From NCBI RefSeq assembly GCF_016728505.1, contig NZ_CP068159.1:1612001-1676000 (forward strand): a stretch of 64,000 bases of DNA, given 5' to 3'. Within the stretch, counting starts at the first letter, position 1. Each line of letters starts with the position of its first letter. The DNA is from Corynebacterium riegelii. Its GTDB lineage: Bacteria; Actinomycetota; Actinomycetes; Mycobacteriales; Mycobacteriaceae. Under the pieces are notes generated by a model that saw nothing but the letters and a program-made list of their open reading frames with translations, ran no database searches and had not been told where the DNA came from. The translations under genes and the position numbers were made by a program. Positions 1 through 64,000 of the stretch are shown here, piece by piece.

Positions 1-1065
1 TGGCGGGTTCCAGTACTGCAGGCCGACGGCGACGAGGCCGAAGAAGACGGACACCAAAACGGCTCTAACAGGTACCCCGCGGGGGTCGGTTTGGGCGAAG
101 GACGCTGGGGCGTCGCCACGCACGGCGAGCGAGTGGAGGAAGCGCGAGGAGCCGTAGACCTGGGTGTTGCAGGCGCTGAGCAAAGCGACGGCGATGACGG
201 CTTCCATAATCCCCACGGCACCTGGGATGTTGGCTAGGCGCAGTACGGCGGTAAACGGCGATTCGGAGGCGTCGTTCGCGCCGCCGATTTGGTCAAACGG
301 CAGAAGCAGCACGATCAGCAGCACGGAGCCGATGTAGAACACGGAGATGCGCCAGATGATGGTCTTGATGGCCGAGTGCACGGCCACTTCGGGGTCTTCG
401 GATTCAGCCGCGGCGATGGTGACAAGTTCGATGCCGCCGAAGGCAAACGCAACGGCCAGCAGTGCGGTGGCCACGCCGCCGAAGCCGTTGGGCATGAAGC
501 CAACGTCACGGATCTGGCTTAAGCCCACGAAGGATGTGCCCGGCAACAACCCCAGCCACAGCGCCACGCCAAGTGCGAGGAACGCCACGATGACCAGCAC
601 TTTGATCAGGGCGAACCAGAACTCGAACTCGCCGTAGTTTTTCACCGCGGCGAAGTTGATCAGCGTAAACACCACGATGGCGATCAGCGCCGGGATCCAC
701 GGGGAGATGGCAAACCAGGAGGCGATGATCGCGGACGCGCCGGTGATTTCCACCGCCATGATCATGACCATCATGAACCAGTAGAGCCAGCCGATGGCAA
801 AACCCGCCCAGCGGCCGAAGGCTTGCTCGGCGTAAGTGGAAAACGCGCCGGAGGAGGGGCGCGCGGCCACCATTTCGGCGAGCATCTGCATCACACAGAC
901 GGTGATGAAGCCTGCGATGATGTAGGCCAGAAGCACTGCCGGTCCTGCGGCGGCGATGCCTACGCCGGTGCCCAAGAACAGTCCGGCGCCGATGGCGGAG
1001 CCGAGGCCCATCATGGTGAGGTGTCGTGTTTGGAGTCCTCGCCCTAGCGAGGTGTTGTCTGACAT
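1..1065 (-). CDS. aroP: Aromatic/neutral amino-acid permease AroP-like (3' end beyond window)
   Basis: APC/AAT-family proton-coupled amino-acid importer of the inner membrane. The N-terminus carries LQTRHLTMMGLGSAIGAGLF, the hallmark first-helix region of this family, followed by further hydrophobic helices and the FAFGGIELVTIAAAES segment. From memory it matches the C. glutamicum AroP sequence closely, and that gene also lies beside dapD. About 355 residues are visible; the rest of the usual ~460 lies left of the window. The ATG at 1065 is preceded by TAACGT and a 7-nt spacer, so it probably has its own leaderless promoter although dapD ends only 15 nt upstream on the same strand. Family certain; aromatic specificity inferred. 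Confidence 0.88.
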   Translation of the reverse strand, partial: MSDNTSLGRGLQTRHLTMMGLGSAIGAGLFLGTGVGIAAAGPAVLLAYIIAGFITVCVMQMLAEMVAARPSSGAFSTYAEQAFGRWAGFAIGWLYWFMMVMIMAVEITGASAIIASWFAISPWIPALIAIVVFTLINFAAVKNYGEFEFWFALIKVLVIVAFLALGVALWLGLLPGTSFVGLSQIRDVGFMPNGFGGVATALLAVAFAFGGIELVTIAAAESEDPEVAVHSAIKTIIWRISVFYIGSVLLIVLLLPFDQIGGANDASESPFTAVLRLANIPGAVGIMEAVIAVALLSACNTQVYGSSRFLHSLAVRGDAPASFAQTDPRGVPVRAVLVSVFFGLVAVGLQYWNPP

Positions 1066-1072
1066 GTGGATG

Positions 1073-1078
1073 ACGTTA
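1073..1078 (-). promoter_or_regulatory. -10 box TAACGT of aroP
   Basis: TANNNT hexamer exactly 7 nt before the aroP ATG. This is the spacing that puts the transcription start on the start codon (leaderless mRNA). Confidence 0.5.
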
Positions 1079-1080
1079 CG

Positions 1081-2001
1081 CTACGGCCTTTGGCGCAATA
1101 CCGGGGAGTTCGAAAATGGTTCGTTGCTGATGACAATGTTGGATTCGCCGCTGATGTCGCGGGCGTGGACTTGGTGGCCAACGCGGGCGTCGAAAAGCGT
1201 GGTGCTCGGCTCTAGCACGACGCCGAGGCCGAGCTCACAGTTGTCTCCAAGGTCCACGCCGATGAGCCCGGAGGAGTGGCGCAGGCGGCAGTTGCGGCCG
1301 ATGTTCAGCGGTTTGCGGTTGCGGCGCACCCCCTCGTCGGCGGCGACGAGCGCGTTGAGCGAGACTTTGCTGCCTTCGCCGACGGTCACGGAAGAAGACA
1401 AGCGGCCTTCCACGCGCGCCGGGCCGATGGTGCCGGCGTTGTATGACACGTAGCCTTCGCGGATGACTTGGGTGCCGGGGGCAAGGTGGGCGCCGAGGCG
1501 GACGCGTTCGGCTTCGGCGATAGCAACGCCGGTGGGTACCACGTAGTCCACCATGCGCGGCAGTTGCTCGATGCTTAAGACCTGGATTTGGCCGCGGGAG
1601 CGCAGGTTGGTGCGGATGTATTCGAAGTTGTCCGCAAGGCAGGGGCCTTTGTTGGTCCAGACCACTTCGGCGAGGTGTTCGAGGCAGTCAAACATGTTGA
1701 TTTGCATGGGTTGGACAAGGCGGTGGGAGAGCAGGTGGAGGCGCAGGTAGACGTCGTGGGCGTCGATGGGTGGGGCGGAGAGGTCTGCAATTTCGGTGCG
1801 GACGGGCACGAGTTCAACCAGCCGGTCGCGGTCCATGCCGATGAGGTTTAAGAAGCGGTCTGACAGTTCGCGTGCGGAGACGCGCCGGGTTGCGGTGGTG
1901 AGGTTTTCGCCGCCGAGTTGTGGGCTGGGGTACCAGGTGTCCAGCACCGTTCCGTCCATGGCGATGTTGGCAATTCCTATTCCGTGGGCTCCTTGCAGCA
2001 T
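1081..2001 (-). CDS. dapD: Tetrahydrodipicolinate N-succinyltransferase-like protein DapD
   Basis: Left-handed beta-helix acyltransferase family. It would use succinyl-CoA to N-succinylate tetrahydrodipicolinate in the succinylase branch of the lysine/meso-diaminopimelate pathway. The central PRMVDYVVPTGVAIAEAERV and RLGAHLAPGTQVIREGYVSY segments are diagnostic, followed by hexapeptide-like repeats (TIGPARVEG, NIGRNCRLRHSSG, DLGDNCELGLGVV). I chose the ATG at 2001 (306 aa) because TATGAT lies 6 nt upstream; an in-frame ATG at 2025 is possible. C. glutamicum carries two DapD-like genes here, and I cannot decide which this one matches. It is divergent from dapE, with start codons about 31 nt apart. 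Confidence 0.85.
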   Translation of the reverse strand: MLQGAHGIGIANIAMDGTVLDTWYPSPQLGGENLTTATRRVSARELSDRFLNLIGMDRDRLVELVPVRTEIADLSAPPIDAHDVYLRLHLLSHRLVQPMQINMFDCLEHLAEVVWTNKGPCLADNFEYIRTNLRSRGQIQVLSIEQLPRMVDYVVPTGVAIAEAERVRLGAHLAPGTQVIREGYVSYNAGTIGPARVEGRLSSSVTVGEGSKVSLNALVAADEGVRRNRKPLNIGRNCRLRHSSGLIGVDLGDNCELGLGVVLEPSTTLFDARVGHQVHARDISGESNIVISNEPFSNSPVLRQRP

Positions 2002-2007
2002 TGTTGC

Positions 2008-2013
2008 ATCATA
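2008..2013 (-). promoter_or_regulatory. -10 box TATGAT of dapD
   Basis: TATGAT lies 6 nt before the chosen dapD ATG. It faces the dapE -10 (2020-2025), so the two promoters overlap within about 32 bp. Confidence 0.5.
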
Positions 2014-2019
2014 ACCAAG

Positions 2020-2025
2020 TAGCAT
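2020..2025 (+). promoter_or_regulatory. -10 box TAGCAT of dapE
   Basis: TANNNT hexamer 7 nt before the dapE ATG, consistent with a leaderless transcript. Confidence 0.45.
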
Positions 2026-2032
2026 CAGCGCA

Positions 2033-3151
2033 ATGGAGCTTTCGCTTATCGACGCCCCCGTGACCCTCACCACCGAACTCATCGACATCGAGTCGCCGTC
2101 GCACCATGAGGCCAAGATCGCCGACGTGATCGAAGCTGCGCTTCGCGACCTTGAAGCTGGCAGTGCTGGCAGCGCTGGAAACATCAGTGTTCAGCGGTTT
2201 GGCAACACCCTTGTTGCGCGCACGCATTTTGCTAAGGCGCAGCGGGTGGTGCTTGCTGGCCATGTGGATACGGTGCCGCTTGCAGATAACACGCCGCACC
2301 ATTTTGAAGACACCCCGGAAGGCCGTGTGCTGTTTGGCTGCGGCGCGGTGGATATGAAGTCCGGCTTGGCGTGTTACCTGTCGGCGTTTGCGGCGCTGGC
2401 GAATGACCCGGAAGCTGCCGCGTTTGATTTGACGTTTATTGCCTATGAGGGCGAGGAGGTGGCCACGAAGTACAACGGCCTTTACCACTTGGAGCGTGAC
2501 CATCCGGAGTTGTTGGCGGGTGACATCGCGCTGCTAGGGGAGCCCTCGGGTGGCATCATCGAGGCCGGCTGCCAGGGCACGATCCGGGTGTTTGTGGACA
2601 CGCACGGGACTCGCGCGCACTCCGCGCGTGCGTGGCTGGGGGACAATGCCGCGCACAAGTTAGCTGGCGTGCTGGGCCGCATTGCTGCCTATGAGCCGCG
2701 CGACGTCACGATTGCGGGCTGCACGTACCGCGAAGGCCTCAACGTGGTGGGCATGGAAGGGTTCGTGGCCACGAATACGATTCCGGATTTTGCGCGGTTG
2801 ACGGTGAATTTTCGGTATGCGCCGGATCGTGGCGTCGATAAGGCAAAGGCTCATCTGGAGGAAGTGCTGGACCTGGAGCCGGGCTTGGAGCTGATTTACG
2901 ACGACGTGGCGCCCGCGGCCCTCCCCGGCCTCGACGACCCGGTGGCCGCCGAGTTGGTGCGTGCCGTTGGCGGCAATGTGCGGGCGAAATACGGATGGAC
3001 GGACGTGGCGCGCTTCTCTAGTCTGGGGGTGCCTGCTGTCAACTTCGGGCCGGGAGATCCTGGATTTGCGCACAAGCGCGACGAGCAGTGCCCAGTTGAC
3101 CAGATTGAGCATGTGTACGCGCAGCTCATGGACTACCTGACAGCGAAATAG
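2033..3151 (+). CDS. dapE: Succinyl-diaminopimelate desuccinylase
   Basis: Cytoplasmic M20 metallopeptidase that removes succinate from N-succinyl-LL-diaminopimelate on the way to lysine and peptidoglycan. Zinc-site motifs are visible in order: LAGHVDTVP (His, Asp), GCGAVDMKSG (bridging Asp), YEGEEVA (Glu-Glu), LLGEPSG, and a C-terminal FAHKRDEQCP histidine. The 372 residues match the corynebacterial family (about 370). It is divergent from dapD, its pathway partner, and 13 nt upstream of the LOG-family gene. Bases 2038-2057 at the N-terminus (encoding LSLIDA) match the reverse complement of the dispersed 20-bp repeat at 18/20, and 2831-2850 match it at 17/20. Confidence 0.95.
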   Translation: MELSLIDAPVTLTTELIDIESPSHHEAKIADVIEAALRDLEAGSAGSAGNISVQRFGNTLVARTHFAKAQRVVLAGHVDTVPLADNTPHHFEDTPEGRVLFGCGAVDMKSGLACYLSAFAALANDPEAAAFDLTFIAYEGEEVATKYNGLYHLERDHPELLAGDIALLGEPSGGIIEAGCQGTIRVFVDTHGTRAHSARAWLGDNAAHKLAGVLGRIAAYEPRDVTIAGCTYREGLNVVGMEGFVATNTIPDFARLTVNFRYAPDRGVDKAKAHLEEVLDLEPGLELIYDDVAPAALPGLDDPVAAELVRAVGGNVRAKYGWTDVARFSSLGVPAVNFGPGDPGFAHKRDEQCPVDQIEHVYAQLMDYLTAK

Positions 3152-3164
3152 GAGGCGAGTTTTC

Positions 3165-3980
3165 ATGGCACCCCACATCACTCCGCGTCGGCCAGAACGT
3201 GACCGTAAGCTGCGTGGCCCACTGATGCTGCGCAGCGAACAGCAGCAGGAAACGACGTATGACCAGCGCTTGCTGGAGTCCCTGGGCCACATGGATCACG
3301 ATTGGAAGCATGCGGACCCGTGGCGCGTGATGCGTATTCAGTCCGAGTTTGTGGCGGGGTTTGATGCGCTCTCGGAGATGCCGAAGGCCGTAACCGTGTT
3401 TGGCTCGGCGCGTCTGGGGGAGGGAACCCCGGAGTATGAGTTGGCGCGAGAGGTTGGCAAGGCGCTGACGGAGGCGGGCTACGCCGTGATCACCGGCGGC
3501 GGACCGGGTTTGATGGAGGGGCCGAACCGCGGCGCGCACGAGGCGGGTGGCATTTCGGTGGGCCTGGGCATTGAGCTGCCGCACGAGCAGGGCTTGAACG
3601 ACTGGGTGGATCTGGGCCTGAACTTCCGCTACTTCTTTGCGCGTAAAACGATGTTTTTGAAGTACTCGCAGGCGTTTATCTCCCTGCCGGGCGGTTTTGG
3701 CACGATGGATGAGGTCTTTGAGGTGCTGTGCATGGTGCAGACCGGCAAGGTGACCAACTTCCCGATCGTGTTGATGGGCACGGAGTTCTGGTCGGGCCTG
3801 GTCACGTGGCTGCGTGAGCAGCTCTTGGGTCGCGGGCTGATTTCGCCTGGCGACGATGAGCTGTTCATTGTCACCGACTCCGTCGAGGAAGCTATCGAGC
3901 ACATTGTCTCCGCGCATCGTGTGATGACGGATGAGCGCCTCACCGGCTGCGAATCTATCGCTGACTCCATTGTTGAGTAG
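3165..3980 (+). CDS. LOG-family protein (cytokinin riboside 5'-monophosphate phosphoribohydrolase-like)
   Basis: Rossmann-fold LOG/TIGR00730 protein that hydrolyses nucleoside 5'-monophosphates to free base and ribose phosphate. Both family motifs are present: GGGPGLMEGPNRGAHEAGG near residues 110-130 and PGGFGTMDE near 177. The ATG at 3165 follows a strong GGAGG ribosome site. It is longer (271 aa) than the usual ~190-aa LOG because of an N-terminal extension, as in mycobacterial homologues beside dapE. The 3' end overlaps the start of folP2 by 50 nt. The physiological substrate in corynebacteria is not shown by the sequence. Confidence 0.85.
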   Translation: MAPHITPRRPERDRKLRGPLMLRSEQQQETTYDQRLLESLGHMDHDWKHADPWRVMRIQSEFVAGFDALSEMPKAVTVFGSARLGEGTPEYELAREVGKALTEAGYAVITGGGPGLMEGPNRGAHEAGGISVGLGIELPHEQGLNDWVDLGLNFRYFFARKTMFLKYSQAFISLPGGFGTMDEVFEVLCMVQTGKVTNFPIVLMGTEFWSGLVTWLREQLLGRGLISPGDDELFIVTDSVEEAIEHIVSAHRVMTDERLTGCESIADSIVE

Positions 3981-4809
3981 GCCGTTGGCCCAGGTGATGG
4001 CCATTGTTAATCGCACCCCGGATTCCTTTTATGACCAGGGTGCGACGTTTGCGATTGACGCGGCCGTTGCGCGGGCGTCTGAGGCGGTGGCGGATGGGGC
4101 GAGCATTATCGACGTTGGCGGGGTCAAAGCCGGCCCCGGCGACGAGGTCGACGCTGTAGAGGAAATTGAGCGCATCGTGCCGGTGATCGCCGCGGTGCGT
4201 GCTGCGCACCCGGATGTGGTGATCAGCGCGGACACGTGGCGTGCGGACGTCGCCCAAGCGGCGGTGGACGCAGGCGCGAACCTGATCAATGACACGTGGG
4301 CGGGCTTTGACCCGCAGCTGGTGGAGGTCGCAGGCGCAAACGGCGTGGGGTACGTGTGCTCACACACGGGTGGCGCGGTGCCGCGCACGCGCCCGCACCG
4401 TGTGCGTTACGACGACGTAGTGGCCGACGTCATCGCCGAAACCACCGCGCTTGCCGAGCGCGCGGTGTCCCTGGGCGCCCGCGAGGACCTGGTGTTCATT
4501 GACCCGACGCATGACTTTGGCAAGAACACCTTCCACGGCCTTGAGCTTTTGCGGCGTGTGGACGAACTAGTGGCTACCGGCTGGCCAGTGCTGATGGCGC
4601 TGTCCAATAAGGACTTCGTGGGTGAGACGGTGGATCGTCCGGTGGGCGAGCGCGTCGCCGGTACCTTGGCGGCGACAGCGTGGGCGGCAGCGCGTGGCGT
4701 GGCGGCGTTTCGTGTGCACGAGGTCCGTGAAACCGTCGACGTGATCCGCATGACCGCCGCGATTGCCGGCCAGGCTCCGCCGCTGAACACCGTCCGGGGG
4801 TTGGCGTGA
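3931..4809 (+). CDS. folP2: Dihydropteroate synthase paralogue FolP2
   Basis: TIM-barrel pterin-binding protein of the DHPS family (p-aminobenzoate plus dihydropterin pyrophosphate). Signature 1 appears as MAIVNRTPDSFYDQGATF, with Ile-Val-Asn-Arg instead of the usual NVTPDSFSDGG, and signature 2 as DVGGVKAGPGDEVD. These variants, HDFGKNTFHG and VLMALSNKDFVGET, match mycobacterial FolP2 next to gpgS, a paralogue reported not to replace FolP1. Folate synthesis is therefore uncertain and a separate folP1 is expected elsewhere. The ATG at 3931 overlaps the LOG gene by 50 nt; there is no strong ribosome site. The stop overlaps the gpgS start as GTGA, indicating translational coupling. Confidence 0.85.
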   Translation: MSASPAANLSLTPLLSRPLAQVMAIVNRTPDSFYDQGATFAIDAAVARASEAVADGASIIDVGGVKAGPGDEVDAVEEIERIVPVIAAVRAAHPDVVISADTWRADVAQAAVDAGANLINDTWAGFDPQLVEVAGANGVGYVCSHTGGAVPRTRPHRVRYDDVVADVIAETTALAERAVSLGAREDLVFIDPTHDFGKNTFHGLELLRRVDELVATGWPVLMALSNKDFVGETVDRPVGERVAGTLAATAWAAARGVAAFRVHEVRETVDVIRMTAAIAGQAPPLNTVRGLA

Positions 4810-5540
4810 TTGGAAACCTGACCGTCAGCGTGGTCATCCCGGCGCTCAACGAGGAAGCCACGGTGGCGCACGTTGCACAGGCGTGTTTGGCGTCGTGCGC
4901 CGATGAGGTCCTCGTGATCGATTCTGACTCCACTGACAACACCGCCGCGGAGGCGGCGCGGGTGGGGGCGCGTGTGGTGGGATGGCGTGGCGTCGATAAG
5001 CAAAAGCCCTGGCCCGGGAAAGGGGAGGCCCTGTGGCGCGGGGTGAAAGCCGCGCGCGGGGACGTGGTGGTGTTTGTGGATGCGGACGTGACCAACGTGG
5101 AGCCCCGGTGGGTGGACACACTGGCCGCCCCCTTTGCAGACCCCGCAATTCACCTGGTCAACGCCACCTACGAGCGGCTCGGCGCCGGCGGGCGCGTAAC
5201 CGAGCTGACCGCCAAACCGCTGCTGCGCACCTACTTCCCGCAGCTCGCCAGCCTTGACCAGCCGCTGGCGGGCGAATACGCCATCCGCAGAGAAACCGCC
5301 CTTCAGGTGCCGTTTGTTGCAGGTTATGGGGTAGAGATCGGGTTGCTTATCGACGTTTACGCCACCCACCCCAACGCCATCACCCAAGTGAATCTAGGCG
5401 AGCGCACCCACCGCAACCGGCCACTTGCTGAGCTCGGACCGATGGCCGACGTAGTCACCCGTACCGTCCTTGCGCGCGCCGGCGTGCTGCCGGAAGGGGC
5501 CGCGCCGCTCACACAGCGACCACCGTGGAATATGATGTAG
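4806..5540 (+). CDS. gpgS: Glucosyl-3-phosphoglycerate synthase
   Basis: GT-A glycosyltransferase (GT81) that transfers glucose from an NDP-glucose to 3-phosphoglycerate, the first step toward glucosylglycerate and methylglucose lipopolysaccharide-type molecules. Visible are VVIPALNEE (residues 9-17), the metal-binding DADV (92-95), LAGEYAIRRE and GYGVEIGLLID, and NLGERTHRNRPL, all shared with Rv1208. At 244 aa it is shorter than the mycobacterial enzyme (about 320). It starts with GTG overlapping the folP2 stop. Residues 62-68 (GVDKQKP) are encoded by an exact copy of the dispersed 20-bp repeat and fall in a loop just before the conserved PGKGEALW. Confidence 0.9.
   Translation: MIGNLTVSVVIPALNEEATVAHVAQACLASCADEVLVIDSDSTDNTAAEAARVGARVVGWRGVDKQKPWPGKGEALWRGVKAARGDVVVFVDADVTNVEPRWVDTLAAPFADPAIHLVNATYERLGAGGRVTELTAKPLLRTYFPQLASLDQPLAGEYAIRRETALQVPFVAGYGVEIGLLIDVYATHPNAITQVNLGERTHRNRPLAELGPMADVVTRTVLARAGVLPEGAAPLTQRPPWNMM
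4989..5008 (+). repeat. Dispersed 20-bp element, copy A (exact)
   Basis: Exact GGCGTCGATAAGCAAAAGCC inside gpgS, read in frame as GVDKQKP. The ends GGC/GCC can pair around a 14-nt loop. Confidence 0.85.
5531..5536 (+). promoter_or_regulatory. -10 box TATGAT before the DivIVA-like gene
   Basis: TATGAT 7 nt upstream of the ATG at 5544 and overlapping the gpgS 3' end, suggesting a leaderless transcript separate from gpgS. Confidence 0.45.
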
Positions 5541-5543
5541 CCC

Positions 5544-5915
5544 ATGCTTTCGTGGATCCTGCTGATTGTGGCTCTGGCGGTCTTTGCCCTGATGGGCATG
5601 TGGTTGTTCTCCGCCGTGTTTGGGCGCGGCGAGGCGCTACCGCCCATGGAGGATACCGCCGACGTGAAAGACGCCAACCGGACCGCCGTTGAAGAGGGCC
5701 GTTTTGACGACATCCAGCTGGAAGTTGTCCACCGCGGATACCGCATGGACCAGGTCGATGCGCTGCTTGCCCAGCTGACGGGTACCGAGCTGGCTATGGA
5801 GCCCGCAACAGCGCTGGCCCCCGAAGATGCGCCGGAGCGCGTACAATTGGGCGAAGAACTTCTAGTTAGCGAAGGAGAGCCTACCCATGGCAGCAATGAA
5901 ACCGCGCACCGGTAA
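5544..5915 (+). CDS. DivIVA-domain small membrane protein
   Basis: A 123-aa protein with one N-terminal transmembrane helix (about residues 3-25, LSWILLIVALAVFALMGMWL) followed by a short cytoplasmic part. RFDDIQLEVVHRGYRMDQVD (about 53-72) matches the DivIVA N-terminal fold, in which a hydrophobic residue pair touches the membrane and an aromatic-GY turn follows. The tail is variable and acidic. It sits 3 nt after gpgS, as in related genomes. The role is unknown; the domain suggests polar or septal localisation. Its last 29 nt overlap the next gene in another frame. Confidence 0.75.
   Translation: MLSWILLIVALAVFALMGMWLFSAVFGRGEALPPMEDTADVKDANRTAVEEGRFDDIQLEVVHRGYRMDQVDALLAQLTGTELAMEPATALAPEDAPERVQLGEELLVSEGEPTHGSNETAHR
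5842..5847 (+). promoter_or_regulatory. Possible -10 box TACAAT for the DUF3117 gene
   Basis: TACAAT inside the DivIVA-like coding region, about 40 nt before the ATG at 5887. That ATG has its own GAAGGAG ribosome site, so a leadered transcript is plausible. No clear -35 is visible. Confidence 0.3.
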
Positions 5916-6054
5916 CGGTCCGATGGAAGCAGTGGAAGAAAGCCGCAAGATTGTAATGCGTATCCCGTCCGACGGCGGTGGCCGTTTGGTTGTGGAGATG
6001 AGCAAGGAAGAGGCTGCCGAACTTGGGCAGCTGCTGCTTGACGCATCGAAGTAG
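5887..6054 (+). CDS. DUF3117 family small protein (55 aa)
   Basis: A 55-residue protein beginning MAAMKPRTGNGPMEAVEESR, with VMRIPSDGGGRLVVEMSKEE in the middle. This is the near-invariant actinobacterial DUF3117 pattern. The ATG is preceded by GAAGGAG at the right distance. Stop TAG at 6052-6054, then an intrinsic terminator. Function is unknown; the family is small, soluble and highly conserved next to the DivIVA/gpgS genes. Confidence 0.9.
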   Translation: MAAMKPRTGNGPMEAVEESRKIVMRIPSDGGGRLVVEMSKEEAAELGQLLLDASK

Positions 6055-6070
6055 CGCGATTATTCCCCTT

Positions 6071-6095
6071 CGCCCCGCCCCGCGGGGCGTTTTTT
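6071..6095 (+). terminator. Rho-independent terminator after the gpgS/DUF3117 group
   Basis: CGCCCCGC and GCGGGGCG form a perfect 8-bp stem with a CCC loop, followed directly by six T. Confidence 0.92.
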
Positions 6096-6104
6096 ATTGT
6101 GCGG

Positions 6105-6110
6105 TAGGAT
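6105..6110 (+). promoter_or_regulatory. -10 box TAGGAT of the RlmA-like gene
   Basis: TANNNT hexamer 6 nt before the ATG at 6117, with only 21 nt between the upstream terminator and this start; leaderless. Confidence 0.5.
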
Positions 6111-6116
6111 GCACGC

Positions 6117-6980
6117 ATGCTGAAAGACATCGTTGACGTGCTGGCTGACCCGGTGGATCGCACCCCATTGCGCGTGGAGGATGGCGGCGCCCGGTTGGTG
6201 TCGGAGTCCGGGCATTCGTATGACGTGGCTCGTCAAGGCTATGTCACGCTTGCTGGCGGCAAGGGCCTCAACCATGAGGGTGACTCGCTGGAGATGGTGC
6301 AGTCGCGTGAGGCGTTTTTGTCGCAGGGGTATTTCGCGCCGTTTGTGGAGGCCGTCACCGAGGCCGTGGAGCAGGTGCTGGGAGTCAGCGCTGCTGGCGT
6401 TGAAGAGCCGGTGATTCTGGAGGTCGGTGCCGGTACCGGTTACTACCTGGCGCACACGCTGGACACCGTTGAGGGGGCGCGTGGCGTGGGTCTGGACATT
6501 TCTGTGCCGGCCGCGAAGCACTTGGCTAAGTCGCACCCGCGAGTGGGTGCGGTGGTTGCGGATGTGTGGGAGGGCCTCCCGCTTCACGACGCCTCGGTGC
6601 ACGCCCTGACCGTCGTCTTCGCGCCCCGCAACCCGGCGGAGTTTGCGCGCGTGCTTGTAGACGGTGGCGAGGCCGTCATCCTCACCGCCCACCAAGGCCA
6701 CCTGGATGAGCTGCGTGAGCCGCTGGGTATTTTGGGCGTTGAAGGCGGCAAGCTGGAGCGCATGCTTGAGCAGGCGGAAGGCCACCTGGAGTTGGTGGGT
6801 GAGCCGCAGCTCATTGAGTTCCCGATGGAGTTGGAGCGCGCCGCGATCGCCGCCCAGGTGGGCATGAGCCCGTCGGCACGCCACCTGGATAAGGAAACGC
6901 TTGCAAGCCGTGTTGCGGCGCTGCCGGAGACGTTGCGGGTCACCGCGAAGGCGAACCTGGTTCACCTGCGCAAGTGCTAG
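6117..6980 (+). CDS. RlmA-like 23S rRNA guanine-N1 methyltransferase
   Basis: SAM-dependent methyltransferase of the RlmA/TlrB family. The N-terminal signature GHSYDVARQGYVTLA (about residues 37-51) and the SAM-binding EVGAGTGYYLAH (about 101-112) are clear. RlmA enzymes usually hold a zinc ion with CPxC plus C-x4-H at the N-terminus. Here the first pair reads DPVD and the second SESGH, so the cysteine ligands are gone. Target base (G745/G748 region) is inferred from family only. The ATG at 6117 is fixed by the -10 box 6 nt upstream. Its TAG stop shares the four bases CTAG with the stop of the convergent GH32-like gene. Confidence 0.8.
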   Translation: MLKDIVDVLADPVDRTPLRVEDGGARLVSESGHSYDVARQGYVTLAGGKGLNHEGDSLEMVQSREAFLSQGYFAPFVEAVTEAVEQVLGVSAAGVEEPVILEVGAGTGYYLAHTLDTVEGARGVGLDISVPAAKHLAKSHPRVGAVVADVWEGLPLHDASVHALTVVFAPRNPAEFARVLVDGGEAVILTAHQGHLDELREPLGILGVEGGKLERMLEQAEGHLELVGEPQLIEFPMELERAAIAAQVGMSPSARHLDKETLASRVAALPETLRVTAKANLVHLRKC

Positions 6981-8395
6981 AGCAGCGAGCTGTGGCCGCG
7001 GCGCCATTCGGAGTAGATCTCCGCATCGCCGCTTGTGCGTACCTTGATGCCGCTGGAGCCGTTTTCGGGCCAGAAGCGTGAGCTCATGGCTACGCTGCCG
7101 CCGCCGGCATAGACCTCCAGGGTGGAGCCGTCGACGATGACGGTGATGTTGTCCTCGTCATCGTCGTGAAGCGGGGCGGTCTTCGGATCCCCGTCAAAAC
7201 GATCAAGTTCGATGTGCTCGCCGGTGTGGCGGATGCGGGCGGCGGGCTCGCCGTTGCCGTCAATAACCTCAACGACAACCTCGGAACCGGCCGGAATATC
7301 GCACAGGCCCGTCCACAGCAGCGCACGCTGCGCCTCATCAACCGCATCCGGAAGCCCTGGGGCCGGCACCTGGTAAAGGTGGCCGTGCTGCAGCGTGATG
7401 CGCCTCGGCAACGTCAGCGCGTTGGCCCAGCCCTCCGCCTCCCAGTTGGGCTCAGCGGTGGGGTCGCCGGTGCGCCCCGCGTTGGTCATAAACCCGTAGA
7501 TGTAGGCGCGCTCGTACAGCTTGAACTCGTCTTCGGTGCCGCGCGGGTAGTTGGTGTTGCGCGGGCGTGTGAAGTCATGGCCAAAGTCGAAGCGCTGGCT
7601 GGGGGTGACTACGTGGAATTGGTTGCCCTCCAAACGTCCGATGATGTAGCTGGCGATGTCTTTGCCGTCTACTTCGGTGGTGATGAACAGTACGTCGTAA
7701 ATATCGCCGTCTACTTCGTCGCGCAGGCGCACCAGACGCGGGGCGACTAGGGAGCCGTCCATTTCAAACCCAGCATCACCGACGAACTCCAGCGGGCCGA
7801 TGAACTGCCAGGCGCGCCCGTCGTCGGAGCTCAGCACCACCGGCTGCGGGTTGTCGGAGGGGCCGGTGACAGCGAGCATGAGCCAGCCTTCGTGGCCTGC
7901 GTCGCGGTCGCTTAAGCGGCTCCAGCCAGGGATGACGCACGGGGAGCGGAAGTTGGAAAACTCGTCGGTGCTTTCCACCACCTTGCCTAGGCGTTGGACG
8001 GCGGTGGAGACCTCCACCGTGTCGTCTTCAAGATCGCTGCACAGCGCGTTCACATCATCAACGCGGGCCACCTGGACGGTGCTGCCGGCATCGGTGCGGG
8101 AGGTGAAGTAGATGTCAATGCCGTCGTCTTCCACATCGCCGCCGACAACGGCGCCTGCACGCAGGTGGCGTTCCCCACCGGCGGGGATGATCGCGTCGTT
8201 GCACTCGTACCAGCTAAACGGGTCGCCTTCGCTTGCGCTGTGGCCCCAGCGGCTCTGCCCGTCTGGGGTTGGGCGGTACTGGTAGAACATGTGCCACACG
8301 TGTTCGTTTTTCGCGCCGAGGCGGATAACACCAGCGGGTCCTTCGAGGATGCCTTCCTCGGCGGTGAGGTGCAGTTCGGGTCTAAACGTAGTCAT
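6977..8395 (-). CDS. GH32-like protein, probable inactive beta-fructosidase homologue
   Basis: A 472-aa five-bladed propeller plus C-terminal sandwich related to beta-fructosidases/levanases. Recognisable are FRPELHLTAEEG at the N-terminus, HMFYQYRP and WGHSASEGDPFSW, and the later FDFGHDFTRPR with YERAYIYGFM. Catalytic motifs are altered: the nucleophile block NDPNG reads LEGPAG, the FRDP transition-state Asp reads FRSP, and the acid/base ECP reads FEMDG. It follows glgA by 17 nt with an AGAGG ribosome site, so it is very likely co-transcribed with glycogen synthase. Inference: a sugar-binding or regulatory protein rather than a hydrolase. No signal peptide. Confidence 0.75.
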   Translation of the reverse strand: MTTFRPELHLTAEEGILEGPAGVIRLGAKNEHVWHMFYQYRPTPDGQSRWGHSASEGDPFSWYECNDAIIPAGGERHLRAGAVVGGDVEDDGIDIYFTSRTDAGSTVQVARVDDVNALCSDLEDDTVEVSTAVQRLGKVVESTDEFSNFRSPCVIPGWSRLSDRDAGHEGWLMLAVTGPSDNPQPVVLSSDDGRAWQFIGPLEFVGDAGFEMDGSLVAPRLVRLRDEVDGDIYDVLFITTEVDGKDIASYIIGRLEGNQFHVVTPSQRFDFGHDFTRPRNTNYPRGTEDEFKLYERAYIYGFMTNAGRTGDPTAEPNWEAEGWANALTLPRRITLQHGHLYQVPAPGLPDAVDEAQRALLWTGLCDIPAGSEVVVEVIDGNGEPAARIRHTGEHIELDRFDGDPKTAPLHDDDEDNITVIVDGSTLEVYAGGGSVAMSSRFWPENGSSGIKVRTSGDAEIYSEWRRGHSSLL

Positions 8396-8412
8396 CAGCG
8401 AGCAGGTTCCTC

Positions 8413-9573
8413 TTAGATCAGCTTCTTGTAAATATCAACGGTTTGTTGCGCAATGGTGGCCCAGGAAAAATCGGCCACCGCGCGTTCGCGGCCAGCCTGG
8501 CCCATGCGTGCGGCAGTGTCCGCGTCCGCAACAACGGCGTTCACGGCCTCGGCCAGGTTGCGCTCGAAGGTTTCGGGATCCGATTCGTCATAGTCCACCA
8601 GCGTGCCGGTCACGCCGTCCACAACAACCTCGGGGATACCACCCACGCGTGAGGCCACCACGGCGGTGCCACACGCCATTGCCTCAAGGTTGACAATGCC
8701 CAGCGGCTCATAGATAGACGGGCAGACAAACACGTCAGATGCGGCGTAGACCTCGCGGATCTTATCGGCCGGCAGCATCTCTTCCACCCAGAACACACCA
8801 TCGCGCTCAGCGCGCAGCTTGTCCACAAGACCCTGGGTTTCGGCTGCGATCTCCGGCGTATCGGGTGCGCCGGCGCAGAGGATGAGTTGCACGGAAGCGT
8901 CGAAAAGCTGGGCTGCCTTGAGCAAGTGGGGGACACCCTTCTGGCGGGTGATGCGGCCAACAAACGACACGATGGGCCGCGTCGGGTCAACCCCGAGCTC
9001 CTCGGTAATGGTGCCCTTCGTGGGGTACCACAGCTCAGTGTCAATGCCGTTGAGCACCACATGCACCTTGTCCGGGTCAATGCTGGGGTAGGCGCGCAAA
9101 ATGTTGTCTTTCATGCCGGAAGACACGGCGATGACAGCATCCGCGTTCTCCATGGCGTTTTTCTCGCTCCAGGAAGACACGTTGTAGCCGCCGCCGAGCT
9201 GCTCACGCTTCCACGGGCGGTCCGGCTCCAAAGAGTGGGCGGTGGCCACGTGAGGAATGTCATACATCAGCCCGGTCAGGTGGCCACCCAGGCCCGCGTA
9301 CCAGGTGTGGGAGTGGACCACATCAAGGTTGTTCGCACTGTGCGCCATGCGCAGGCCGGTGGACAGCGTTTTCAACGCACCGTTGGCGTCTTCCAGCGCC
9401 GGATCGACGCCGTGGACGTACACATTTGCCTCGTCCCGCGGCGCGCCCATGCAGTGCACATCCACGTCCACACCGTCGATGCCTCGCATGAAGCGCGTGA
9501 GCTCTGTGACGTGGACGCCGGCACCGCCGTAGATTTCCGGCGGATACTCTTTTGTCATCATTCCCACTCTCAT
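8413..9573 (-). CDS. glgA: Glycogen synthase / alpha-maltose-1-phosphate synthase (GT4)
   Basis: Actinobacterial GlgA (GlgM-like) GT4 glycosyltransferase using ADP-glucose for alpha-1,4-glucan or maltose-1-phosphate synthesis. It starts [20 protein letters not shown], the exact family N-terminus. The GT-B donor site is seen as [12 protein letters not shown] (about 195-206) and [19 protein letters not shown] (about 283-301). I start it at 9573 (386 aa) because TAGGGT lies 7 nt upstream and the family begins here; a longer reading from 9600 is not supported. Divergent from glgC, sharing a 90-bp control region. Confidence 0.93.
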
Positions 9574-9580
9574 GTCCGCC

Positions 9581-9586
9581 ACCCTA
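9581..9586 (-). promoter_or_regulatory. -10 box TAGGGT of glgA
   Basis: TANNNT hexamer 7 nt before the glgA ATG; supports the 9573 start. Confidence 0.45.
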
Positions 9587-9650
9587 GTGACGTTTCGCAA
9601 ACTGTGTCAGGAAGCTTGCTAGTTGTGCTGCGAGCGGGCCATGTTTTCCC

Positions 9651-9656
9651 TAGTCT
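9651..9656 (+). promoter_or_regulatory. -10 box TAGTCT of glgC
   Basis: TANNNT hexamer 7 nt before the glgC ATG. The 90-bp glgA-glgC interval (9574-9663) must hold both promoters and any operators; no clear palindrome seen. Confidence 0.45.
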
Positions 9657-9663
9657 TAGACAT

Positions 9664-10881
9664 ATGAAGAGCCAGCCACGTGTCCTTGCAATTGTCCTTG
9701 CGGGCGGCGAGGGGAAGCGCCTTTTTCCCTTGACCGCGGACCGCGCGAAACCCGCTGTCCCGTTTGGCGGTAATTACCGCTTGATTGATTTCGTTTTGTC
9801 CAACTTGGTGAATGCGGGCTATATGCGTATTGCCGTGTTGACGCAGTACAAGTCGCACTCCCTGGACCGTCACGTGGCTACGGCGTGGAATGTGTCTGGG
9901 CCGACGTCGCAGTACATTGCGTCGGTGCCGGCGCAGCAGCGTCGCGGTAAGCGTTGGTACAACGGCTCGGCGGATGCGATTTTGCAGTCGCTGAACTTGA
10001 TCTATGACGATAAGCCGGACTACGTCCTAGTCTTCGGCGCGGATCACGTCTACCGCATGGATCCCTCACAGATGGTGGAAGATCACATTGCTTCGGGCAA
10101 GGACGCCACGGTTGCGGGTATCCGCGTGCCGCGTGAGGAGGCCACGGCCTTTGGCTGCATCCAGTCCGATGAGGACGGCACGATTACGGAGTTTTTGGAA
10201 AAGCCCGCCAACCCGCCGGGTACCCCGGACGATCCGGATATGACCTATGCGTCTATGGGTAATTACTGCTTTTCCACGGAGGCGTTAATCAAGGCTCTCC
10301 TTGAAGACGAGCAGAACGAAGACTCGGAGCACGACATGGGCGGCAACATCATCCCGTACTTCGTGTCCAAGGGGCAGGCCAACGTGTATGACTTCTCCTC
10401 GAACGATGTGCCGGGCGCGACAGATCGTGACAAGGGCTACTGGCGTGACGTAGGCACCATCGACTCGTTCTACGAGGCGCACATGGATCTGATTTCCTCG
10501 CACCCAGTGTTCAACCTGTACAACAGCGCGTGGCCGATTCACTCCACGGAGGACGGCAACCTGCCGCCGGCGAAATTCGTGCTGGGCGGTATTGCGCAGG
10601 AGTCCATTGTGGCCTCCGGCTCGATTGTGTCGGGGGCGACGGTGCGCAACTCCGTTCTGTCTACGGATGTGCGTGTGGAGGAAGGCGCCACCGTGGAGGG
10701 CTCCGTGCTGCTGCCGGGTGTGCGCATTGGCAAGGGTGCCGTGGTGCGCCACTGCATTTTGGATAAGAACGTCTACGTCTCTGACGGTGAGATCATCGGC
10801 GTGGACGCGGAGCGCGACCGCCAGCGCTACACCGTCTCTGACGGCGGCGTTGTGGTGGTTGGCAAAAACGAAGTGGTTTAG
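9664..10881 (+). CDS. glgC: Glucose-1-phosphate adenylyltransferase
   Basis: Makes ADP-glucose from ATP and glucose 1-phosphate for GlgA. The N-terminus has the nucleotide-binding [17 protein letters not shown] (residues 8-24) and the [19 protein letters not shown] signature (about 29-47). The middle carries [10 protein letters not shown] (metal Asp) and the C-terminus has a beta-helix with hexapeptide-like turns ([13 protein letters not shown]). The 405 aa equals the family length. The ATG at 9664 is fixed by TAGTCT 7 nt upstream. The TAG stop overlaps the stop of the convergent O-methyltransferase by 4 nt (TTAG). Confidence 0.96.
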
Positions 10882-11537
10882 CGCTTCGTAATTAAGGTGA
10901 GCCCGCCGTCGAGCGGCAGGCGGGCCACCAGCGCGCCGTGGTCGGCGGCGAGCGTTTCCACGTAGTCGTCGGCGGTGCGTGCGGCGTCGGTGTCGCGGTC
11001 GCGGCGGGAGGGGTCGGCCAACGTGCCGTCTAGAAGCGAATCAGCGACAACGATCATCCCGCCCTGGCTGAGCAGCGGCCAGGCAAGCTCAAGCACTGCC
11101 TGCAGCTCGCGCGGTGCAACATCCAGGTAGATCAGCTGGTAGGCCTGTGCGGCCAGGCGGCCCATGACATCCAGCGGGCGCGCGGTGAGGAAGCGAGTGC
11201 GCGACGCACCGTGTCCGGCAAGCTTAAACGCGTCCTTCGCGCCTGCCTGCAGCGCCGCATCCGGCTCAATGCAGGTCAGCGCGGCCTTCTCCGGCAAGCC
11301 CGCCAGCAGGTGCAGGCCAACCACACCCGCAGCCGGGGTTACGGCCACCGCACCCTGGGTGCCGGTCGTGCCAGCCAAGGTTTGCAGCAAGGAGCCCACG
11401 ACTATCGACGGCGCACGCAACCCATTTTCATCCGCCTCCACATGGGCGCGATGCAGCGCATCGGGTGCCTCGGCGAGACGGTCGGTGATGTAAGAGGTCA
11501 TCTGGGTAAACGCTGTTGCAGTCACGATTTGAAGCAT
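10878..11537 (-). CDS. SAM-dependent O-methyltransferase (Rv1220c-like)
   Basis: A 219-aa class I methyltransferase related to caffeoyl-CoA-type O-methyltransferases and to Rv1220c, which also lies beside sigE. The first SAM motif is weak ([17 protein letters not shown]), followed by [10 protein letters not shown] with the acidic ribose ligand, [11 protein letters not shown] (metal Asp region) and [14 protein letters not shown] start at 11537 ([13 protein letters not shown]); an internal ATG giving MTSYITDRL also fits. Divergent from sigE with a 46-bp gap. The substrate is unknown. Confidence 0.78.
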
Positions 11538-11544
11538 AGTTGGT

Positions 11545-11564
11545 TGGCCACGCCGTGGTGGCCA
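11545..11564. promoter_or_regulatory. Inverted repeat between the O-methyltransferase and sigE
   Basis: TGGCCAC and GTGGCCA form a perfect 7-bp inverted repeat around GCCGTG, just upstream of the sigE -10 box where a -35 element or operator would sit. Confidence 0.45.
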
Positions 11565-11570
11565 TAGTGG

Positions 11571-11576
11571 TAATAT
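11571..11576 (+). promoter_or_regulatory. -10 box TAATAT of sigE
   Basis: TAATAT 7 nt before ATG 11584. It argues for that ATG over the in-frame GTG at 11581. Confidence 0.5.
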
Positions 11577-11583
11577 CTCGGTG

Positions 11584-12192
11584 ATGAATGCGCCAGAGAC
11601 GCAAGACACAGCGGAAATGCTCAGCGGCACCGCGGCCTTTGATGCTGGGACGGGCGAAATGCCGACATGGGGTGAGTTGGTGCGCGAGCACGCGGACAGC
11701 GTGTATCGCCTGGCGTATCGCTTAACGGGTGACAAGCACGACGCGGAGGATCTGACGCAGGAAACCTTTATGCGTGTGTTTCGCAACGTGTCCAAGTACC
11801 AGCCCGGCACGTTTGAAGGCTGGTTGCACCGCATCACCACGAACCTGTTTATGGACATGGTGCGTCACCGCGCGAAGATCCGCATGGAGGCCCTGCCTGA
11901 GGACTATGAGCGCGTGCCTGCGGTCACCATGACCCCGGATGAGGCGTACAACGCGTCTGTGCTGGACCCGGCGTTGCAGGCGGCGTTGGATGAGCTGAGC
12001 CCGGATTTCAAGGTTGCTGTGGTGTTGTGTGACGTGGTGGGGATGAGCTACGAGGAAATCGCAGACACCCTGGGTGTGAAGATGGGCACGGTGCGCTCGC
12101 GCATTCACCGCGGGCGGACCCAGCTGCGTCAGTCTTTGGAGCAGCAGGCGGAGGTGGACGCCGCGGCGAAGGAGTTGATCCGTTCGCGATGA
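11584..12192 (+). CDS. sigE: ECF sigma factor SigE
   Basis: Extracytoplasmic-function sigma-70 factor for cell-envelope stress, 202 aa. Region 2 reads [26 protein letters not shown] with the core-binding helix and -10 recognition, then [20 protein letters not shown]. Region 4 is a helix-turn-helix, [24 protein letters not shown]. It is followed with ATGA overlap by its anti-sigma gene and then tatB, the same order as in C. glutamicum and mycobacteria. Start chosen by the -10 box 7 nt upstream. Confidence 0.94.
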
Positions 12193-12524
12193 CTAGGCGG
12201 TTTTCTTCCACGGAGCATTTAGGCCCTGAGGCGGTTGCGGCGTTTGTAGACGGGGAGTTGTCGGCTTGCGCCACCCGTCGCGCCCAGGACCACATTGCGC
12301 AGTGCCAGGAGTGTCATGAGGAGGTGGTGGCGCAGCGTGGGGCGTCTCAACGCATGCGCTTTTTGCGTACCGACGAGCACGTGAAAGCCCCCACCTCCCT
12401 CATCGAGAAGCTTGCCAACATGTGTGATGACGACGAACTGCATGACGCGGCCGAAGCTAAGCGCAGCCCGCGCGAGAAGCTTGCTGACGCGCTGCAACGC
12501 TTCCGTCAGGGTAGAGTGACATAG
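12189..12524 (+). CDS. Zinc-binding anti-sigma factor for SigE (CseE/RseA)
   Basis: Small (111 aa) soluble anti-sigma factor. It contains the ZAS motif [11 protein letters not shown] (His-x3-Cys-x2-Cys, about residues 35-45), which binds zinc and responds to oxidative or envelope stress, and no transmembrane helix. The ATG overlaps the sigE TGA by four bases, so the pair is translationally coupled and sigma and anti-sigma are made in step. The C-terminus ends against the tatB GTG start without a gap. Confidence 0.9.
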
Positions 12525-12920
12525 GTGTTTTCCAGTTTCGGTTGGGGAGAGTTCCTCTTCGTCATGATCATCGGCCTGATTGTGATCGGGCCGGAACGCC
12601 TCCCCAGCGTGATTGAAGACGTACGTGCGGCCATCTACGCCGCACGCAAAGGCATCGCGAACGCCAAAAAAGAGCTCAACGGCGAACTTGAGGGCTTCGG
12701 GGAGTTCAAAGAGTTCAAAGAACCGCTGGACACCGTGACCAAGTATGCGGCGATGGGGCCGCGCCGAGCGATGACCAGTTTCCTGTTCGAAAGCGACGAA
12801 GACGAGCAGCCGCAGGCACCCGCCCAGCCCCCGCAGCAACAAGCGCGGCCCCCGCAGCAACAGCAAACCCCGCAGGCACCGAAGCGCGAGGCGGGGTTCA
12901 ACTGGGAAGACGTGCTGTAG
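12525..12920 (+). CDS. tatB: Sec-independent translocase subunit TatB
   Basis: Single-span TatA/B-family membrane protein of twin-arginine export. It begins MFSSFGWGEFLFVMIIGLIV with the conserved GPERLP hinge (residues 22-27), followed by an amphipathic helix and a long tail rich in Pro and Gln (AQPPQQQARPPQQQQ, about 104-118), typical of TatB rather than TatA. The GTG start directly abuts the anti-sigma stop, so sigE, anti-sigma and tatB form one operon. Confidence 0.9.
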   Translation: MFSSFGWGEFLFVMIIGLIVIGPERLPSVIEDVRAAIYAARKGIANAKKELNGELEGFGEFKEFKEPLDTVTKYAAMGPRRAMTSFLFESDEDEQPQAPAQPPQQQARPPQQQQTPQAPKREAGFNWEDVL

Positions 12921-12930
12921 ACAGCACGTC
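12909..12930. terminator. Inverted repeat between convergent tatB and mrp
   Basis: GACGTGCTGT and ACAGCACGTC, a perfect 10-bp stem with a 2-nt spacer, includes the tatB stop codon. There is no T-run, so it is only a probable bidirectional terminator. Confidence 0.5.
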
Positions 12931-12944
12931 AGCACCTACGGCGA

Positions 12945-14081
12945 TTACTTCACCTGGGGGTTGAGGCTTTTGCCAGCCAGGGAGTCGCGGCGTACCTTCA
13001 GCTTGCTTGCAATCTCATGAATTGCCTTGGCGGCGGGGGAGTCCGGCTCGGAGATGACTACCGGGTTGCCGTCGTCACCGTGCTGGCGAAGCTTCGGATC
13101 CAAAGGAACAGAGCCCAAAAGCTCCACTGCAGAATCCGTCAGCTGCGTCAGGCGCTCGGCCACGTGCTGGCCGCCGCCTTCGCCGAAGATGTTGATCACG
13201 GAGCCGTCGTCAAGCAGAAGCCCCGACATGTTCTCCACAACACCCGCGATCTTCTGATCGGTCTGCTGGGCGATGGTGCCGGCGCGCTCCGCAACCTCGG
13301 CTGCTGCAGCCTGCGGGGTGGTCACAATGATCAGCTCCGCATTCGGCACGAGCTGCGCAACAGTAATTGCAACATCGCCAGTTCCCGGCGGCAGATCCAT
13401 AAAGAGCACATCCAGATCGCCCCAGTAGACGTCGCCTAAGAACTGCTGGATAGCGCGGGTAAGCATCGGGCCGCGCCACACAACCGGCGCATTGCCCTCC
13501 ACAAACTGACCGATGGAAATGTGGCGCACGCCGTGGGAAATCGGCGGCATCAGCATCTCATCCACCACCGTCGGGGTCTGACCCACAGAGCCCATGAGGC
13601 CTGGGATGGAGTGGCCGTAAATATCAGCATCCACAATGCCCACGCTCAACCCCTGCTGCGCAAGGGCGGTGGCCAGATTCACCGTCATGGAGCTTTTACC
13701 CACGCCCCCCTTGCCGGAGGCGACCGCGAACACGCGGGTGCGCGAATTCGGGTCAGCAAACGGGATAGCCGGGCCAGTCTGCTCACCGCGCAGCTTGGTC
13801 GCTAGCTCGCGGCGCTGCTCGTCGCTCATCGTGTCCATAGACACGCTCACGTTGCCCACACCCTCAAGCTCTTCAAGCACGGCGCGGGTGTTGCGCTCAA
13901 TCGTGTCGCGCATTGGGCAACCAGCAATAGTCAGGTAAATGACTACCGACACGTCATTGCCGGCGATGTCAATGGATTTGACCATGCCAAGCTCAGTGAT
14001 CGGCTTGCCAATTTCCGGGTCGTCCACACGCGAAAGCGCTTCAGTAACAAGTGCAGTGGTGATCGAATTCGTTGTAGCCAT
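12945..14081 (-). CDS. mrp: Mrp/ApbC family iron-sulfur cluster carrier ATPase
   Basis: P-loop ATPase that carries or inserts Fe-S clusters. An N-terminal MIP18-like domain (about 1-90, VTEALSRVDDPEIGKPITEL and GCPMRDTIE) precedes the deviant Walker A, VASGKGGVGKSSMTVNLATA (about 112-131), then DADIYGHSIPG and MDLPPGTGDVA. The C-terminal CxxC that bridges clusters in E. coli Mrp is absent (VVENMSGLLLDDGSVINIFG), as in the mycobacterial homologue beside tatB. ATG 14081 (378 aa) lies shortly after a TATACT box. Convergent with tatB. Confidence 0.92.
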   Translation of the reverse strand: MATTNSITTALVTEALSRVDDPEIGKPITELGMVKSIDIAGNDVSVVIYLTIAGCPMRDTIERNTRAVLEELEGVGNVSVSMDTMSDEQRRELATKLRGEQTGPAIPFADPNSRTRVFAVASGKGGVGKSSMTVNLATALAQQGLSVGIVDADIYGHSIPGLMGSVGQTPTVVDEMLMPPISHGVRHISIGQFVEGNAPVVWRGPMLTRAIQQFLGDVYWGDLDVLFMDLPPGTGDVAITVAQLVPNAELIIVTTPQAAAAEVAERAGTIAQQTDQKIAGVVENMSGLLLDDGSVINIFGEGGGQHVAERLTQLTDSAVELLGSVPLDPKLRQHGDDGNPVVISEPDSPAAKAIHEIASKLKVRRDSLAGKSLNPQVK

Positions 14082-14115
14082 GGTGACAAGCAAGTATAGG
14101 CGTTTGCGCGGGCGC

Positions 14116-14121
14116 TATAGT
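14116..14121 (+). promoter_or_regulatory. -10 box TATAGT for the gene at 14129
   Basis: TATAGT exactly 7 nt before a GTG; supports leaderless start at GTG 14129 rather than ATG 14138. Confidence 0.45.
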
Positions 14122-14128
14122 AAGCAGC

Positions 14129-14635
14129 GTGACTTCCATGACTCAGCCCCCATTCAGCGGGCGCGACCCGCGGCAAGTACCCTCCGGCTGGCCCGTAGGC
14201 AGCTTCCAAACCTACGCCGAAGCTCAAGCCGCCGTAGACAGCCTGGCGGACCGCAACTTCCCAGTGCAGAAGCTCACCATCGTGGGTGTGGATCTCATGC
14301 AGGTGGAAAGCATCACCGGCAAACTCACCTGGGGCCGCATCCTCGGTGGCGGCGCGCTGTCAGGCATGTGGATGGGTGTATTCATCGGCCTGATTCTGTC
14401 CCTGTTTACACAGACTGGCACCGGCTGGGCAATCATCCTGTGGTCCCTGCTCATCGGCGCCATCTTTGGCCTGGTGTTCGCGGCAATCGCGTACGCCTTT
14501 ACTGGCGGGAAGCGTGATTTTTCGTCTGCAACCACCATCGTCGCCGGCCACTACGACGTGCTGTGCGACCCGGACGCCGCAACCCAAGCACGCGACATGA
14601 TCGCCTCCCCGAATCAGCCCGGCCCGACGCAGTAA
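14129..14635 (+). CDS. Membrane protein with general-stress-protein 17M-like N-terminal domain
   Basis: A 168-aa protein. Residues about 18-55 (GWPVGSFQTYAEAQAAVDSL, then KLTIVGVDL) match the small alpha/beta domain found in general stress protein 17M and related actinobacterial proteins. Two or three membrane helices follow with glycine-rich turns (ILGGGALSGMWMGVFIGLIL; GWAIILWSLLIGAIFGLVFA), and a short C-terminal domain ends HYDVLCDPDAATQARDMI. Divergent from mrp by 47 nt and 4 nt upstream of the lipoprotein gene, so likely co-transcribed with it. Function unknown. Confidence 0.7.
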   Translation: MTSMTQPPFSGRDPRQVPSGWPVGSFQTYAEAQAAVDSLADRNFPVQKLTIVGVDLMQVESITGKLTWGRILGGGALSGMWMGVFIGLILSLFTQTGTGWAIILWSLLIGAIFGLVFAAIAYAFTGGKRDFSSATTIVAGHYDVLCDPDAATQARDMIASPNQPGPTQ

Positions 14636-14639
14636 CCGT

Positions 14640-15389
14640 ATGGGCAAGGCAGGCGTAAAACGTGTAATTGCGGCAGCGACGGTGGTTGCCGCGGCGCTGG
14701 GCACCTCAGGGTGTGCGTCCACGCAGGGGCTGAAAGAGCTGCGGTCCATCTGGACCAAGCAAGGAACCCCGGTGGCTATCGGTATTAACCCGCACTCATC
14801 AGAGCAAGTGGTGTTGGGGGAGATCTATAGCCAGATCTTTGACGCGATGGGCTACGCGGCTGGCGTATCCAGCTTGAGCGCCAGTGAGACACAAGACGCG
14901 CTGACCCTGCTTCGGAACCAGCCTGTAGATCTTGTGATCACCTGCACCGGCACCCTGCTTGAGTCGCAAGATCCCAACAAGGCTGAAGAACTCAAGGCAA
15001 GCGACCTCAGCGGGCCTGAGCTTTCGGACGCCACCTACGACGCCATGGTGGCCACCTTCCCCTTCAACATGAGCACGGTGAACCCGTCGCCGGCAGAAGG
15101 CTGCGCGCCGGTGGAGGAGATGCCAGGGGAGGCGCCGGAGGACGCATTGGAGGGGGAGGCGCCTGTGGAGGAGCCTCGGGGATTGCCGCAAAACATCGTG
15201 CCGGTGTTCCTAGACGGCAAGTTTGACCACGGAACGATCACACGCATCAACTTCATCACTCGTGTGATGGCTACCGATGAGATTCAGGAGATCGCCGCCG
15301 AGGTGGATAACGGTGCCCCTGTGAGCCAGGCGGTGTCTGCGTGGATCGCGGAATACGCCGGCATCATGGGCGCTGTCCCAGAAGAGTAA
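14640..15389 (+). CDS. Lipoprotein with substrate-binding-protein-like fold
   Basis: A 249-aa exported lipoprotein. A basic N-terminus and hydrophobic core end in the lipobox LGTSGC (Cys 26). The part after it, SSEQVVLGEIYSQIFDAMGY and PVDLVITCTGTLLESQDP, resembles the opening of glycine-betaine/osmoprotectant-binding proteins, but it lacks the rest of that fold and contains a Glu/Pro-rich insertion (about 155-182, EEMPGEAPEDALEGEAPVEE). No permease or ATPase lies nearby, so transport is doubtful. Follows the membrane-protein gene by 4 nt and ends before a strong terminator. Confidence 0.65.
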   Translation: MGKAGVKRVIAAATVVAAALGTSGCASTQGLKELRSIWTKQGTPVAIGINPHSSEQVVLGEIYSQIFDAMGYAAGVSSLSASETQDALTLLRNQPVDLVITCTGTLLESQDPNKAEELKASDLSGPELSDATYDAMVATFPFNMSTVNPSPAEGCAPVEEMPGEAPEDALEGEAPVEEPRGLPQNIVPVFLDGKFDHGTITRINFITRVMATDEIQEIAAEVDNGAPVSQAVSAWIAEYAGIMGAVPEE

Positions 15390-15420
15390 AGCACGCAGCG
15401 CACAACGCCCAGCGCAAGGC

Positions 15421-15451
15421 AAAGGCCCCCACACACTGTGCGGGGGCCTTT
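15421..15451. terminator. Bidirectional terminator between the lipoprotein gene and odhA
   Basis: AAAGGCCCCC and GGGGGCCTTT form a perfect 10-bp stem with an 11-nt loop. It has T-rich flanks on both strands and serves convergent genes. Confidence 0.85.
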
Positions 15452-15471
15452 CGCTTATCTAATGGGGGCGG

Positions 15472-18400
15472 TTATTTGGCAAACGCCTCGTCGATAAGCT
15501 GCTGCTCTTCCTGCTGGTGGATCTTGCCCACGCCGGTTGCAGTGGTGGACTGCGCACGGCGGGAGACACGAACCATCTCAGGCATATCCGGGATCAGGTT
15601 GCGCAGGTGCTCGTTGTAGAACGGCCACGGACCCTGGTTAGCCGGCTCATCCTGCACGAAGCGGATCTCCTTGGCGTTCGGGTAGTTCGCAAACGCATCC
15701 TTGAGGCGGTTGAACGGGATCGGGTGCAGCATTTCAAGGCGGATGATCGCAACGTCATCACGACCGTCCTTCTCCTTGCGCTTAGCAAGCTCGTAGTAGA
15801 TCTTGCCGGAGCACAGCAGGATGGTGGTGACCTTGTCAGTGTCGGCGATCTTCTTGTTGCCGCGCTCCACAAACGTCGGATCATCAATCACGGACTGGAA
15901 GCGGTTGACCTCGGTGAAGTCCGCAGGCTGGGACACAGCTGCCTTGTTGCGCAGCATGGACTTCGGCGTGAATACCACCAGCGGACGCTTCATCTCGCCG
16001 AGTGCCTGGCGGCGCAGCAGGTGGAAGTGGTTCGCCGGAGTAGACGGCTGTGCAATGGTCATGGAGCCCTCAGCAACCAGCTGCAGGTAGCGCTCGATGC
16101 GTGCGGAGGAGTGGTCCGGACCCTGGCCCTCGTAGCCGTGCGGCAGGAGCATGATCAGGCTGGACAGCTCACCCCACTTGGTCTCGCCGGAGGAGATGTA
16201 CTCATCAATGATGGTCTGCGCACCGTTCGCGAAGTCACCGAACTGCGCTTCCCACGCCACCACAGCGTCGTGGTCCGCAATGGTGTAGCCGTACTCAAAG
16301 CCAAGGCCTGCAAACTCGGTCAGGGCGGAGTTGTACACCTCGAAGCGGCCACCGTTGCCGGCCTCAACGGCCGCGTGGTCGATCGGGTTGAACGCTTCGC
16401 CGTTCTCCGGGTTGTACAGCACTGCGTGGCGCTGGGTGAAGGTACCGCGCTGGCTGTCCTCACCGGCGAGGCGGACAAAGCGGCCTTCCTTGGCCAGGGA
16501 ACCGAAGGCGAGGAGTTCGCCCCAGCCCCAGTCAATGTCACCGTTTTCGAAGGAGCCGCCACGGTTCTTCAGCACGTTCTTCAGGCGCTTGTTCGGCGTG
16601 AAGTCCTCCGGCAGGTCAGCGTAGGTATCGGCCAGCTTCTTGAAGGTCTCTTCCGTGATGTTGGTGTCCAGACCACGGGTGAGCTCCTGAGAATCCGTAA
16701 TACCGGTCTGCTCGCTCGGTGCACCCTCGGAAGCCTTCACATCAGAGAACACTGCGTCCAGCTGATCGTGGAAGTCCTGTGCCGCAATCTCCGCCTCTTC
16801 CTGGGAGATGTCGCCGCGGCCAATGAGGTCATTGGTGTAGCGGGTACGCACGGACGGGTGGGAGTCAATGCGGTCGTACATGACCGGCTGGGTCACGGTT
16901 GGGTCATCAGCCTCGTTGTGGCCGCGCAGGCGGTAGCAGATCAGGTCAATGAAGACGTCCTTGCCAAACTCGCGGCGGTACTCGGTTGCCAGCTGGGCAA
17001 CCCATGCGGCTGCCTCCGGGTCGTCACCATTGACGTGGAAGACCGGGCAGTCGAAGCCCTTGGCCAGGTCGGTGGCGTAGTAGGAGGAACGGCCGGAGTC
17101 CGGGGTGGTGGTGAAGCCGATCTGGTTGTTCACAATCACATGCACCGTGCCGCCGACGGAGTAGCCCGGCAGGCGAGACAGGTTCAGGGTCTCCTGGACC
17201 ACGCCCAGACCAGCGAAGGATGCGTCACCGTGGAGCATGATCGGCATGACCGGGAAGTCCTCGCGGCCTTCCTCAGCCTTGAGCAGGTCGGTCTTGGCGC
17301 GTGCCATACCCACCAGCACCGGATCCACAGCCTCAAGGTGGGACGGGTTAGCGGCCAGGGAGACCTTGATCTCACCGTCGCCAAACATCTGGATGTGCTC
17401 GCCCTCAAAGCCCAGGTGGTACTTCACGTCACCGGAGCCACCCTGCTGAGCAGCCTTGAAGTTGCCCTCGAACTCGTTGAAGATCGTCGCAACCGGCTTG
17501 CCAACAATGTTGAACAGCACGTTCAGGCGGCCACGGTGCGGCATGCCAATGACAACCTCGTCCAGGCCCTGGCCGGCGGCGGTGTCAATCGCAGCGTCCA
17601 TAAGCGGAATCAGGGTCTCCGCACCCTCAAGGGAGAAGCGCTTCTGGCCCAGGTACTTGGTCTGCAGGAAGTTCTCAAAAGCCTCAGCGGCGTTGAGCTT
17701 CTGCAGGATGTACTTCTGCTCCGCGTTGGTCGGCTTCGGCATGCCGGCCTCCATGCGGTCACGCAGCCACTCACGCTCATCACGGTCCATCACGTGTGCG
17801 TACTCAGCACCAACGTGCAGGGTGTAGGCGGCGCGCAGGCGAGACAGCACCTCGCGCAGCGTCATGCGCTCCTTGCCGCCGAAACCACCCACGTGGAAGG
17901 TGCGGTCCAGATCCCACAGGGTCAGGCCGTGGGACTCCAGCAACAGGTCGCGGGAATCCGGCTTCGGCAGGCCCGGCTGGTGCCAGCGCAGCGGGTTGGT
18001 GTCCGCGATCAGGTGGCCACGAGAGCGGTATGCCTCGATAAGCTGCATGACACGGGTGTCCTTGTTAATGCCGGTATCCGGCAGGTCCTGTGCCCAGCGC
18101 AGCGGGGAGTAGGGGATTTCGAGGGATTCGAAGATTTCGTCCCAAAACTTATCGTCAATAAGCAGCTGCGAAATGTCACGCAGGAACTCACCGGACTCTG
18201 CACCCTGGATGACACGGTGGTCATAGGTGGAGGTCAGGGTGACCAGCTTGCCCACGCCAAGCTCAGCCAGGCGGTCCTCGGAGGCGCCTGCGAACTCTGC
18301 CGGGTAATCCATCGCACCAACGCCAACGATGGTGCCCTGGCCCTTGGTCAGACGCGGGATGGAGTGGCGGGTACCAATGCCGCCCGGGTTGGTCAGCTGA

Positions 18401-19203
18401 ATGGTCACGCCGGAGAAGTCATCCATGGTCAGCTTGCCCACGCGGGCGCGGTCCACGATGTCCTCGTATGCGTCGACGAACTGGTTAAAGGAGAGCTTCT
18501 CGCACTCCTTGATAGCTGCAACTACCAGGTTGCGGGAGCCGTCCTTGCCCGGCAGGTCAATAGCCAGACCCAGGTTGATGTGCTCCGGCTGTACCGCGAA
18601 GGACTTCTTCTCTTCCTCGCGGTAGTTCTTGTTCATGTCCGGGTGCAGCTTGGTTGCCTGGATGATGGCGTAACCAATGATGTGGGTAAAGGAGATCTTG
18701 CCGCCGCGGGTGCGCTTCAGGTGGTCGTTGACCAGGGCGCGGTTTTCAAACATGAGCTTGACAGGCATGTCACGCACGGTGGTCGCCGTAGGAACCTCAA
18801 GCGACTCGTTCATATTCTTCGCAATGGCGCGGAATGCGCCCTTGAGCTGGGTCTCGCCCGGCTCAACCTTGATCTCCGGGATGCGATCCAGTGGGGACTT
18901 CTTCGGCTTCGGCAGAACCGTCTGCGGCTTCTTGGTCTGCGCTGCGGCCTGGTCAACCTTGGTCTCACGACCGTCCTGGCTAGGTGCCGCCGTGGAGCGC
19001 GACACCTTCGGATCCGTCTTCGGCTGCGAGGAGCCCTTTGCGGACGGGGTGACGTTGGCGGTGCCCTTTGCAGTCTTCGGAGCGCCCTGCTTTTCAAATA
19101 GCTCACGCCACTCCGCATCGACGGAGTTTGGATCCTCCTGGAACTGCTGGAACATCTCGTCAACCAGCCAGCTGTTCTGGCCGAATGTGTTTTCGCTGCT
19201 CAC
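15472..19203 (-). CDS. odhA: Multifunctional 2-oxoglutarate dehydrogenase OdhA (E2-E1 fusion)
   Basis: 1243-aa TCA-cycle enzyme fusing an E2-type succinyltransferase domain to the ThDP-dependent E1, as in C. glutamicum OdhA and mycobacterial Kgd. The N-terminal peptide reads NSWLVDEMFQQF, then a low-complexity linker rich in Lys, Pro and Ala. The acyltransferase domain (about 120-355) has GGIGTRHSIPRLTKGQGT and TYDHRVIQGAESGEF. The E1 part has VVIGMPHRGRLNVLFNIVGK, the ThDP/Mg GDASFAG region and LLPHGYEGQGPDHSSARIER. There is no lipoyl domain, so it depends on AceF. The GTG start at 19203 is preceded by GAAGGAAGG. Expected to be inhibited by OdhI/GarA through its FHA domain (known for the family). 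Confidence 0.97.
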   Translation of the reverse strand: MSSENTFGQNSWLVDEMFQQFQEDPNSVDAEWRELFEKQGAPKTAKGTANVTPSAKGSSQPKTDPKVSRSTAAPSQDGRETKVDQAAAQTKKPQTVLPKPKKSPLDRIPEIKVEPGETQLKGAFRAIAKNMNESLEVPTATTVRDMPVKLMFENRALVNDHLKRTRGGKISFTHIIGYAIIQATKLHPDMNKNYREEEKKSFAVQPEHINLGLAIDLPGKDGSRNLVVAAIKECEKLSFNQFVDAYEDIVDRARVGKLTMDDFSGVTIQLTNPGGIGTRHSIPRLTKGQGTIVGVGAMDYPAEFAGASEDRLAELGVGKLVTLTSTYDHRVIQGAESGEFLRDISQLLIDDKFWDEIFESLEIPYSPLRWAQDLPDTGINKDTRVMQLIEAYRSRGHLIADTNPLRWHQPGLPKPDSRDLLLESHGLTLWDLDRTFHVGGFGGKERMTLREVLSRLRAAYTLHVGAEYAHVMDRDEREWLRDRMEAGMPKPTNAEQKYILQKLNAAEAFENFLQTKYLGQKRFSLEGAETLIPLMDAAIDTAAGQGLDEVVIGMPHRGRLNVLFNIVGKPVATIFNEFEGNFKAAQQGGSGDVKYHLGFEGEHIQMFGDGEIKVSLAANPSHLEAVDPVLVGMARAKTDLLKAEEGREDFPVMPIMLHGDASFAGLGVVQETLNLSRLPGYSVGGTVHVIVNNQIGFTTTPDSGRSSYYATDLAKGFDCPVFHVNGDDPEAAAWVAQLATEYRREFGKDVFIDLICYRLRGHNEADDPTVTQPVMYDRIDSHPSVRTRYTNDLIGRGDISQEEAEIAAQDFHDQLDAVFSDVKASEGAPSEQTGITDSQELTRGLDTNITEETFKKLADTYADLPEDFTPNKRLKNVLKNRGGSFENGDIDWGWGELLAFGSLAKEGRFVRLAGEDSQRGTFTQRHAVLYNPENGEAFNPIDHAAVEAGNGGRFEVYNSALTEFAGLGFEYGYTIADHDAVVAWEAQFGDFANGAQTIIDEYISSGETKWGELSSLIMLLPHGYEGQGPDHSSARIERYLQLVAEGSMTIAQPSTPANHFHLLRRQALGEMKRPLVVFTPKSMLRNKAAVSQPADFTEVNRFQSVIDDPTFVERGNKKIADTDKVTTILLCSGKIYYELAKRKEKDGRDDVAIIRLEMLHPIPFNRLKDAFANYPNAKEIRFVQDEPANQGPWPFYNEHLRNLIPDMPEMVRVSRRAQSTTATGVGKIHQQEEQQLIDEAFAK

Positions 19204-19337
19204 GGCAGGTGTTCGCCTTCCTTCAGTGGTGTCAAGTTTGTCTAATTTAGCGACTTCACAACGATGTTAGTGAAATCAGTCACGCTTCGACATCGCCTAT
19301 AACAATTCTTGCAGGTGTGCCGCCGGAACTACCCCCA

Positions 19338-22300
19338 TTATCGGTGTGCCTCCCACATGCGTGCATACCGGCCTCCCATAGCGAGTAATTCAGCGTGGCT
19401 GCCGTCTTCCACAATACGTCCCGAATCAATAAAAACGATACGGTCCGCCCGCGCGGCGGTGGCCAACCGGTGGGCCACAATCACGGCAGTGCGCCCCGCG
19501 GTGGCCTGGTTTGAGGCGTTGAGCACCGCGCGTTCGGTTGCAGGATCCAACGTGGCTGTTGCTTCATCCAGCAGCATCGCGTCTGGCTGCAGCAGCTCGG
19601 CGCGCGCAAGTGCGATGATTTGTCGTTGGCCAGAGCTTAAACGCCTGCCGCGATCACCCACGCGCGCGTTGAAGCCGCCTGGGATGGATGCGATGACGTC
19701 TAGCGCACCAATGCGCTCAACTGCTGCCTCGATGTCGGCGTCAGTGGCCTGCGGCATTCCGTAGGCAATGTTGCTGGCAACCGTGCCTGCAAACAGGTAG
19801 GACTCCTGCGGCACCTGCGCCAGGCTGCGACGCCACTGGGGAAGCGGGAATTCACGAATATCCACACCGGAGGCACGCACAGAACCTTCGACAGGATCGT
19901 AGAAGCGCGCTAGGAGTTTGACCACAGTGGATTTGCCCGCGCCGGTCGGGCCGACCAGCGCCACGTTTTCGCCCGGGCGCAGTGCCAGGGTCATATTCGC
20001 AATGGTGGGGGTGGTGGCGCTTTGGTAGGTAAACGTGGCGTCGGCAAGCAAAAGCTCCCCACGTACAGCCTGACGGGCATCGGGTGAGGTGCCGGTATCG
20101 GGCACGTCGGTGCGCTCGCGCAAAAGTTGGGTGATGCGCTCGAAGCTGACGGTGGCTTGCTGCCAGGAATCAAAAATCTGGCCAAGCTGCTGAATCGGCC
20201 CGTAGAGCTGGCCGAGATACATGGTGAAGGCTACCAGCACGCCGATGCTGAGCGTGCCATCTGCCACCCGTTGGGCACCGATGCCTATCACCAGTGCCGT
20301 CATGATTTGGCTAATGGCCTGCATGGCGGGGAAGTACAGGCCCATGGCGGTAATAGAGCGCATGCGCAGGCGGCGGTAGTGATCGGATTCGGCGGCGAAG
20401 GCGGCTTCTGCACGCGCCTCGCCGCGGTGCATCTGGGTGACACGAATGCCGCCGATTAGCTCAGCAAATTGCCCGTTGACCAGGCTGACCTGGGTGCGCG
20501 CGGCGCGGTAGAAGCGCTTGGAATAGTGCCGGAACACTAAGGTGGCAAGCACGATCACGGGCACCGCCAGCATGGCAATCAAAGTCAGCGCGCCGTCGGT
20601 GGACACCAGCATGACGGACACACCGATCAGTGAGCCGACGGCCACAATCGCCTGGGCAAGACCCGTCTGCAAAAACGAGGACAGCGTGTCAATATCCGTG
20701 GTCATGCGCGTGATGATCTTGCCGGACAGCCGTGATTCGAAATAGCTCAAACCCAGCCGCTGCAGATGCGCGTAACTGCGCAGCCGAAGCCCGTAGAGCA
20801 GGCGTTCGCCAGCGCGCGAGGACAGCACCGTCATCGCCACCTCCGCAGCCCAGGCGATCAGCACCACGCCCAGGCCAAGCATGCCTACCTGCAGCAAAAA
20901 ATCTCGGTTGCCTTGCTCGATGCCGCCGTCAATCGCCGCGCGGGTCAGCGTTGGAAACGCCAGATCCGCCGCCACACCGACCACCAGCAGCGCAACGGTT
21001 GCCACGATCAGCCAGCGCACCGCCGAAAACAGGTTGCGCACACGGAACTCGCCCTCCGGCAGTTGCAGTTGTGGCATCTCCGTCGCCTCTGGCAGTTGCG
21101 CCACTCGCTCCATCAGCTCCTCGGTGGCGGAGGCAGGCGCAGTATCCTCAGGTACTTCCGGCCACAAGGTTTCCGCAGGGGGCTTTTGCTTATCGACGCC
21201 TACGTGATCCCCACCAGCGCCCATCAACGCCTGGTAGGCCTCGGTGCGTGCCACCTCATCGCGAGGACCGTCCATGATCACGTGGCCGTGATCCATAACC
21301 ACCACGCGGTCTGCATGGTCCACCGTGGACTGGCGGTGCGCCACCGCGATCACGGTCACCCCGTGAAGGTGGCTTCGAAGATTCGCCAGGATTTTGGCTT
21401 CGTTGATGGCATCGATGGCGGATGTGGCGTCGTCAAGCAACAGCACCTTTGGGCGGGCGAGCAGCGCACGGGCGAGTGCTATGCGCTGACGCTGGCCACC
21501 GGAGAGGGTCAGCCCGCGCTCACCGACCTCAGTCTGATAGCCCTCGGGCAGGCGCTCAATGAACTCATCAGCAAGCGCTAGGCGCGCTGCCTGCTCCACC
21601 TCAGCCTGCGAGGCATCCGGGTTGCCCAGCGCAATGTTGTCGTAGACAGAGGTGGAAAACAGGAAGGCCTCATCAAACACACACGTGACGTGGGTGCGGT
21701 CAGTGGGGAAGACCGTACCTTGGTCAGGCGTGTAGAAACCGCCGCCAAGCTGCAGAGCCATGGTCTTGCCCGAGCCAGGCGGGCCAACGATAGCCACCTG
21801 CTCGCCGGGATTGACGTGCAGCGTGAAGTCATCCAGCACCTGGTTGCCATTGAGCGCAAAATCCACGTGATCAAAGCGGATGCCCGAGCTGGCCTGCGTT
21901 TGCTGTGCTGCGGGTGTTTCGGGGGCTTCTGGTGCTTCTGGTGCGAGTTCGAGGACGTCTTCAAGCCTCGCAACCGAACTCATCCCCATGTGAATGCGCA
22001 CATACTGGCTTGTCAGCGCGGAAAGCTGCGTGGTCATCGCCGTGAGGTAGGCGGTAAACGCCACAAACGTGCCGACGGTGATGTCACCGCGAAGCGCACT
22101 CATGCCGCCAATCACAATCGTGATCACCAGCGCCACCTTGGGCAGCTGCGCCAACAGCGGCTGGAACCGTGCAGTGAGCTTCGCGGTGCGCATCTTCACT
22201 GCGTAGAGCTCTTTGCCCAACGCATCCAGCGCATCAATCTCGCGCTGCTCCTGGCCAAAAGCCTGCACCACGCGAACGCCAGAAACCGTCTCCTCAACCT

Positions 22301-22916
22301 GCTGCGTGAGATCCGCGGCCTTCTGCTGGTTCACCCAGGTTGCGGCGTACAGCAGACGGCGTGAACGGTTCGCTTCCCAAATCATCAGCGGCAGCAGTGC
22401 CAGTGCCATGAGTGACAGCGAGACGTCCATGGTAAACATCACCACAAGCGTGGCCACCAGCTGCAACGCTCGCGTAAACAGCATGGGGGAACTGCCCAAC
22501 ACCATGTGGAACTGGCCCAAGTCTGTAATTGAGCGCGACACCACCTGGCCCGCAACAATGCGGTCCTGACCAGGGCCGTCTAAGCGGTGCAAGGTGCGAA
22601 GCAGTTGTACGCGCATCCAGTGCTGGCTATTGGACGCCAAACGCCCCGAGGTAAACCTTCGGATGAAGTTCACAGCAAACGTGGCAAGTGCAATGGCCAC
22701 CATCGCCCAGGCGACCTTGTGGATATCGCCTGCCGTGTTGCCCGCAGCGATGTCTATCGCACGACCCGTCAGCGCCGGTACCGCCGTTTGAAACACTGCC
22801 GAAAACACCGCAGCGGAAAACGCCACAATGGCAGGGCCACGGTTGGCGGACAGCGCACGCAACAGCGCACGCCTGGCGCTGGGTGGGGTCGCGGGTTTGG
22901 GCTGAGGTGAGGACAA
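19338..22916 (-). CDS. Fused heterodimer-type ABC exporter (TMD-NBD-TMD-NBD)
   Basis: 1192-aa single chain equal to two half-exporters. NBD1: Walker A GPPGSGKTM (about 373-381), signature LSGGQ, Walker B LLLDDATSAID with Asp where the catalytic Glu should be. NBD2: Walker A GPTGAGKST (about 984-992), signature LSSGQ, Walker B MLLDEATATLD with Glu present. One site is therefore degenerate, as in heterodimeric exporters such as Rv1272c/Rv1273c, whose separate genes correspond to the two halves. The linker about 572-578 reads GVDKQKP and is encoded by an exact copy of the dispersed repeat. Substrate unknown. Lies upstream of odhA on the same strand. Confidence 0.9.
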   Translation of the reverse strand: MSSPQPKPATPPSARRALLRALSANRGPAIVAFSAAVFSAVFQTAVPALTGRAIDIAAGNTAGDIHKVAWAMVAIALATFAVNFIRRFTSGRLASNSQHWMRVQLLRTLHRLDGPGQDRIVAGQVVSRSITDLGQFHMVLGSSPMLFTRALQLVATLVVMFTMDVSLSLMALALLPLMIWEANRSRRLLYAATWVNQQKAADLTQQVEETVSGVRVVQAFGQEQREIDALDALGKELYAVKMRTAKLTARFQPLLAQLPKVALVITIVIGGMSALRGDITVGTFVAFTAYLTAMTTQLSALTSQYVRIHMGMSSVARLEDVLELAPEAPEAPETPAAQQTQASSGIRFDHVDFALNGNQVLDDFTLHVNPGEQVAIVGPPGSGKTMALQLGGGFYTPDQGTVFPTDRTHVTCVFDEAFLFSTSVYDNIALGNPDASQAEVEQAARLALADEFIERLPEGYQTEVGERGLTLSGGQRQRIALARALLARPKVLLLDDATSAIDAINEAKILANLRSHLHGVTVIAVAHRQSTVDHADRVVVMDHGHVIMDGPRDEVARTEAYQALMGAGGDHVGVDKQKPPAETLWPEVPEDTAPASATEELMERVAQLPEATEMPQLQLPEGEFRVRNLFSAVRWLIVATVALLVVGVAADLAFPTLTRAAIDGGIEQGNRDFLLQVGMLGLGVVLIAWAAEVAMTVLSSRAGERLLYGLRLRSYAHLQRLGLSYFESRLSGKIITRMTTDIDTLSSFLQTGLAQAIVAVGSLIGVSVMLVSTDGALTLIAMLAVPVIVLATLVFRHYSKRFYRAARTQVSLVNGQFAELIGGIRVTQMHRGEARAEAAFAAESDHYRRLRMRSITAMGLYFPAMQAISQIMTALVIGIGAQRVADGTLSIGVLVAFTMYLGQLYGPIQQLGQIFDSWQQATVSFERITQLLRERTDVPDTGTSPDARQAVRGELLLADATFTYQSATTPTIANMTLALRPGENVALVGPTGAGKSTVVKLLARFYDPVEGSVRASGVDIREFPLPQWRRSLAQVPQESYLFAGTVASNIAYGMPQATDADIEAAVERIGALDVIASIPGGFNARVGDRGRRLSSGQRQIIALARAELLQPDAMLLDEATATLDPATERAVLNASNQATAGRTAVIVAHRLATAARADRIVFIDSGRIVEDGSHAELLAMGGRYARMWEAHR
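21181..21200 (-). repeat. Dispersed 20-bp element, copy B (exact)
   Basis: Reverse complement of GGCGTCGATAAGCAAAAGCC. On the gene strand it encodes GVDKQKP in the linker between NBD1 and TMD2 of the fused ABC exporter. Confidence 0.85.
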
Positions 22917-22932
22917 AATCTACTCGGTCTAT

Positions 22933-23833
22933 CTACTCGGTCTCGGCTTCCGGATTCTTCTTGGTGTTTTTAAACAGATTGAGAATCCACGCAGCAAAGT
23001 TGCGGGGATCCATGCTCATCTTCGCTTCTGTAGCGTCCGCCTTCTCCGGCAGCGGTTCCGCAAAAGCTACAGGGGTGGCCCCGAGTGCGCCGACGGCGTT
23101 GTCCACCACGGCGTTAGCTAGCTTGCGGTTAGCCGCCCTGCCGGCAAGCGCGCCAAGGCCCAGCGGCAGCAGTTTGCCAATCCAGCCGCGAAGCAGCTTG
23201 CGACGCATAGAACGCAGCGCAAACCGGGTCAGCATGCTGTTGGCTTCCTTCAGCGTTGGTCCGGAGAACTTGTTCAGTGTGTTTTTGCTCAGCGGCTTGT
23301 CACTGTCAGAGCCCAGAATCGTATCCACAATGGCCACGCCCTTCGCACCGGTCAGCGTGGTCAAGACCACCGCGCGGCGACGCTCCGGATCGGAGATATC
23401 CGTTGCCTCGCAGGTACGCCGAGGCAACGGTGTAAAACGCAGCGAGATCTAAAAACAGCACAGACTCGCCGGCAATGGCAGCTGCGCCCGTAACAAAACC
23501 AACGCCAGGAATCGCCGCTGCAAGGCCCGCGCCAGCGCCGGTTGTGGCAACCGTGGTACGGAACTGCTTCGTCATCAGCTCCTGAATCTCATCTGGCGTT
23601 GCGTCTGGGTTTTGGCGACGCAGCCAATTCACGTACGCGCGGATCGTGCCCGTCTGCAGGTTCACTGCCGCATCCACAGAACGGATAAAGGCTTTGCCTA
23701 ACGGTCCAGCGTCCTCAATCAGGCGATTGGGATCCTCTGACTCAATTTCCTTGATCAAGGTCTTTGTCTCGCGTTCGGAGATTGCTGTGCCTTCTGCGTT
23801 GTTGTTCTTTTTGTTTCGTTTAGTCCCCAGCAT
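22933..23833 (-). pseudogene. EcsC-like membrane-associated protein gene, frameshifted
   Basis: Two overlapping reading frames join into one protein. The first frame (from ATG 23833, after AGGAGG) runs MLGTKRNKK to FYTVASAYLRG. The second continues ISDPERRRAVVLTTLTGAKG to the end at 22933. Removing one base of a two-C run at 23400-23401 (GG on the gene strand) restores YLRGNDISDPERRR and a protein of about 300 aa. The glycine/alanine-rich GAGAGLAAAIPGVGFVTGAA stretch resembles EcsC-type proteins. Either a recent mutation or a sequencing error; both halves otherwise look intact. Lies 16 nt upstream of the ABC exporter, so the two are probably co-transcribed. Confidence 0.75.
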
Positions 23834-23881
23834 TCGGTGACCTCCTTTTTGTTCTCGAAACAGTCTACGGGTGTGCAGCGC

Positions 23882-23887
23882 TACGCT
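23882..23887 (+). promoter_or_regulatory. -10 box TACGCT of the carboxylesterase gene
   Basis: TANNNT hexamer 7 nt before ATG 23895; favours this start over GTG 23871. Confidence 0.45.
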
Positions 23888-23894
23888 GGCGGGC

Positions 23895-25439
23895 ATGGAT
23901 GGAGAGCAAAGCCTAGAGGTGCCCACTTCGGCGGGCGTCATCCGCGGCTTTATCCACCCCCGAACTGGCGTGCGCACCTGGCGCGGTGTGCCCTATGGCG
24001 GACCGACAGGTGGCGAGAACCGTTTCCGGGCGCCACAGATGGTCACCCCCTGGGAAGGCGTGCGTGAGACCACCCGTTTTGCCCCGCCCGCACTCCAGGG
24101 CTCCTTTGGGTGGAAAGACCACGTTGTTGGCACCGAGGACTGCCTGACACTCGACATTGTCCGACCGGACACTGATGAAGAGCTTCCCGTGGTGGTCTAC
24201 TTCCACGGCGGTACCTTTGTTACCGGCGCAAGCCATGAAAAAGTCCTGCGCGGCCACCTGCTGGCGAAAGCCACCAACGTTGTCTACGTGTCAGTGAACT
24301 TCCGCCTCGGCGTGCTGGGGTACCTGGACTTCCGCTCCGTAGGCTCGGACTGTGAGGCCAACCCGGCGATCCATGATCAGATTTTGTCCCTGGCATGGGT
24401 GCGCGACAACATTGCCAACTTTGGCGGCAACCCAGAGCGCGTGACCATCATGGGCGAATCCGCCGGCGGCGCCGCTGTTCTACACCTCATGTGCGCACCA
24501 GCCGCGCGCGGCATGTTCCATGCAGCTGTTGCCCAAAGCCCGCCCGCAGCCAGCGTACACTCTCGCCGCCAGGCCGAAATGTGGGTGCATGAGCTTATCG
24601 ACGGCATGGGGATGTCCCGCCTGTCCACCCTCGAAGACCTGCGCAAAGCAGATGCAGCGGACCTGGTAAGAACCGGCCAATCCATGCTGTTCAACGGCAA
24701 AGAGCTCGTGCAATTTAACACCGCGTTCATGCCAACCGTGGACGGGGTAACCCTCAAGGCACACCCCATCGACGTTTTCGATATGGGCAAGCAAGCCGCA
24801 GTGCCACTGATCATTGGCACGAACGCCGATGAAGCCAGCTTTGCCAAAACCATGTACCAAACCATCAAGCAGCGTCAACGGGCGGCGCGCCGGGCTTTGA
24901 GCGTGTATGACCCGGACAATGCCACCCAGGTCATGCGGGTGTACGGCGATGTGGTGGGCAGACGTGATTTTGCTGAGCTGATTGCAGACGCCGTGTTTTG
25001 GGCCCCGTCCGTGTTGGTGGCTACCGCGCACCGGCAGGTGGCGGACACGTGGATGTATCGCTTTGACTACGCCTCTGAGGCGATGCGCAGAATTGGGCTC
25101 GGTGCGGTGCACACCTCCGATTTGGCGCCGGTGTTTGGTGATCCGCATGCCACCCGCGCGTCCAAGATTGACCGCTTTGCGCCCGTTGAGGATTTCCAGG
25201 AGGTCAGCCGTATGATGCAGTACCACTGGGGCGAGTTCTTCCACCACGGGCGACCGGGGGAGGAGTGGCCGGAGTACGGGTTCCGTGATGAGGATGTGCC
25301 GGGGCGTGCCACGGCCATATTTGACCGCGAGTTTTCGGTGCTGTTTGACCCGAAGGCCAGGCAGCGTCGTGCGTGGGAGGGCTTTGATATGCGTGAGTGG
25401 GGCATTGGGCGTGCGGAGCTGGTGGAAGACGACGAGTAG
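23895..25439 (+). CDS. Type B carboxylesterase/lipase family alpha/beta hydrolase
   Basis: 514-aa serine esterase of the PnbA/cholinesterase-like family. The oxyanion-hole motif VVVYFHGGTF (about 103-112) and the nucleophile elbow GESAGG (Ser about 190) are visible. The family N-terminus AGVIRGFIHPRTGVRTWRGV and EDCLTLDIVRP are also clear. GTNADEASF and the late HTSDLAPVFG give candidate Glu/Asp and His. No signal peptide, so it is cytoplasmic. Start chosen by the -10 box 7 nt upstream; divergent from the frameshifted EcsC-like gene. Natural substrate unknown. Confidence 0.88.
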   Translation: MDGEQSLEVPTSAGVIRGFIHPRTGVRTWRGVPYGGPTGGENRFRAPQMVTPWEGVRETTRFAPPALQGSFGWKDHVVGTEDCLTLDIVRPDTDEELPVVVYFHGGTFVTGASHEKVLRGHLLAKATNVVYVSVNFRLGVLGYLDFRSVGSDCEANPAIHDQILSLAWVRDNIANFGGNPERVTIMGESAGGAAVLHLMCAPAARGMFHAAVAQSPPAASVHSRRQAEMWVHELIDGMGMSRLSTLEDLRKADAADLVRTGQSMLFNGKELVQFNTAFMPTVDGVTLKAHPIDVFDMGKQAAVPLIIGTNADEASFAKTMYQTIKQRQRAARRALSVYDPDNATQVMRVYGDVVGRRDFAELIADAVFWAPSVLVATAHRQVADTWMYRFDYASEAMRRIGLGAVHTSDLAPVFGDPHATRASKIDRFAPVEDFQEVSRMMQYHWGEFFHHGRPGEEWPEYGFRDEDVPGRATAIFDREFSVLFDPKARQRRAWEGFDMREWGIGRAELVEDDE

Positions 25440-25570
25440 GCGCCAAACAAACAGTGCGAATTCATCAGCGCCGTTTCGTTTTCGTGGCTAGGCTGGGGCG
25501 GGTCCGCATCCGCGCCGGTTGTGCGTCGTGGATGTCCACTGATGTGCATAGTCAGAAAGGTAGTTCTACC

Positions 25571-26398
25571 GTGAGCTTTTTCGAGGACATTGCTGCAGCC
25601 TTAGACCGCGACGGCATTGAGTCGCGCGTGCATGATGAAACCATGTTTGTGCCGATTACGGCCGATGTGGAGATTCAGTTTGTTGAGATAGATCCGCACT
25701 TGCCGGCGGCGAATGTGTATATCGCGGCGGCTGATGTGGATGAAGACGATGATGAGTTTGAAGCCATCTTGGTCTCTGTGGTGTTTTCGGTTGAAGATGC
25801 GGTGGATACCGTGGCTACGCATATGGCAACGGACCAGGTGGTCACGGTGCTGGCGGACCTGCTTGAGGGCACCGATGAGCGCATTGGGGACCTGGAGTTT
25901 TTCCAGGACGGGGTGAACCCGGATCTGGTGCGCGCCGAGGTTGGTGACAACGCTGAGCTGCACGTAACCTTGCAGGTTATAGACGGCACTCCTAGCGCTG
26001 AGGTGCAGTTCGTGGTGCTGGCGGATGACCACGAGGACTTGGTGGATGACGCAATCGGTGAGCTGTGGGAGTCCGATGGGGACGCCGAGCTGACCGAGGA
26101 GGACCGCCTGCGTCTGTTTGAGGTCATCCAGTCCGAGAGTGTTGAGGACGCTGAGGTGTTGGACCTGGGCCAGTTCACGGACTTTGACCGTCTGTTTGAT
26201 GTGCTCTCGCTTGCCGCTGATCAGGCGGAGGACTGGGAGGCGCAGCTTTTGCCGGTGGACGAGGACGATGAGCCCGACGTCTACGACATCTTCGGCCACG
26301 ACCATCCAGACGAGGACGACGAGGACTTCGACGACGAGGACGAAGATGACGAGGACGACTTCGACGAGGAAGACTTCGACGAGGACGACGAGGACTAG
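25571..26398 (+). CDS. Acidic hypothetical protein with Asp/Glu tail
   Basis: A 275-aa cytoplasmic protein I cannot assign. The GTG at 25571 follows AGAAAGG and gives the sensible N-terminus MSFFEDIAAALDRDGIESRV; a longer frame from 25397 reads through the intergenic region. Two similar alpha/beta segments are suggested (VPITADVEIQFVEI with ILVSVVFSVEDAVDTV, and AELHVTLQVIDG with VQFVVLADDHEDLVDD). The last 35 residues are almost pure Asp/Glu with Phe (EDFDDEDEDDEDDFDEEDFD). Such tails often bind basic proteins or RNA polymerase, but nothing more specific can be said. A TAGGCT box lies about 80 nt upstream. Confidence 0.7.
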   Translation: MSFFEDIAAALDRDGIESRVHDETMFVPITADVEIQFVEIDPHLPAANVYIAAADVDEDDDEFEAILVSVVFSVEDAVDTVATHMATDQVVTVLADLLEGTDERIGDLEFFQDGVNPDLVRAEVGDNAELHVTLQVIDGTPSAEVQFVVLADDHEDLVDDAIGELWESDGDAELTEEDRLRLFEVIQSESVEDAEVLDLGQFTDFDRLFDVLSLAADQAEDWEAQLLPVDEDDEPDVYDIFGHDHPDEDDEDFDDEDEDDEDDFDEEDFDEDDED

Positions 26399-26404
26399 TG
26401 GCCT

Positions 26405-26878
26405 TTAGGCTGCGGTCAGCCCCTCGAACATGGACGATGGGGACTCGATCGGGTTGAACTGCCCGTCGACCAGCCAGACGTAGCTGATGCTGCGCCCGCA
26501 GGTTAGCTCATGGATAGCGCCGGCGTTTTCGGGTGCCACCATGGTGCGCACCCACGCTTCGGCTAAGCGGGAATCTACCGGCACCCCAGCGGTGTCGGAG
26601 ACGCGAACCTCAATCAGGTAGGCGGGCACCTGGGTTTGTCCGTAACCGCGGATCCGGGCCCGTGCTCGTGGCCCGACCCGCCGCCGGGTGATGGCTGCGG
26701 TGAGTTGTGGTCCTCCGGCAAATCGCGGCAGCGTCTTCACCGGTGGGCGCCACGCCGCGGTTGGGCGTGACAGTGAGCGTGGGTGGTGCACGATTGCTTG
26801 CAGCGCCTCAACGGCGGCGGGGAAGCGGTTTTGGATCTCGGCGGACAGGTCAGTGGAAATAGCTTTGGTAGTGAACAT
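26405..26878 (-). CDS. Conserved hypothetical protein (157 aa)
   Basis: Not recognised. An N-terminal half rich in Arg and Pro (RRRVGPRARARIRGYGQTQV) is followed by a compact C-terminal half (VPAYLIEVRVSDTAGVPVDS, then GRSISYVWLVDGQFNPIES). The composition is corynebacterial and the ATG has TAGTGT 7 nt upstream, so it is likely a real leaderless gene. It converges with the acidic protein gene, with 6 nt between stops. No signal peptide or membrane helix. Confidence 0.65.
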   Translation of the reverse strand: MFTTKAISTDLSAEIQNRFPAAVEALQAIVHHPRSLSRPTAAWRPPVKTLPRFAGGPQLTAAITRRRVGPRARARIRGYGQTQVPAYLIEVRVSDTAGVPVDSRLAEAWVRTMVAPENAGAIHELTCGRSISYVWLVDGQFNPIESPSSMFEGLTAA

Positions 26879-26885
26879 GGCTCAC

Positions 26886-26891
26886 ACACTA
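26886..26891 (-). promoter_or_regulatory. -10 box TAGTGT for the gene at 26405-26878
   Basis: TANNNT hexamer 7 nt before ATG 26878. Confidence 0.4.
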
Positions 26892-26987
26892 AAACCTGAC
26901 CCCCACACACAATCCGCAAATTAGAACACCCGTACTATTTTAGCGCTTTGAGGTGGATGAACATTTCGGGCTAGGCTAGTCGCTAAC

Positions 26988-28196
26988 ATGAATCAAGTTA
27001 TTCCTCATCCGGCGCAACCGGCACCAAAGATCCCGCGAACAATCTGGGTGTTAGTTGCTGCCGCGTTCATCATTGCTCTGGGCTACGGCTTCATAGCCCC
27101 AGTGCTGCCGCAATTTGCGGCGAGCTTCGGCGTCTCCATGGCCGCAGCAGGCGCTGTGATTTCGGTGTTTGCCCTTGCGCGCCTGCTTGGCGCGCCCGGT
27201 GCTGGCGTGCTGGTGGACAAGCTCGGATCGCGCCCGGTGTACCTCACGGGTTTAAGCATCGTTGCGGCCGCGACCTTCTTCGTCGCTTTCGCGCAGGCGT
27301 ACTGGCAGATCATGGCGTTGCGCTTTATCGCGGGCTTCGGTTCAACCATGTTCACGCTGTCTGCGCAGGCGCTCATTGTTCGCGTAACCCATCCGCAGAT
27401 CCGCGGGCGTGCCAACGCGTTGTACGCCACCGCCTTTTTGCTGGGCAATATCTTCGGCCCCATCATTGGCGCGGCATTGTCGTTTTTGGGTTTCCGTGTC
27501 CCGTTCGCGGTGTACGGCATCGGGGTGGGCTTGGCGGCGCTGTTGGTGTGGGTGCTTACGAATAAGCCGAATTCGAACGCTGTGCTGCCTAAGCCGAAGC
27601 CCGCGATGCAGCTTGGTGCAGCGTGGGCCACGCCGACGTATCGCGCGCTTCTGGCTAGTGGTTTTGCTAACGGGTTTGTGAACTTCGGTGCGCGCGTGGC
27701 CGTGTTGCCACTGTTCGCTGCTTCTGTGTTCACCCACGGTGCGGCGGCGTCTGGCCTTGCGCTGACCGCATTTGCGTTTGGCACCGCGGTGACCTTGCAG
27801 TTCTCTGGCCGGCTTGCAGACGTTGTGGGTAGGCGCCCCATGATCATCGCCGGCATGATTACCGCAGGCGTGTTTACTGCGGCGCTGGGCTTTGCCACCA
27901 GTTTCTGGCCGTTGATGATCCTTTCCGTCCTGGCGGGTGTGGGCAGTGGGTTGATGAGCCCGGCGATCCAGGCGTCCTTGGCCGATGTGATTGGTAATGA
28001 TCGCTCCGGCGGCAAGGTGCTTTCCACCTTCCAGATGGCGCAGGATGCTGGACAGATTCTTGCGCCCGTGTTGTTGGGTGCTGTCGCCCAGGCGTTCGGG
28101 TTTAGCGCGGCGTTTGGCGTGTGCGGGGTGCTCTTTGGCGCCACGCTGGTGGTTTATCTTGTGCTGGGGAAGGAGACTAAGCCGTGCAGCGCGTAA
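26988..28196 (+). CDS. MFS transporter (12-helix drug/metabolite exporter type)
   Basis: 402-aa major-facilitator protein. Twelve hydrophobic segments are evident; the loop 2-3 motif A region is VLVDKLGSRPVYLTG and its second-half counterpart is RLADVVGRRPMIIAG. Substrate unknown. Its stop overlaps the GTG start of the nucleoside hydrolase gene by 13 nt, suggesting a nucleoside or base, but the family is too broad to decide. A TAGGCT box lies 10 nt before the ATG, giving a leader of only a few bases. Confidence 0.85.
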   Translation: MNQVIPHPAQPAPKIPRTIWVLVAAAFIIALGYGFIAPVLPQFAASFGVSMAAAGAVISVFALARLLGAPGAGVLVDKLGSRPVYLTGLSIVAAATFFVAFAQAYWQIMALRFIAGFGSTMFTLSAQALIVRVTHPQIRGRANALYATAFLLGNIFGPIIGAALSFLGFRVPFAVYGIGVGLAALLVWVLTNKPNSNAVLPKPKPAMQLGAAWATPTYRALLASGFANGFVNFGARVAVLPLFAASVFTHGAAASGLALTAFAFGTAVTLQFSGRLADVVGRRPMIIAGMITAGVFTAALGFATSFWPLMILSVLAGVGSGLMSPAIQASLADVIGNDRSGGKVLSTFQMAQDAGQILAPVLLGAVAQAFGFSAAFGVCGVLFGATLVVYLVLGKETKPCSA

Positions 28197-29182
28197 TTTT
28201 GGATTGTGACCCGGGTATTGATGACACGTTCGCACTCATCTACCTGTCTGCAGCAAACCATGCGGGGCAGTTAGAGCTTGATTGCGTGACGACGTCCGCG
28301 GGAAACGTATCAGCCGCCCAGTGCGCCCAAAACGCGGCCTTTGTGTTGGCGCAGTGTGGGCTGCGCACCATCCCGATTGCCGCGGGGTGTGAGTCGCCGC
28401 TGGAGTGGCCGCTGACCACAACCCCGGAGACCCACGGCGAGACCGGCCTTGGCTATGTCGAAGCACCAAAGCGTCACGTGGAGAAAGACTGGCAGGAGCT
28501 GTGGATCGATGCCATTGAGCGCGGCACGGATGACTTGCACCTGATTGTGACAGGCCCTATGACCAACCTGGCAGTGTTCGCCCACCAGCATCCCGCGCAC
28601 TTTGCGCGTCTGAAGCACATCACGGTGATGGGCGGGTCAGTGAACTACCCGGGCAACACCACGCCGAATGCGGAGTGGAACTTCTGGGTGGACCCGCACG
28701 CAGCCAACGAGGTCTTCCGTCTGGCGCACACCCCGATCACGCTGTGCCCGCTCAACGTCACGGAGCAGATGTGGCTTGCCCCGGAGCGTCTTGAAGCAAT
28801 CGTGAAGCTCCTCGGCACGCAACCCATCGCGCAGAATCTCAAGGAGATCGTCCGGTTCTACTTTGAGTTCCACCAGGACGTGGGGGAGGGCTACGGCGCC
28901 CAGATCCATGACCTGCTCACCGTGCTGGTTGCTTTAGATCGCGTACCGGCCACCACCGAACCTGCCTACCTGCAGGTAGAGGCGGACTCGGAGCTGATGC
29001 GCGGGGCGGTATCGGCCGATATCAAGGGCATATTCGAGCACGCACCCAACGCAGCGGTCCTCACCAGCAGCGACATCGACGCAGCGTGGGCAGAGTTCGA
29101 GCAATCCTGCCGCGTGCACGCAGCGTTTAGCGCAGGCGATCCCACACTCGCCGCGAGCTATCACCTCAAGGCCGAGGATTAG
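28184..29182 (+). CDS. Inosine-uridine-type nucleoside hydrolase
   Basis: 332-aa calcium-dependent N-ribohydrolase that splits nucleosides into base and ribose. The family signature VILDCDPGIDDTFA (residues 4-17) supplies the Ca-binding Asp cluster; VTGPMTNLAVF, ITVMGGSVNYPGNTTPNAEW and the late LLTVLVALDR with its Asp follow in the normal order. GTG start within the MFS gene, so the two are translationally coupled. The ECF transporter genes follow in the same direction after 147 nt, so the group looks like nucleoside or base salvage. Exact specificity cannot be read from the sequence. Confidence 0.9.
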   Translation: MQRVILDCDPGIDDTFALIYLSAANHAGQLELDCVTTSAGNVSAAQCAQNAAFVLAQCGLRTIPIAAGCESPLEWPLTTTPETHGETGLGYVEAPKRHVEKDWQELWIDAIERGTDDLHLIVTGPMTNLAVFAHQHPAHFARLKHITVMGGSVNYPGNTTPNAEWNFWVDPHAANEVFRLAHTPITLCPLNVTEQMWLAPERLEAIVKLLGTQPIAQNLKEIVRFYFEFHQDVGEGYGAQIHDLLTVLVALDRVPATTEPAYLQVEADSELMRGAVSADIKGIFEHAPNAAVLTSSDIDAAWAEFEQSCRVHAAFSAGDPTLAASYHLKAED

Positions 29183-29190
29183 CCCACGCA

Positions 29191-29217
29191 TTAACTCAAG
29201 CAAAAAGCTGCTAAACT
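29191..29217 (+). promoter_or_regulatory. Possible promoter of the ECF operon
   Basis: TTAACT at 29191-29196 and TAAACT at 29212-29217, spaced 15 bp, would start a leader of roughly 105 nt before the S-component gene. Confidence 0.4.
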
Positions 29218-29329
29218 TCCCCAGCGATTCCACTGCGGCCGAGGTGACATAGGCATAGCAGGGGAGGTTCCTGTTTCTCGTTTTGCCGAGCGCTCTTATG
29301 CTCTCGCAACATCTTTGGAAGGCCCATCA
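29216..29329 (+). ncRNA. Structured 5' leader of the ECF operon, unassigned
   Basis: CTTCCCC at about 29214-29220 can pair with GGGGAGG near 29262-29268, closing a domain with an inner GCC/GGC hairpin. It matches no riboswitch class I can recognise: no TPP CTGAGA, and no cobalamin or FMN box. Candidate regulatory leader only. Confidence 0.3.
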
Positions 29330-30124
29330 ATGTCACACACCGCCACCTGGACACCAGCGCGACGCGCGCTTGTAATCGCCGGTGCTGTCATCATCGCAGC
29401 AACCTGGCTCTACCTGGTGTTAATCCGACCTACCGACTGGGACACCGTCACCGGTTCCACCCAGGGTGTAATCACACTCGTAGGCTACGGCGTGGGCACG
29501 ATCCTGCTGCTCATTGCCACCGTCCCGGTGCTGCCAGCCCGCACGCTGGGCCTGATCCCAATCGCCATGATCATCAACTCCGTGGTGGGGGAGATCGTAG
29601 GCTCGATCGGTCTGCCGCTGTACATGGACACCATCGGCACTGTGCTGGTCGCGGCCTTGGCAGGCCCGGTCGCCGGCATGACCACGGGTGCCCTGAACAA
29701 CGTGGTGTGGGGTCTACTGAACCCGGCAGCCCTGCCGTTCGCAGCAGGTGCTGCGCTGATCGGCTACCTGGCTGGCGTGTTCATTCACAACCTCAACGCG
29801 TTTAAAAACATCGGCCTCGTTGTGGTCTACGGCCTTGTGCTCGGCGTGATCGGTGGCATGGTTGCCGCTCCAGTTGCAGCGTTTGTTTACGGCGGTACCG
29901 CCGGCGTTGGTACCGGCGCCATGGTCAGCCTGTTCCGTGAGATGGGCGCGTCCCTGATCGCATCTGTAACCACCCAGGCGTTTATCTCTGACCCGGTGGA
30001 TAAGGTCCTGGTCATGCTGATCGCGTTCTTCACCGTCAAAGCACTGCCAAAGCGCACGGTGAGCGCGTTCGCGCCGGGCGTGGCAAAGCAGACCGAGCAG
30101 ACCCAGCCAACCCCGCAGGTCTAA
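29330..30124 (+). CDS. ECF transporter S component (substrate-binding membrane protein)
   Basis: 264-aa integral membrane protein with about seven helices, followed directly by T and A component genes, which identifies it as the substrate-specific subunit of an energy-coupling-factor importer. Conserved-looking motifs are IPIAMIINSVVGEIVGSIG, LYMDTIGTVLVAALAGPVAG and GALNNVVWGLLNP. The substrate cannot be named; the upstream nucleoside hydrolase hints at a nucleoside, base or related vitamin precursor. ATG 29330 gives the start MSHTATWTPARR. Ends 3 nt before the T gene. Confidence 0.8.
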   Translation: MSHTATWTPARRALVIAGAVIIAATWLYLVLIRPTDWDTVTGSTQGVITLVGYGVGTILLLIATVPVLPARTLGLIPIAMIINSVVGEIVGSIGLPLYMDTIGTVLVAALAGPVAGMTTGALNNVVWGLLNPAALPFAAGAALIGYLAGVFIHNLNAFKNIGLVVVYGLVLGVIGGMVAAPVAAFVYGGTAGVGTGAMVSLFREMGASLIASVTTQAFISDPVDKVLVMLIAFFTVKALPKRTVSAFAPGVAKQTEQTQPTPQV

Positions 30125-30127
30125 ACC

Positions 30128-30808
30128 ATGTTGAACCCCTTGACCGCGCTTTCTTTGGGCGCTTCCGGCTGGATTTTGGTCATGGGGTTGAACCGTCCCA
30201 TCGTTTCGGCAGCGGTACTCGCGATAGCGCTCATCGTGGGCACGTTCAAGACGCGAAACTTCGCGCTTATCGCCGCTGTCGCCGCGTTGGCGGTGCCGGT
30301 GGCGTTGTCGATGGTGCTGATCCACGCTCCCTACGGCCAGGAACGTATCGCACCGTTAATCACAAAAGACGGCCTCGCCGTCGCAGGCGTGCTTGCGTTG
30401 CGATTCTCCGCCCTCATGGCCTGCATCCTCTCCGCAGGCGTCTTCATTCGCGTGCCCGACCTGGCCAAGGTGCTGCAGGTGCGCCGCGGCGGCAACCGCC
30501 TGTCCTACATCGCGGGCGCCACACTCCAGCTCATTCCGCAGGCAAGTGCGCGGGTGCGTGCGGTGCGTGACGCGAACCGTCTTCAAGCAAGGCCCATCAC
30601 CGCCAAAACTGTGGTGCCGCATGTGATCATGCCGGTGCTTTCAGAACTGCTCACACTCAGCGCCCACCGCGGCCGCGCGCTTGAAACCGCAGGCTACGGC
30701 ATTGCTGGCCCCCGCACGGTCTTAAGGCCGGTGCATGATTCCACGCTGCAGCGCATCGTTCGCATCGCGGCCCCCGTGGTGTGTTTGGGGGTGGCGATAT
30801 GGATCTAA
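30128..30808 (+). CDS. ecfT: ECF transporter transmembrane T component
   Basis: 226-aa CbiQ/EcfT-family protein that couples the ATPases to the S component. Two coupling-helix motifs of the family (Ala-Arg-Gly type) appear as RVRAVRDANRLQ and SAHRGRALETAGYG. Membrane segments sit at about 5-45, 55-75 and 90-110, plus a C-terminal helix. The 3' end overlaps the A-component start by 10 nt. Confidence 0.87.
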   Translation: MLNPLTALSLGASGWILVMGLNRPIVSAAVLAIALIVGTFKTRNFALIAAVAALAVPVALSMVLIHAPYGQERIAPLITKDGLAVAGVLALRFSALMACILSAGVFIRVPDLAKVLQVRRGGNRLSYIAGATLQLIPQASARVRAVRDANRLQARPITAKTVVPHVIMPVLSELLTLSAHRGRALETAGYGIAGPRTVLRPVHDSTLQRIVRIAAPVVCLGVAIWI

Positions 30809-31968
30809 CCCCACTTGAGAACGCGCTTTCCACGCAGAAGCAGGTGGTTGTTACCGGCGCGTCCGGCTCGGGCCTAAGCACCCTTGCCAACCAGATTCAT
30901 GACACCTGGCCCAACGCCGCCGTTGTTGGCCAGGACCCGATCGCGCACCTGACGTTTCTGCGCGACACCGTTGCCGAAGAGGTAGCCATTGGCCTGGAGC
31001 AGCGCGGCGTCCCGCGCGAGGAGATGACCCGCCGTGTCAACGACATGCTCGCGCGTGCGGATCTCACCGAGCTTGCGGAGCGCAACCCCGCGAAGCTTTC
31101 CGGTGGGCAGACGCGCCGCCTGGCCATTGCGTGTGTTGCCATCATTGAGCCCGAGATCCTCGTGCTGGACGATCCGTTCGCGGGCCTTGACCGGGATTCC
31201 GCCGCGCGTATCCAATCGCTGTTAGACAGCCTGCCCTCGCGCATCGTCGTGCTCACCTCCCGTGGGCAGGGGCATTTTTTGCTTATCGACGCCACGTTAA
31301 ACCCCCCAACCGCCCCCACCCCCATAACCCTCCCTGAGCTAGTGGTGCCTGCTGGTCTGCCGGAGTTGGAACTGGGGGAGGTGGCCGCGACCCGTGGCCA
31401 GCGTCCCCGCAAGTGGTGGCAGTTTCGCGCAGACACCACGCCAGTGTTTACCGCGGGTCCGGTGGCACTCGCGCCACGGCCTGGGGAAGTGGTGTGGCTG
31501 CGCGGCGCAAACGGTGCCGGTAAGACGACGCTGTTGCGCGCATTCGCAGGGCTCGACGACAACCCCGGCATTGCCAACACCCATGGCGTAACCGTGTCGT
31601 TAGCCCTGCAACGCGCAGCAGACCAGATCGCCGAGGTCACCACGGCAGGCTTTATCAACAGCGCCGACGCGCTCGACCGGCTAGCGGATCTGGGTGTGAC
31701 TCTGGACCCGGAGGAGCATCCGCTGGACCTGCCGGCAGCGCACCTGCGACTAGCGCAACTTTCCCAGGTGTTTGCCCAGGATCGGCAGTTGGTGTTGCTT
31801 GATGAGCCCGACGTGGGCCTAGACAACACCTGCCGCAGCATTGCCCACCGGCTCATCGCCGACGCGCTGACCAACGGACAAGCCGTAATCATGACCTGCC
31901 ACGACGAAACCTTCGCCGCCGAGGTGGGGGACTATGCCACACTCCAGGAGCTGTGGCTCCGCGCCTAG
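30799..31968 (+). CDS. ecfA: ECF transporter fused double ATPase (A component), asymmetric
   Basis: 390-aa fusion of two ABC ATPase domains. NBD1 has Walker A GASGSGLST with Leu 26 in place of the essential Lys, but a perfect LSGGQ (100-104) and LVLDDPFAGLD with Asp for the catalytic Glu. NBD2 has an intact Walker A GANGAGKTT (236-244) and LVLLDEPDVGLD, but its signature is decayed (AHLRLAQLSQ). In an antiparallel dimer this leaves one complete composite site (Walker A/B of NBD2 with LSGGQ of NBD1) and one dead site. The linker near residues 160-166 reads FLLIDAT and comes from a copy of the dispersed repeat. Confidence 0.88.
   Translation: MDLTPLENALSTQKQVVVTGASGSGLSTLANQIHDTWPNAAVVGQDPIAHLTFLRDTVAEEVAIGLEQRGVPREEMTRRVNDMLARADLTELAERNPAKLSGGQTRRLAIACVAIIEPEILVLDDPFAGLDRDSAARIQSLLDSLPSRIVVLTSRGQGHFLLIDATLNPPTAPTPITLPELVVPAGLPELELGEVAATRGQRPRKWWQFRADTTPVFTAGPVALAPRPGEVVWLRGANGAGKTTLLRAFAGLDDNPGIANTHGVTVSLALQRAADQIAEVTTAGFINSADALDRLADLGVTLDPEEHPLDLPAAHLRLAQLSQVFAQDRQLVLLDEPDVGLDNTCRSIAHRLIADALTNGQAVIMTCHDETFAAEVGDYATLQELWLRA
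31274..31293 (-). repeat. Dispersed 20-bp element, copy C (17/20)
   Basis: TTTTGCTTATCGACGCC matches the reverse complement of the element over 17 bases. The pairing GGC lies three bases further out (31271-31273), so the loop is 3 nt longer. Encodes FLLIDA in the ECF ATPase linker. Confidence 0.75.
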
Positions 31969-31985
31969 TCCTTCGCGCCTAGTCC
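31960..31985. repeat. 12-bp direct repeat holding the stop codons of two convergent genes
   Basis: CGCGCCTAGTCC at 31960-31971 and again at 31974-31985. The first copy contains the TAG of the ECF ATPase gene, the second the TAG (minus strand) of the AAA ATPase gene. It marks the left edge of the low-GC island. Confidence 0.75.
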
Positions 31986-33109
31986 CACCCGGTGTCTCGG
32001 GTGCCGCTGTTGAGCAGGTGATGAGCCATGTGCGGAATAACAAAGTTCAGGTATCCGCGCCGTGGGCTGTATAGCAGCTCGCGCTCTATAAGTAGCTGGC
32101 GCACGACGGTGAGGTCTTGAGGTCGTTTGCCTAGAAGCTCAGCGATTTGGCCGGTTGAAACTGGCGAGGAGTCCTCCTGAATTTCAGCCATGGCGGTGAG
32201 ATAGTCGGTTTGCGAGCGTGGGACCCCGAGGAGTGCTGGTCCGTGTACTAGCTGGCCAAGGGTATCTAGAACGGTTTCTGTCACTGCATCTACATCGAAT
32301 GGCTCGATGATGCTGCGGTTGGCGGAGCGTACTTCCTCAACCAGGTGGAATCCTAGAAGCTGAATAAGGAAGGGGTAGCCGCGAGTTAGAGCAGCAGCCT
32401 TGTCGAGAGTGTCGCTGTTGAGGGTGATATTTACTTCGCCTGCTGTGGACGTCAGGATCTCAATAGTTTCTTGCGGGGTCATCGGGGCAAGGCTTACATG
32501 CTGAGCTCGCCGCAGAAAAGTAGTGCCCGGATGTTTGAGCAATGAGTTGATCCCATCGGGCAATCCGGCTGCTGCAAAGGCGATGTGGCGGTTATCCCGA
32601 CGCAAGTCTTGGATGGCCGATGAAAGTTCCCACAGTTCGTTAGGGTCGGCGCTTTGCACCTCATCCAGCGTGATCAAAACACCGGAGCGATCGCCGACAA
32701 CATCGCACAATTGGTTAAGGACAGAAATGAGGGATGGTACTGGTTGGGGAGTGTTCCGTTGCTCAGTTGAAATGGATCCAATTCCCGCGACACTGATTCC
32801 TGTGATGCGTCGGCCACCATTGTCTTGCTGGCTGACTTTTTGAATGGCTTCGGGAACGATTGTGTTCACGAGTGGACCGATCAAGTCGTAAGGGTGAGCG
32901 CGGATGACCATCCAACCGTGTTGTGCAGCAGCATCTTCCAACTCGTTCAGAGTAATGGTCTTGCCGATGCCCCTGGGCCCAGAGATCAAGAGGATGCGAC
33001 GCGGATCACCAACGCTGCCGTCTAAACTTCGGGAGAAGCGCGTGACCACGGACTCTCTTCCGAGCACCACTGACGGAGAGACACCGAATGTGGGAGTGAA
33101 GGGGTTCAT
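31979..33109 (-). CDS. AAA family ATPase with C-terminal winged-helix-like region
   Basis: 376-aa ATP-binding protein of the ORC/STAND-like AAA group common on actinobacterial mobile regions. Walker A is LLISGPRGIGKTITL (about 39-53), Walker B VLITLDEVQSAD (about 145-156), then FAAAGLP with a sensor residue. The C-terminal third (LGVPRSQTDYLTAMAEIQED, then GQIAELLGKRPQDLTVVRQL) looks like a winged helix. The start is supported by GGAG before the ATG. The base composition is lower in GC than flanking genes and it sits next to a restriction-modification pair. The function is not known. Confidence 0.75.
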   Translation of the reverse strand: MNPFTPTFGVSPSVVLGRESVVTRFSRSLDGSVGDPRRILLISGPRGIGKTITLNELEDAAAQHGWMVIRAHPYDLIGPLVNTIVPEAIQKVSQQDNGGRRITGISVAGIGSISTEQRNTPQPVPSLISVLNQLCDVVGDRSGVLITLDEVQSADPNELWELSSAIQDLRRDNRHIAFAAAGLPDGINSLLKHPGTTFLRRAQHVSLAPMTPQETIEILTSTAGEVNITLNSDTLDKAAALTRGYPFLIQLLGFHLVEEVRSANRSIIEPFDVDAVTETVLDTLGQLVHGPALLGVPRSQTDYLTAMAEIQEDSSPVSTGQIAELLGKRPQDLTVVRQLLIERELLYSPRRGYLNFVIPHMAHHLLNSGTRDTGWD

Positions 33110-33138
33110 GAAGCTCCGATCGTCTGCCTGCCGTGGAC

Positions 33139-33198
33139 TTTATACTCTATATAGAGAATATATTTGTTATACACCGCCGGGAATTTATACTTTATATA
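33139..33198. promoter_or_regulatory. AT-rich direct repeats and palindrome upstream of the AAA ATPase gene
   Basis: TTTATACTCTATATA (33139-33153) and TTTATACTTTATATA (33184-33198) match at 14/15, 45 bp apart. The first overlaps the 12-bp palindrome CTCTATATAGAG (33145-33156). Spacing near four helical turns suggests cooperative binding by a regulator, or overlapping strong promoters. Confidence 0.55.
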
Positions 33199-33355
33199 CA
33201 ATATATACAACGGTGAGTTTTGGCAGGTCCTGACTTGGCTCAATGGCAGGTGATGAAAATCACTCTTGACATTGTGGCCTGTGGGTTTGGGGTTGTGGTG
33301 GTGGAAAGTTCGGCACTAAGCGGGTAGTGGCGGGGGTAATCAGTAGTCTGATTTT

Positions 33356-33460
33356 GTGAGTCCGTATATCCGCACTGTCACAACTGCCTCCGGGGCAACC
33401 GCAGTCCAGGTGGTGTGGGCCGAGCATCACGGGTTGAAAAAGCTGCAGTGGGAGGGCTAA
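33356..33460 (+). pseudogene. N-terminal remnant of an IS1634-type transposase
   Basis: GTG-initiated 34-codon frame beginning VSPYIRTVTTASGATAVQVV. This is the typical N-terminus of corynebacterial IS1634/IS4-family transposases, and it stops at TAA after HHGLKKLQWEG. No other part of the element remains, so it is a decayed insertion. Confidence 0.75.
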
Positions 33461-33512
33461 TTCTGTGCACGCGCTGTCGCATTCATTCGTTGCTTGCTTT
33501 ATGTCGTTCTTG

Positions 33513-34421
33513 TCACTCCATGGGGATACGTGGGGCAGGCACCACTGGATCGTTCGGGGTTGCAATTCGCCAGCGCTGGTCGCCAATTGTGATTGTATGT
33601 CCGGAGAAACCTAGCTCAGCGGGGTGTACACGCACTGAGAGACTGTCGCCTTCGCGGCAGACAGGAAGGTTGAGTGCGAGCGCGATCCGCTGGTGGCGTT
33701 TGTAATCTCCGAGGATGAGTATTCCTTCAGGTTGGAGATTCGAGCGGGACCCGCCGTTATAGCGAATCCGCTTCATGGGGTCCTTCTGTTGTGCGACGGT
33801 GTACACCACACCTCGGGGAATGAGCTCCTGCTGTACGAGACGGAAGAGATTGTCCAAGCGAGCCTGCCCACTCGACTGTCCCATAATGAGTTCGAGAGAC
33901 GAAGGTTCCAGCATGAGGAGAATGTTCTTGGGGTAATGATGCTCCATCCAAGCCCATGCAATCGAATCTCGACCAAGTTTGTTGAGGGTGCGCTTACGGT
34001 CCCGGTTAGCTCCAGTATTTAGCACTTCAGGCGTTATTCGGAGAAAGCCAACTCTAAAGAGGGCTGCCTCTTCACTAGCGTGGCAGAGCATGGCGACATG
34101 TCCCATTGCTTCATCAGGGATCATCCAACCGTACGGTGCCTTGGAGTATTTACAGTCCACCTCGTGTCCGAGGATTTTGTAATCCATGTGATCGCCGTCG
34201 GATATAAAGCTGTCGAACGTACGTCGGATATTGATCTCCAACAAGGAACCAATGTGGGCGAGTTCGGTTTTGCTTAAATCTGATGGTCGAAACCGACCGG
34301 TGTGTTGGCCATCGTAGGCCTGATCGAAGGTTTGTCGAAAGACACGCCCCATTTCTTCGCCATCCGCAATTCTGGATCGAAAAAACTCAGCTAACTCTTG
34401 TGCGATTGGATCGTTGATCAT
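33513..34421 (-). CDS. NaeI-family type IIE restriction endonuclease
   Basis: 302-aa enzyme colinear with NaeI (recognises GCCGGC and needs an effector site). The catalytic domain shows E62, D80 and the VDCKY motif with D89 and K91, matching NaeI Glu70/Asp86/Asp95/Lys97. The C-terminal DNA-effector domain reads YTVAQQKDPMKRIRYNGGSR and LQPEGILILGDYK, nearly as in NaeI. NaeI has LYDGQR where DNA ligases have KYDG, and Leu43Lys turns it into a topoisomerase; here the segment is AYDGQH, with Ala 35 at that position. Lies 8 nt downstream of its methyltransferase; low GC indicates acquisition. Confidence 0.9.
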   Translation of the reverse strand: MINDPIAQELAEFFRSRIADGEEMGRVFRQTFDQAYDGQHTGRFRPSDLSKTELAHIGSLLEINIRRTFDSFISDGDHMDYKILGHEVDCKYSKAPYGWMIPDEAMGHVAMLCHASEEAALFRVGFLRITPEVLNTGANRDRKRTLNKLGRDSIAWAWMEHHYPKNILLMLEPSSLELIMGQSSGQARLDNLFRLVQQELIPRGVVYTVAQQKDPMKRIRYNGGSRSNLQPEGILILGDYKRHQRIALALNLPVCREGDSLSVRVHPAELGFSGHTITIGDQRWRIATPNDPVVPAPRIPME

Positions 34422-34429
34422 CGCTCAAC

Positions 34430-35431
34430 CTACGAGACCCGAATCTGTGGTGCAGCCGCCAACCCTTCGCTGAGCGCAGCACGTATTGATTGGCCGATTG
34501 CTTCTGCAACTGGTGGCGGGAAAGCGTTGCCAACTTGCCTCCATTGCGCCGTTTTCCCTCCTTGCCATTGCCAGTCGTGTGGGAACCCCTGTAGCACTCC
34601 GCCCATTGGGACCGTCAGGCGTGGCATGTTGTCTGGGTCGCCGACAGGGAAATCTGGACCTGGCGCTTCGTCGGCGATAGAGGATCCTCGGACCCCCATC
34701 AGTTTCCAGGCTTCACGGGCGCGGGTGGGGCCGACATCTGGTCCGCCATGCTTCTTGGAGCCGCCTACGAGTGTTGGGGCGACAGAAGTGGCCTGCTTCG
34801 CCCAATCTTCAGCACCCGGCCAACCTGCTGCACCCATCATCTCGCCTAATGCCTCGCCAACGCTCACGCGGTGATCTAAAGGCTCTGGCCAACGGAAGTG
34901 GTGGGCGAGTTCATTGCGCAAAGCGACAAGGATGAAACGTGGGCGCAGCTGGGGCACACCAAAATCCGCGGCCTGGAAAAGATCCCAAAAGGTGGTGTAT
35001 CCAAGGTCATCTAACTGGTCGATGATCTGTGTTCGGTAGTTGTCGAACCGCTTCTGAGACAAGCCTTTAACGTTCTCCAGCATCACTGCATTCGGTTGGA
35101 TCTCGTCAATCAGGCGCAACGCTTGGGGAAACAGGTCGCGTTCGTCATCCGAACCGAGTTGTTTACCTGCGATGGAAAATGGAGGGCAAGGGACTCCGCC
35201 AGCGAATAGATCAATCTGACCGCGCCACTTCGTGCCGTCCAAATCATGAACGTCTTCATGGAGAATCTCCACGGTATCGCCGCCCAATTGCTCACGATTG
35301 GCGTGGAGGGTTTTTACAGCCCAGTCATCGATTTCAACCATCGCTTGGTGGGTAAAGCCTGCGCGCTCCAAGCCAAGTGCCTGACCTCCAGCGCCGGCGC
35401 AGATCTCTAGCGAGGTGAACCGTTGCTCCAT
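34430..35431 (-). CDS. DNA cytosine-5 methyltransferase (NaeI-type modification enzyme)
   Basis: 333-aa C5-cytosine methyltransferase. Motif I LEICAGAGGQALGLE (8-22), motif IV GGVPCPPFS with catalytic Cys 82, motif VI ENVKGL, motif VIII QLRPRFILVA, motif IX near LTVPMGGVLQGFP, and motif X QVGNAFPPPVAEAIG are all present, with the target-recognition region about 175-270. Placed just before the NaeI-like endonuclease on the same strand, so the modification enzyme is transcribed first. GCCGGC protection is inferred from the partner. No controller protein or Vsr nuclease gene is seen. Confidence 0.93.
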   Translation of the reverse strand: MEQRFTSLEICAGAGGQALGLERAGFTHQAMVEIDDWAVKTLHANREQLGGDTVEILHEDVHDLDGTKWRGQIDLFAGGVPCPPFSIAGKQLGSDDERDLFPQALRLIDEIQPNAVMLENVKGLSQKRFDNYRTQIIDQLDDLGYTTFWDLFQAADFGVPQLRPRFILVALRNELAHHFRWPEPLDHRVSVGEALGEMMGAAGWPGAEDWAKQATSVAPTLVGGSKKHGGPDVGPTRAREAWKLMGVRGSSIADEAPGPDFPVGDPDNMPRLTVPMGGVLQGFPHDWQWQGGKTAQWRQVGNAFPPPVAEAIGQSIRAALSEGLAAAPQIRVS

Positions 35432-35532
35432 TTGTCCTCCAGTTTCTGATGCTATGAACCTTAAATCAATCTAGCCTAGGCAGTCCACACATCAATCAAT
35501 GACGCAAATGTATGTTCTAATTTGGGTCGTAG

Positions 35533-36251
35533 CTACTGCTCATCCGGTATGAACTGTCCCGCGACGTGGTCTCGTGTTCCGTGGTTGCAGACAATGCCGT
35601 GCTCGCCGTTGAGGCAGTACCAGGTTTCTGGTCGGCCGACGTAGGTTGCGGTTTCTTCATGGTCTTCGTAGACGAAGCTTTGGATAACGTTTGGGGCGGG
35701 GTGACAATCGTCTGGATCAGACGCAGAAACCACATACGTGCCGCTCTTGGCCCGGAAGTAGTTGCAGTAGGTCATCCCAGGCTCAACGTAAGGCGCGAAA
35801 TGTGAGGCAGGATCAGTGATCGGGGCCGGGGGATTCGCCGGGTCAAAACGGTGGGAAGAATACTGCCCGTTCGGAGCAAGCTCCAGCCAGTAGCGTGCAT
35901 CCGCATACTTTGAGTTGGCTACACGCAGGTTGTCTGGTCCCTCGACGCGAATCGTGCCGTCTGCAAAGTGGAACAAATCGAACTCGCCGAAAGACACTTT
36001 TTCGCCCGGCGCGAGTATGGCCGTGTCTTGCAGCAGCGTGTCTAGAGAGGAATCCACGACAACGAAGCCGTAACCAGCCGCGGTGTGGACAAAGCAGGGA
36101 AAATCGCCGTGTACATCGCGCACGCGTTGCCGCCCTCCTCAAACCACACGGTTTGGGACTGAGCCATCGGATTATCTGAGAACTGTTCTGGGTTGTTGAA
36201 GTCCTCAGGGTTGCGCTCCGCCAGGATTGCTAGCGGCGTTGTGATGCGCAT
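35533..36251 (-). pseudogene. Secreted-family protein gene (ERNPEDF family), frameshifted
   Basis: The first frame from ATG 36251 reads MRITTPLAILAERNPEDFNN and runs to NACAMYTAIF. The second continues FPCFVHTAAGYGFVVVDSSL to the stop at 35533. One base missing from the run near 36098-36106 (TTTTCCC on the gene strand) explains the break. The ERNPEDF motif, the VSFGEFDLFHFADGTIRVEG block and the YWLELAPNGQYSSHRFDP ending match the intact gene at 38748-39359. This copy also lacks a signal peptide, so it looks like a decaying duplicate with a carboxy-terminal extension containing several Cys. Confidence 0.75.
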
Positions 36252-36257
36252 GGGGGC

Positions 36258-36263
36258 AGTATA
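36258..36263 (-). promoter_or_regulatory. -10 box TATACT for the frameshifted gene
   Basis: TATACT 6 nt before ATG 36251, so the broken gene still has a good leaderless promoter. Confidence 0.45.
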
Positions 36264-36274
36264 GGGGGCAACGT

Positions 36275-36294
36275 GGCGTCGATAAGCAAAAGCC
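36275..36294 (+). repeat. Dispersed 20-bp element, copy D (exact, intergenic)
   Basis: Exact GGCGTCGATAAGCAAAAGCC in the 45-bp gap between the ldh stop and the promoter of the frameshifted gene. Confidence 0.85.
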
Positions 36295-36296
36295 CC

Positions 36297-37289
36297 TTAG
36301 TCGGTCAACCCGGTGGACTCGACAACCTCGCGCAGCGTCTTGGCGGAGGCGTCGAACTTGGCAAACTCGTCTTCAGAGAGGCGAAGCTCCACCACATTGC
36401 GCACACCGTCACGGTTCAGGATGGTCGGGGTGCCAATGTAGATGTCGCGCTGCGCGTACTCACCCTGCAGCAGGGCGGAAACCGGAAGGGCGACGTCCTC
36501 ATTACGCAAGATGGCGCGGGTGATACGAGCCAGCGCGGAACCAATGCCGAAAGAGGTGTTGCCCTTGCGCTTGATGATGTCGTAGGCCGCGTCGCGGGTC
36601 TTGACAAACATCTCATCAATCTCGTCGTAGATACCCGGGTTGGTCGCCGCTTCCTTCTCCAGCATCGCGTGCAGCGGGACACCAGCAACCGTGCCGGTGG
36701 AAATTACCGGAAGCTCCGAATCGCCGTGCTCACCAATGATGTAGTTGTGCACCGCACTCGGCGCCAGGTCGAAGAACTTGCCCAGGTTGTGGCGCCAACG
36801 AGCCGTATCCAGCACCGTGCCGGAACCAATGACTTGATTCGACGGCAAACCGGTCTGCTTCCACGTGACGTAGGTCAGCACATCCACCGGGTTGGTAGCC
36901 ACCAGGTAGATGCCGTTGAAGCCGTTGTCCATGATGGACTTGTTGATGGACTCAAAGATCTTCACGTTGCGGGCCACCAGGTCCAGGCGGGTTTCGCCCT
37001 CGCGCTGCGCTACGCCAGCACAGTTCACAATGAGCGCGGCATCCTCGCAGTCTTCGTAGGTGCCAACAGTGACCTTGATGTTGTTGCCGCTAAACGGCAC
37101 GGAGTGAGCCAGGTCCTCAACCTGCGCCCAGGTTAAGTCCTGATCAAGATCAATGATTGCCAGGTGATCAGTCAAGCCCTGGTTGAGCACCGCGTAGGCG
37201 TACGCGATACCAACAGCACCTGCGCCGATGAGCACGATCTTGTTGCCGGGAGTGACATGTTCTGGAAGTGATGCATTCGTTGCAGTCAT
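36297..37289 (-). CDS. ldh: L-lactate dehydrogenase
   Basis: NAD-dependent reduction of pyruvate to L-lactate. Rossmann motif IVLIGAGAVGIAYAYAV (about 18-34), the DLAHSVPFSGNNIKV region, VATNPVDVLTYVTWK, the RWRHNLGKFF substrate Arg region and the catalytic HGDSELPV with His are all in place. At 330 aa it is slightly longer than the C. glutamicum enzyme (314) through an N-terminal extension. The ATG at 37289 has TAGACT 7 nt upstream, inside the 17-nt gap after the permease gene, so it has its own promoter. Confidence 0.96.
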   Translation of the reverse strand: MTATNASLPEHVTPGNKIVLIGAGAVGIAYAYAVLNQGLTDHLAIIDLDQDLTWAQVEDLAHSVPFSGNNIKVTVGTYEDCEDAALIVNCAGVAQREGETRLDLVARNVKIFESINKSIMDNGFNGIYLVATNPVDVLTYVTWKQTGLPSNQVIGSGTVLDTARWRHNLGKFFDLAPSAVHNYIIGEHGDSELPVISTGTVAGVPLHAMLEKEAATNPGIYDEIDEMFVKTRDAAYDIIKRKGNTSFGIGSALARITRAILRNEDVALPVSALLQGEYAQRDIYIGTPTILNRDGVRNVVELRLSEDEFAKFDASAKTLREVVESTGLTD

Positions 37290-37296
37290 GCTCCCT

Positions 37297-37302
37297 AGTC
37301 TA
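37297..37302 (-). promoter_or_regulatory. -10 box TAGACT of ldh
   Basis: TANNNT hexamer 7 nt before the ldh ATG. Confidence 0.45.
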
Positions 37303-37306
37303 GGCC

Positions 37307-38689
37307 CTATTTGGCTTCAGTAGGCAGTGAGAGCATTGCTTGTGGACGCCCAGTTGCGAAATACAACAACGACATAATGCCCAGAAACGCCACACCCACA
37401 CCAAGTGCCAGGTGGTACTGCGGCAACCACACCATAATGCCGAAGGTGAACAGGATAAACGCGATTGAGAAGTACTGCCCGTAGGGCCAGAACGGAACGG
37501 GGAATCGTAGCGATTCGACTTGGGTGGGTGTCATGTGGCGCCTGGACGCAACCTGCGCCAACAGGATCATCAGCCACACAAAGACAGTGGCGAAGGTGGC
37601 TAGGGCTGCGATGGTTTCAAACACGTTGGGGAACATGTTATTGAGCACCACGGCGATGACAAGCACGATCAACAGGGAAACGGTGGTCATCACCGGGATG
37701 TCGCGCACCGTCTTTGCCATTGCGCGCGGGGCGAGGCCCTCCTTAGCCAGGCCGGTGAGCACGCGGCCGGTGCCAAACAAGTCCGCGTTAATCGCAGAAA
37801 GCGCAGCGGTGACAACCACCAAGTTGAGAAGACCAGCCGCCCAGGTGACGCCGAGGGTGTCAAAGATCTGCACAAACGGGGACTCTTCACCCGTGATGGT
37901 GCGCCACGGATTCAGCATCAAAATGATCAGGATGGCCAGCACGTAGAAGAGCAAAATACGCGCAGGCACCGTGTTGACGGCCTTGGGAATGGACCGGTCC
38001 GGATCATCGGCCTCAGTGCCAGCAACACCGATGATTTCCGTGCCACCGAAGGCGAAGAGCACGAGGATAAACGCTGCAATCATGCCCTGCGGGCCATTGG
38101 GCATAAACCCGCCGTCATTCCAAAGGTTGTCCACACCCGTAATCGCCGGGTTTTCACCAAGACCGAAAGCGAGGATGGCCGCGCCGCCCGCGATCATGGC
38201 CACCACGGCGGCAACCTTGATCAGGGTAAAAGCGAACTCCAGCTCGCCGAACCAGCGAACACTGGCCAGGTTTGCCGCGCCGATGATGAGCAGTGTGACC
38301 GTAATCCACACCCACGCGGGTGTATCCGGGAACCAGAACTTCATATAAATGCCGATGGCGGTCAGATCCGCCAGACACACAATCATCATCTCGAAGGCGA
38401 ACATCCACCCCGTGATGTAGCCGCCCAAACCGCCCAAGTGCTCACGGCAGTACACGGCAAAAGAGCCGCGCACCGGGTGGCGCACGCTCATCTCTCCAAG
38501 CGCGCGCAGCATGAAGTACACCACCGCGCCGCCAAGCAGATACACCAACAGCACAGACGGGCCGGCCGCCTGGATCGCGCCAGCAGAGCCGTAAAACAGG
38601 CCCGTGCCAATCGCACTACCAAGTGCGATGAAGTGAATATGTCGATGTGTGAGCCCCCGGCCTGGGGAGCGTTGCGGCGCCGTGGTCAT
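37307..38689 (-). CDS. AAT-family amino-acid permease
   Basis: 460-aa, 12-helix APC transporter. The N-terminus RGLTHRHIHFIALGSAIGTG and later PVRGSFAVYCREHLG, ADDPDRSIPKAVNTVPARIL and the FAFGGTEIIGVAGTEA segment place it near ProY, histidine or cycloserine/alanine permeases; the substrate cannot be fixed. The ATG 38689 has TAACCT 6 nt upstream. Lies just before ldh on the same strand. Confidence 0.88.
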   Translation of the reverse strand: MTTAPQRSPGRGLTHRHIHFIALGSAIGTGLFYGSAGAIQAAGPSVLLVYLLGGAVVYFMLRALGEMSVRHPVRGSFAVYCREHLGGLGGYITGWMFAFEMMIVCLADLTAIGIYMKFWFPDTPAWVWITVTLLIIGAANLASVRWFGELEFAFTLIKVAAVVAMIAGGAAILAFGLGENPAITGVDNLWNDGGFMPNGPQGMIAAFILVLFAFGGTEIIGVAGTEADDPDRSIPKAVNTVPARILLFYVLAILIILMLNPWRTITGEESPFVQIFDTLGVTWAAGLLNLVVVTAALSAINADLFGTGRVLTGLAKEGLAPRAMAKTVRDIPVMTTVSLLIVLVIAVVLNNMFPNVFETIAALATFATVFVWLMILLAQVASRRHMTPTQVESLRFPVPFWPYGQYFSIAFILFTFGIMVWLPQYHLALGVGVAFLGIMSLLYFATGRPQAMLSLPTEAK

Positions 38690-38695
38690 GTGCCA

Positions 38696-38701
38696 AGGTT
38701 A
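38696..38701 (-). promoter_or_regulatory. -10 box TAACCT of the permease gene
   Basis: TANNNT hexamer 6 nt before ATG 38689. Confidence 0.4.
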
Positions 38702-38747
38702 ACCCTTGGTTGTCCACAGCAAGACGTGAGGTGGCTGTGAGGATTTC

Positions 38748-39359
38748 TCAAGGCGTGAAACGGGGCGAGGAATACTGGCCAGAAGAAGTAAGTTCGAACC
38801 AGTGGCCGTCGCGCTCGCCGCGGGCGGTGCCGTCGGCGTTGAGAGTAAATGTGTACTCACCAAGCGTGACCCGCTCATTGGGGTTGAGTGTTTCGTAGTG
38901 GGTCGGACCATCCGTGCCCAACACCTTGGTGGTTTCAAAACCCTCGCCGTCGCGGAAGGAAATGTAGTCCGCCGGCCCCTCGTTGAGCTCCACGTCAGTT
39001 TCATTCGGCGGCAACGTGCCTGTGAACTCGGCGTTGCAGCCAAAATACTCCGCCGGCTTGACCACGCAGCGGTTAAACGTGTCACCGAAAACAATCGCGT
39101 ACATGTGCTTGTATGCACCATCAACCACGAAGTCTTCCGGGTTGCGCTCGGTCAGCGCTGGGGCGGACTCGGTTGTTTCTTCCGGCTGCTCGGTAGCGTC
39201 CGGCTGGTCTACCGGTGCCGCGCTCAGCGTTGGCTCAGCCAGCTCGTTTTGTTGCGCCTGGTCGGTGGAGTCTGCGCCGGTGCAGGCGGTGGCACTAAGG
39301 ACCGTAAGGGTGGCGCAGGCAAGCGTGGCAAGAGCGCGCCGGGAAACGTGAAACTTCAT
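38748..39359 (-). CDS. Lipoprotein of the ERNPEDF family
   Basis: 203-aa exported lipoprotein. A signal peptide ends in the lipobox LSATAC (Cys 26), then an acidic Glu/Thr/Gln-rich spacer (about 30-70) and a C-terminal domain starting at LTERNPEDF. The domain ends LGEYTFTLNADGTARGERDG, then WFELTSSGQYSSPRFTP, matching the frameshifted gene at 35533-36251. Two Cys in the domain (FNRCVV and FGCNAE) could form a disulphide. Function unknown. The ATG 39359 has TAGCAT 7 nt upstream. Confidence 0.72.
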   Translation of the reverse strand: MKFHVSRRALATLACATLTVLSATACTGADSTDQAQQNELAEPTLSAAPVDQPDATEQPEETTESAPALTERNPEDFVVDGAYKHMYAIVFGDTFNRCVVKPAEYFGCNAEFTGTLPPNETDVELNEGPADYISFRDGEGFETTKVLGTDGPTHYETLNPNERVTLGEYTFTLNADGTARGERDGHWFELTSSGQYSSPRFTP

Positions 39360-39366
39360 GGCTGCG

Positions 39367-39372
39367 ATGCTA
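39367..39372 (-). promoter_or_regulatory. -10 box TAGCAT for the ERNPEDF lipoprotein gene
   Basis: TANNNT hexamer 7 nt before ATG 39359. Confidence 0.4.
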
Positions 39373-39398
39373 CGGCACTCACGTGCAGGTATGTGCCG

Positions 39399-40358
39399 TT
39401 ACGGCAGCCGGTGGATCTCATCAAACGGCACAGCCACAACTTCGCCGTTGCCTACTGAGGCCGGCTCACCACTCGGGCTGCTGTCACCGCAGCTGAGTTT
39501 GCCGTTTGCACCGATGTACTCCTCGCCCTCGTAGAAGTAGCGGCCGGTACACCCCCAACCCTCAGGGGAAGTCCAAAATGCTGCCTGGCCTTCAGTCTCA
39601 CCAAAGTGCAACGCCAAGCGGTAGCCCTCCATCACATCCATGGCGGTGTCACAGTTGGTGCCGTCTTCTACGGCTATGACTGCTAAAGCATCCCCAGACG
39701 GCGCGTGCAACACCCCGCACTGCGTGCCAACATCCACGGGTTCTTTGGATTGGGCGATGCGATCTTCTGGGTCATCATCAAACTGGATCACGGAGTTGTG
39801 CACCTCCACGCCCTGGCCGTCACGCTCCACACGAAAACCACCGTTGTGCAGGTGCGTAAACGTGGTGCCATAAATGGTTACGCGCTGGCCAGGTTCAAGC
39901 CCCGGTGGTGGGGAAGCGAATCCCTGCGAGCCGGGGGAGTGACCAGCCTGGAACTCGCCCAAGTCATAGTCAAAGTCAAACACGTTTGAATACGTTGCAT
40001 CTGGCCACCCGCCGTTGAACTGCATCTCGGGCAGGGGATAGCGAAACATCACCTGACACGACGTGAGTAACTGGCCCGGGTAGTCCGGGTCCAACGATTC
40101 GTCTTTGACAAAGCAGCCGGCAACACCAGAGTTGCCACCCACCACAGCGCCATACCCGTTAGCAAACAGCTCCGGGTCAACATCTACGTACCCGTCATCC
40201 TCTTGAGCTGCGGTTATCTCTTCGTCCGGCGCCTGAACGTCTTCGATGGGGACGAAGGTGGGAGGGGGAGTCGACGCGGCGTCGTTACGCAGGGCACTGG
40301 GCACGCACCCAGCGAGCAGAAGGGTGGCAGCGAGCAGGGGGACGGTACAACGTTTCAC
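39399..40358 (-). CDS. Secreted lipoprotein, hypothetical
   Basis: 319-aa lipoprotein. A basic start MKRCTVPLLAATLLLAGC gives a short signal and lipobox LLAGC (Cys 18). The mature part has a Thr/Pro-rich stretch, then segments such as LEPGQRVTIYGTTFTHLHNG and FRVERDGQGVEVHNS that parallel the beta-strand block of the two ERNPEDF genes nearby, suggesting distant kinship. Several Cys (AGCF, TSCQ, TQCG, TNCD, WGCTG, LSCGD) suggest disulphides. GTG start 40358 is supported by TACTCT 7 nt upstream; a long reading extending to 42167 is only a shadow of the helicase gene. Function unknown. Confidence 0.72.
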   Translation of the reverse strand: MKRCTVPLLAATLLLAGCVPSALRNDAASTPPPTFVPIEDVQAPDEEITAAQEDDGYVDVDPELFANGYGAVVGGNSGVAGCFVKDESLDPDYPGQLLTSCQVMFRYPLPEMQFNGGWPDATYSNVFDFDYDLGEFQAGHSPGSQGFASPPPGLEPGQRVTIYGTTFTHLHNGGFRVERDGQGVEVHNSVIQFDDDPEDRIAQSKEPVDVGTQCGVLHAPSGDALAVIAVEDGTNCDTAMDVMEGYRLALHFGETEGQAAFWTSPEGWGCTGRYFYEGEEYIGANGKLSCGDSSPSGEPASVGNGEVVAVPFDEIHRLP

Positions 40359-40365
40359 AAATAGC

Positions 40366-40371
40366 AGAGTA
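40366..40371 (-). promoter_or_regulatory. -10 box TACTCT for the lipoprotein gene at 39399-40358
   Basis: TANNNT hexamer 7 nt before GTG 40358. It lies back to back with the helicase -10 (40386-40391). Confidence 0.4.
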
Positions 40372-40385
40372 ACGCGTCCGTGAGT

Positions 40386-40391
40386 TAAGGT
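40386..40391 (+). promoter_or_regulatory. -10 box TAAGGT of the DEAD-box helicase gene
   Basis: The hexamer directly abuts ATG 40392, so the transcript must start later and the second ATG (40401) is favoured. Confidence 0.4.
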
Positions 40392-40400
40392 ATGCAAGCA

Positions 40401-42623
40401 ATGAGCATTTCCGAAAACGCCACCGGCGGCGAGAATGAGCCGGATGTAAACATGTCGGAAAATCAGGAAAACCCGCAGGATGTCGCAGCCGATGCTGCAC
40501 GTGAGGACACCAGGGATGCGGGAGTTTCTGAGGATACCGGCGCTGCGGAGACCGCAGCCAATGCCGAAACTAATGAGACTGAGCAGATTTTGAGCCTTGC
40601 AGACGTAGTCGGGGTCGAGCCCCACGAACTTGTGCAAGAGCCTGAGGCTTCTGAAGAGACTGAGACTGAAAAGCCGGAGAACGGGTTTGAAAACTTGGGC
40701 CTGCCGGAAGACGTTGTGGACGCGGTTAAGCGCGTTGGCTTCGAGCAGCCCTCTCCAATCCAGGCGCAGACTATTCCACACCTGATGGAAGGCCGCGACG
40801 TTGTCGGCCTCGCGCAGACGGGTACCGGTAAGACCGCAGCGTTCGCGCTGCCGGTGCTGAGCCAGATTGACCCGAAGCAGCGCCACCCGCAGGCACTGGT
40901 GCTTGCGCCGACGCGTGAGCTGGCACTGCAGGTGTCGGACTCCTTCCAATCTTTCGCCGACCACCTTGGCGGCATCCAGATCCTGCCGATCTACGGCGGC
41001 CAGGCCTACGGCATTCAGCTGTCCGGTCTGCGTCGTGGCGCCCAGGTGATCGTGGGTACCCCGGGCCGTGTGATCGACCACCTGGAGAAGGGCTCGCTGG
41101 ACATTTCCAACCTGCGCTTCCTGGTGCTGGATGAGGCCGATGAGATGCTGAACATGGGCTTCCAGGAAGACGTTGAGCGCATCCTGGAAGACACCCCGGA
41201 CAGCAAGCAGGTTGCACTGTTTTCCGCGACGATGCCGGGCGCGATCCGCCGCATCTCCAAGCAGTACCTGGACGATCCGGTAGAGGTGACGGTCAAGAGC
41301 GAAACCCGCACTAACACCAACATCACCCAGCGTTACCTGTTCACCGCGCACCGCAACAAGCTTGACGCGATCACCCGCATCCTTGAGGTGACCGAGTTTG
41401 AGGCGATGATCGTATTCGTTCGCACCAAGAACGAAACCGAGGAGCTGGCCGAGAAGCTGCGCGCCCGCGGGTTCTCCGCCGCAGCTATCAACGGTGACAT
41501 TCCTCAGCAGCAGCGTGAGCGCACGGTTGATCAGCTTCGCGACGGTCGCTTGGACATCCTCGTGGCCACCGACGTTGCCGCCCGTGGCCTGGATGTGGAG
41601 CGCATCTCGCACGTGCTCAACTACGACATCCCGAACGACACTGAGTCTTACGTCCACCGCATCGGCCGCACCGGCCGCGCGGGACGTACCGGTGAGGCAA
41701 TCCTGTTTGTCACCCCGCGTGAGCGCCGCATGCTGCGCTCCATTGAGCGTGTGACCAACGCAACAATCGAAGAGATGGATTTGCCGACGGTGGATGAGGT
41801 CAACGAGAGCCGCAAGACCAAGTTCATGGACTCCATCACGGAGTCCCTGGAGGCCTCTGACCTGCAGGTGTTCAAGACCATGGTCCGCGAGTACTCCGCA
41901 GTGAACAACATTCCGATGGATGACATCGCTGCAGCCCTGGCTACCCAGGCACAGGCGGGCGATGAGTTCTTGATGAAGGAGCCGCCGCGCGACAAGCGCG
42001 ACCGCCGCGACCGTGATCGTTTTGACCGTGATGATCGCCGTGACCGTGGCGGGCGTCGTGACCGTGACCGCTTCGATCGTGATGATCGCCGCGGTGGACG
42101 TGGTCGCTTTGCCAACGACAGCGAGAACTTTGACACCTACCGTCTTGACGTGGGCAAGCGCCAGCACGTGCGCCCAGGTGCCATCGTTGGCGCCCTGGCA
42201 AACGAGGGTGGCTTGAGCTCCAAGGATTTCGGCCGCATCACCATTGGTGGTGACTTCACCCTGGTGGAGCTGCCGAAGAACCTAGACAATGCCGTGCTTG
42301 ACCGTCTGACGGATACGCGTATCTCCGGCCAGCTGATCAACATCCAGCGTGACCACGGTGCGCCGCCGCGTGACCGTGGTGGTTACGGTGGTCGTGGCCG
42401 TGGCGGCTGGGACCGTGATGACCGCGGTGGCCGTGGCTATGGCCGCGACCGCAACCGTGGCGGCTGGGACCGTGACCGTGATGATCGCCGTGACCGCGGT
42501 GGTCGCCGTGACCGTGACCGTTTTGATCGTGATGATCGCCGCGGTGGTCGTGGTGGTTGGGACCGTGACCGTGATGATCGTGGCGGCCGTGGAGGCTTCC
42601 GCGGAGGCCGCGACCGCGACTAA
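40401..42623 (+). CDS. deaD: DEAD-box RNA helicase (DeaD/CsdA type)
   Basis: 740-aa ATP-dependent RNA helicase for ribosome assembly and mRNA turnover. The N-terminal ~90 residues are acidic, then Q motif (FEQPSPIQAQTIP), motif I AQTGTGKTA, Ib TPGR, II DEAD (VLDEADEMLNMGF, about 240), III FSATMP, V ATDVAARGLD and VI HRIGRTGRAGRTGEA. A DbpA-type RNA-binding domain (RLDVGKRQHVRPGAIVGALA, about 575-650) is flanked by two Arg/Asp/Gly tracts of repeated FDRDDRR and DRGGRRDR units. I favour ATG 40401 over 40392. Confidence 0.95.
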   Translation: MSISENATGGENEPDVNMSENQENPQDVAADAAREDTRDAGVSEDTGAAETAANAETNETEQILSLADVVGVEPHELVQEPEASEETETEKPENGFENLGLPEDVVDAVKRVGFEQPSPIQAQTIPHLMEGRDVVGLAQTGTGKTAAFALPVLSQIDPKQRHPQALVLAPTRELALQVSDSFQSFADHLGGIQILPIYGGQAYGIQLSGLRRGAQVIVGTPGRVIDHLEKGSLDISNLRFLVLDEADEMLNMGFQEDVERILEDTPDSKQVALFSATMPGAIRRISKQYLDDPVEVTVKSETRTNTNITQRYLFTAHRNKLDAITRILEVTEFEAMIVFVRTKNETEELAEKLRARGFSAAAINGDIPQQQRERTVDQLRDGRLDILVATDVAARGLDVERISHVLNYDIPNDTESYVHRIGRTGRAGRTGEAILFVTPRERRMLRSIERVTNATIEEMDLPTVDEVNESRKTKFMDSITESLEASDLQVFKTMVREYSAVNNIPMDDIAAALATQAQAGDEFLMKEPPRDKRDRRDRDRFDRDDRRDRGGRRDRDRFDRDDRRGGRGRFANDSENFDTYRLDVGKRQHVRPGAIVGALANEGGLSSKDFGRITIGGDFTLVELPKNLDNAVLDRLTDTRISGQLINIQRDHGAPPRDRGGYGGRGRGGWDRDDRGGRGYGRDRNRGGWDRDRDDRRDRGGRRDRDRFDRDDRRGGRGGWDRDRDDRGGRGGFRGGRDRD
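41998..42622 (+). repeat. Intragenic Arg-Asp-Gly repeats in the helicase gene
   Basis: Two tracts, about 41998-42105 and 42364-42620, made of near-identical units such as gaccgtgaccgcttcgatcg and gtgatgatcgccg. They encode FDRDDRR and GGRRDR repeats: disordered RNA-binding tails, prone to slippage. Confidence 0.75.
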
Positions 42624-42663
42624 CGCTTGTGCCTAGCGCTGAACCAGCGCTTAAGCGTGTAAT

Positions 42664-42718
42664 CCCGCCCTTGCGGACCAGTTTGGCTGGTCTGCTCGGG
42701 CGGGGTTTGTGCTTTTAT
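42664..42718 (+). terminator. Terminator of the DEAD-box helicase gene
   Basis: Outer stem CCCGCCC (42664-42670) with GGGCGGG (42698-42704) encloses an inner GACCAG/CTGGTC hairpin, followed by the T-rich GTTTGTGCTTTT. Confidence 0.75.
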
Positions 42719-42752
42719 GGGGTCATAGCGCCCAGAGACAGGCAAAAGTGAA

Positions 42753-42801
42753 CCCTTGAAAGCCCTTTCAGGGGAGTTTGAGAGATCCAGTTTGCCTGGA
42801 T
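42753..42801. terminator. Two hairpins downstream of the aldehyde dehydrogenase gene
   Basis: CCCTTGAAAG/CTTTCAGGGG (42753-42774, one G-T pair) and ATCCAG/CTGGAT (42785-42801) lie just past the gene end. Neither has a T-run on the gene strand. Probably transcription-end structures. Confidence 0.4.
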
Positions 42802-42810
42802 AACTGCCCC

Positions 42811-44331
42811 TTACCGGCTTTCCTGAGTTCCGTAACCGAAATTCACTAGAGGCGCTTCAGCAGTTTCGACCCAAACACTCTTCACGTCGCTGTAAGCCTT
42901 GAGCGCATCTAAGCCTGATGACCTGCCGTAACCACTGTCTTTCACGCCGCCGAATGGACTGCTTACATGAATAGTCTTATAGCCATTAATCCAAACGGTT
43001 CCCGCTTGGAGCTTTTCGGCTACTCGATGTGCCCTGCCGACGTCCCGTGTCCATACGGCACCAGCCAACCCGAACTTACTGTCGTTAGCGATACGAATCG
43101 CGTCTTCCTCCGTATCAAAAGGTATTGCTACTACGACGGGACCAAATATCTCTTCCTGAGCGCACTCGTCGCTGTTTGAACCCATTAGGATAATAGGTTC
43201 CACGTAAAGACCCGTGCGGTCCGAATCAAGCGACGTCCTTCCGTCCGGAGTGTTAATTCCCGAGCGAATCGCACTGGTTACAATCTCGCAGATGCGATCA
43301 AACTGCTTACGATTATGAACCGGTGCAATTTCCGTCTTCTCGTCTGTAGGCGGTCCGACTTTGAGTTTTTGTGCAGACCGTGCGAGATCAGATACGAAGC
43401 TGTCGTAGATCTCTTGCTGAATTAGAAGCCGGGAGCCAGCTACGCAGCTTTGGCCTGTATTTGCGAATATTGCTGCCTGAGCTCCGACCAACGCTTTTTC
43501 ATAGTCAGCATCGGAAAAGACGATATTGGCGGATTTGCCACCAAGCTCCAGGACACAGGGGAGGCCCTCTGTCGCAGCTGCTGCAGCGATTTTACGACCA
43601 GTGGGAACTGAACCGACGAAAACGATCTTCCGCACAAGCGTCGCGTCTATCAGGCTACTCCCGATGGTGTGACCATATCCAGCAATGACGTTAACGAGCC
43701 CCTTAGGAAGCCCCGCTCGTTCAGCGATTACTGCTAGTAGAAGTGAGCTTAACGGAGTGAGTTCGCTTGGCTTCAGGATCACTGCGTTGCCAGCAGCAAT
43801 CGCTGGGGCGATCTGCCAACCTGCAGTAAATATTGGGGCATTCCAAGGTGTGATCTGAAGAACTGTTCCTAAGGGTTGATACTTCGTGTAATTAAGGTGA
43901 GTTGTCGGCACGTCGATGACGTCACCGTGGATCTTGTCGCACCAACCGCTGTAGTAGCGGAACATCTCAATGACCTTTTTGACTTCCCCTAGACTATCGC
44001 GAATGGGCTTGTTGGCGCTGAGAGATTCAAGAAGCGCGAGATCCTCCAGGTAGTCTTCCATATGATCGGCGATCCGATGCATCGTAAGTCCGCGCTGAGC
44101 TGCGGTAACACTCATCCATTCGGACTGGGCGGTTGTGGTGATCTCTTTGACCGTATTGCGGATGGAAGGAGAGGCATCTTTGTAGCGAAGCATCTCGGTT
44201 TCATCGGAAGCAAAGAAGACGCTAATGTCATCTCCATCGCCAAAAACCCACTCGCCGCCTATGTAACTTGCTACCCCTGTGAAACTCGGGTCGATCTTTT
44301 GTGCAAGTTCTAGAATCTTTGAATCCATCAT
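42811..44331 (-). CDS. Aldehyde dehydrogenase family protein
   Basis: 506-aa NAD(P)-dependent ALDH oxidising an aldehyde to an acid. Visible are ITPWNAPIFTAGWQIAPAIA (Rossmann entry), FVGSVPTGRKIA, the catalytic Glu in CVLELGGKSA and nucleophile Cys in NTGQSCVAGSRL, then EEIFGPVV. Overall closest to betaine-, aminobutyraldehyde- or vanillin-type enzymes; the substrate is unknown. Lies 17 nt downstream of the HIBADH-like gene on the same strand after AGGAG, in the low-GC catabolic island. Confidence 0.9.
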   Translation of the reverse strand: MMDSKILELAQKIDPSFTGVASYIGGEWVFGDGDDISVFFASDETEMLRYKDASPSIRNTVKEITTTAQSEWMSVTAAQRGLTMHRIADHMEDYLEDLALLESLSANKPIRDSLGEVKKVIEMFRYYSGWCDKIHGDVIDVPTTHLNYTKYQPLGTVLQITPWNAPIFTAGWQIAPAIAAGNAVILKPSELTPLSSLLLAVIAERAGLPKGLVNVIAGYGHTIGSSLIDATLVRKIVFVGSVPTGRKIAAAAATEGLPCVLELGGKSANIVFSDADYEKALVGAQAAIFANTGQSCVAGSRLLIQQEIYDSFVSDLARSAQKLKVGPPTDEKTEIAPVHNRKQFDRICEIVTSAIRSGINTPDGRTSLDSDRTGLYVEPIILMGSNSDECAQEEIFGPVVVAIPFDTEEDAIRIANDSKFGLAGAVWTRDVGRAHRVAEKLQAGTVWINGYKTIHVSSPFGGVKDSGYGRSSGLDALKAYSDVKSVWVETAEAPLVNFGYGTQESR

Positions 44332-44348
44332 GATGTCTGGTGCAACTC

Positions 44349-45242
44349 CTAGTTAGGTTCGATTTCCGAGAAAGGTGAGCCAGCAGTGGTTCTTACAATT
44401 TCGTTGAAATCTCTCTGATCTGGTAGGTCGTTCTGAGATTCGTGCCAAATGCTCAGAGCTAGCTTGGAGAGGGGGTGGTCCGCAACCCCCTGTCCCACTA
44501 GCTCTTCAACGAGTTGAAGATCCTTCCGCATCAAGCCGGCTGTAAAACCGGAATCATAAGATTGATCGAGGATCCAGCGAGGGAAGTTAATCTCGCTGAC
44601 AGCACTTCTTCCTGAACCAAGGTTGAGAGCTTGGATTAACGCTTCAGGACTGAGCCCCTCGGAGGTGGCGATATTCACGGCTTCAGAGACAGCTATTAGA
44701 TTCAAGCCGACCAAAAGATTATTGCAAAGCTTAGCTACATTTCCTGATCCAACATCACCAAGCCACATGTGACGAGAGGTCATGATGTCCAACAGGGGTG
44801 TTAGGTCCCTGTAAGTATCTTCAGCACAACCAACCAGGCTGATCATGGTGCCTTCACGAGCACCCGATGGCCCGCCGGAGACAGGAGCGTCAGCGAAAGC
44901 GACATTTATGTCTTGCAGACCCGAAGCAACCCGCCTGCTTGCCTCGGGGACAGAAGTAGACATATCGATCACTGCATTAGCTTGTAGACCCAGGCTGCGC
45001 AGGCTCGCGGGGCCCAAGCAAACTTCCTCAACATGCTCCGCTTTTGGTAGCGACAAAACAACCCAGTCGGGCTGGGCTTTGACGAGTGCCTCTAGGTTTT
45101 CCGCTACGGGAACGCCAGATTCTTGGGCTAGCTTTCGGGCCTCGCTTGAAATGTCGAACCCGGTCACGTGCTGTCCCTTGTCCAAAAGGTTTTGAGCCAT
45201 CGAAAAACCCATTTTTCCGAGACCGATGATTCCAACGTGCAT
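44349..45242 (-). CDS. 3-hydroxyisobutyrate dehydrogenase family oxidoreductase
   Basis: 297-aa beta-hydroxyacid dehydrogenase. The N-terminal dinucleotide motif HVGIIGLGKMGFSMAQNLL (residues 2-20), the substrate motif DAPVSGGPSGAREGT (about 117-131) and the catalytic Lys in GNVAKLCNNLLVG (about 168-180) follow the family layout. It reduces a semialdehyde or oxidises a 3-hydroxyacid. First gene of the leftward operon, ATG 45242 after AAGGG; divergent from the DUF3100 gene with a 127-bp control region. No regulator gene is seen in the cluster. Confidence 0.87.
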   Translation of the reverse strand: MHVGIIGLGKMGFSMAQNLLDKGQHVTGFDISSEARKLAQESGVPVAENLEALVKAQPDWVVLSLPKAEHVEEVCLGPASLRSLGLQANAVIDMSTSVPEASRRVASGLQDINVAFADAPVSGGPSGAREGTMISLVGCAEDTYRDLTPLLDIMTSRHMWLGDVGSGNVAKLCNNLLVGLNLIAVSEAVNIATSEGLSPEALIQALNLGSGRSAVSEINFPRWILDQSYDSGFTAGLMRKDLQLVEELVGQGVADHPLSKLALSIWHESQNDLPDQRDFNEIVRTTAGSPFSEIEPN

Positions 45243-45369
45243 CAAATCTACCCTTATGTGTTGTATCTTACAAATACGTTGCGAGTATAACGCAGACCAC
45301 TAGAGGTGGTTCGGTGGTTCTGGAAATGACTGGAATCCGGGAACGTAGGAGCATGCTGAAAGGAAAACG
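45243..45369. promoter_or_regulatory. Divergent control region of the catabolic island
   Basis: 127 bp between the two arms of the cluster. It is AT-richer than the genome and contains ATGTGTTGTATCTTACAA and further TA-rich stretches. No confident -10/-35 or operator assignment. Confidence 0.3.
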
Positions 45370-46009
45370 ATGGAAGTGAAAGAGCAAACCAGATCTTGGT
45401 CTTACTACCTAGATTGGCGTCTTCACGCACTTGTTATTGCGCTTGCTTGTCTGGCGGAATTAATCGGAATTATTAAAATTCCGACGCCGATTGGAACGCT
45501 AATCTTCCTGCCTCTGCTTTATGCATTCGTTTTTTCTTTATTCTTCAACCCGAATATTTCTCGGACCCTAGGCAAAGCTGTTAGGTCCGACTCTCCTCGA
45601 GTTGCTACACACTGGATCCTTATATGCCTTATGCCGTTCATGGCGAAATTTGCTATCGCTATCGGTCCGCAGATTGATGAGATTATTGCTGCCGGTCCGG
45701 CTCTTGTACTTCAAGAATTAGGCAATGTAGCGACGCTGCTTCTTGCAATGCCGGTTGGCGTATTGATCTTTGGGATGGGGCGAGAGCTGGTCGGCGCTAC
45801 GCATTCGGTTGCGCGTGAACCAAATATTGCACTTGTTGCAGACCGCTACGGTCTCAAATCCCCTGAAGGCATTGGTGTTATGGGGATTTACGTTATGGGT
45901 ACTGTGTTTGGCGGTGTCTTCTTTTCCCTTATCGCAGGGCTTGTGGCTTCGTGGGACGTATTTGACTACCGAGCGATTGCCATGGCATGTGGTGTGGGTT
46001 CAGGCAGCA
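45370..46009 (+). pseudogene. DUF3100 membrane protein gene, 5' part (split by IS)
   Basis: N-terminal 213 codons of a multi-helix membrane protein (WRLHALVIALACLAELIGII, TPIGTLIFLPLLYAFVFSLF, and so on), starting at an ATG after GAAAGGAAAACG. The reading continues a few codons into the IS and stops at 46017. Joining 45370-46009 to 47342-48021 restores one frame of 439 aa through GVGSGSMMGACSTALAEA. The family is uncharacterised and appears to me to be often found beside M20 amidohydrolases, as here. In this strain the protein cannot be made whole. Confidence 0.9.
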
Positions 46010-46080
46010 GGACCTGACCCCTGTTTGGTAGACACCCCTGATTCCGACCGTGTTGGGTCGGGGAAAGGTAGCCTGCCTCC

Positions 46081-46392
46081 ATGCCTAGGAAGGTTTATTC
46101 GGATCAGTTCAAGCGCGACGCGGTCGCGATGTACGAGAACGATCCACACATCTCGTTCAATGCCGCAGCCGCAGACTTAGGGATCAACCGCACCACGCTT
46201 CGCTCGTGGGTTGACAAGTACGGCACCGGCGCAAAGACCAAGAGTTCAGCGGATGTACGTGCCAATCGCGCCAAGCAGCTCACAGATGCAGAACAGATAC
46301 GCCAATTGCAGCGCGAAATCGCTCAGCTGAAAGAAGAACGCGATATCTTGCGCAAGGCGGCCAAATATTTTATGGAAGAGACAAACTGGTGA
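46081..46392 (+). CDS. IS3-family transposase OrfA
   Basis: 103-aa DNA-binding subunit. Helix-turn-helix FNAAAADLGINRTTLRSWVD (about 24-43) recognises the IS ends, followed by a leucine-zipper-like coiled coil (TDAEQIRQLQREIAQLKEER, about 68-87) for dimerisation. Its stop overlaps the orfB GTG as GTGA. No A-rich slippery heptamer is evident, so OrfB may be made by coupling rather than by frameshifting. Confidence 0.93.
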   Translation: MPRKVYSDQFKRDAVAMYENDPHISFNAAAADLGINRTTLRSWVDKYGTGAKTKSSADVRANRAKQLTDAEQIRQLQREIAQLKEERDILRKAAKYFMEETNW

Positions 46393-47273
46393 TCCGCTTC
46401 CAGTTTGTTGATGACCACCGCACCGATTACTCGGTCAAGCGGATGTGTACTGTCCTTGGGCTTAATCGCAGCTCCTATTACAAATGGAGAAACAGCAAAC
46501 CCCAACGGCAACGCCGACTAGTCGATGATGGCATTTTGGGTGCGAAGATCACGGCAGTCTTCGAGGAGAAAAACCAGCTCTACGGCGCGAAACGCATCGC
46601 CGCAGAACTGACCTATAACGACGCCTACAACGACAATGGCCCAGTCAACCATAAGCGCGTCGCCCGGATTATGAAAAAGCTTCGGCTACGTGGCTACACC
46701 AAAAAACGCAAGGTCACCACAACCCGACGTGGGGCCGGTCGCGTAGTGTTTGCCGACCTAGTCAAGCGGGATTTCACGGCACCAGCTGCAAATAAGGTAC
46801 TGGTGGGCGATATCACCTATCTGCCGATTGCAGACGGGTCGAATATGTATTTAGCTACGGTGATTGACTGCTACTCCAGGATGCTCGTTGGCTTTGCCAT
46901 CGCCGAGCACATGCGCACCGAACTCGTCGAGGAAGCGCTTGAGCATGCGCACCGAACCCGCGGTGATCTTGCTGGAGCGATCTTTCATTCGGACCACGGA
47001 AGTGTCTATACCTCGTCGCAGTTTCAGGCCACCTGCCGCAGGCTCAACCTCACCCAGTCAATGGGTGAAGTTGGCACCAGTGCCGATAATTCGCTTGCGG
47101 AGTCGTTTAACGCCACGCTGAAACGAGAGGTACTCAAAGACGAGAAAGTCTTTGCCAACCAGCTTGTCTGCCGGCGAGCAGTCTTCGCATGGTGCGTGCG
47201 CTACAACACCAGCCGAAGGCACTCCTGGTGCAAGTACCTCACCCCCACAGAGTACGAAGCCCTCGCCGCATAA
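46389..47273 (+). CDS. IS3-family transposase OrfB (DDE integrase)
   Basis: 294-aa catalytic subunit with rve integrase fold. First Asp in LVGDITYLP, second Asp in FHSDHGSVYTS, and Glu in NSLAESFNATLK with exactly 35 residues between the second Asp and Glu (DD35E). The N-terminal HTH_21 region reads VKRMCTVLGLNRSSYYKWRN. The terminal SRRHSWCKYLTPTEYE is intact. GTG start overlapping OrfA stop. Confidence 0.94.
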   Translation: MIRFQFVDDHRTDYSVKRMCTVLGLNRSSYYKWRNSKPQRQRRLVDDGILGAKITAVFEEKNQLYGAKRIAAELTYNDAYNDNGPVNHKRVARIMKKLRLRGYTKKRKVTTTRRGAGRVVFADLVKRDFTAPAANKVLVGDITYLPIADGSNMYLATVIDCYSRMLVGFAIAEHMRTELVEEALEHAHRTRGDLAGAIFHSDHGSVYTSSQFQATCRRLNLTQSMGEVGTSADNSLAESFNATLKREVLKDEKVFANQLVCRRAVFAWCVRYNTSRRHSWCKYLTPTEYEALAA

Positions 47274-47341
47274 CCATGTGCTAAAGTAAGCCCCGTAATT
47301 TCACCATTGATGGTGTCTACTTTTCGGGGGTCGGGCCCGCA

Positions 47342-48021
47342 TGATGGGCGCTTGTTCGACCGCTCTAGCTGAAGCATTGCCCGAGCAATCGGAATCGATT
47401 TCCGCATTTGCCGCTTCGAGTAACCTGCTTACGTACGCAACCGGTCTCTTTGTTTCTGCTTTTATAGCCTTGCCGCTGGCTAACGTTTTGTTTAATGCAC
47501 TTTCGAAGCTCCGGGCGCCTTCGAAGAGAGGGCCGTCGGCGGTGCAGTTTGATGACGCAGAATTTAACCTTGTAGACGAGCAGGAGAAGCCGACCCTGAT
47601 TCAGACATTGGGTCTGGTAGCAGTGATGTCGCTTCTCGTACTCATCGTCAACTGGGTGAACAGTGGAGTTAGTCCTCTGGAGGCGCTTCCCGGAATCACG
47701 ATTCTTTATATCTGCTGTGTGATTGGCATCTTCATTACAAAGCTAGTCCCACTGAACGTTCCCAACGTTGCTTGGATTTCGATAGTGGCGATTTTGATTG
47801 CTTTGCCGTATTGGCCGTGGAGCAACGCTTTCATTGAGGCCACTGACAAATTGCAGATGCTAGCGCTGATTACGCCCGCGCTGGCTTATTCGGGCCTTGC
47901 ACTTTCTAAGGTGGAGATCTCGGTATTCCGAAAGTCTGGTTTCCGACTAGCCCTAATCTCCTTGCTAGTCTTCACGGGCACATTCTTTGGATCGGTGATT
48001 ATTGCAAACGCGCTTTTGTGA
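47342..48021 (+). pseudogene. DUF3100 membrane protein gene, 3' part (split by IS)
   Basis: Continuation of the interrupted gene: MMGACSTALAEALPEQ onward, with four to five further helices (LGLVAVMSLLVLIVNWV, ITILYICCVIGIFITKLVP, VAWISIVAILIALPYWPW, LALISLLVFTGTFFGSVIIA). An ATG immediately at the IS edge (47341-47343) could start a truncated protein, but no ribosome site precedes it. Ends 71 nt before the amidohydrolase. Confidence 0.9.
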
Positions 48022-48092
48022 TTATTTCGTGAAAACAGTTGTCCTGAAGTGAAAAACAGGTTGCATATAACAAGTTGGAGGGTTAAAAAACC

Positions 48093-49298
48093 ATGTCTGA
48101 AAAGACTCTCACATACGATTCAATCCAAGAGTGGCAGGAGGCCGTTTATGTTGATTTTCATCAACACCCAGAACTGAGTATGCAGGAACACCGAACTCGT
48201 CGCAGGGTTTGTGAGGAGCTGCAGGCCATGGGAATTGATCCGATCGAAATCGGTGGTGGTGTGGTGGGGACCATCGATCGGGGAGCGGGACCCACAGTCC
48301 TACTACGTGCCGATTACGACGCATTGCCTGTGAAAGAAGAGACGGGGCTTCCCTATGCGTCAACCGTTGAGGTAATGGACAGGGAAGGACAAAAAGTTCC
48401 AGTCATGCATGCTTGTGGGCATGATGTCCACATTGCCTCGCTATTGGCAGCTGGACGGCTATTGAAGAGCGGACACAAGGATTGGAGGGGTACAGTACAT
48501 CTGCTTTTCCAACCTGGTGAAGAAACAGGGGAGGGATCTGCTGCAATGGTAGCCGACGGGTTGGCGTCCAAGATCACTCCACCCGATGTTGTACTTGGTC
48601 AGCATGTTTTTTGTGGGGACGTTCCAACTGGAAGCGTTGCATTGCGTTCAGGACCTTTCATGTCCACTGCTACCAATGTGGAGATCACATTTTACGGCGT
48701 TGGATCCCATGGTTCCATGCCGCATCTTGGCGTCGATCCGATCCTGATGGCCTCGTCGGCTGTTACTCGCCTACAGGGAATCGTGTCGCGAGAACTAAAT
48801 CCCCACGAGTTCGGGGTTGTCACGGTCGGCGTTATCTCGGGCGGCTCAAAGCCTAATGTTATTCCGGAAAGCTGCACGTTACAGCTGAACGTTCGCGCCT
48901 ACAGCGACCAGGTTCGAGAGCAGATTCTGCAGGCGATCGAGCGCATTGCCATCTCAGAGACTCAAGCGTCAGGCGGAACGAAGATGCCAGACATCACCTA
49001 CTACCAGGGTTTTCCGCTGACCGAAAACGATGAAGAAGTCACCAGCCGGGTAGCTCGGGCATTCAAGGAAACCTTCGGTAGTGAACAGGTGCGAGAAAGT
49101 GAACCGCTGACGGCGTCGGAAGACTTCTCCGTGATCGCCGACGCGTTCGGCGCGCCCTACTGCTACTGGGTGCTCGGCGGTGCAGAAGCGGGCGTGAGCG
49201 TGCCCAACCATAGTCCACACTTTGCGCCGCAAATGCAGCCGACGCTGCGCACCGGGGCAGAAGCGTTGGTGGCGGCGGCGCTGGAATTCCTCGACTGA
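48093..49298 (+). CDS. M20-family amidohydrolase (hippurate/indole-acetyl-amino-acid hydrolase type)
   Basis: 401-aa metal-dependent aminoacylase-like enzyme. Metal-site motifs: VLLRADYDALP, MHACGHDVHIA, FQPGEETGEGSA and the late SPHFAPQM. The dimerisation insert is present (GSHGSMPHLGVDPILMASSA). It hydrolyses N-acyl or aryl-amide bonds of amino acids. ATG follows GGAGG. With the DUF3100 transporter-like protein and the two dehydrogenases it fits uptake, deacylation and oxidation of an amide-linked compound; the substrate is unknown. Confidence 0.9.
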   Translation: MSEKTLTYDSIQEWQEAVYVDFHQHPELSMQEHRTRRRVCEELQAMGIDPIEIGGGVVGTIDRGAGPTVLLRADYDALPVKEETGLPYASTVEVMDREGQKVPVMHACGHDVHIASLLAAGRLLKSGHKDWRGTVHLLFQPGEETGEGSAAMVADGLASKITPPDVVLGQHVFCGDVPTGSVALRSGPFMSTATNVEITFYGVGSHGSMPHLGVDPILMASSAVTRLQGIVSRELNPHEFGVVTVGVISGGSKPNVIPESCTLQLNVRAYSDQVREQILQAIERIAISETQASGGTKMPDITYYQGFPLTENDEEVTSRVARAFKETFGSEQVRESEPLTASEDFSVIADAFGAPYCYWVLGGAEAGVSVPNHSPHFAPQMQPTLRTGAEALVAAALEFLD

Positions 49299-49366
49299 TG
49301 GTCCTCGCCGAAGTTGGAGGCCTGGTTTCTGACCCGGTGGCTGGAGGGGCTCCTCAAGGTAAAAGT

Positions 49367-49433
49367 CGGATAGCAAACATCGGATAGGTGCCAAATTGGG
49401 CCAAAATGGGCCTTATCCGATGTTTGCTATCCG
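49367..49433. repeat. 20-bp perfect inverted repeat at the right edge of the catabolic island
   Basis: CGGATAGCAAACATCGGATA (49367-49386) and its exact reverse complement (49414-49433) flank a 27-nt loop. A further partial unit, ATCCGATGTTTG (49429-49440), follows in tandem. No T-run. Confidence 0.9.
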
Positions 49434-49538
49434 ATGTTTGTGATTGGCCGGGGCAAAAGGGCAAAAGAAAACGCCGGAAGGCGCAGCGGTGAAGCTGGCC
49501 AGCCGGCGTAAAGCGCGAAGCGTAAGAACAGCGAAGCG

Positions 49539-50024
49539 CTAGAACAGATCAGCAGGCAGGAACATCAGAACCAGGACCAGGATCCACATCAGGTTGAAAA
49601 TGCCGGCACCGGCAGACGCCTTTGCCTTGCACTTTTCAAAGTCACCGGTGACATCAGACGGATCGGCATCAGCCGGGTCGAGAGCGCCCAGGGAACCCAT
49701 CATCTTGCGCTGGTGTGGAATCACCATGAAAAACAGCAGCGCCCACGCGATGACGGAGAGCACGATCGCGGTGTGGAGCCAGTAGTTGGTGCTGTAGGTG
49801 TTCCAATCAAAGGCCATGACAACACCACCGAGCAGCGGTACCAGTGCGGAGAGCATGCCGTAGGTTGTCGAAACCTTGTGAAGAACGGCGGCACGGCCGG
49901 TGGCCTCTTCGCCGCCAGCCTTCGCGCGGGCAGCTTCAGCCGGGAACATCGATGTGGCGACGACAACCGGGCCGAGAAGCACGATCGCCGCGGCGACGTG
50001 CAGGAAGGTAAAGAGAGTATTCAT
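49539..50024 (-). CDS. Four-helix integral membrane protein
   Basis: 161-aa protein with four hydrophobic segments (LFTFLHVAAAIVLLGPVVVA, MLSALVPLLGGVVMAF, LHTAIVLSVIAWALLFFMVI, IFNLMWILVLVLMFLPAD) and a conserved-looking FLHV histidine near the start. It resembles small DUF2269-like membrane proteins; function unknown. ATG 50024 chosen; TAAGGT 8 nt upstream. Same direction as the nuclease gene, 11 nt apart. Confidence 0.7.
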   Translation of the reverse strand: MNTLFTFLHVAAAIVLLGPVVVATSMFPAEAARAKAGGEEATGRAAVLHKVSTTYGMLSALVPLLGGVVMAFDWNTYSTNYWLHTAIVLSVIAWALLFFMVIPHQRKMMGSLGALDPADADPSDVTGDFEKCKAKASAGAGIFNLMWILVLVLMFLPADLF

Positions 50025-50035
50025 GGGCAATTACC

Positions 50036-50644
50036 TTACAGGGAACGTGCAGAAAGTACGCCTCGGACGCCGGAGCAGGCGCCTCGCATAGCCTTGCGGT
50101 CCTCGTGCGACAGCGCCAAACCGTAGGTGGAGGCCACGGCTGACAGTTGTTGTGCGTAAGGGCAACGCGAGCGCCAGGCGGGTGGCATCCACTCACCAGG
50201 CAGCTTGTCGGACTTGGATTGGTTGGCGCTTCGAGATGTCACCACTAGGTTCAACGGGTCGTTCGCAAACGCAAGGCGTTTTTCCGCAGGCCACGTGGCA
50301 GCACCCATGTCCCACGCAGCGGCAAGGGGAAAGAGGTGATCAAGTTCAACGTCGGCTGGCAGGATCGCGGAACCGGTATAGGGATCACGGATAGGGGCGA
50401 CGTCCCACTGTTGATAGGGCATGTCACAGGGCTGGGCCCAGGCGCTGGCTAGGGCAACGTCGCGGCTCGTACACGCACCCCCGGAGCCGGGGGCGGTGGC
50501 CCAGCTTGCGCCGAAGGCTTGTTGGCGGTTGTAGTTAAGCGTGGTGGTGCGGGGGGACAACGGGGCGTCGATAAGCAAAAGCCCCGTTGGGAACGGGGCG
50601 AGAGCAAGAGTGCAAACAATGAGGATTCGAAGGAAAAGCTTCAT
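50036..50644 (-). CDS. Secreted HNH-type nuclease (DUF1524/GmrSD C-terminal family)
   Basis: 202-aa exported protein. The N-terminus MKLFLRILIVCTLALAPFPT is a signal peptide. The nuclease core reads ILPADVELDHLFPLAAAWDM with the DH of the beta-beta-alpha metal fold, then FANDPLNLVVTSRSANQSKS, typical of extracellular corynebacterial HNH proteins. Bases 50564-50583, an exact copy of the dispersed repeat on the opposite strand, encode GLLLIDA right at the end of the signal peptide. On the gene strand the bases just before it form a terminator-like hairpin. Likely co-transcribed with putP (6-nt gap). Confidence 0.82.
   Translation of the reverse strand: MKLFLRILIVCTLALAPFPTGLLLIDAPLSPRTTTLNYNRQQAFGASWATAPGSGGACTSRDVALASAWAQPCDMPYQQWDVAPIRDPYTGSAILPADVELDHLFPLAAAWDMGAATWPAEKRLAFANDPLNLVVTSRSANQSKSDKLPGEWMPPAWRSRCPYAQQLSAVASTYGLALSHEDRKAMRGACSGVRGVLSARSL
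50559..50599 (-). terminator. Terminator-like, mutually exclusive hairpins inside the nuclease gene
   Basis: On the gene strand GCCCCGTT-CCC-AACGGGGC is a perfect 8-bp hairpin followed by TTTTGCTT. The AACGGGGC arm can instead pair with a second GCCCCGTT beyond the repeat loop (50559-50566). Looks like an attenuator within the signal-peptide codons. Confidence 0.5.
50564..50583 (+). repeat. Dispersed 20-bp element, copy E (exact)
   Basis: Exact GGCGTCGATAAGCAAAAGCC. Flanking AACG/CGTT extends the stem to 8 bp around the conserved 14-nt loop. Confidence 0.85.
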
Positions 50645-50650
50645 ACCTCT

Positions 50651-52159
50651 TTAGACTGCGGGAAGTGCCTCCTGGTTCCCGGTGACGCGGTCGAATTCTT
50701 CCTCAACCCCCGGCTTCGGTGTGGTGGCCAGGGAAACCGCAACCATGGCGATGGTGGCAAAGGCTACGCCTGGGACGATTTCATAGATGATGTCGCCGAA
50801 GTAGGTACCCCACACGAACACGGTGACCGCGCCGACAATCATGCCAGCCAACGCACCCGGGGCGGTGAGGCGACGCCAGTAGAGCGACGCCAACACAACC
50901 GGGCCGAACGCCGCGCCGAAGCCAGCCCAAGCGAAGCCGACCAGACCCAAGATGGTGTCAGACGGGTTGAGGGCCAACAGCATGGCCACCACGGCAACCA
51001 ACACAACCATCAGGCGCGAAAGGACCAGAAGCGTGGTCTGGCTGGGTTCCTTTTTGAAGATGCGATACAAGTCCTCAATAAGCGCCGACGACGTGATCAG
51101 CAGCTGCGAAGACATCGTGGACATAATCGCAGCCAACACCGCCGTCAGGATAATGCCAGCAACCAGCGGGTGGAACAGCAAACGAGCCAGATCAAGGAAG
51201 ATCGTTTCAAAACCGTTCTGGTCCGTCACCGTCGCAGAGGTAGTGCCGAAGTACACGGTGGACACCAGCGCGGTGAACACAGCGCCAGCGAAGCAGATGG
51301 TCACCCAGATAATGCCAGTGCGGCGGCCAGCCTTGGCCTCAGAGGCGGAACGCAGCGCCATAAAACGGGTAACAATGTGCGGCTGGCCAAAGTAACCCAA
51401 GCCCCACGCGAGGTTGCCAATGATGGTTGCAGCAGACACACCCGCGATCATGTTGAAGTACTGCGGGTTGCCCTCCGGCCACGGGCCGTACGGGTTGGAG
51501 GTGGCGTAGGAGAAAATATCGGCAGGATTGTCCACCGCAAACAGCGCCAAGATAGGCACGATCAGCAGTGCCAAGAACATCAGGGCGCCCTGCACCACGT
51601 CCGTGTAGCTCACTGCCAAAAAGCCGCCGATGAAGGTGTAGAGCACCGTAATAGAGCCAACGATCAGCATGCCGGTGGTGTAATCCCCGCCAAAGGTGGA
51701 CTCGTAGTAACGGCCACCTGAAACCATGCCGGAGGAGACGTAGAACGTAAAGAAGAAGATGATGATCACGGCAGCGGCGAAACGCAGCGCACGCGAAGAA
51801 TCATGGGTGCGGTTTTCAAAGAAGCTGGGCAAGGTGATCGAGTTATTGGCCACTTCCGTGTAGTTGCGCAGCTTCGGTGCGACCCACTTCCAGTTGCACC
51901 AGGAACCCAGCAACAGGCCGATAGCAATCCACAGCTCACTCATACCGGAGACAAACAGCGCGCCGGGAAGACCCATCAACAACCAGCCGGACATATCGGA
52001 GGCGCCAGCGGAAAGCCCCGCAACAAACGGGCTTAAGCCGCGGTCCGCCAGCACATAGTCGTCATACTTCTTTGTCTGTAGCCAAGAATAGAAGCCAATG
52101 GCTACCATGACCCCGAAGTACAAAACGATGGCAAGAACCAGCCAGAAGTTGTCAGTCAT
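50651..52159 (-). CDS. putP: Sodium/proline symporter PutP
   Basis: 502-aa solute:sodium symporter family importer of proline, with about 12-13 helices. The family motifs LSAGASDMSGWLLMGLPGAL (helix 2, sodium site), WGLGYFGQPHIVTRFMAL and AILAAIMSTMSSQLLITSSA are present. ATG 52159 gives MTDNFWLVLA, with TACTGT 8 nt upstream. Divergent from the SNF2 helicase gene. Confidence 0.94.
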   Translation of the reverse strand: MTDNFWLVLAIVLYFGVMVAIGFYSWLQTKKYDDYVLADRGLSPFVAGLSAGASDMSGWLLMGLPGALFVSGMSELWIAIGLLLGSWCNWKWVAPKLRNYTEVANNSITLPSFFENRTHDSSRALRFAAAVIIIFFFTFYVSSGMVSGGRYYESTFGGDYTTGMLIVGSITVLYTFIGGFLAVSYTDVVQGALMFLALLIVPILALFAVDNPADIFSYATSNPYGPWPEGNPQYFNMIAGVSAATIIGNLAWGLGYFGQPHIVTRFMALRSASEAKAGRRTGIIWVTICFAGAVFTALVSTVYFGTTSATVTDQNGFETIFLDLARLLFHPLVAGIILTAVLAAIMSTMSSQLLITSSALIEDLYRIFKKEPSQTTLLVLSRLMVVLVAVVAMLLALNPSDTILGLVGFAWAGFGAAFGPVVLASLYWRRLTAPGALAGMIVGAVTVFVWGTYFGDIIYEIVPGVAFATIAMVAVSLATTPKPGVEEEFDRVTGNQEALPAV

Positions 52160-52214
52160 GTGCAAAGACAGTACTGCAGAGCGTGATGTAATGGGCGTTG
52201 TAGGGGGTGGGTGT

Positions 52215-52220
52215 TATAAA
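52215..52220 (+). promoter_or_regulatory. -10 box TATAAA of the SNF2 helicase gene
   Basis: TATAAA 7 nt before ATG 52228. Confidence 0.4.
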
Positions 52221-52227
52221 AGTGGGT

Positions 52228-55200
52228 ATGCCAAAATTCCTTCTCCACGGTCTCTGGGTGCCAGGGTCTGGGCTCAACCTATGGGTTGAGCAGGTAGAGG
52301 GACACCGGATTGTCACACTGGACAAAGTTGAGGCGGGCACGTTCCCGGACGTGGTGCACCTTGTTGCAGGAAACAACACGTTCCGCCACCGCCACCGCAT
52401 CCGCCTGCAAACACCGAAAGGCCGCCAAGTTGAGCTGCTTGCACCAACTGCGGCGCTTGGCCCGGAAAACACCGTGCGCTTGTTGGCTGGGCTTGCTGAG
52501 GCCCAGGCGCTGAAGAACGACGCGATCGCGCCAGACCTCAAATGGCTGATCCGCATGTACCAAGGCCTACACAGGTTCGTGCGCGCCGGGCGAGTGAGCA
52601 TCCACGTCCCGCAGCGCGACAGGCTGTGGTACGCCGAATGGCAGCTTGGCACGGGTGTGCAGGAGCGCGGCTGGCTGGCCGCCATGACCGCCGCAGCACC
52701 CGGTGTGCTGGTAGCCAACAATCAGATGCTGGGCGAAGACATGGCGCGCACGCTGACGCACTGGATTGCTACTTACCGGCTTCAGAACACAAACATTCGG
52801 CAGCACGACCACCCGTACGGGCGCCACGACTTCATTAACTCACTGCTCAACGGCGAGCCACTGCGCCGCGGAAGTGCCATCTTGGCGCGCCGGGTGGGCG
52901 ATTGGAACGGCTCTATTACCGCGGTGAACCTGCAGCTGGTGTTTATTGCAGATGATCCGATTGAGCTGGATGAGGATCTTGATTACATCGGTGAAGCTGA
53001 GGCAGATGCTGTGCCGCCGGTGTGGCCGGTGCGGGTGCAGGTGCGTTCGGGCACGGACTCGCCACGCCCGGTGCTTCTGCATGAGTATGACGCGCAGACA
53101 GCCCAGCGGCTGCGCAGTGAGCTCCAGCGGGCAAGCCAAGTCACGGATTTGGCGGATCCGGTGCGCCACCCGCGCCCGCATTACTTGCCGCCGGAGTCTG
53201 ATGAGGGCGACTGGGACCTTTACCTGACAACCGAGGACATTGCCCGTTTTGTGCGCACGGAAGCCGCGAAGCTTCGCAACCACAACTTTGCCGTGATGCT
53301 GCCCAAAGCGTGGACCACGATGGAGACCAAGGCGAAGCTGCATGTCACGCGGGATATTGATCCGTATGACGCCTCCACAGTTCGCCACCTGGGCTTTGAC
53401 ACGCTCTTGACCTATGACTGGAAGGTTTCCATCGGTGACGTTGAGTTGACCGATGCAGAGATGCGTGAGCTGGTTCGCTCCAAGTCAGGGCTGGTCAAGC
53501 TTAGAGACGAATGGGTGCTGGCCGACAAAACCGGCCTGGCTAAGACTGAGCGCTACATCCAGCAGCTGCACGATTCCTCGCTGCCGGACCTGAAGAAGCG
53601 CCTGGATGCCGCGGAAGGCTTGGCCAGCCTTCACGCGAAGCTTGGTCATGCAGACGCCGCGGAGCTGGAGGCAGAGGCCCAAGCGCTGCGCGAAGAGTAC
53701 GAAGCCGCCATGGCAGAGGCTGCCTCTGGCCAGGTCACGGCTGCGGAGCTTCGCCAGCTGGCGCTTGAATCTGCCGCGGATGCCTCGATGCAGCTGCCGG
53801 TGGAGATCACGGGTGCGGGTTGGTTCAATTCGCTGATGGGCGGCACGGACCGTCCTGCGCCTGAGCGGGTGGACATTCCCGAAACCGTGCAAGCTTCATT
53901 GCGTGATTACCAGCGCCGCGGTGTGGACTGGCTGTATTTCATGTCCCGTAACAACTTGGGCGCTGTGTTGGCAGATGACATGGGTCTGGGCAAAACGCTG
54001 CAGCTGTTGACACTGCTTGCTGTGGAGAAAGACGCCGCGGCGAAGGACGGTCACAGTGACCTTGGGCCGACGATTGTGGTCGCGCCAACCTCTGTGGTGG
54101 GCAACTGGGCGCGTGAAGCTGCTCGCTTCGTGCCGCACATGAAGGTGCTAGTCCACCACGGTGCGGGCAGGAAGAAAGACGATGCGCTGATCGAGGCCGC
54201 GCGCGAAGCCGATTTGGTGATCACCTCCTACGGCATTGCCACACGTGATGGGGCCGCCTTGTCTGAGGTGAAGTGGGATCACGTGGTGTTGGATGAGGCG
54301 CAGGCGATTAAGAATGCGGGCACGAGGGCGTCGAAAAGCGTGAGAAGGCTCCCGGCGCGTCAGCGAATCGCGCTGACGGGCACACCGGTGGAGAACAAGC
54401 TGAGTGAGCTGCGAAGCCTGCTGGATTTTGTGAACCCGGGGATGTTGGGCTCGCAGTCGTTTTTCCGCAATCACTTTGCCAAGGCGATTGAGCGCGGGGA
54501 CGATGAGCTGAGCCAGGAGATGGGCGAGCGCCTGCAGCGCCTGACCGCACCGTTTATCCTGCGCAGGCTGAAGACGGATCCGGCGATTATTGATGATCTT
54601 CCGGATAAAGCCGAGCACATCATCACCGTGGACATGACCGCGGAGCAGGCGGCGCTGTACACCGCGCTGACGGAGGAAATGCAGCGTGAGCTGGGAAGCC
54701 GCGAGGGCATGGCGCGCAGGGGGCTGGTGCTGTCCACCATCACAAAGATCAAGCAGATTTGTAACCACCCGGCGCATTTTCTTGGCGACGGCTCAAGCGT
54801 CACCCTCAAAGGCCGCCACCGCTCCGGCAAGGTGGAAAAGTTGGTTGAGATCCTGGATCAGGCCGCCGACTCCGGCCAAAGGGTGTTGATCTTTACCCAG
54901 TACAAGGCCTTCGGCGACATTTTGAAGCCGTATTTGAGTGAGCGGCTCGGCGAGGACATCCCGTTTTTGCACGGTGGTGTGGGTAAATCTGGCCGCGACG
55001 CAATGGTGGAGCGCTTCCAGGCCCCCGATGGCCCGCAGGCGATGCTGCTAAGCCTGAAGGCGGGCGGCACGGGGCTGAACCTGACGGCGGCCTCTATCGT
55101 GGTGCACATGGACCGCTGGTGGAACCCCGCCGTGGAGAACCAGGCGACGGACCGTGCGTTTCGTATCGGCCAGCAGCGGGACGTGACCGTGTACAAGATG

Positions 55201-55356
55201 ATCACCCGCGGCACCATGGAGGAGCGCATTCAGGAAGTGTTGGACGGCAAGATGCACCTGGCGGGTGCTGTGGTTGGTGAAGGCGAAGGCTGGATTACTG
55301 AGCTGAACTCGGAAGACTTGGCGCAGCTGATGAGCTACAGGGGGCGCAATGACTAA
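52228..55356 (+). CDS. SNF2/HepA-family DEAD/DEAH helicase
   Basis: 1042-aa Swi2/Snf2 ATPase that moves along duplex DNA. A long actinobacterial N-terminal region (DUF3670-like, about 300-430) precedes the motor: Walker A DDMGLGKT (about 583-590), VVAPTSVVGNW, LDEAQAIKN (about 688), LTGTPVENKLSEL, and the C-lobe HGGVGKSGRDAMVERF, SLKAGGTGLNLT and DRAFRIGQQRDV. Its end overlaps the SWIM gene by 8 nt, a pairing I know from other actinobacteria. Role in DNA repair or transcription recycling is inferred. Confidence 0.92.
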   Translation: MPKFLLHGLWVPGSGLNLWVEQVEGHRIVTLDKVEAGTFPDVVHLVAGNNTFRHRHRIRLQTPKGRQVELLAPTAALGPENTVRLLAGLAEAQALKNDAIAPDLKWLIRMYQGLHRFVRAGRVSIHVPQRDRLWYAEWQLGTGVQERGWLAAMTAAAPGVLVANNQMLGEDMARTLTHWIATYRLQNTNIRQHDHPYGRHDFINSLLNGEPLRRGSAILARRVGDWNGSITAVNLQLVFIADDPIELDEDLDYIGEAEADAVPPVWPVRVQVRSGTDSPRPVLLHEYDAQTAQRLRSELQRASQVTDLADPVRHPRPHYLPPESDEGDWDLYLTTEDIARFVRTEAAKLRNHNFAVMLPKAWTTMETKAKLHVTRDIDPYDASTVRHLGFDTLLTYDWKVSIGDVELTDAEMRELVRSKSGLVKLRDEWVLADKTGLAKTERYIQQLHDSSLPDLKKRLDAAEGLASLHAKLGHADAAELEAEAQALREEYEAAMAEAASGQVTAAELRQLALESAADASMQLPVEITGAGWFNSLMGGTDRPAPERVDIPETVQASLRDYQRRGVDWLYFMSRNNLGAVLADDMGLGKTLQLLTLLAVEKDAAAKDGHSDLGPTIVVAPTSVVGNWAREAARFVPHMKVLVHHGAGRKKDDALIEAAREADLVITSYGIATRDGAALSEVKWDHVVLDEAQAIKNAGTRASKSVRRLPARQRIALTGTPVENKLSELRSLLDFVNPGMLGSQSFFRNHFAKAIERGDDELSQEMGERLQRLTAPFILRRLKTDPAIIDDLPDKAEHIITVDMTAEQAALYTALTEEMQRELGSREGMARRGLVLSTITKIKQICNHPAHFLGDGSSVTLKGRHRSGKVEKLVEILDQAADSGQRVLIFTQYKAFGDILKPYLSERLGEDIPFLHGGVGKSGRDAMVERFQAPDGPQAMLLSLKAGGTGLNLTAASIVVHMDRWWNPAVENQATDRAFRIGQQRDVTVYKMITRGTMEERIQEVLDGKMHLAGAVVGEGEGWITELNSEDLAQLMSYRGRND

Positions 55357-56263
55357 CACGAACCGTCCGCACGAAGACAACGTCATCTACGCCAACTTTG
55401 GCGCAAAACGTCGCGTCTCCTCCGCGGAGGAGACGGTCGGGCCGCTGGTGCCTCCATCGCCGCGGGAGCTTCGGGAGCGGATCCGGGAGACTGCGCAGCG
55501 CATTCGGAACGGGGTTGGGGAAGGGCCTGTGCAGAGTGTGTCGCATCCGTCGGTGAGCTACTCACCGGCGTCGAGCCGCTTGCGTGAGGCGGTAGCGCAA
55601 CGCACAGACCAGGGGCGTGTAAAGCGCGGCCGGGAGTACGCGGCTGAGGGGCGTGTGACTGGTTTCAACGTGCGCGTTAATACCGTTGAGGCGGAGGTAC
55701 ACGGATCACAGCCAGAGCCGTTCTTTGCGGGTTTTATCCTGGCGCGACGCTCGGAAGAAGACTTGGTGGATGCGATGCAGCAGCTTGGCGGGGGAGGCGG
55801 TGCAGTCGCTCGGGCGAAGCGCGGGGCGTTTCCGGACGAGGTTGTAGACACTCTGCTGTTTGCAGACGGGGATGATGCACGTTTCTTCTGCGATTGCCCG
55901 GATCCCGCCCCGTTATGCAAGCACATCGTTGCGGTGACTGAGGTAGCTGCCAAGCGTTTCGACGCTGACCCGACGCTCCTTTTCGCCCTGCGTGGGTTGA
56001 GTGTGGAGGACGTCGAGGCGTCTATACGCGAAGGTGCCGAGGGTACCGCTCGGGCGAACGCTGCGGAAGGCTCGGAGTTTTTCTGGACCGGCCATGAACT
56101 GCCGGATTTGCCGACCCCGAAGATTGCCCCGATGGTGGATGATTCGGACACGGATCTGTTGCGTCGCGCGTTGGAATCAGTGTCTTTTACCAACATTGAC
56201 CTGCTCAATGCAGTAGCGGATATTGAGAATCTGTATGACGCATTGGTGGAAGAAGACCACTAG
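55349..56263 (+). CDS. SWIM zinc-finger protein
   Basis: 304-aa partner of the SNF2 helicase. The SWIM motif, Cys-x-Cys-x(n)-Cys-x-His, is seen as FFCDCPDPAPLCKHIVAV (about 180-197) and should bind zinc and DNA or protein. An N-terminal segment (VKRGREYAAEGRVTGFNVRV) is typical of the family, and the C-terminus is acidic. ATG at 55349 lies inside the helicase 3' end, so the two are translationally coupled. Confidence 0.88.
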   Translation: MTNTNRPHEDNVIYANFGAKRRVSSAEETVGPLVPPSPRELRERIRETAQRIRNGVGEGPVQSVSHPSVSYSPASSRLREAVAQRTDQGRVKRGREYAAEGRVTGFNVRVNTVEAEVHGSQPEPFFAGFILARRSEEDLVDAMQQLGGGGGAVARAKRGAFPDEVVDTLLFADGDDARFFCDCPDPAPLCKHIVAVTEVAAKRFDADPTLLFALRGLSVEDVEASIREGAEGTARANAAEGSEFFWTGHELPDLPTPKIAPMVDDSDTDLLRRALESVSFTNIDLLNAVADIENLYDALVEEDH

Positions 56264-56325
56264 TTCGAAGCAATGTTCGGTATTGCGCGGGAGTGTGTGG
56301 CCGTGGCGTGCTATTGCTTAAAGGC

Positions 56326-57519
56326 ATGAAACCCGTGACCGCGACCCTGACGTTTATCCACACCTCTGACTTCCAACTTGGCATGACGCGCAAGTTCCTC
56401 CCGCCTGATGCGCAGTCGCGTTTCGACGCGGCACGCCTAGAAGCCGTAGCCAAACTCGGCGAGCTAGCGCGTGACAAGGGTGCCGAATTTATCGTGGTGG
56501 CAGGGGATGTGTTTGAACACAACACGCTTGAGCCGAGGACGCACGAGCGCGCACTTGAGGTACTGCGTGCGCTACCTGTGCCGGTATATCTTTTGCCGGG
56601 CAACCATGATCCGTTGGTTGCGGATTCCATTTTCACCCGCCGCGAGGGCGTTGCTGAGATCGACGGTGTGCACGTGCTGCGTGACTTCGACCCAGTTGAG
56701 GTGCGCGAAGGCGTAGAAATTGTCGGTGCGCCGCTGACTACCAAGCACGCCCCTGAGGATCTGTGCGCCCGCGCGATCGCACCACTTGAGCCGAGCGAGA
56801 ACATCAGGGTGCTGGTGGGCCACGGCGCCGTCGAGGGCTTTGGGGATCAGGACAAGGCCTCTCTGATTAGCGTTGCGGGACTTAATGAGGCTGCGTCCCA
56901 GGGCGTGATTGATTACGTGGCGTTGGGCGATACCCACTCCACGCAAGACCTGTCCAGCTCTGGGAGGGTGTGGTACTCCGGTTCGCCGGAAACGACAGAC
57001 TTCCACGACCGCCGCGAAGGTGTTGCCGGCGGAGAGACGGACTCCGGCAACGCATTGGTGGTCACCGTGGAAAAACGCGGGCTGGAATCCACCGTGCAGG
57101 TGGAAAGCGTGCCAGTAGGCGAGTGGACGTTTGAAGAGCTCGCCTGGGAAGTGGCAGGCCCTGAAGATGTAGATCTCATCTTGGATCAGCTTCGCGCCTA
57201 TCCCCACAAAGACCGCACCGTAATCCGATACTCCATCACCGGCACCTTGGGTTTGGAAGACACCGCACGCCTTGAACGAGGGATTACAAAACTCTCCCAC
57301 GCCTTTGCCGCACTCTATGAACACGAGCGATACATGGGGCTGTACCTGCAGCCGAGCGACGAAGAGCTGGCCAACCTGCCCCTGAGCGGCTATGCGCGCG
57401 AGGCTATGGCAGAGCTTGCTGCGGCAGCGAGCGCGCCGTCTCTTCCGGGTGAGGCGAGTGACCCGGTGGTGCGCGATTCCTTAAACCTGCTGTTTCGTCT
57501 TTCTGAGGAGGCCAAGTAG
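56326..57519 (+). CDS. SbcD/Mre11-like metallophosphoesterase (YhaO type)
   Basis: 397-aa DNA repair nuclease. Phosphoesterase motifs: FIHTSDFQLG (metal Asp/His), VVAGDVFEHN, LPGNHDPL, LVGHGAVEG and ALGDTHS. In this family it cuts DNA ends together with the SbcC-like ATPase encoded 2 nt downstream. ATG 56326 gives the usual N-terminus; an in-frame GTG at 56293 is less likely. Located next to the SNF2-SWIM genes, so the four may form a DNA-processing cluster. Confidence 0.85.
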   Translation: MKPVTATLTFIHTSDFQLGMTRKFLPPDAQSRFDAARLEAVAKLGELARDKGAEFIVVAGDVFEHNTLEPRTHERALEVLRALPVPVYLLPGNHDPLVADSIFTRREGVAEIDGVHVLRDFDPVEVREGVEIVGAPLTTKHAPEDLCARAIAPLEPSENIRVLVGHGAVEGFGDQDKASLISVAGLNEAASQGVIDYVALGDTHSTQDLSSSGRVWYSGSPETTDFHDRREGVAGGETDSGNALVVTVEKRGLESTVQVESVPVGEWTFEELAWEVAGPEDVDLILDQLRAYPHKDRTVIRYSITGTLGLEDTARLERGITKLSHAFAALYEHERYMGLYLQPSDEELANLPLSGYAREAMAELAAAASAPSLPGEASDPVVRDSLNLLFRLSEEAK

Positions 57520-57521
57520 CC

Positions 57522-60158
57522 ATGCAGATCCACGCACTGGAACTGACCAACTTCCGCGCTGTTGAACACTTGCGCCTTGATGAGCTTCCTGAGCGCGGCG
57601 TCATTGTCATCCACGGTGAGAATGAGGCGGGTAAGTCGACCATCTTGGACGCGATTGATTTGGTGCTCAACCAACGCCACGGCTCTAGGCGGAAAGAGGT
57701 CAAAGCTGTAGCACCTGCGGGGAGGGATGTGGGCCCAGAGGTGCAACTGACGGCAACGGTGGGTGACACCACGTTTACCGTGCATAAGCGGTGGATGAAG
57801 TCCCCGATGTCTGAGCTGCGCATCACAGTACCGGCGCACAAGAACTTTTCGGGCCGTGAGGCAGACGATCAGCTTGAACACTTGCTTGACCAGCACTTGG
57901 ACCGCGAGCTGGCCGAGACGCTGTTTCTGCGCCAGGGGGAACTGGACCCAGGCTTGCAGGCGGCAGGGATCGCCTCCATTACCGCGGCGTTGGAAGAGGA
58001 GTCCGGTACCCAGGCCGCTGGCGTTGAAGACACCGCGCTGATGGCCGCGGTGGAGGAAGAATACGCACGCTACTGGGATGCACGAGGTAAACCGAAGGCC
58101 GCGTTTACCGCGAAAAAGACTGCGGCAGATGAGGCAGCGGAGGAGCACACGCGCTTGCGCGACCAGGAAGCGCAACTGTCCCGGTATGTGGAGGAGGTTG
58201 CGCGCAAGCAAGAGGAGATTGCGCAGGCAAAGGCTGAGCTGCCCGCAGCCGAGAAAGAGGTTGAAACGCGCGAAGCAGAAGCAAGGCAGGCGCGTGAGCT
58301 GGGGGAGCGGGTTGAAGCGGCAGCAGAGACGCTGCGGCAGGCAACGGTCACGCTGACTCGTGCGGAAGGCGACGTGCAGCAACGCGAGGCACTGCAGGAG
58401 CGCGTGACTGCGCTGCGCACAGAGGCTGAAAGTTTAGCGGCGCAGCTTGAGCCGGCTCGTGAGGCGGCAGAGACCGAAGGTGCGCGTTTGGAAGAGCTGG
58501 TGGCGCAGCGGGAGGTGGCGAAGAAACGGGTGAGTGATGCGCGTGTGGCAACGAAGCGCGCGGCGCGAGTGTGTGACCTGGTGCGTGCCCGTACAGAGCT
58601 TGCGGCTGGTAACGAGCGTTTGCTGCGTATTGCCGAGGCGGAGAAGACTTACACCGAGCTTTTGGAGGCGTCGCCTCGCCGGACTGTGACGGATGCGGAT
58701 ATCCGCGCCATCGAAGAGGCAGAGGCCGAAGTTGCAGTGCAGCAGCGCCTCCTTGAGGCCTCCGCTGCGAAGTTGGACATCACCGCAACTGGTGCCACGG
58801 TGGTTGTAGACGGCGAGGAGTTGGCCGTTGACGGCACGACCTCTGTCGGCGTGTTCGACGGCACAGAGCTGCAGTTTGGGGACGTCACCGTGGTCTACCG
58901 CGCCGCACAGGGGCAGCGCGACCCGCGCGAAGCAGCAGATGAGGCGAAACGTGAGCTCGACGAGCTTTTGGAGGCTGTCGGCTGCGAAACACTGAAGGAG
59001 GCGCGCGATGCTCGCGATGCGCATGCCTCCCATGCGTCAGCGTTGGCTGGGGCCAAGCAACGTCTTGATGATGTGCTGGCAGGCAGCGACATTGCTGCGT
59101 TGCGCTCAGCCCAGACGGCACTTGAGGCGACGGTGGAAGAGCTGGAGCAGGAGCTGGATACACCGGCAGATTTCAGCGAGGCACAGGCGCAAGAGGCTGT
59201 GGATGCGGCAGATGCGGAGCTTGCCAAGGCGGAGCAGGACGCGGAAACCGCAGAAGCCGCCGCGAAGCCATTTGCGGACCGTAAGGCTGCCGAAGCGTTG
59301 ACGGTGCTGACCACCAGGTTGGAAGCGAAACAGTCTGAGTGTGCAGATGCTCAAGCGAACCTGGATGCTGCAGAAACTGCTACTACCCAAGACTCGCTCA
59401 CGATCGCGCTGGAGACTGCACGCGCAGCGGTTGTGGAGGCAAACGCCACGCACGAGTCCTTAGCTGCTCAGCTTGCAGACGCTGACCCGGACACGGCCAC
59501 GCTGCTGCTTGCAGGTGCGAAAAACCGTGCTACTAGCCTGCAGGAACGTATGCAGTCGGCGGATAAGCGTATTGCGGAGCTGCACAGCTACATCGAGCTT
59601 GCCGCCGGTACCGCGCAGCGTGCGGACTTAGCTGAGGCGAAGCTTGAGGCAGCTAACGCGGAGCTCGCGCGCACCACCAGGCGTGCAGAGGCAGCTCGTC
59701 TGCTGCGCGACACGATGGTTGCGCACCGTGATACCGCACGTGCTCGTTACACCGCACCGTTTAATGAGGCACTTCGCAACCACGCCCGTGTCCTGTTTGG
59801 CCCGAGTGTGGACTTCAATTTTGGCGACGCATTAGACATTGTGGACCGGACTGTGGACGGCACCACCGTGGCGCTGAGCGAACTGTCTGGCGGTACGAAG
59901 GAGCAGCTGGCGCTTCTCACCCGCTTCGCTATCGCGGATCTGGTTACAGCAACGGGCGATACTGCGCCGGTGCCGGTGATTGTGGACGACGCCTTGGGTG
60001 CCACCGACCCTGAGCGGCTTACCCGCATGAACTTGCTGTTTGACCAGGTGGGGCAGAAGGCTCAGGTGTTTGTGTTGACCTGCTTCCCGCAACGCTTTGA
60101 CAGGGTTGGTGCGGTACGCAGATACGCCATGGAAGAACTCAAGACCCAGCAGAGCTAG
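57522..60158 (+). CDS. SbcC/Rad50-like AAA ATPase (YhaN type)
   Basis: 878-aa SMC-like ATPase. N-terminal Walker A GENEAGKSTILDAI (32-45), long Glu/Ala/Arg-rich coiled coils (about 200-360 and 470-740), then the signature ELSGGTKEQLALLTRF and Walker B VIVDDALGATDP near the C-terminus. The Rad50/SbcC zinc hook CxxC at the coil apex is missing, so it is closer to YhaN. The globular mid-part (about 395-470, ATGATVVVDGEELAVDGTTS) interrupts the coil. Should pair with the preceding nuclease. Confidence 0.87.
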   Translation: MQIHALELTNFRAVEHLRLDELPERGVIVIHGENEAGKSTILDAIDLVLNQRHGSRRKEVKAVAPAGRDVGPEVQLTATVGDTTFTVHKRWMKSPMSELRITVPAHKNFSGREADDQLEHLLDQHLDRELAETLFLRQGELDPGLQAAGIASITAALEEESGTQAAGVEDTALMAAVEEEYARYWDARGKPKAAFTAKKTAADEAAEEHTRLRDQEAQLSRYVEEVARKQEEIAQAKAELPAAEKEVETREAEARQARELGERVEAAAETLRQATVTLTRAEGDVQQREALQERVTALRTEAESLAAQLEPAREAAETEGARLEELVAQREVAKKRVSDARVATKRAARVCDLVRARTELAAGNERLLRIAEAEKTYTELLEASPRRTVTDADIRAIEEAEAEVAVQQRLLEASAAKLDITATGATVVVDGEELAVDGTTSVGVFDGTELQFGDVTVVYRAAQGQRDPREAADEAKRELDELLEAVGCETLKEARDARDAHASHASALAGAKQRLDDVLAGSDIAALRSAQTALEATVEELEQELDTPADFSEAQAQEAVDAADAELAKAEQDAETAEAAAKPFADRKAAEALTVLTTRLEAKQSECADAQANLDAAETATTQDSLTIALETARAAVVEANATHESLAAQLADADPDTATLLLAGAKNRATSLQERMQSADKRIAELHSYIELAAGTAQRADLAEAKLEAANAELARTTRRAEAARLLRDTMVAHRDTARARYTAPFNEALRNHARVLFGPSVDFNFGDALDIVDRTVDGTTVALSELSGGTKEQLALLTRFAIADLVTATGDTAPVPVIVDDALGATDPERLTRMNLLFDQVGQKAQVFVLTCFPQRFDRVGAVRRYAMEELKTQQS

Positions 60159-60206
60159 CTGCCGGGTCTTGAGTCTGGAGGGGAAATAAGGCTTAGTTTG
60201 CCTTTG

Positions 60207-60743
60207 TTAGTCAGCCTTGACTGCGGAGCCTTCGATCTCCACCTTGATCTCCTTGGACAGGAGCACGCCACCGGAGTTCATCGGTGCGTTGAAGTCGATG
60301 CCGAACTCGGTGCGGTCAATCGTGGTGTTTGCCTCAAAGCCCCAGCGGGTCTCGCCCGTCGGTGCTTCTTCCACGCCGAAGGTTTCAACGTTGAGGGTAA
60401 CCGGCTTGGTGGTGTCCTTAATGGTCAGGTCACCGGTCAGGGTGCCGTTGCCGGAAGCGTCTACGTTGACCTCGGTGGAGGTGAAGGTGATCTCCGGGTA
60501 TGCGTCGGTGTTAAAGAAGTCCTCGGTGCGCAGGTGCGCATCGCGGTCAGCGTTGCGGGTATCCGCAGAAGCAGCCTGGATGGTGGCCGTTGCTTTGGAG
60601 TCTGCGATGTTCTCCGCAACGGTGATGGTGGAGTTGAAATCATTAAACGTGCCACGCACCTTGGACACCATCGCGTGGCGTACCACGAAGCCGATGGTGG
60701 AGTGGGTGGTGTCTAGATTCCAGGTTCCAGTCAATGCAGTCAT
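60207..60743 (-). CDS. YceI family lipid-binding-like protein
   Basis: 178-aa lipocalin-like beta-barrel that binds polyisoprenoid chains in known relatives. It starts MTALTGTWNLDTTHSTIGFV with no signal peptide, hence cytoplasmic here. Later DFFNTDAYPEITFTSTEVNV and TLTGDLTIKDTTKPVTLNVE are family signatures. ATG 60743 follows AAAGGA. Divergent from a MarR regulator, which probably controls it, with an 18-bp palindrome in between. Confidence 0.92.
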   Translation of the reverse strand: MTALTGTWNLDTTHSTIGFVVRHAMVSKVRGTFNDFNSTITVAENIADSKATATIQAASADTRNADRDAHLRTEDFFNTDAYPEITFTSTEVNVDASGNGTLTGDLTIKDTTKPVTLNVETFGVEEAPTGETRWGFEANTTIDRTEFGIDFNAPMNSGGVLLSKEIKVEIEGSAVKAD

Positions 60744-60794
60744 TGTGTGATTCCTTTCGTGTGTTTTTGCTCTGGCTGGCCCCACCGTACACGT

Positions 60795-60812
60795 TTGGTG
60801 ACGCGTCACCAA
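60795..60812. promoter_or_regulatory. 18-bp perfect palindrome, probable MarR operator
   Basis: TTGGTGACGCGTCACCAA reads the same on both strands. It lies about 52 bp before the yceI start and 74 bp before marR. Confidence 0.65.
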
Positions 60813-60872
60813 TTAATATGTGACACAGCACCCACTTTCCCAGCAAATTCCTAATTGCCTACATATATAAAG

Positions 60873-60878
60873 TAAGCT
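60873..60878 (+). promoter_or_regulatory. -10 box TAAGCT of the marR gene
   Basis: TANNNT hexamer 7 nt before ATG 60886; leaderless. Confidence 0.45.
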
Positions 60879-60885
60879 TTCCGAT

Positions 60886-61365
60886 ATGCCTGCAGAAACT
60901 CAATGGTTGAACGAAGACGAGCAACGCCTTTGGCGTCTCATGCTCACTGCGTCCAACAAGATTGCGCGTGGCATGGATGAGACGTTGCAGGCAAAGTCGG
61001 GCCTGTCTGCACCCGAGTATTCCGTGCTCGTCGCCCTGTCTGAGGCGCCAGAAATGCAGCTTCGCCTCCGACAACTCTGTGAAAATTTGGGGTGGGACCG
61101 CTCGCGCACCTCTCACCAGGTAACCCGCATGGCTAAGCGGGGCTTGGTGGAGAAGAAGCGCAGCCCAGGCGACGCCCGAGGCGTGCTGGTCTCGTTGACC
61201 GATGAGGGCGTGGAGCGTCTGGAAGCGGCAGTGCCAGGCCACGTGAACTATGTTCGCCAGGCTGTGTTTGACCCAACTAGGGAAGTTGACCGCGAGGCTG
61301 TGGAGAAGTTTCTGCAGGCCTTGGTGGACCTTCCGCTGCCAGAGACCTCTAATAGCAACAGCTAA
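60886..61365 (+). CDS. MarR-family transcriptional regulator
   Basis: 159-aa winged-helix repressor. The winged helix is seen in [20 protein letters not shown] (recognition helix), [20 protein letters not shown] and the wing [14 protein letters not shown]. The N-terminal helix [20 protein letters not shown] forms the dimer interface. The likely target is the YceI gene and itself, via the palindrome at 60795-60812. The ligand is not evident. Confidence 0.92.
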
Positions 61366-61439
61366 CCGTTGTCCTGGCGGGCAAACGCGCCTTTAATGGG
61401 GAAGTGGGAACTACCCCAAGCAACCGAAAGGAATACGCA

Positions 61440-61664
61440 ATGTCGTCTCCATACCCGCAGTTTTCCAACAACCAGCCGCAGCGCCGCCTGACCCGTTCCA
61501 TGACGGACAAGATGCTCGCCGGCGTCTGCGGCGGTATTGCCAGCTACTTCAACGTTGATCCGACCTTGGTGCGCATCGTGTTTGTCGTGCTCGCCCTAGC
61601 CGGCGTGTTGCCGGGCCTTCTGGCGTATCTGATTGGCTGGGTAGTTATTCCGGCTGAATTCTAG
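61440..61664 (+). CDS. PspC-domain small membrane protein
   Basis: 74-aa protein with one PspC domain: [20 protein letters not shown] (amphipathic start), [20 protein letters not shown] and the [16 protein letters not shown] end. Stress-response membrane family. ATG 61440 follows AAAGGA. Its stop abuts the stop of the convergent PH-domain gene. Confidence 0.9.
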
Positions 61665-62123
61665 CTAGGTTCTGGCCTGGATCAGGTGTATGGCCTGATC
61701 CACATCACTGACCGCCACCACGCAATCATCCGAGGTGCGCGTGTGAATGCGGATAACGGGCCCGCCGAGGGTGAACGCGTCAGCGTCATCAACCCGCCAT
61801 GGCTGCCCGGCAAGTAGTGCCACTCCCATGAACATGGTCAGCGGCACGCGCGGTGCGGGTGTTACCTCCACAATGTCGGCGTAGGGGATTCGCCTTGACC
61901 GGTTGTGTAAGCGTACCGTCAACGCGTCGGTATCAAGCTTGAGCACTATTTTCTGCCGCAAGATCCACACCGTCCATGCAACGTAGAGCGCTGCAATGGC
62001 CACGCCCCACCTGCCGGTGTTGGCAAAGGCGACTAAGCCTGCGGCGAATGTTGCTACGCCAGTCAGGAGGACTGCGGGCCAGCCGGCGGTTCGCCGGATA
62101 AGTGTCTGTGTGGGCGCACTCAC
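61665..62123 (-). CDS. PH-domain membrane protein
   Basis: 152-aa protein with two N-terminal helices (AGWPAVLLTGVATFAAGLVA and WGVAIAALYVAWTVWIL) and a C-terminal bacterial PH-like domain (IVLKLDTDALTVRLHNRSRR, IPYADIVEVTPAPR). Family of actinobacterial low-molecular-weight antigens; function unknown. GTG 62123 overlaps the TGA of the YhfC gene, so they are translated together; a longer reading to 62165 runs inside that gene. Confidence 0.8.
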   Translation of the reverse strand: MSAPTQTLIRRTAGWPAVLLTGVATFAAGLVAFANTGRWGVAIAALYVAWTVWILRQKIVLKLDTDALTVRLHNRSRRIPYADIVEVTPAPRVPLTMFMGVALLAGQPWRVDDADAFTLGGPVIRIHTRTSDDCVVAVSDVDQAIHLIQART

Positions 62124-62884
62124 GCAAGGGCCTCCTTCTTTAGCGGACCTGCAATAACTGCCCACAAGCCCATGGCAGTAAACGCGGTGAGCAGGGCGTA
62201 CATAACACCTAGGCCGTAGGGTGCACTGATGACAGTAACGGCATTAAACACAATGTGCGCCGTCACGGCCAGAAGCCACAGCTGCCAGCGGCGCTCACGC
62301 ACCGCGCGCAGCACAATGAGTGTGAACACCACATGCGCAGTAATCGCCAGCACGCGTTCGTACCATCCCGCGGCAAGCAGGCCGAGACCCATGTTCTGCA
62401 GGGCATCCATTTGTTGGTCGAAGGCGTCGATGGCGGTGGCGTCGCCAGTCTGGGCAACCTGTATGCGCAGCATTTCACCGTTGGTGAGCAGCATGATGTT
62501 GGTTGCCAGGGCAGAAGAGAAGAGGAGCAGCGCCTCGATGCCGCCGTGGCCCAAGCCAAAGCCCACGCCATCGCGCCAAGAGCGGGTGTTCTTCGCCCAA
62601 TACCGCAGCACGACCCAGCGTGTGGTTTCCTCAAACAGGCCGGAGGTTGCCACCATCAAAATAACGGTTGCCGTTGCTGCGGTGGCCGGGTCCATCACCC
62701 GGCTAAACACCAGTTGCAGCGGCACCACCAGGGTCATCCTGACCACCTGGGAGAGGGGGAATGCAAGAGCGCCCCAGCCTAACGACGCCCACGTAAACCC
62801 CAACTTCCACCTCCCCACAAACCAGGCGAGGAGGACTCCCACGACTACGACGGCAAACTGCACAACGACAAGACCAAACGTCAT
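62120..62884 (-). CDS. YhfC-family intramembrane metalloprotease-like protein
   Basis: 254-aa membrane protein with about seven helices. The conserved ATSGLFEETTRWVVLRYWAK (Glu-Glu) and VGFGLGHGGIEALLL (His, Glu) and the late ITAHVVFT/VTAHIVFNA histidines match YhfC/CPBP-related proteases and give the expected zinc-binding residues. Target unknown. ATG 62884 has TATCGT 7 nt upstream; first gene of a two-gene unit with the PH-domain protein. Confidence 0.82.
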   Translation of the reverse strand: MTFGLVVVQFAVVVVGVLLAWFVGRWKLGFTWASLGWGALAFPLSQVVRMTLVVPLQLVFSRVMDPATAATATVILMVATSGLFEETTRWVVLRYWAKNTRSWRDGVGFGLGHGGIEALLLFSSALATNIMLLTNGEMLRIQVAQTGDATAIDAFDQQMDALQNMGLGLLAAGWYERVLAITAHVVFTLIVLRAVRERRWQLWLLAVTAHIVFNAVTVISAPYGLGVMYALLTAFTAMGLWAVIAGPLKKEALA

Positions 62885-62891
62885 TGTGCCG

Positions 62892-62897
62892 ACGATA
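62892..62897 (-). promoter_or_regulatory. -10 box TATCGT for the YhfC-like gene
   Basis: TANNNT hexamer 7 nt before ATG 62884. Confidence 0.4.
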
Positions 62898-62908
62898 CCG
62901 GCGCGCTA

Positions 62909-63622
62909 CTACTTCAGTGCAGCGAGGTTCCCATCGACGAGTTCGAGCAGATTATCGACGGGGCCAATCACGTCCGCCCGCTTCTCCTTGAGTAGGTGGT
63001 GTACTTCGATGACGCGCCCTGCGAGCGTGGTGAAGCAGATGGAGTGGTGCACATCATCGGGCTGAACGCCTTCAGGTGTAAAACACCTCCACTCAAAGTT
63101 CGGCGTATTTACCGTCTTTTCAACTGGCATGTGATTCTGCGACTCGGTGAAGCCGCGAGCTTTGTCGAAGAAGAACTCCATTTCCGGGTCGTTGACGTTT
63201 GCTAAGGGGTATGGCTCATCATTGTTCAGCGCCATGTATGCCTGAACTGAGGCCATCGTCGGGTCCTCGCGGCGCAAGTATTGGCCCTCGACCGAGTTGA
63301 TATCGGAATCTACGATGAGCTCTTGCGTCTCGTAGCCGTTAAGAGTCTCTAGTGCGCTGAACAGGTCACTGATTGTCACGCCGTCGTAGACCGTGGACGG
63401 ATCGTCGGGGTTGATCAAGGCTTCAGCCAAGTCTTTTGCGTTGGTGCCTTCTGTGCTTTCGCTGCTTGTGCTGGTGTCCGCAGCAGCTGTGGCCGTGGTT
63501 TCGGGTGCCGCCTGCTCGGCAGCAGTGGTAGTCGGCGCGGGGGCGTCGTCCCCGGTGCTTGAACAGCCCACGAGAAGCGCTGCGCTAAGGACGGCCGCAA
63601 CGGAGAGTTTGGTGGTCTTCAT
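62909..63622 (-). CDS. Hypothetical lipoprotein, paralogue of the next gene
   Basis: 237-aa exported lipoprotein: signal MKTTKLSVAAVLSAALLVGC with lipobox LLVGC (Cys 20), then a Thr/Ala/Glu spacer (about 25-62) and a folded domain. The domain ends VNTPNFEWRCFTPEGV, CFTTLAGRVIEVHH and IGPVDNLLELVDGNLAALK. The adjacent gene repeats the same blocks, so this is a tandem duplication. Two Cys (WRC and SICF) could pair. GGAAGG precedes the ATG. Function unknown. Confidence 0.75.
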   Translation of the reverse strand: MKTTKLSVAAVLSAALLVGCSSTGDDAPAPTTTAAEQAAPETTATAAADTSTSSESTEGTNAKDLAEALINPDDPSTVYDGVTISDLFSALETLNGYETQELIVDSDINSVEGQYLRREDPTMASVQAYMALNNDEPYPLANVNDPEMEFFFDKARGFTESQNHMPVEKTVNTPNFEWRCFTPEGVQPDDVHHSICFTTLAGRVIEVHHLLKEKRADVIGPVDNLLELVDGNLAALK

Positions 63623-63657
63623 GTGGTCGAAGCCTTCCTGTATTAAGCATTCCTGAA

Positions 63658-64000
63658 CTAAGCGTTGCCCGATTGAAGCTCCTTCAGCGGAGCGAGGTTG
63701 TTGTCGAGCAGGTCGAGCAGATTATCTGCGGGGCCAACCATCTCAACGTCTTCCTGAACAACCTTGTGCTGGACTTCAATAACTCGCCCGGCGAGCACCG
63801 TGAAGCACGCAGTGTTGTTCGTCTCGCCCATTGGAACGTCCTCAGGGGTGACACACTTCCACTCAAAGTTCGGCGTATTTACCACTTCCTCCACCGGGGT
63901 GAACCCGCTTTCCGTGATCATGCTGTGTACTTGTCCGAGGAAGAACTGCATGTGCGGGTCGTTTACGTTTTCCAGTGGGTGCGGCTCGCCGCTATCGCGT
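63658..64000 (-). CDS. Paralogue of the 62909 lipoprotein (5' end beyond window)
   Basis: C-terminal 113 codons of a gene whose start lies right of the window; the frame is open to the last base (RDSGEPHPLENVNDPHMQFF). Blocks VVNTPNFEWKCVTPEDV, CFTVLAGRVIEVQH and VGPADNLLDLLDNNLAPLK align with the neighbouring lipoprotein. It ends 36 nt upstream of that gene, so the two are probably co-transcribed. Confidence 0.75.
   Translation of the reverse strand, partial: RDSGEPHPLENVNDPHMQFFLGQVHSMITESGFTPVEEVVNTPNFEWKCVTPEDVPMGETNNTACFTVLAGRVIEVQHKVVQEDVEMVGPADNLLDLLDNNLAPLKELQSGNA

Follow-up and report, generated by a model that had tools for sequence, protein, structure and literature searches.

A polar, genome-wide sequence element in Corynebacterium riegelii, interpreted as a putative DNA uptake sequence

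Why does the same 20-mer recur inside and between unrelated genes of one bacterium? The question is raised by a stretch of Corynebacterium riegelii DNA (GCF_016728505.1, NZ_CP068159.1, 1,612,001-1,676,000), referred to here at its full length of 64,000 nt as the window. A first-pass annotation had noticed a dispersed 20-mer far above chance and proposed that it behaves as a family of miniature insertions, or as a functional tag (for example for uptake, or as an RNA element), but not as a trace of shared protein ancestry. The repetition proved to be real and was understated, and the analyses described below support the functional tag in its uptake sense, as well as the lack of shared protein ancestry.

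A polar element of about 55 bp

Eight copies of the 20-mer are found in the window at up to three mismatches, against 0.01 expected, and 100 dinucleotide shuffles of the window gave a mean of 0.01 copies with a maximum of 1. Across the whole genome, the count at the same tolerance is 188 (97 and 91 on the two strands), far above chance, whereas the reversed pattern used as a control is found 0 times on either strand. In a 464-kb sample of the genome, the 10-mer CGTCGATAAG tops the list of over-represented words by z-score (60 copies vs 0.48 expected). All eight positions reported at first are occupied, including the exact copies at 4989(+), 21181(-), 36275(+) and 50564(+), with one of the inexact ones moved from 2038 to 2037(-).

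The 20-mer belongs to a polar element of about 55 bp, in which a 27-nt G-rich, C-poor tract is followed by the core RNCGTCGATAAGCAA; no conserved sequence was found past about -33 and +22. The G-rich run (GGGGC) described initially does exist, but it is the complement of a weakly conserved CCCC at +18..+21, and the true G-rich tract lies on the opposite strand to that run, 5' of GGCGTC, at about -33 to -7. A weight matrix of the element (about 28 bits over 54 positions) finds 268 sites in the 464-kb sample at a score of 14, which extrapolates to about 1,450 elements in the genome; at a score of 16, it finds 235 sites vs 1 for the reversed control. Where five clear copies had been counted in the window, the full matrix at score 14 gives 35 elements (mm, mismatches in the 20-mer):

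4956..5010, +, element, exact 20-mer at 4989, score 35.5; sense in glycosyltransferase-2 gene 4806-5540
21179..21233, -, element, exact 20-mer at 21181, score 44.6; sense in fused ABC transporter gene 19338-22916
36242..36296, +, element, exact 20-mer at 36275, score 38.3; just past the stop of lactate/malate dehydrogenase gene 36297-37289(-)
50531..50585, +, element, exact 20-mer at 50564, score 39.6; antisense to ORF 50036-50644(-), in its signal-peptide-like N-terminal region
2035..2089, -, element, 2 mm at 2037, score 45.8; antisense, where M20 peptidase gene 2033-3151(+) begins
31272..31326, -, element, 3 mm at 31274, score 41.5; antisense in ABC ATPase gene 30781-31968(+)
20004..20058, +, element, 3 mm at 20037, score 38.8; antisense in ABC transporter gene 19338-22916
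2798..2852, +, weak element, 3 mm at 2831, score 14.9; sense in the M20 peptidase gene
5336..5390, -, element, score 38.3; antisense in the glycosyltransferase gene
13170..13224, +, element, score 36.5; antisense in Mrp/NUBPL-type NTPase gene 12945-14093(-)
21393..21447, +, element, score 33.4
6572..6626, -, element, score 33.0
62768..62822, -, element, score 31.3
7127..7181, +, element, score 30.9
12356..12410, -, element, score 30.4
1153..1207, +, element, score 26.3
54294..54348, +, element, score 26.0
54771..54825, -, element, score 25.8
8863..8917, +, element, score 25.7
4395..4449, -, element, score 25.0
6644..6698, -, element, score 25.0
10992..11046, +, element, score 23.1
55984..56038, +, element, score 22.8
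76..130, +, element, score 22.5
24584..24638, -, element, score 22.2
40245..40299, +, element, score 22.2
3836..3890, -, element, score 21.2
15011..15065, -, element, score 20.9
17560..17614, +, element, score 19.6
41525..41579, -, element, score 19.3
7988..8042, +, weak element, score 15.5
12308..12362, +, weak element, score 15.2
62405..62459, +, weak element, score 14.8
7223..7277, +, weak element, score 14.7
56409..56463, -, weak element, score 14.4

ORF 50036-50644(-) was omitted by the gene caller and is supported by a Pfam GmrSD_C match.

Elements occur on both strands, 88% of them within genes, and the 268 sites split into 163 antisense, 73 sense and 32 intergenic or edge copies. Their spacing is random (CV 1.02 vs 1.02 for random), and copies are present in every one of 20 spaced 20-kb stretches. 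A strand bias about the replication origin, proposed as a check, was not found: under any assumed origin with an opposite terminus, the leading/lagging imbalance of the 188 copies is at most 20 (p 0.73). A replication-polar motif of the KOPS or Chi type was rejected because there is no bias along the replichore, and a G-quadruplex because the pattern of four G3+ runs fits only 10 of the 268 sites. Strong copies are absent over 146 kb at 1,209-1,355 kb; weaker ones occur there, with 7, 7, 11, 5 and 16 copies in five stretches sampled in this gap or at its edge.

Genus restriction and dialects

Within its family, the core is restricted to Corynebacterium. It reaches at least 20 copies in 34 of 53 Corynebacterium genomes, and at most 7, no more than the reversed control gives, in 348 genomes from 30 other genera of the family; neither outcome named at first as a refutation, a genome count near chance or the same residues in distant genera, was observed. 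A 20-kb stretch of the non-pathogenic C. glaucum is dense in elements. A second dialect, CATCGGCAAGC, is present at 172-344 copies in seven genomes, four of which were also counted for CGTCGATAAGC and hold 1-8 copies of it; eight dialect-1 genomes hold 3-14 copies of dialect 2. Dialect 1 is scarce in 19 species, of which four are rich in dialect 2, G156 is intermediate (33 copies), and 14 are also poor in dialect 2 (0-12 copies), including G012, where a third dialect word, ATGACGYCGCG, is found without a G tract. The G tract is weaker in dialect 2 (G 0.45, C 0.22; n=12). The dialects track the tree of Tad-locus proteins. Prophage-bearing stretches contain 12 sites vs 44 in controls (160 kb each), three of the four prophages being poor in the element and the prophage region of G123 not being depleted (6 vs 7).

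A putative DNA uptake sequence

Several features used to recognize DUS and USS are seen here: a copy number above chance, occurrence on both strands without polarity, a preferred orientation and frame in genes, an origin by substitution, dialects, rarity in foreign DNA (G123 excepted) and encoded competence genes, the last of which does not discriminate because ComEC and the ATPase are near universal in the genus. On such sequence evidence, the element, polar, about 55 bp long and present in an estimated 1,450 copies, is probably a DNA uptake sequence, a device best known from two Gram-negative families. The best reading is that this putative system arose independently within Actinobacteria. 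Outside the cell, its core would be recognized on double-stranded DNA by a DNA-binding protein of the Tad pilus/ComEA machinery, so that conspecific fragments would be favored, and one strand would then pass through ComEC. The G-rich tract may aid strand opening in uptake, or RecA loading on the imported strand. Motif copies would arise by point mutation and then spread and be maintained by molecular drive, because uptake and recombination would favor motif-bearing DNA; such a drive would explain the substitutions inside genes, the dialects and the scarcity in foreign DNA.

In this genome, comEA-comEC and the Tad pilus operon are intact. More widely, comEC is found in 241 and a PF00437 ATPase in 239 (235 above cut-off) of 242 Corynebacterium genomes, including some that show no clear motif (G043, G011, G007, G021), so that machinery and motif presence do not co-vary. 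The presence of comEC or of a TadA-type ATPase was discarded as a predictor of the motif, both being near universal in the genus. Small pilin-like genes at L120:14004-14578 are candidates for a cognate DNA receptor of the kind of the minor pilin ComP, and no difference in their size or order was observed between motif-rich and other species. Among the matches listed from open-licence PMC (titles and abstract starts), no account of naturally transformed Corynebacterium stood out, and nothing relevant was listed on competence in the genus, on its uptake sequences or on the letters of the core.

Unlike the DUS of Neisseriaceae, the element carries a G-rich, strand-polar tract and belongs to a Gram-positive genus, Corynebacterium having a mycolate envelope. 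DUS occur in thousands of copies, and their dialects differ between species in line with phylogeny while keeping a short stretch in common (PMC3630211), and known uptake sequences are unbiased in genome orientation, yet one orientation is preferred in reading frames (PMC2346458). The element resembles DUS in its many copies, its dialects and its preferred orientation in reading frames (PMC3630211; PMC2346458), but its sequence is unrelated, and it spans about 55 bp where DUS fit within about 13 nt (PMC12616744). It shares with the USS of Pasteurellaceae a core with a less conserved flanking tract and an unbiased genome orientation (PMC12616744; PMC2346458), but USS have AT-rich tracts downstream of a 9-nt core rather than a G-rich tract upstream, and a predicted receptor, PpdA/ComN (PMC12616744), where only candidate pilin-like genes can be named here. 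In the available text of the literature compared (PMC12616744 among it), neither DUS nor USS is described as having a long G-rich tract. For USS, the co-variation of dialects with orthologous proteins has been analysed (PMC12616744). The actinobacterium Micrococcus luteus transforms via TadA ATPases and ComEA/ComEC, and the accessible part of the source mentions no uptake sequence for it (PMC6667448).

A requirement for uptake sequences was called unique to Neisseria and Pasteurellaceae by a 2013 paper (PMC3630211). If Corynebacterium has its own unrelated bipartite motif with mutually exclusive dialects, uptake-sequence systems would have evolved again, Corynebacterium species would be, or would have been, naturally transformable, and kin-biased gene transfer in the genus would be directly testable. 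A bolder scheme is conceivable, though doubtful as a whole: Corynebacterium would possess the third DNA-uptake-sequence system of independent origin, and the first among Gram-positive (mycolate) bacteria, and this system would use a bipartite password, with Tad/ComEA reading the core and the G-rich strand seeding RecA on the imported strand, so that recognition of kin DNA would be coupled to recombination and dialect switches would gate gene flow among Corynebacterium species.

Recombination and chromosome organization as alternatives

The main rival to the uptake reading is a Chi-like recombination hot spot, at which a helicase-nuclease would read the single-stranded core and load RecA on the G/T-rich tract directly 5' on the same strand. 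Chi sites of RecBCD/AddAB are likewise polar, G/T-rich and found chromosome-wide, and they are usually leading-strand biased, whereas the element is much longer, has no replication polarity and swaps dialects inside one genus. Its tract would sit where RecA loads after Chi, two AddAB/AdnAB-like pairs are present in this genome, and RecA is known to prefer TGG repeats (PMC3763553). However, a search of 12 motif-rich genomes turned up an AddB-like subunit in only 3, and G229, the genome with the top copy number among those counted, was not one of them; on this survey of the AddB-like subunit, with no hit in 9 of the 12, AddAB was rejected as the reader. The information content of the element also far exceeds that of the 8-nt E. 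coli Chi (PMC7641324). Overall, a recombination site seems unlikely; as a Chi analogue, it would greatly exceed in length any that we know of.

A binding site of a chromosome-organizing or nucleoid protein, selected chromosome-wide, would fit the presence of copies in each of the 20 spaced stretches and the poverty of three of the four prophage regions. This is nonetheless improbable, since spacing is random and polarity absent, and dialect exclusion between relatives would demand co-evolution of very many sites without drive.

A signal in DNA rather than in protein or RNA

The preferred reading frames pointed out initially were confirmed: LLIDA/LLDDA is shared by 158 of the 163 antisense copies, and the 73 sense copies mostly follow the GVDKQK and ASxSK frames (29 and 41, respectively). 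Such frames could suggest a peptide motif (LLIDA/GVDKQK) common to the host proteins, or a signal in RNA (terminator, rut site), but elements are also intergenic, in several frames and in both orientations. With sites picked by the core alone (n=54), the element-strand wobble G:C was 162:22 in antisense copies (25) and 132:7 in sense copies (21), against a background of 0.37:0.37. The G tract therefore falls at wobble positions of one and the same strand of the element for host genes of either direction, so it tracks the DNA strand and not the transcript, which argues against a protein or RNA signal and leaves the proposed RNA element unsupported. Synonymous-codon shuffling removes most sites, from 268 to 97 on average, and a peptide or RNA signal is accordingly very improbable.

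The G tract has an apparent 3-nt periodicity, sitting at wobble positions in coding copies. The periodicity is absent in 7 intergenic or edge copies picked by the core alone, and present in the 32 picked by the matrix, itself trained on coding copies (G 0.61 vs 0.41 and 0.47); it is read as a codon filter, on small numbers. An excess of CTT codons over the core was discarded as evidence because the site-picking matrix itself demands CTT.

Substitution rather than insertion

USS arise by substitution within genes. For the element, orthologues were compared at 16 of the 19 sites in window positions 1-15.5 kb, vs seven relatives. Among 77 element-free segments, 65 are ungapped at the element's place, 12 have gaps of 1-4 columns, and none is a 7-residue insertion; the 27 element-carrying segments are all ungapped. 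At the compared sites, the element thus arose by substitution, and the proposed family of miniature insertions was not borne out. A MITE/REP-like mobile insertion, for which numerous scattered near-identical copies on both strands could speak, is scarcely credible, being refuted for these 104 segments, and the conserved sequence ends at about -33 and +22. Whether for uptake or recombination, an estimated thousand-odd sites per genome bend codon choice, and occasionally protein sequence, to a DNA-level demand. At 13170..13224, in the Mrp/NUBPL-type NTPase gene, MPDG in element-free relatives is LDDG here.

Structure, copy number and placement of the element

The eight positions in the window at which the first-pass annotation placed a dispersed 20-mer hold good at up to three mismatches, one coordinate being off by one, against 0.01 copies expected. 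At the same tolerance, the genome (2,519,232 bp, one contig) contains 97 forward and 91 reverse matches and none of the reversed pattern. At least one match was found in 204 of 242 Corynebacterium genomes, with a maximum of 193 (genome G020) and 0-2 in controls. Ranked by z-score, over-representation of 10-mers is highest for CGTCGATAAG and GTCGATAAGC in a 464-kb sample consisting of the window and 20 spaced 20-kb stretches.

Alignment of 35 copies, including one reversed copy (locus L004), yielded the core GGCGTCGATAAGCAAAAGCCCC and, unexpectedly, a G/T-rich tract upstream of it on the same strand. A weight matrix spanning -30 to +24, seeded with 30 of these copies in correct orientation and refined on the sample, carries 28 bits of information (core 18, tract 8). 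It detects 310 sites at score 12 and 235 at score 16, compared with 3 and 1 in reversed sequence. At score 14, 268 sites are found at densities of 1.5 to 10.5 per 10 kb, with none of the 21 stretches empty; by extrapolation, the genome holds about 1,450 copies. Matrix-picked sites have a biased composition between about -33 and -3 and a normal one beyond these limits. In 54 sites picked by the exact core 11-mer alone, to avoid circularity, the tract (-33 to -7) has G 0.50 and C 0.13, compared with 0.33 and 0.29 at -60 to -34.

Among the 268 sites, 163 are antisense in genes, 73 sense in genes and 32 intergenic or at gene edges, the predicted coding fraction of the sample being 0.83 by our own gene calls, which miss at least one real ORF:
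50036-50644 (-), small protein ORF: signal-peptide-like start, GmrSD_C/HNH nuclease domain
An element sits in the N-terminal part of this protein, a possible surface nuclease. One frame is common to 158 of the 163 antisense copies, and sense copies are spread roughly evenly over gene length; antisense copies are over-represented between 60 and 80% of gene length (53 of the 163 in the sample). Spacing along the DNA is random, and a check about the replication origin revealed no leading/lagging bias for any assumed origin with the terminus placed opposite. The largest gap between strong copies, 146.6 kb (G000:C1, the C. riegelii contig, 1209049-1355614; random 95% limit 107.8 kb), contains weaker copies.

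Distribution and dialects

The exact 11-mer of dialect 1, the core word of C. riegelii, has 285 copies in this genome and a maximum of 529 (G229); by hand count from the table, it has at least 20 copies in 34 of 53 Corynebacterium genomes and fewer in 19. Outside the genus, each of 348 genomes from 30 other genera of the same family has at most 7. A different word, CATCGGCAAGC (dialect 2), first found in G001, was searched in all 19 dialect-1-poor species: four are rich (G001 340, G144 333, G107 296, G102 172), G156 is intermediate (33) and 14 are low (0-12). It also has 332-344 copies in G145, G151 and G175, chosen for TadA match scores like that of G001 and without a dialect 1 count, and 3-14 copies in eight dialect-1 genomes. 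Its G tract is weaker (G 0.45, C 0.22 vs 0.38, 0.32; n=12). The third word, ATGACGYCGCG in G012 (loci L083-L087), has no G tract; its complement, CGCGRCGTCAWYAA, can be aligned with the core. G018 has a weaker word, GTGGCGTCGA, and no clear word was found within 80-100 kb in G043, G011, G007 and G021. When the Tad-locus proteins of 19 genomes are placed on a midpoint-rooted tree, the dialect 2 genomes cluster together (support 0.81, including G107) and 11 of 12 dialect-1 genomes split from the rest (0.998); the placement of G034 has support 0.21.

Elements in foreign DNA

A phage portal gene was found in 4 of 26 motif-rich genomes. Taking fixed surroundings rather than mapped prophage ends, arbitrary control places and the C. 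riegelii matrix for all genomes, 160 kb around the portals holds 12 sites and 160 kb of control stretches on the same contigs 44 (23 vs 75 at score 10).

Element sites around phage portal genes and in control stretches
Genome; portal region; control
G234; 1; 7
G020; 1; 20
G040; 4; 10
G123 (weak portal match); 6; 7

Two further features lie in the window:
33513-35431 (-), NaeI-type restriction endonuclease and adjoining C5-cytosine methylase, in a lower-GC stretch
45370-48021 (+), DUF3100 gene split by an IS element (HTH_21/rve transposase, 46389-47273)
The restriction-modification genes (33.5-35.4 kb) contain no elements, nor does 41.6-50.5 kb, which is partly low in GC and includes the IS element.

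Uptake specificity or a Chi-like site

The element would most likely serve uptake specificity, a reading we hold with moderate confidence because of its copy number, polarity-free scatter, growth by substitution, mutually exclusive dialects and poverty in three of the four prophage regions. These features combined resemble those of known uptake sequences (excerpts of PMC3630211, PMC2346458, PMC12616744). The genes relevant to uptake and recombination in C. riegelii include:
about 856-861 kb, tad operon: TadA-type ATPase, two T2SSF-like proteins (one scoring below the Pfam cut-off), DUF4244 protein and two small ORFs
1234.8-1241.7 kb and 1281.5-1287.8 kb (G000:C1; loci L163, L164), two helicase-nuclease pairs

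Adjoining, intact comEA (227 aa, HHH_3) and comEC (539 aa) are also present; transformation in Micrococcus luteus, also an actinobacterium, uses tadA genes and comEA/comEC (excerpt of PMC6667448). The two small tad ORFs, which have no Pfam match, are candidate pilin-like genes by position and hydrophobic start. An element lies inside the last of them (L120, 14273-14578; LEHCLLIDGHV). ComEC and the TadA-type ATPase are near universal in Corynebacterium and the tad layout is identical in the 19 loci examined (in G043 the last gene has no match and an ORF of similar length takes its place), so the machinery neither proves nor refutes uptake.

A Chi-like site is the strongest alternative. Loading of RecA would then take place 5' of the core, which is the position of the G/T-rich tract, and RecA prefers TGG repeats (excerpt of PMC3763553). 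Against this reading, the element shows no replication polarity, its length and the existence of dialects do not suit such a site, and just 3 of the 12 motif-rich genomes searched yielded an AddB-like subunit. One helicase-nuclease pair is AddAB/RecB-like, with an AddB-like subunit that turns up only here and there in Corynebacterium (in 4 of the 26 genomes searched, one of them distant); the other is UvrD/AddA-like and is taken for AdnAB.

Uptake sequences as a kind are already known; as far as searched, neither this sequence, nor this phylum, nor a bipartite G-rich architecture is known for them. Seven papers contain one of the four core 11-mers searched, none of them about Corynebacterium judging by title, and among the papers listed no uptake sequence in this genus came up by title or abstract start.

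Growth by substitution

The copies had been likened to miniature insertions, a view contradicted by orthologues, which show substitution, with element-free segments mostly ungapped. Between 1 and 15.5 kb, the window has 19 sites, and 16 of these were compared with loci L051-L057 from C. sp. HMSC29G08, C. glaucum, C. urinipleomorphum, C. stercoris and three strains without species name. Gaps occur in none of the 27 orthologous segments with the element; of the 77 without it, 65 are ungapped and 12 have gaps of 1-4 columns. In a glycosyltransferase (4806-5540), three relatives read DVDPREP, EIDPREP and DIDPREP, aligned ungapped to GVDKQKP, and three more align to it with a single gap column; the nearest relative's orthologue also carries the element. 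This growth costs codon choice and sometimes protein sequence. The Mrp/NUBPL NTPase (12945-14093, -) has LDDG in the window and in three relatives with the element, and MPDG in four element-free relatives; it is a protein sequence bent to a DNA motif.

A protein or RNA signal is rejected, the G-rich strand being independent of gene direction. On the element strand, the wobble columns of 25 antisense copies have G:C of 162:22 and those of 21 sense copies 132:7, and G equals C at third positions of genes in the sample; thus the same DNA strand is G-rich in either gene direction. Under synonymous-codon shuffling, with proteins and intergenic DNA unchanged, 97 of the 268 sites survive (mean of 10 shuffles).
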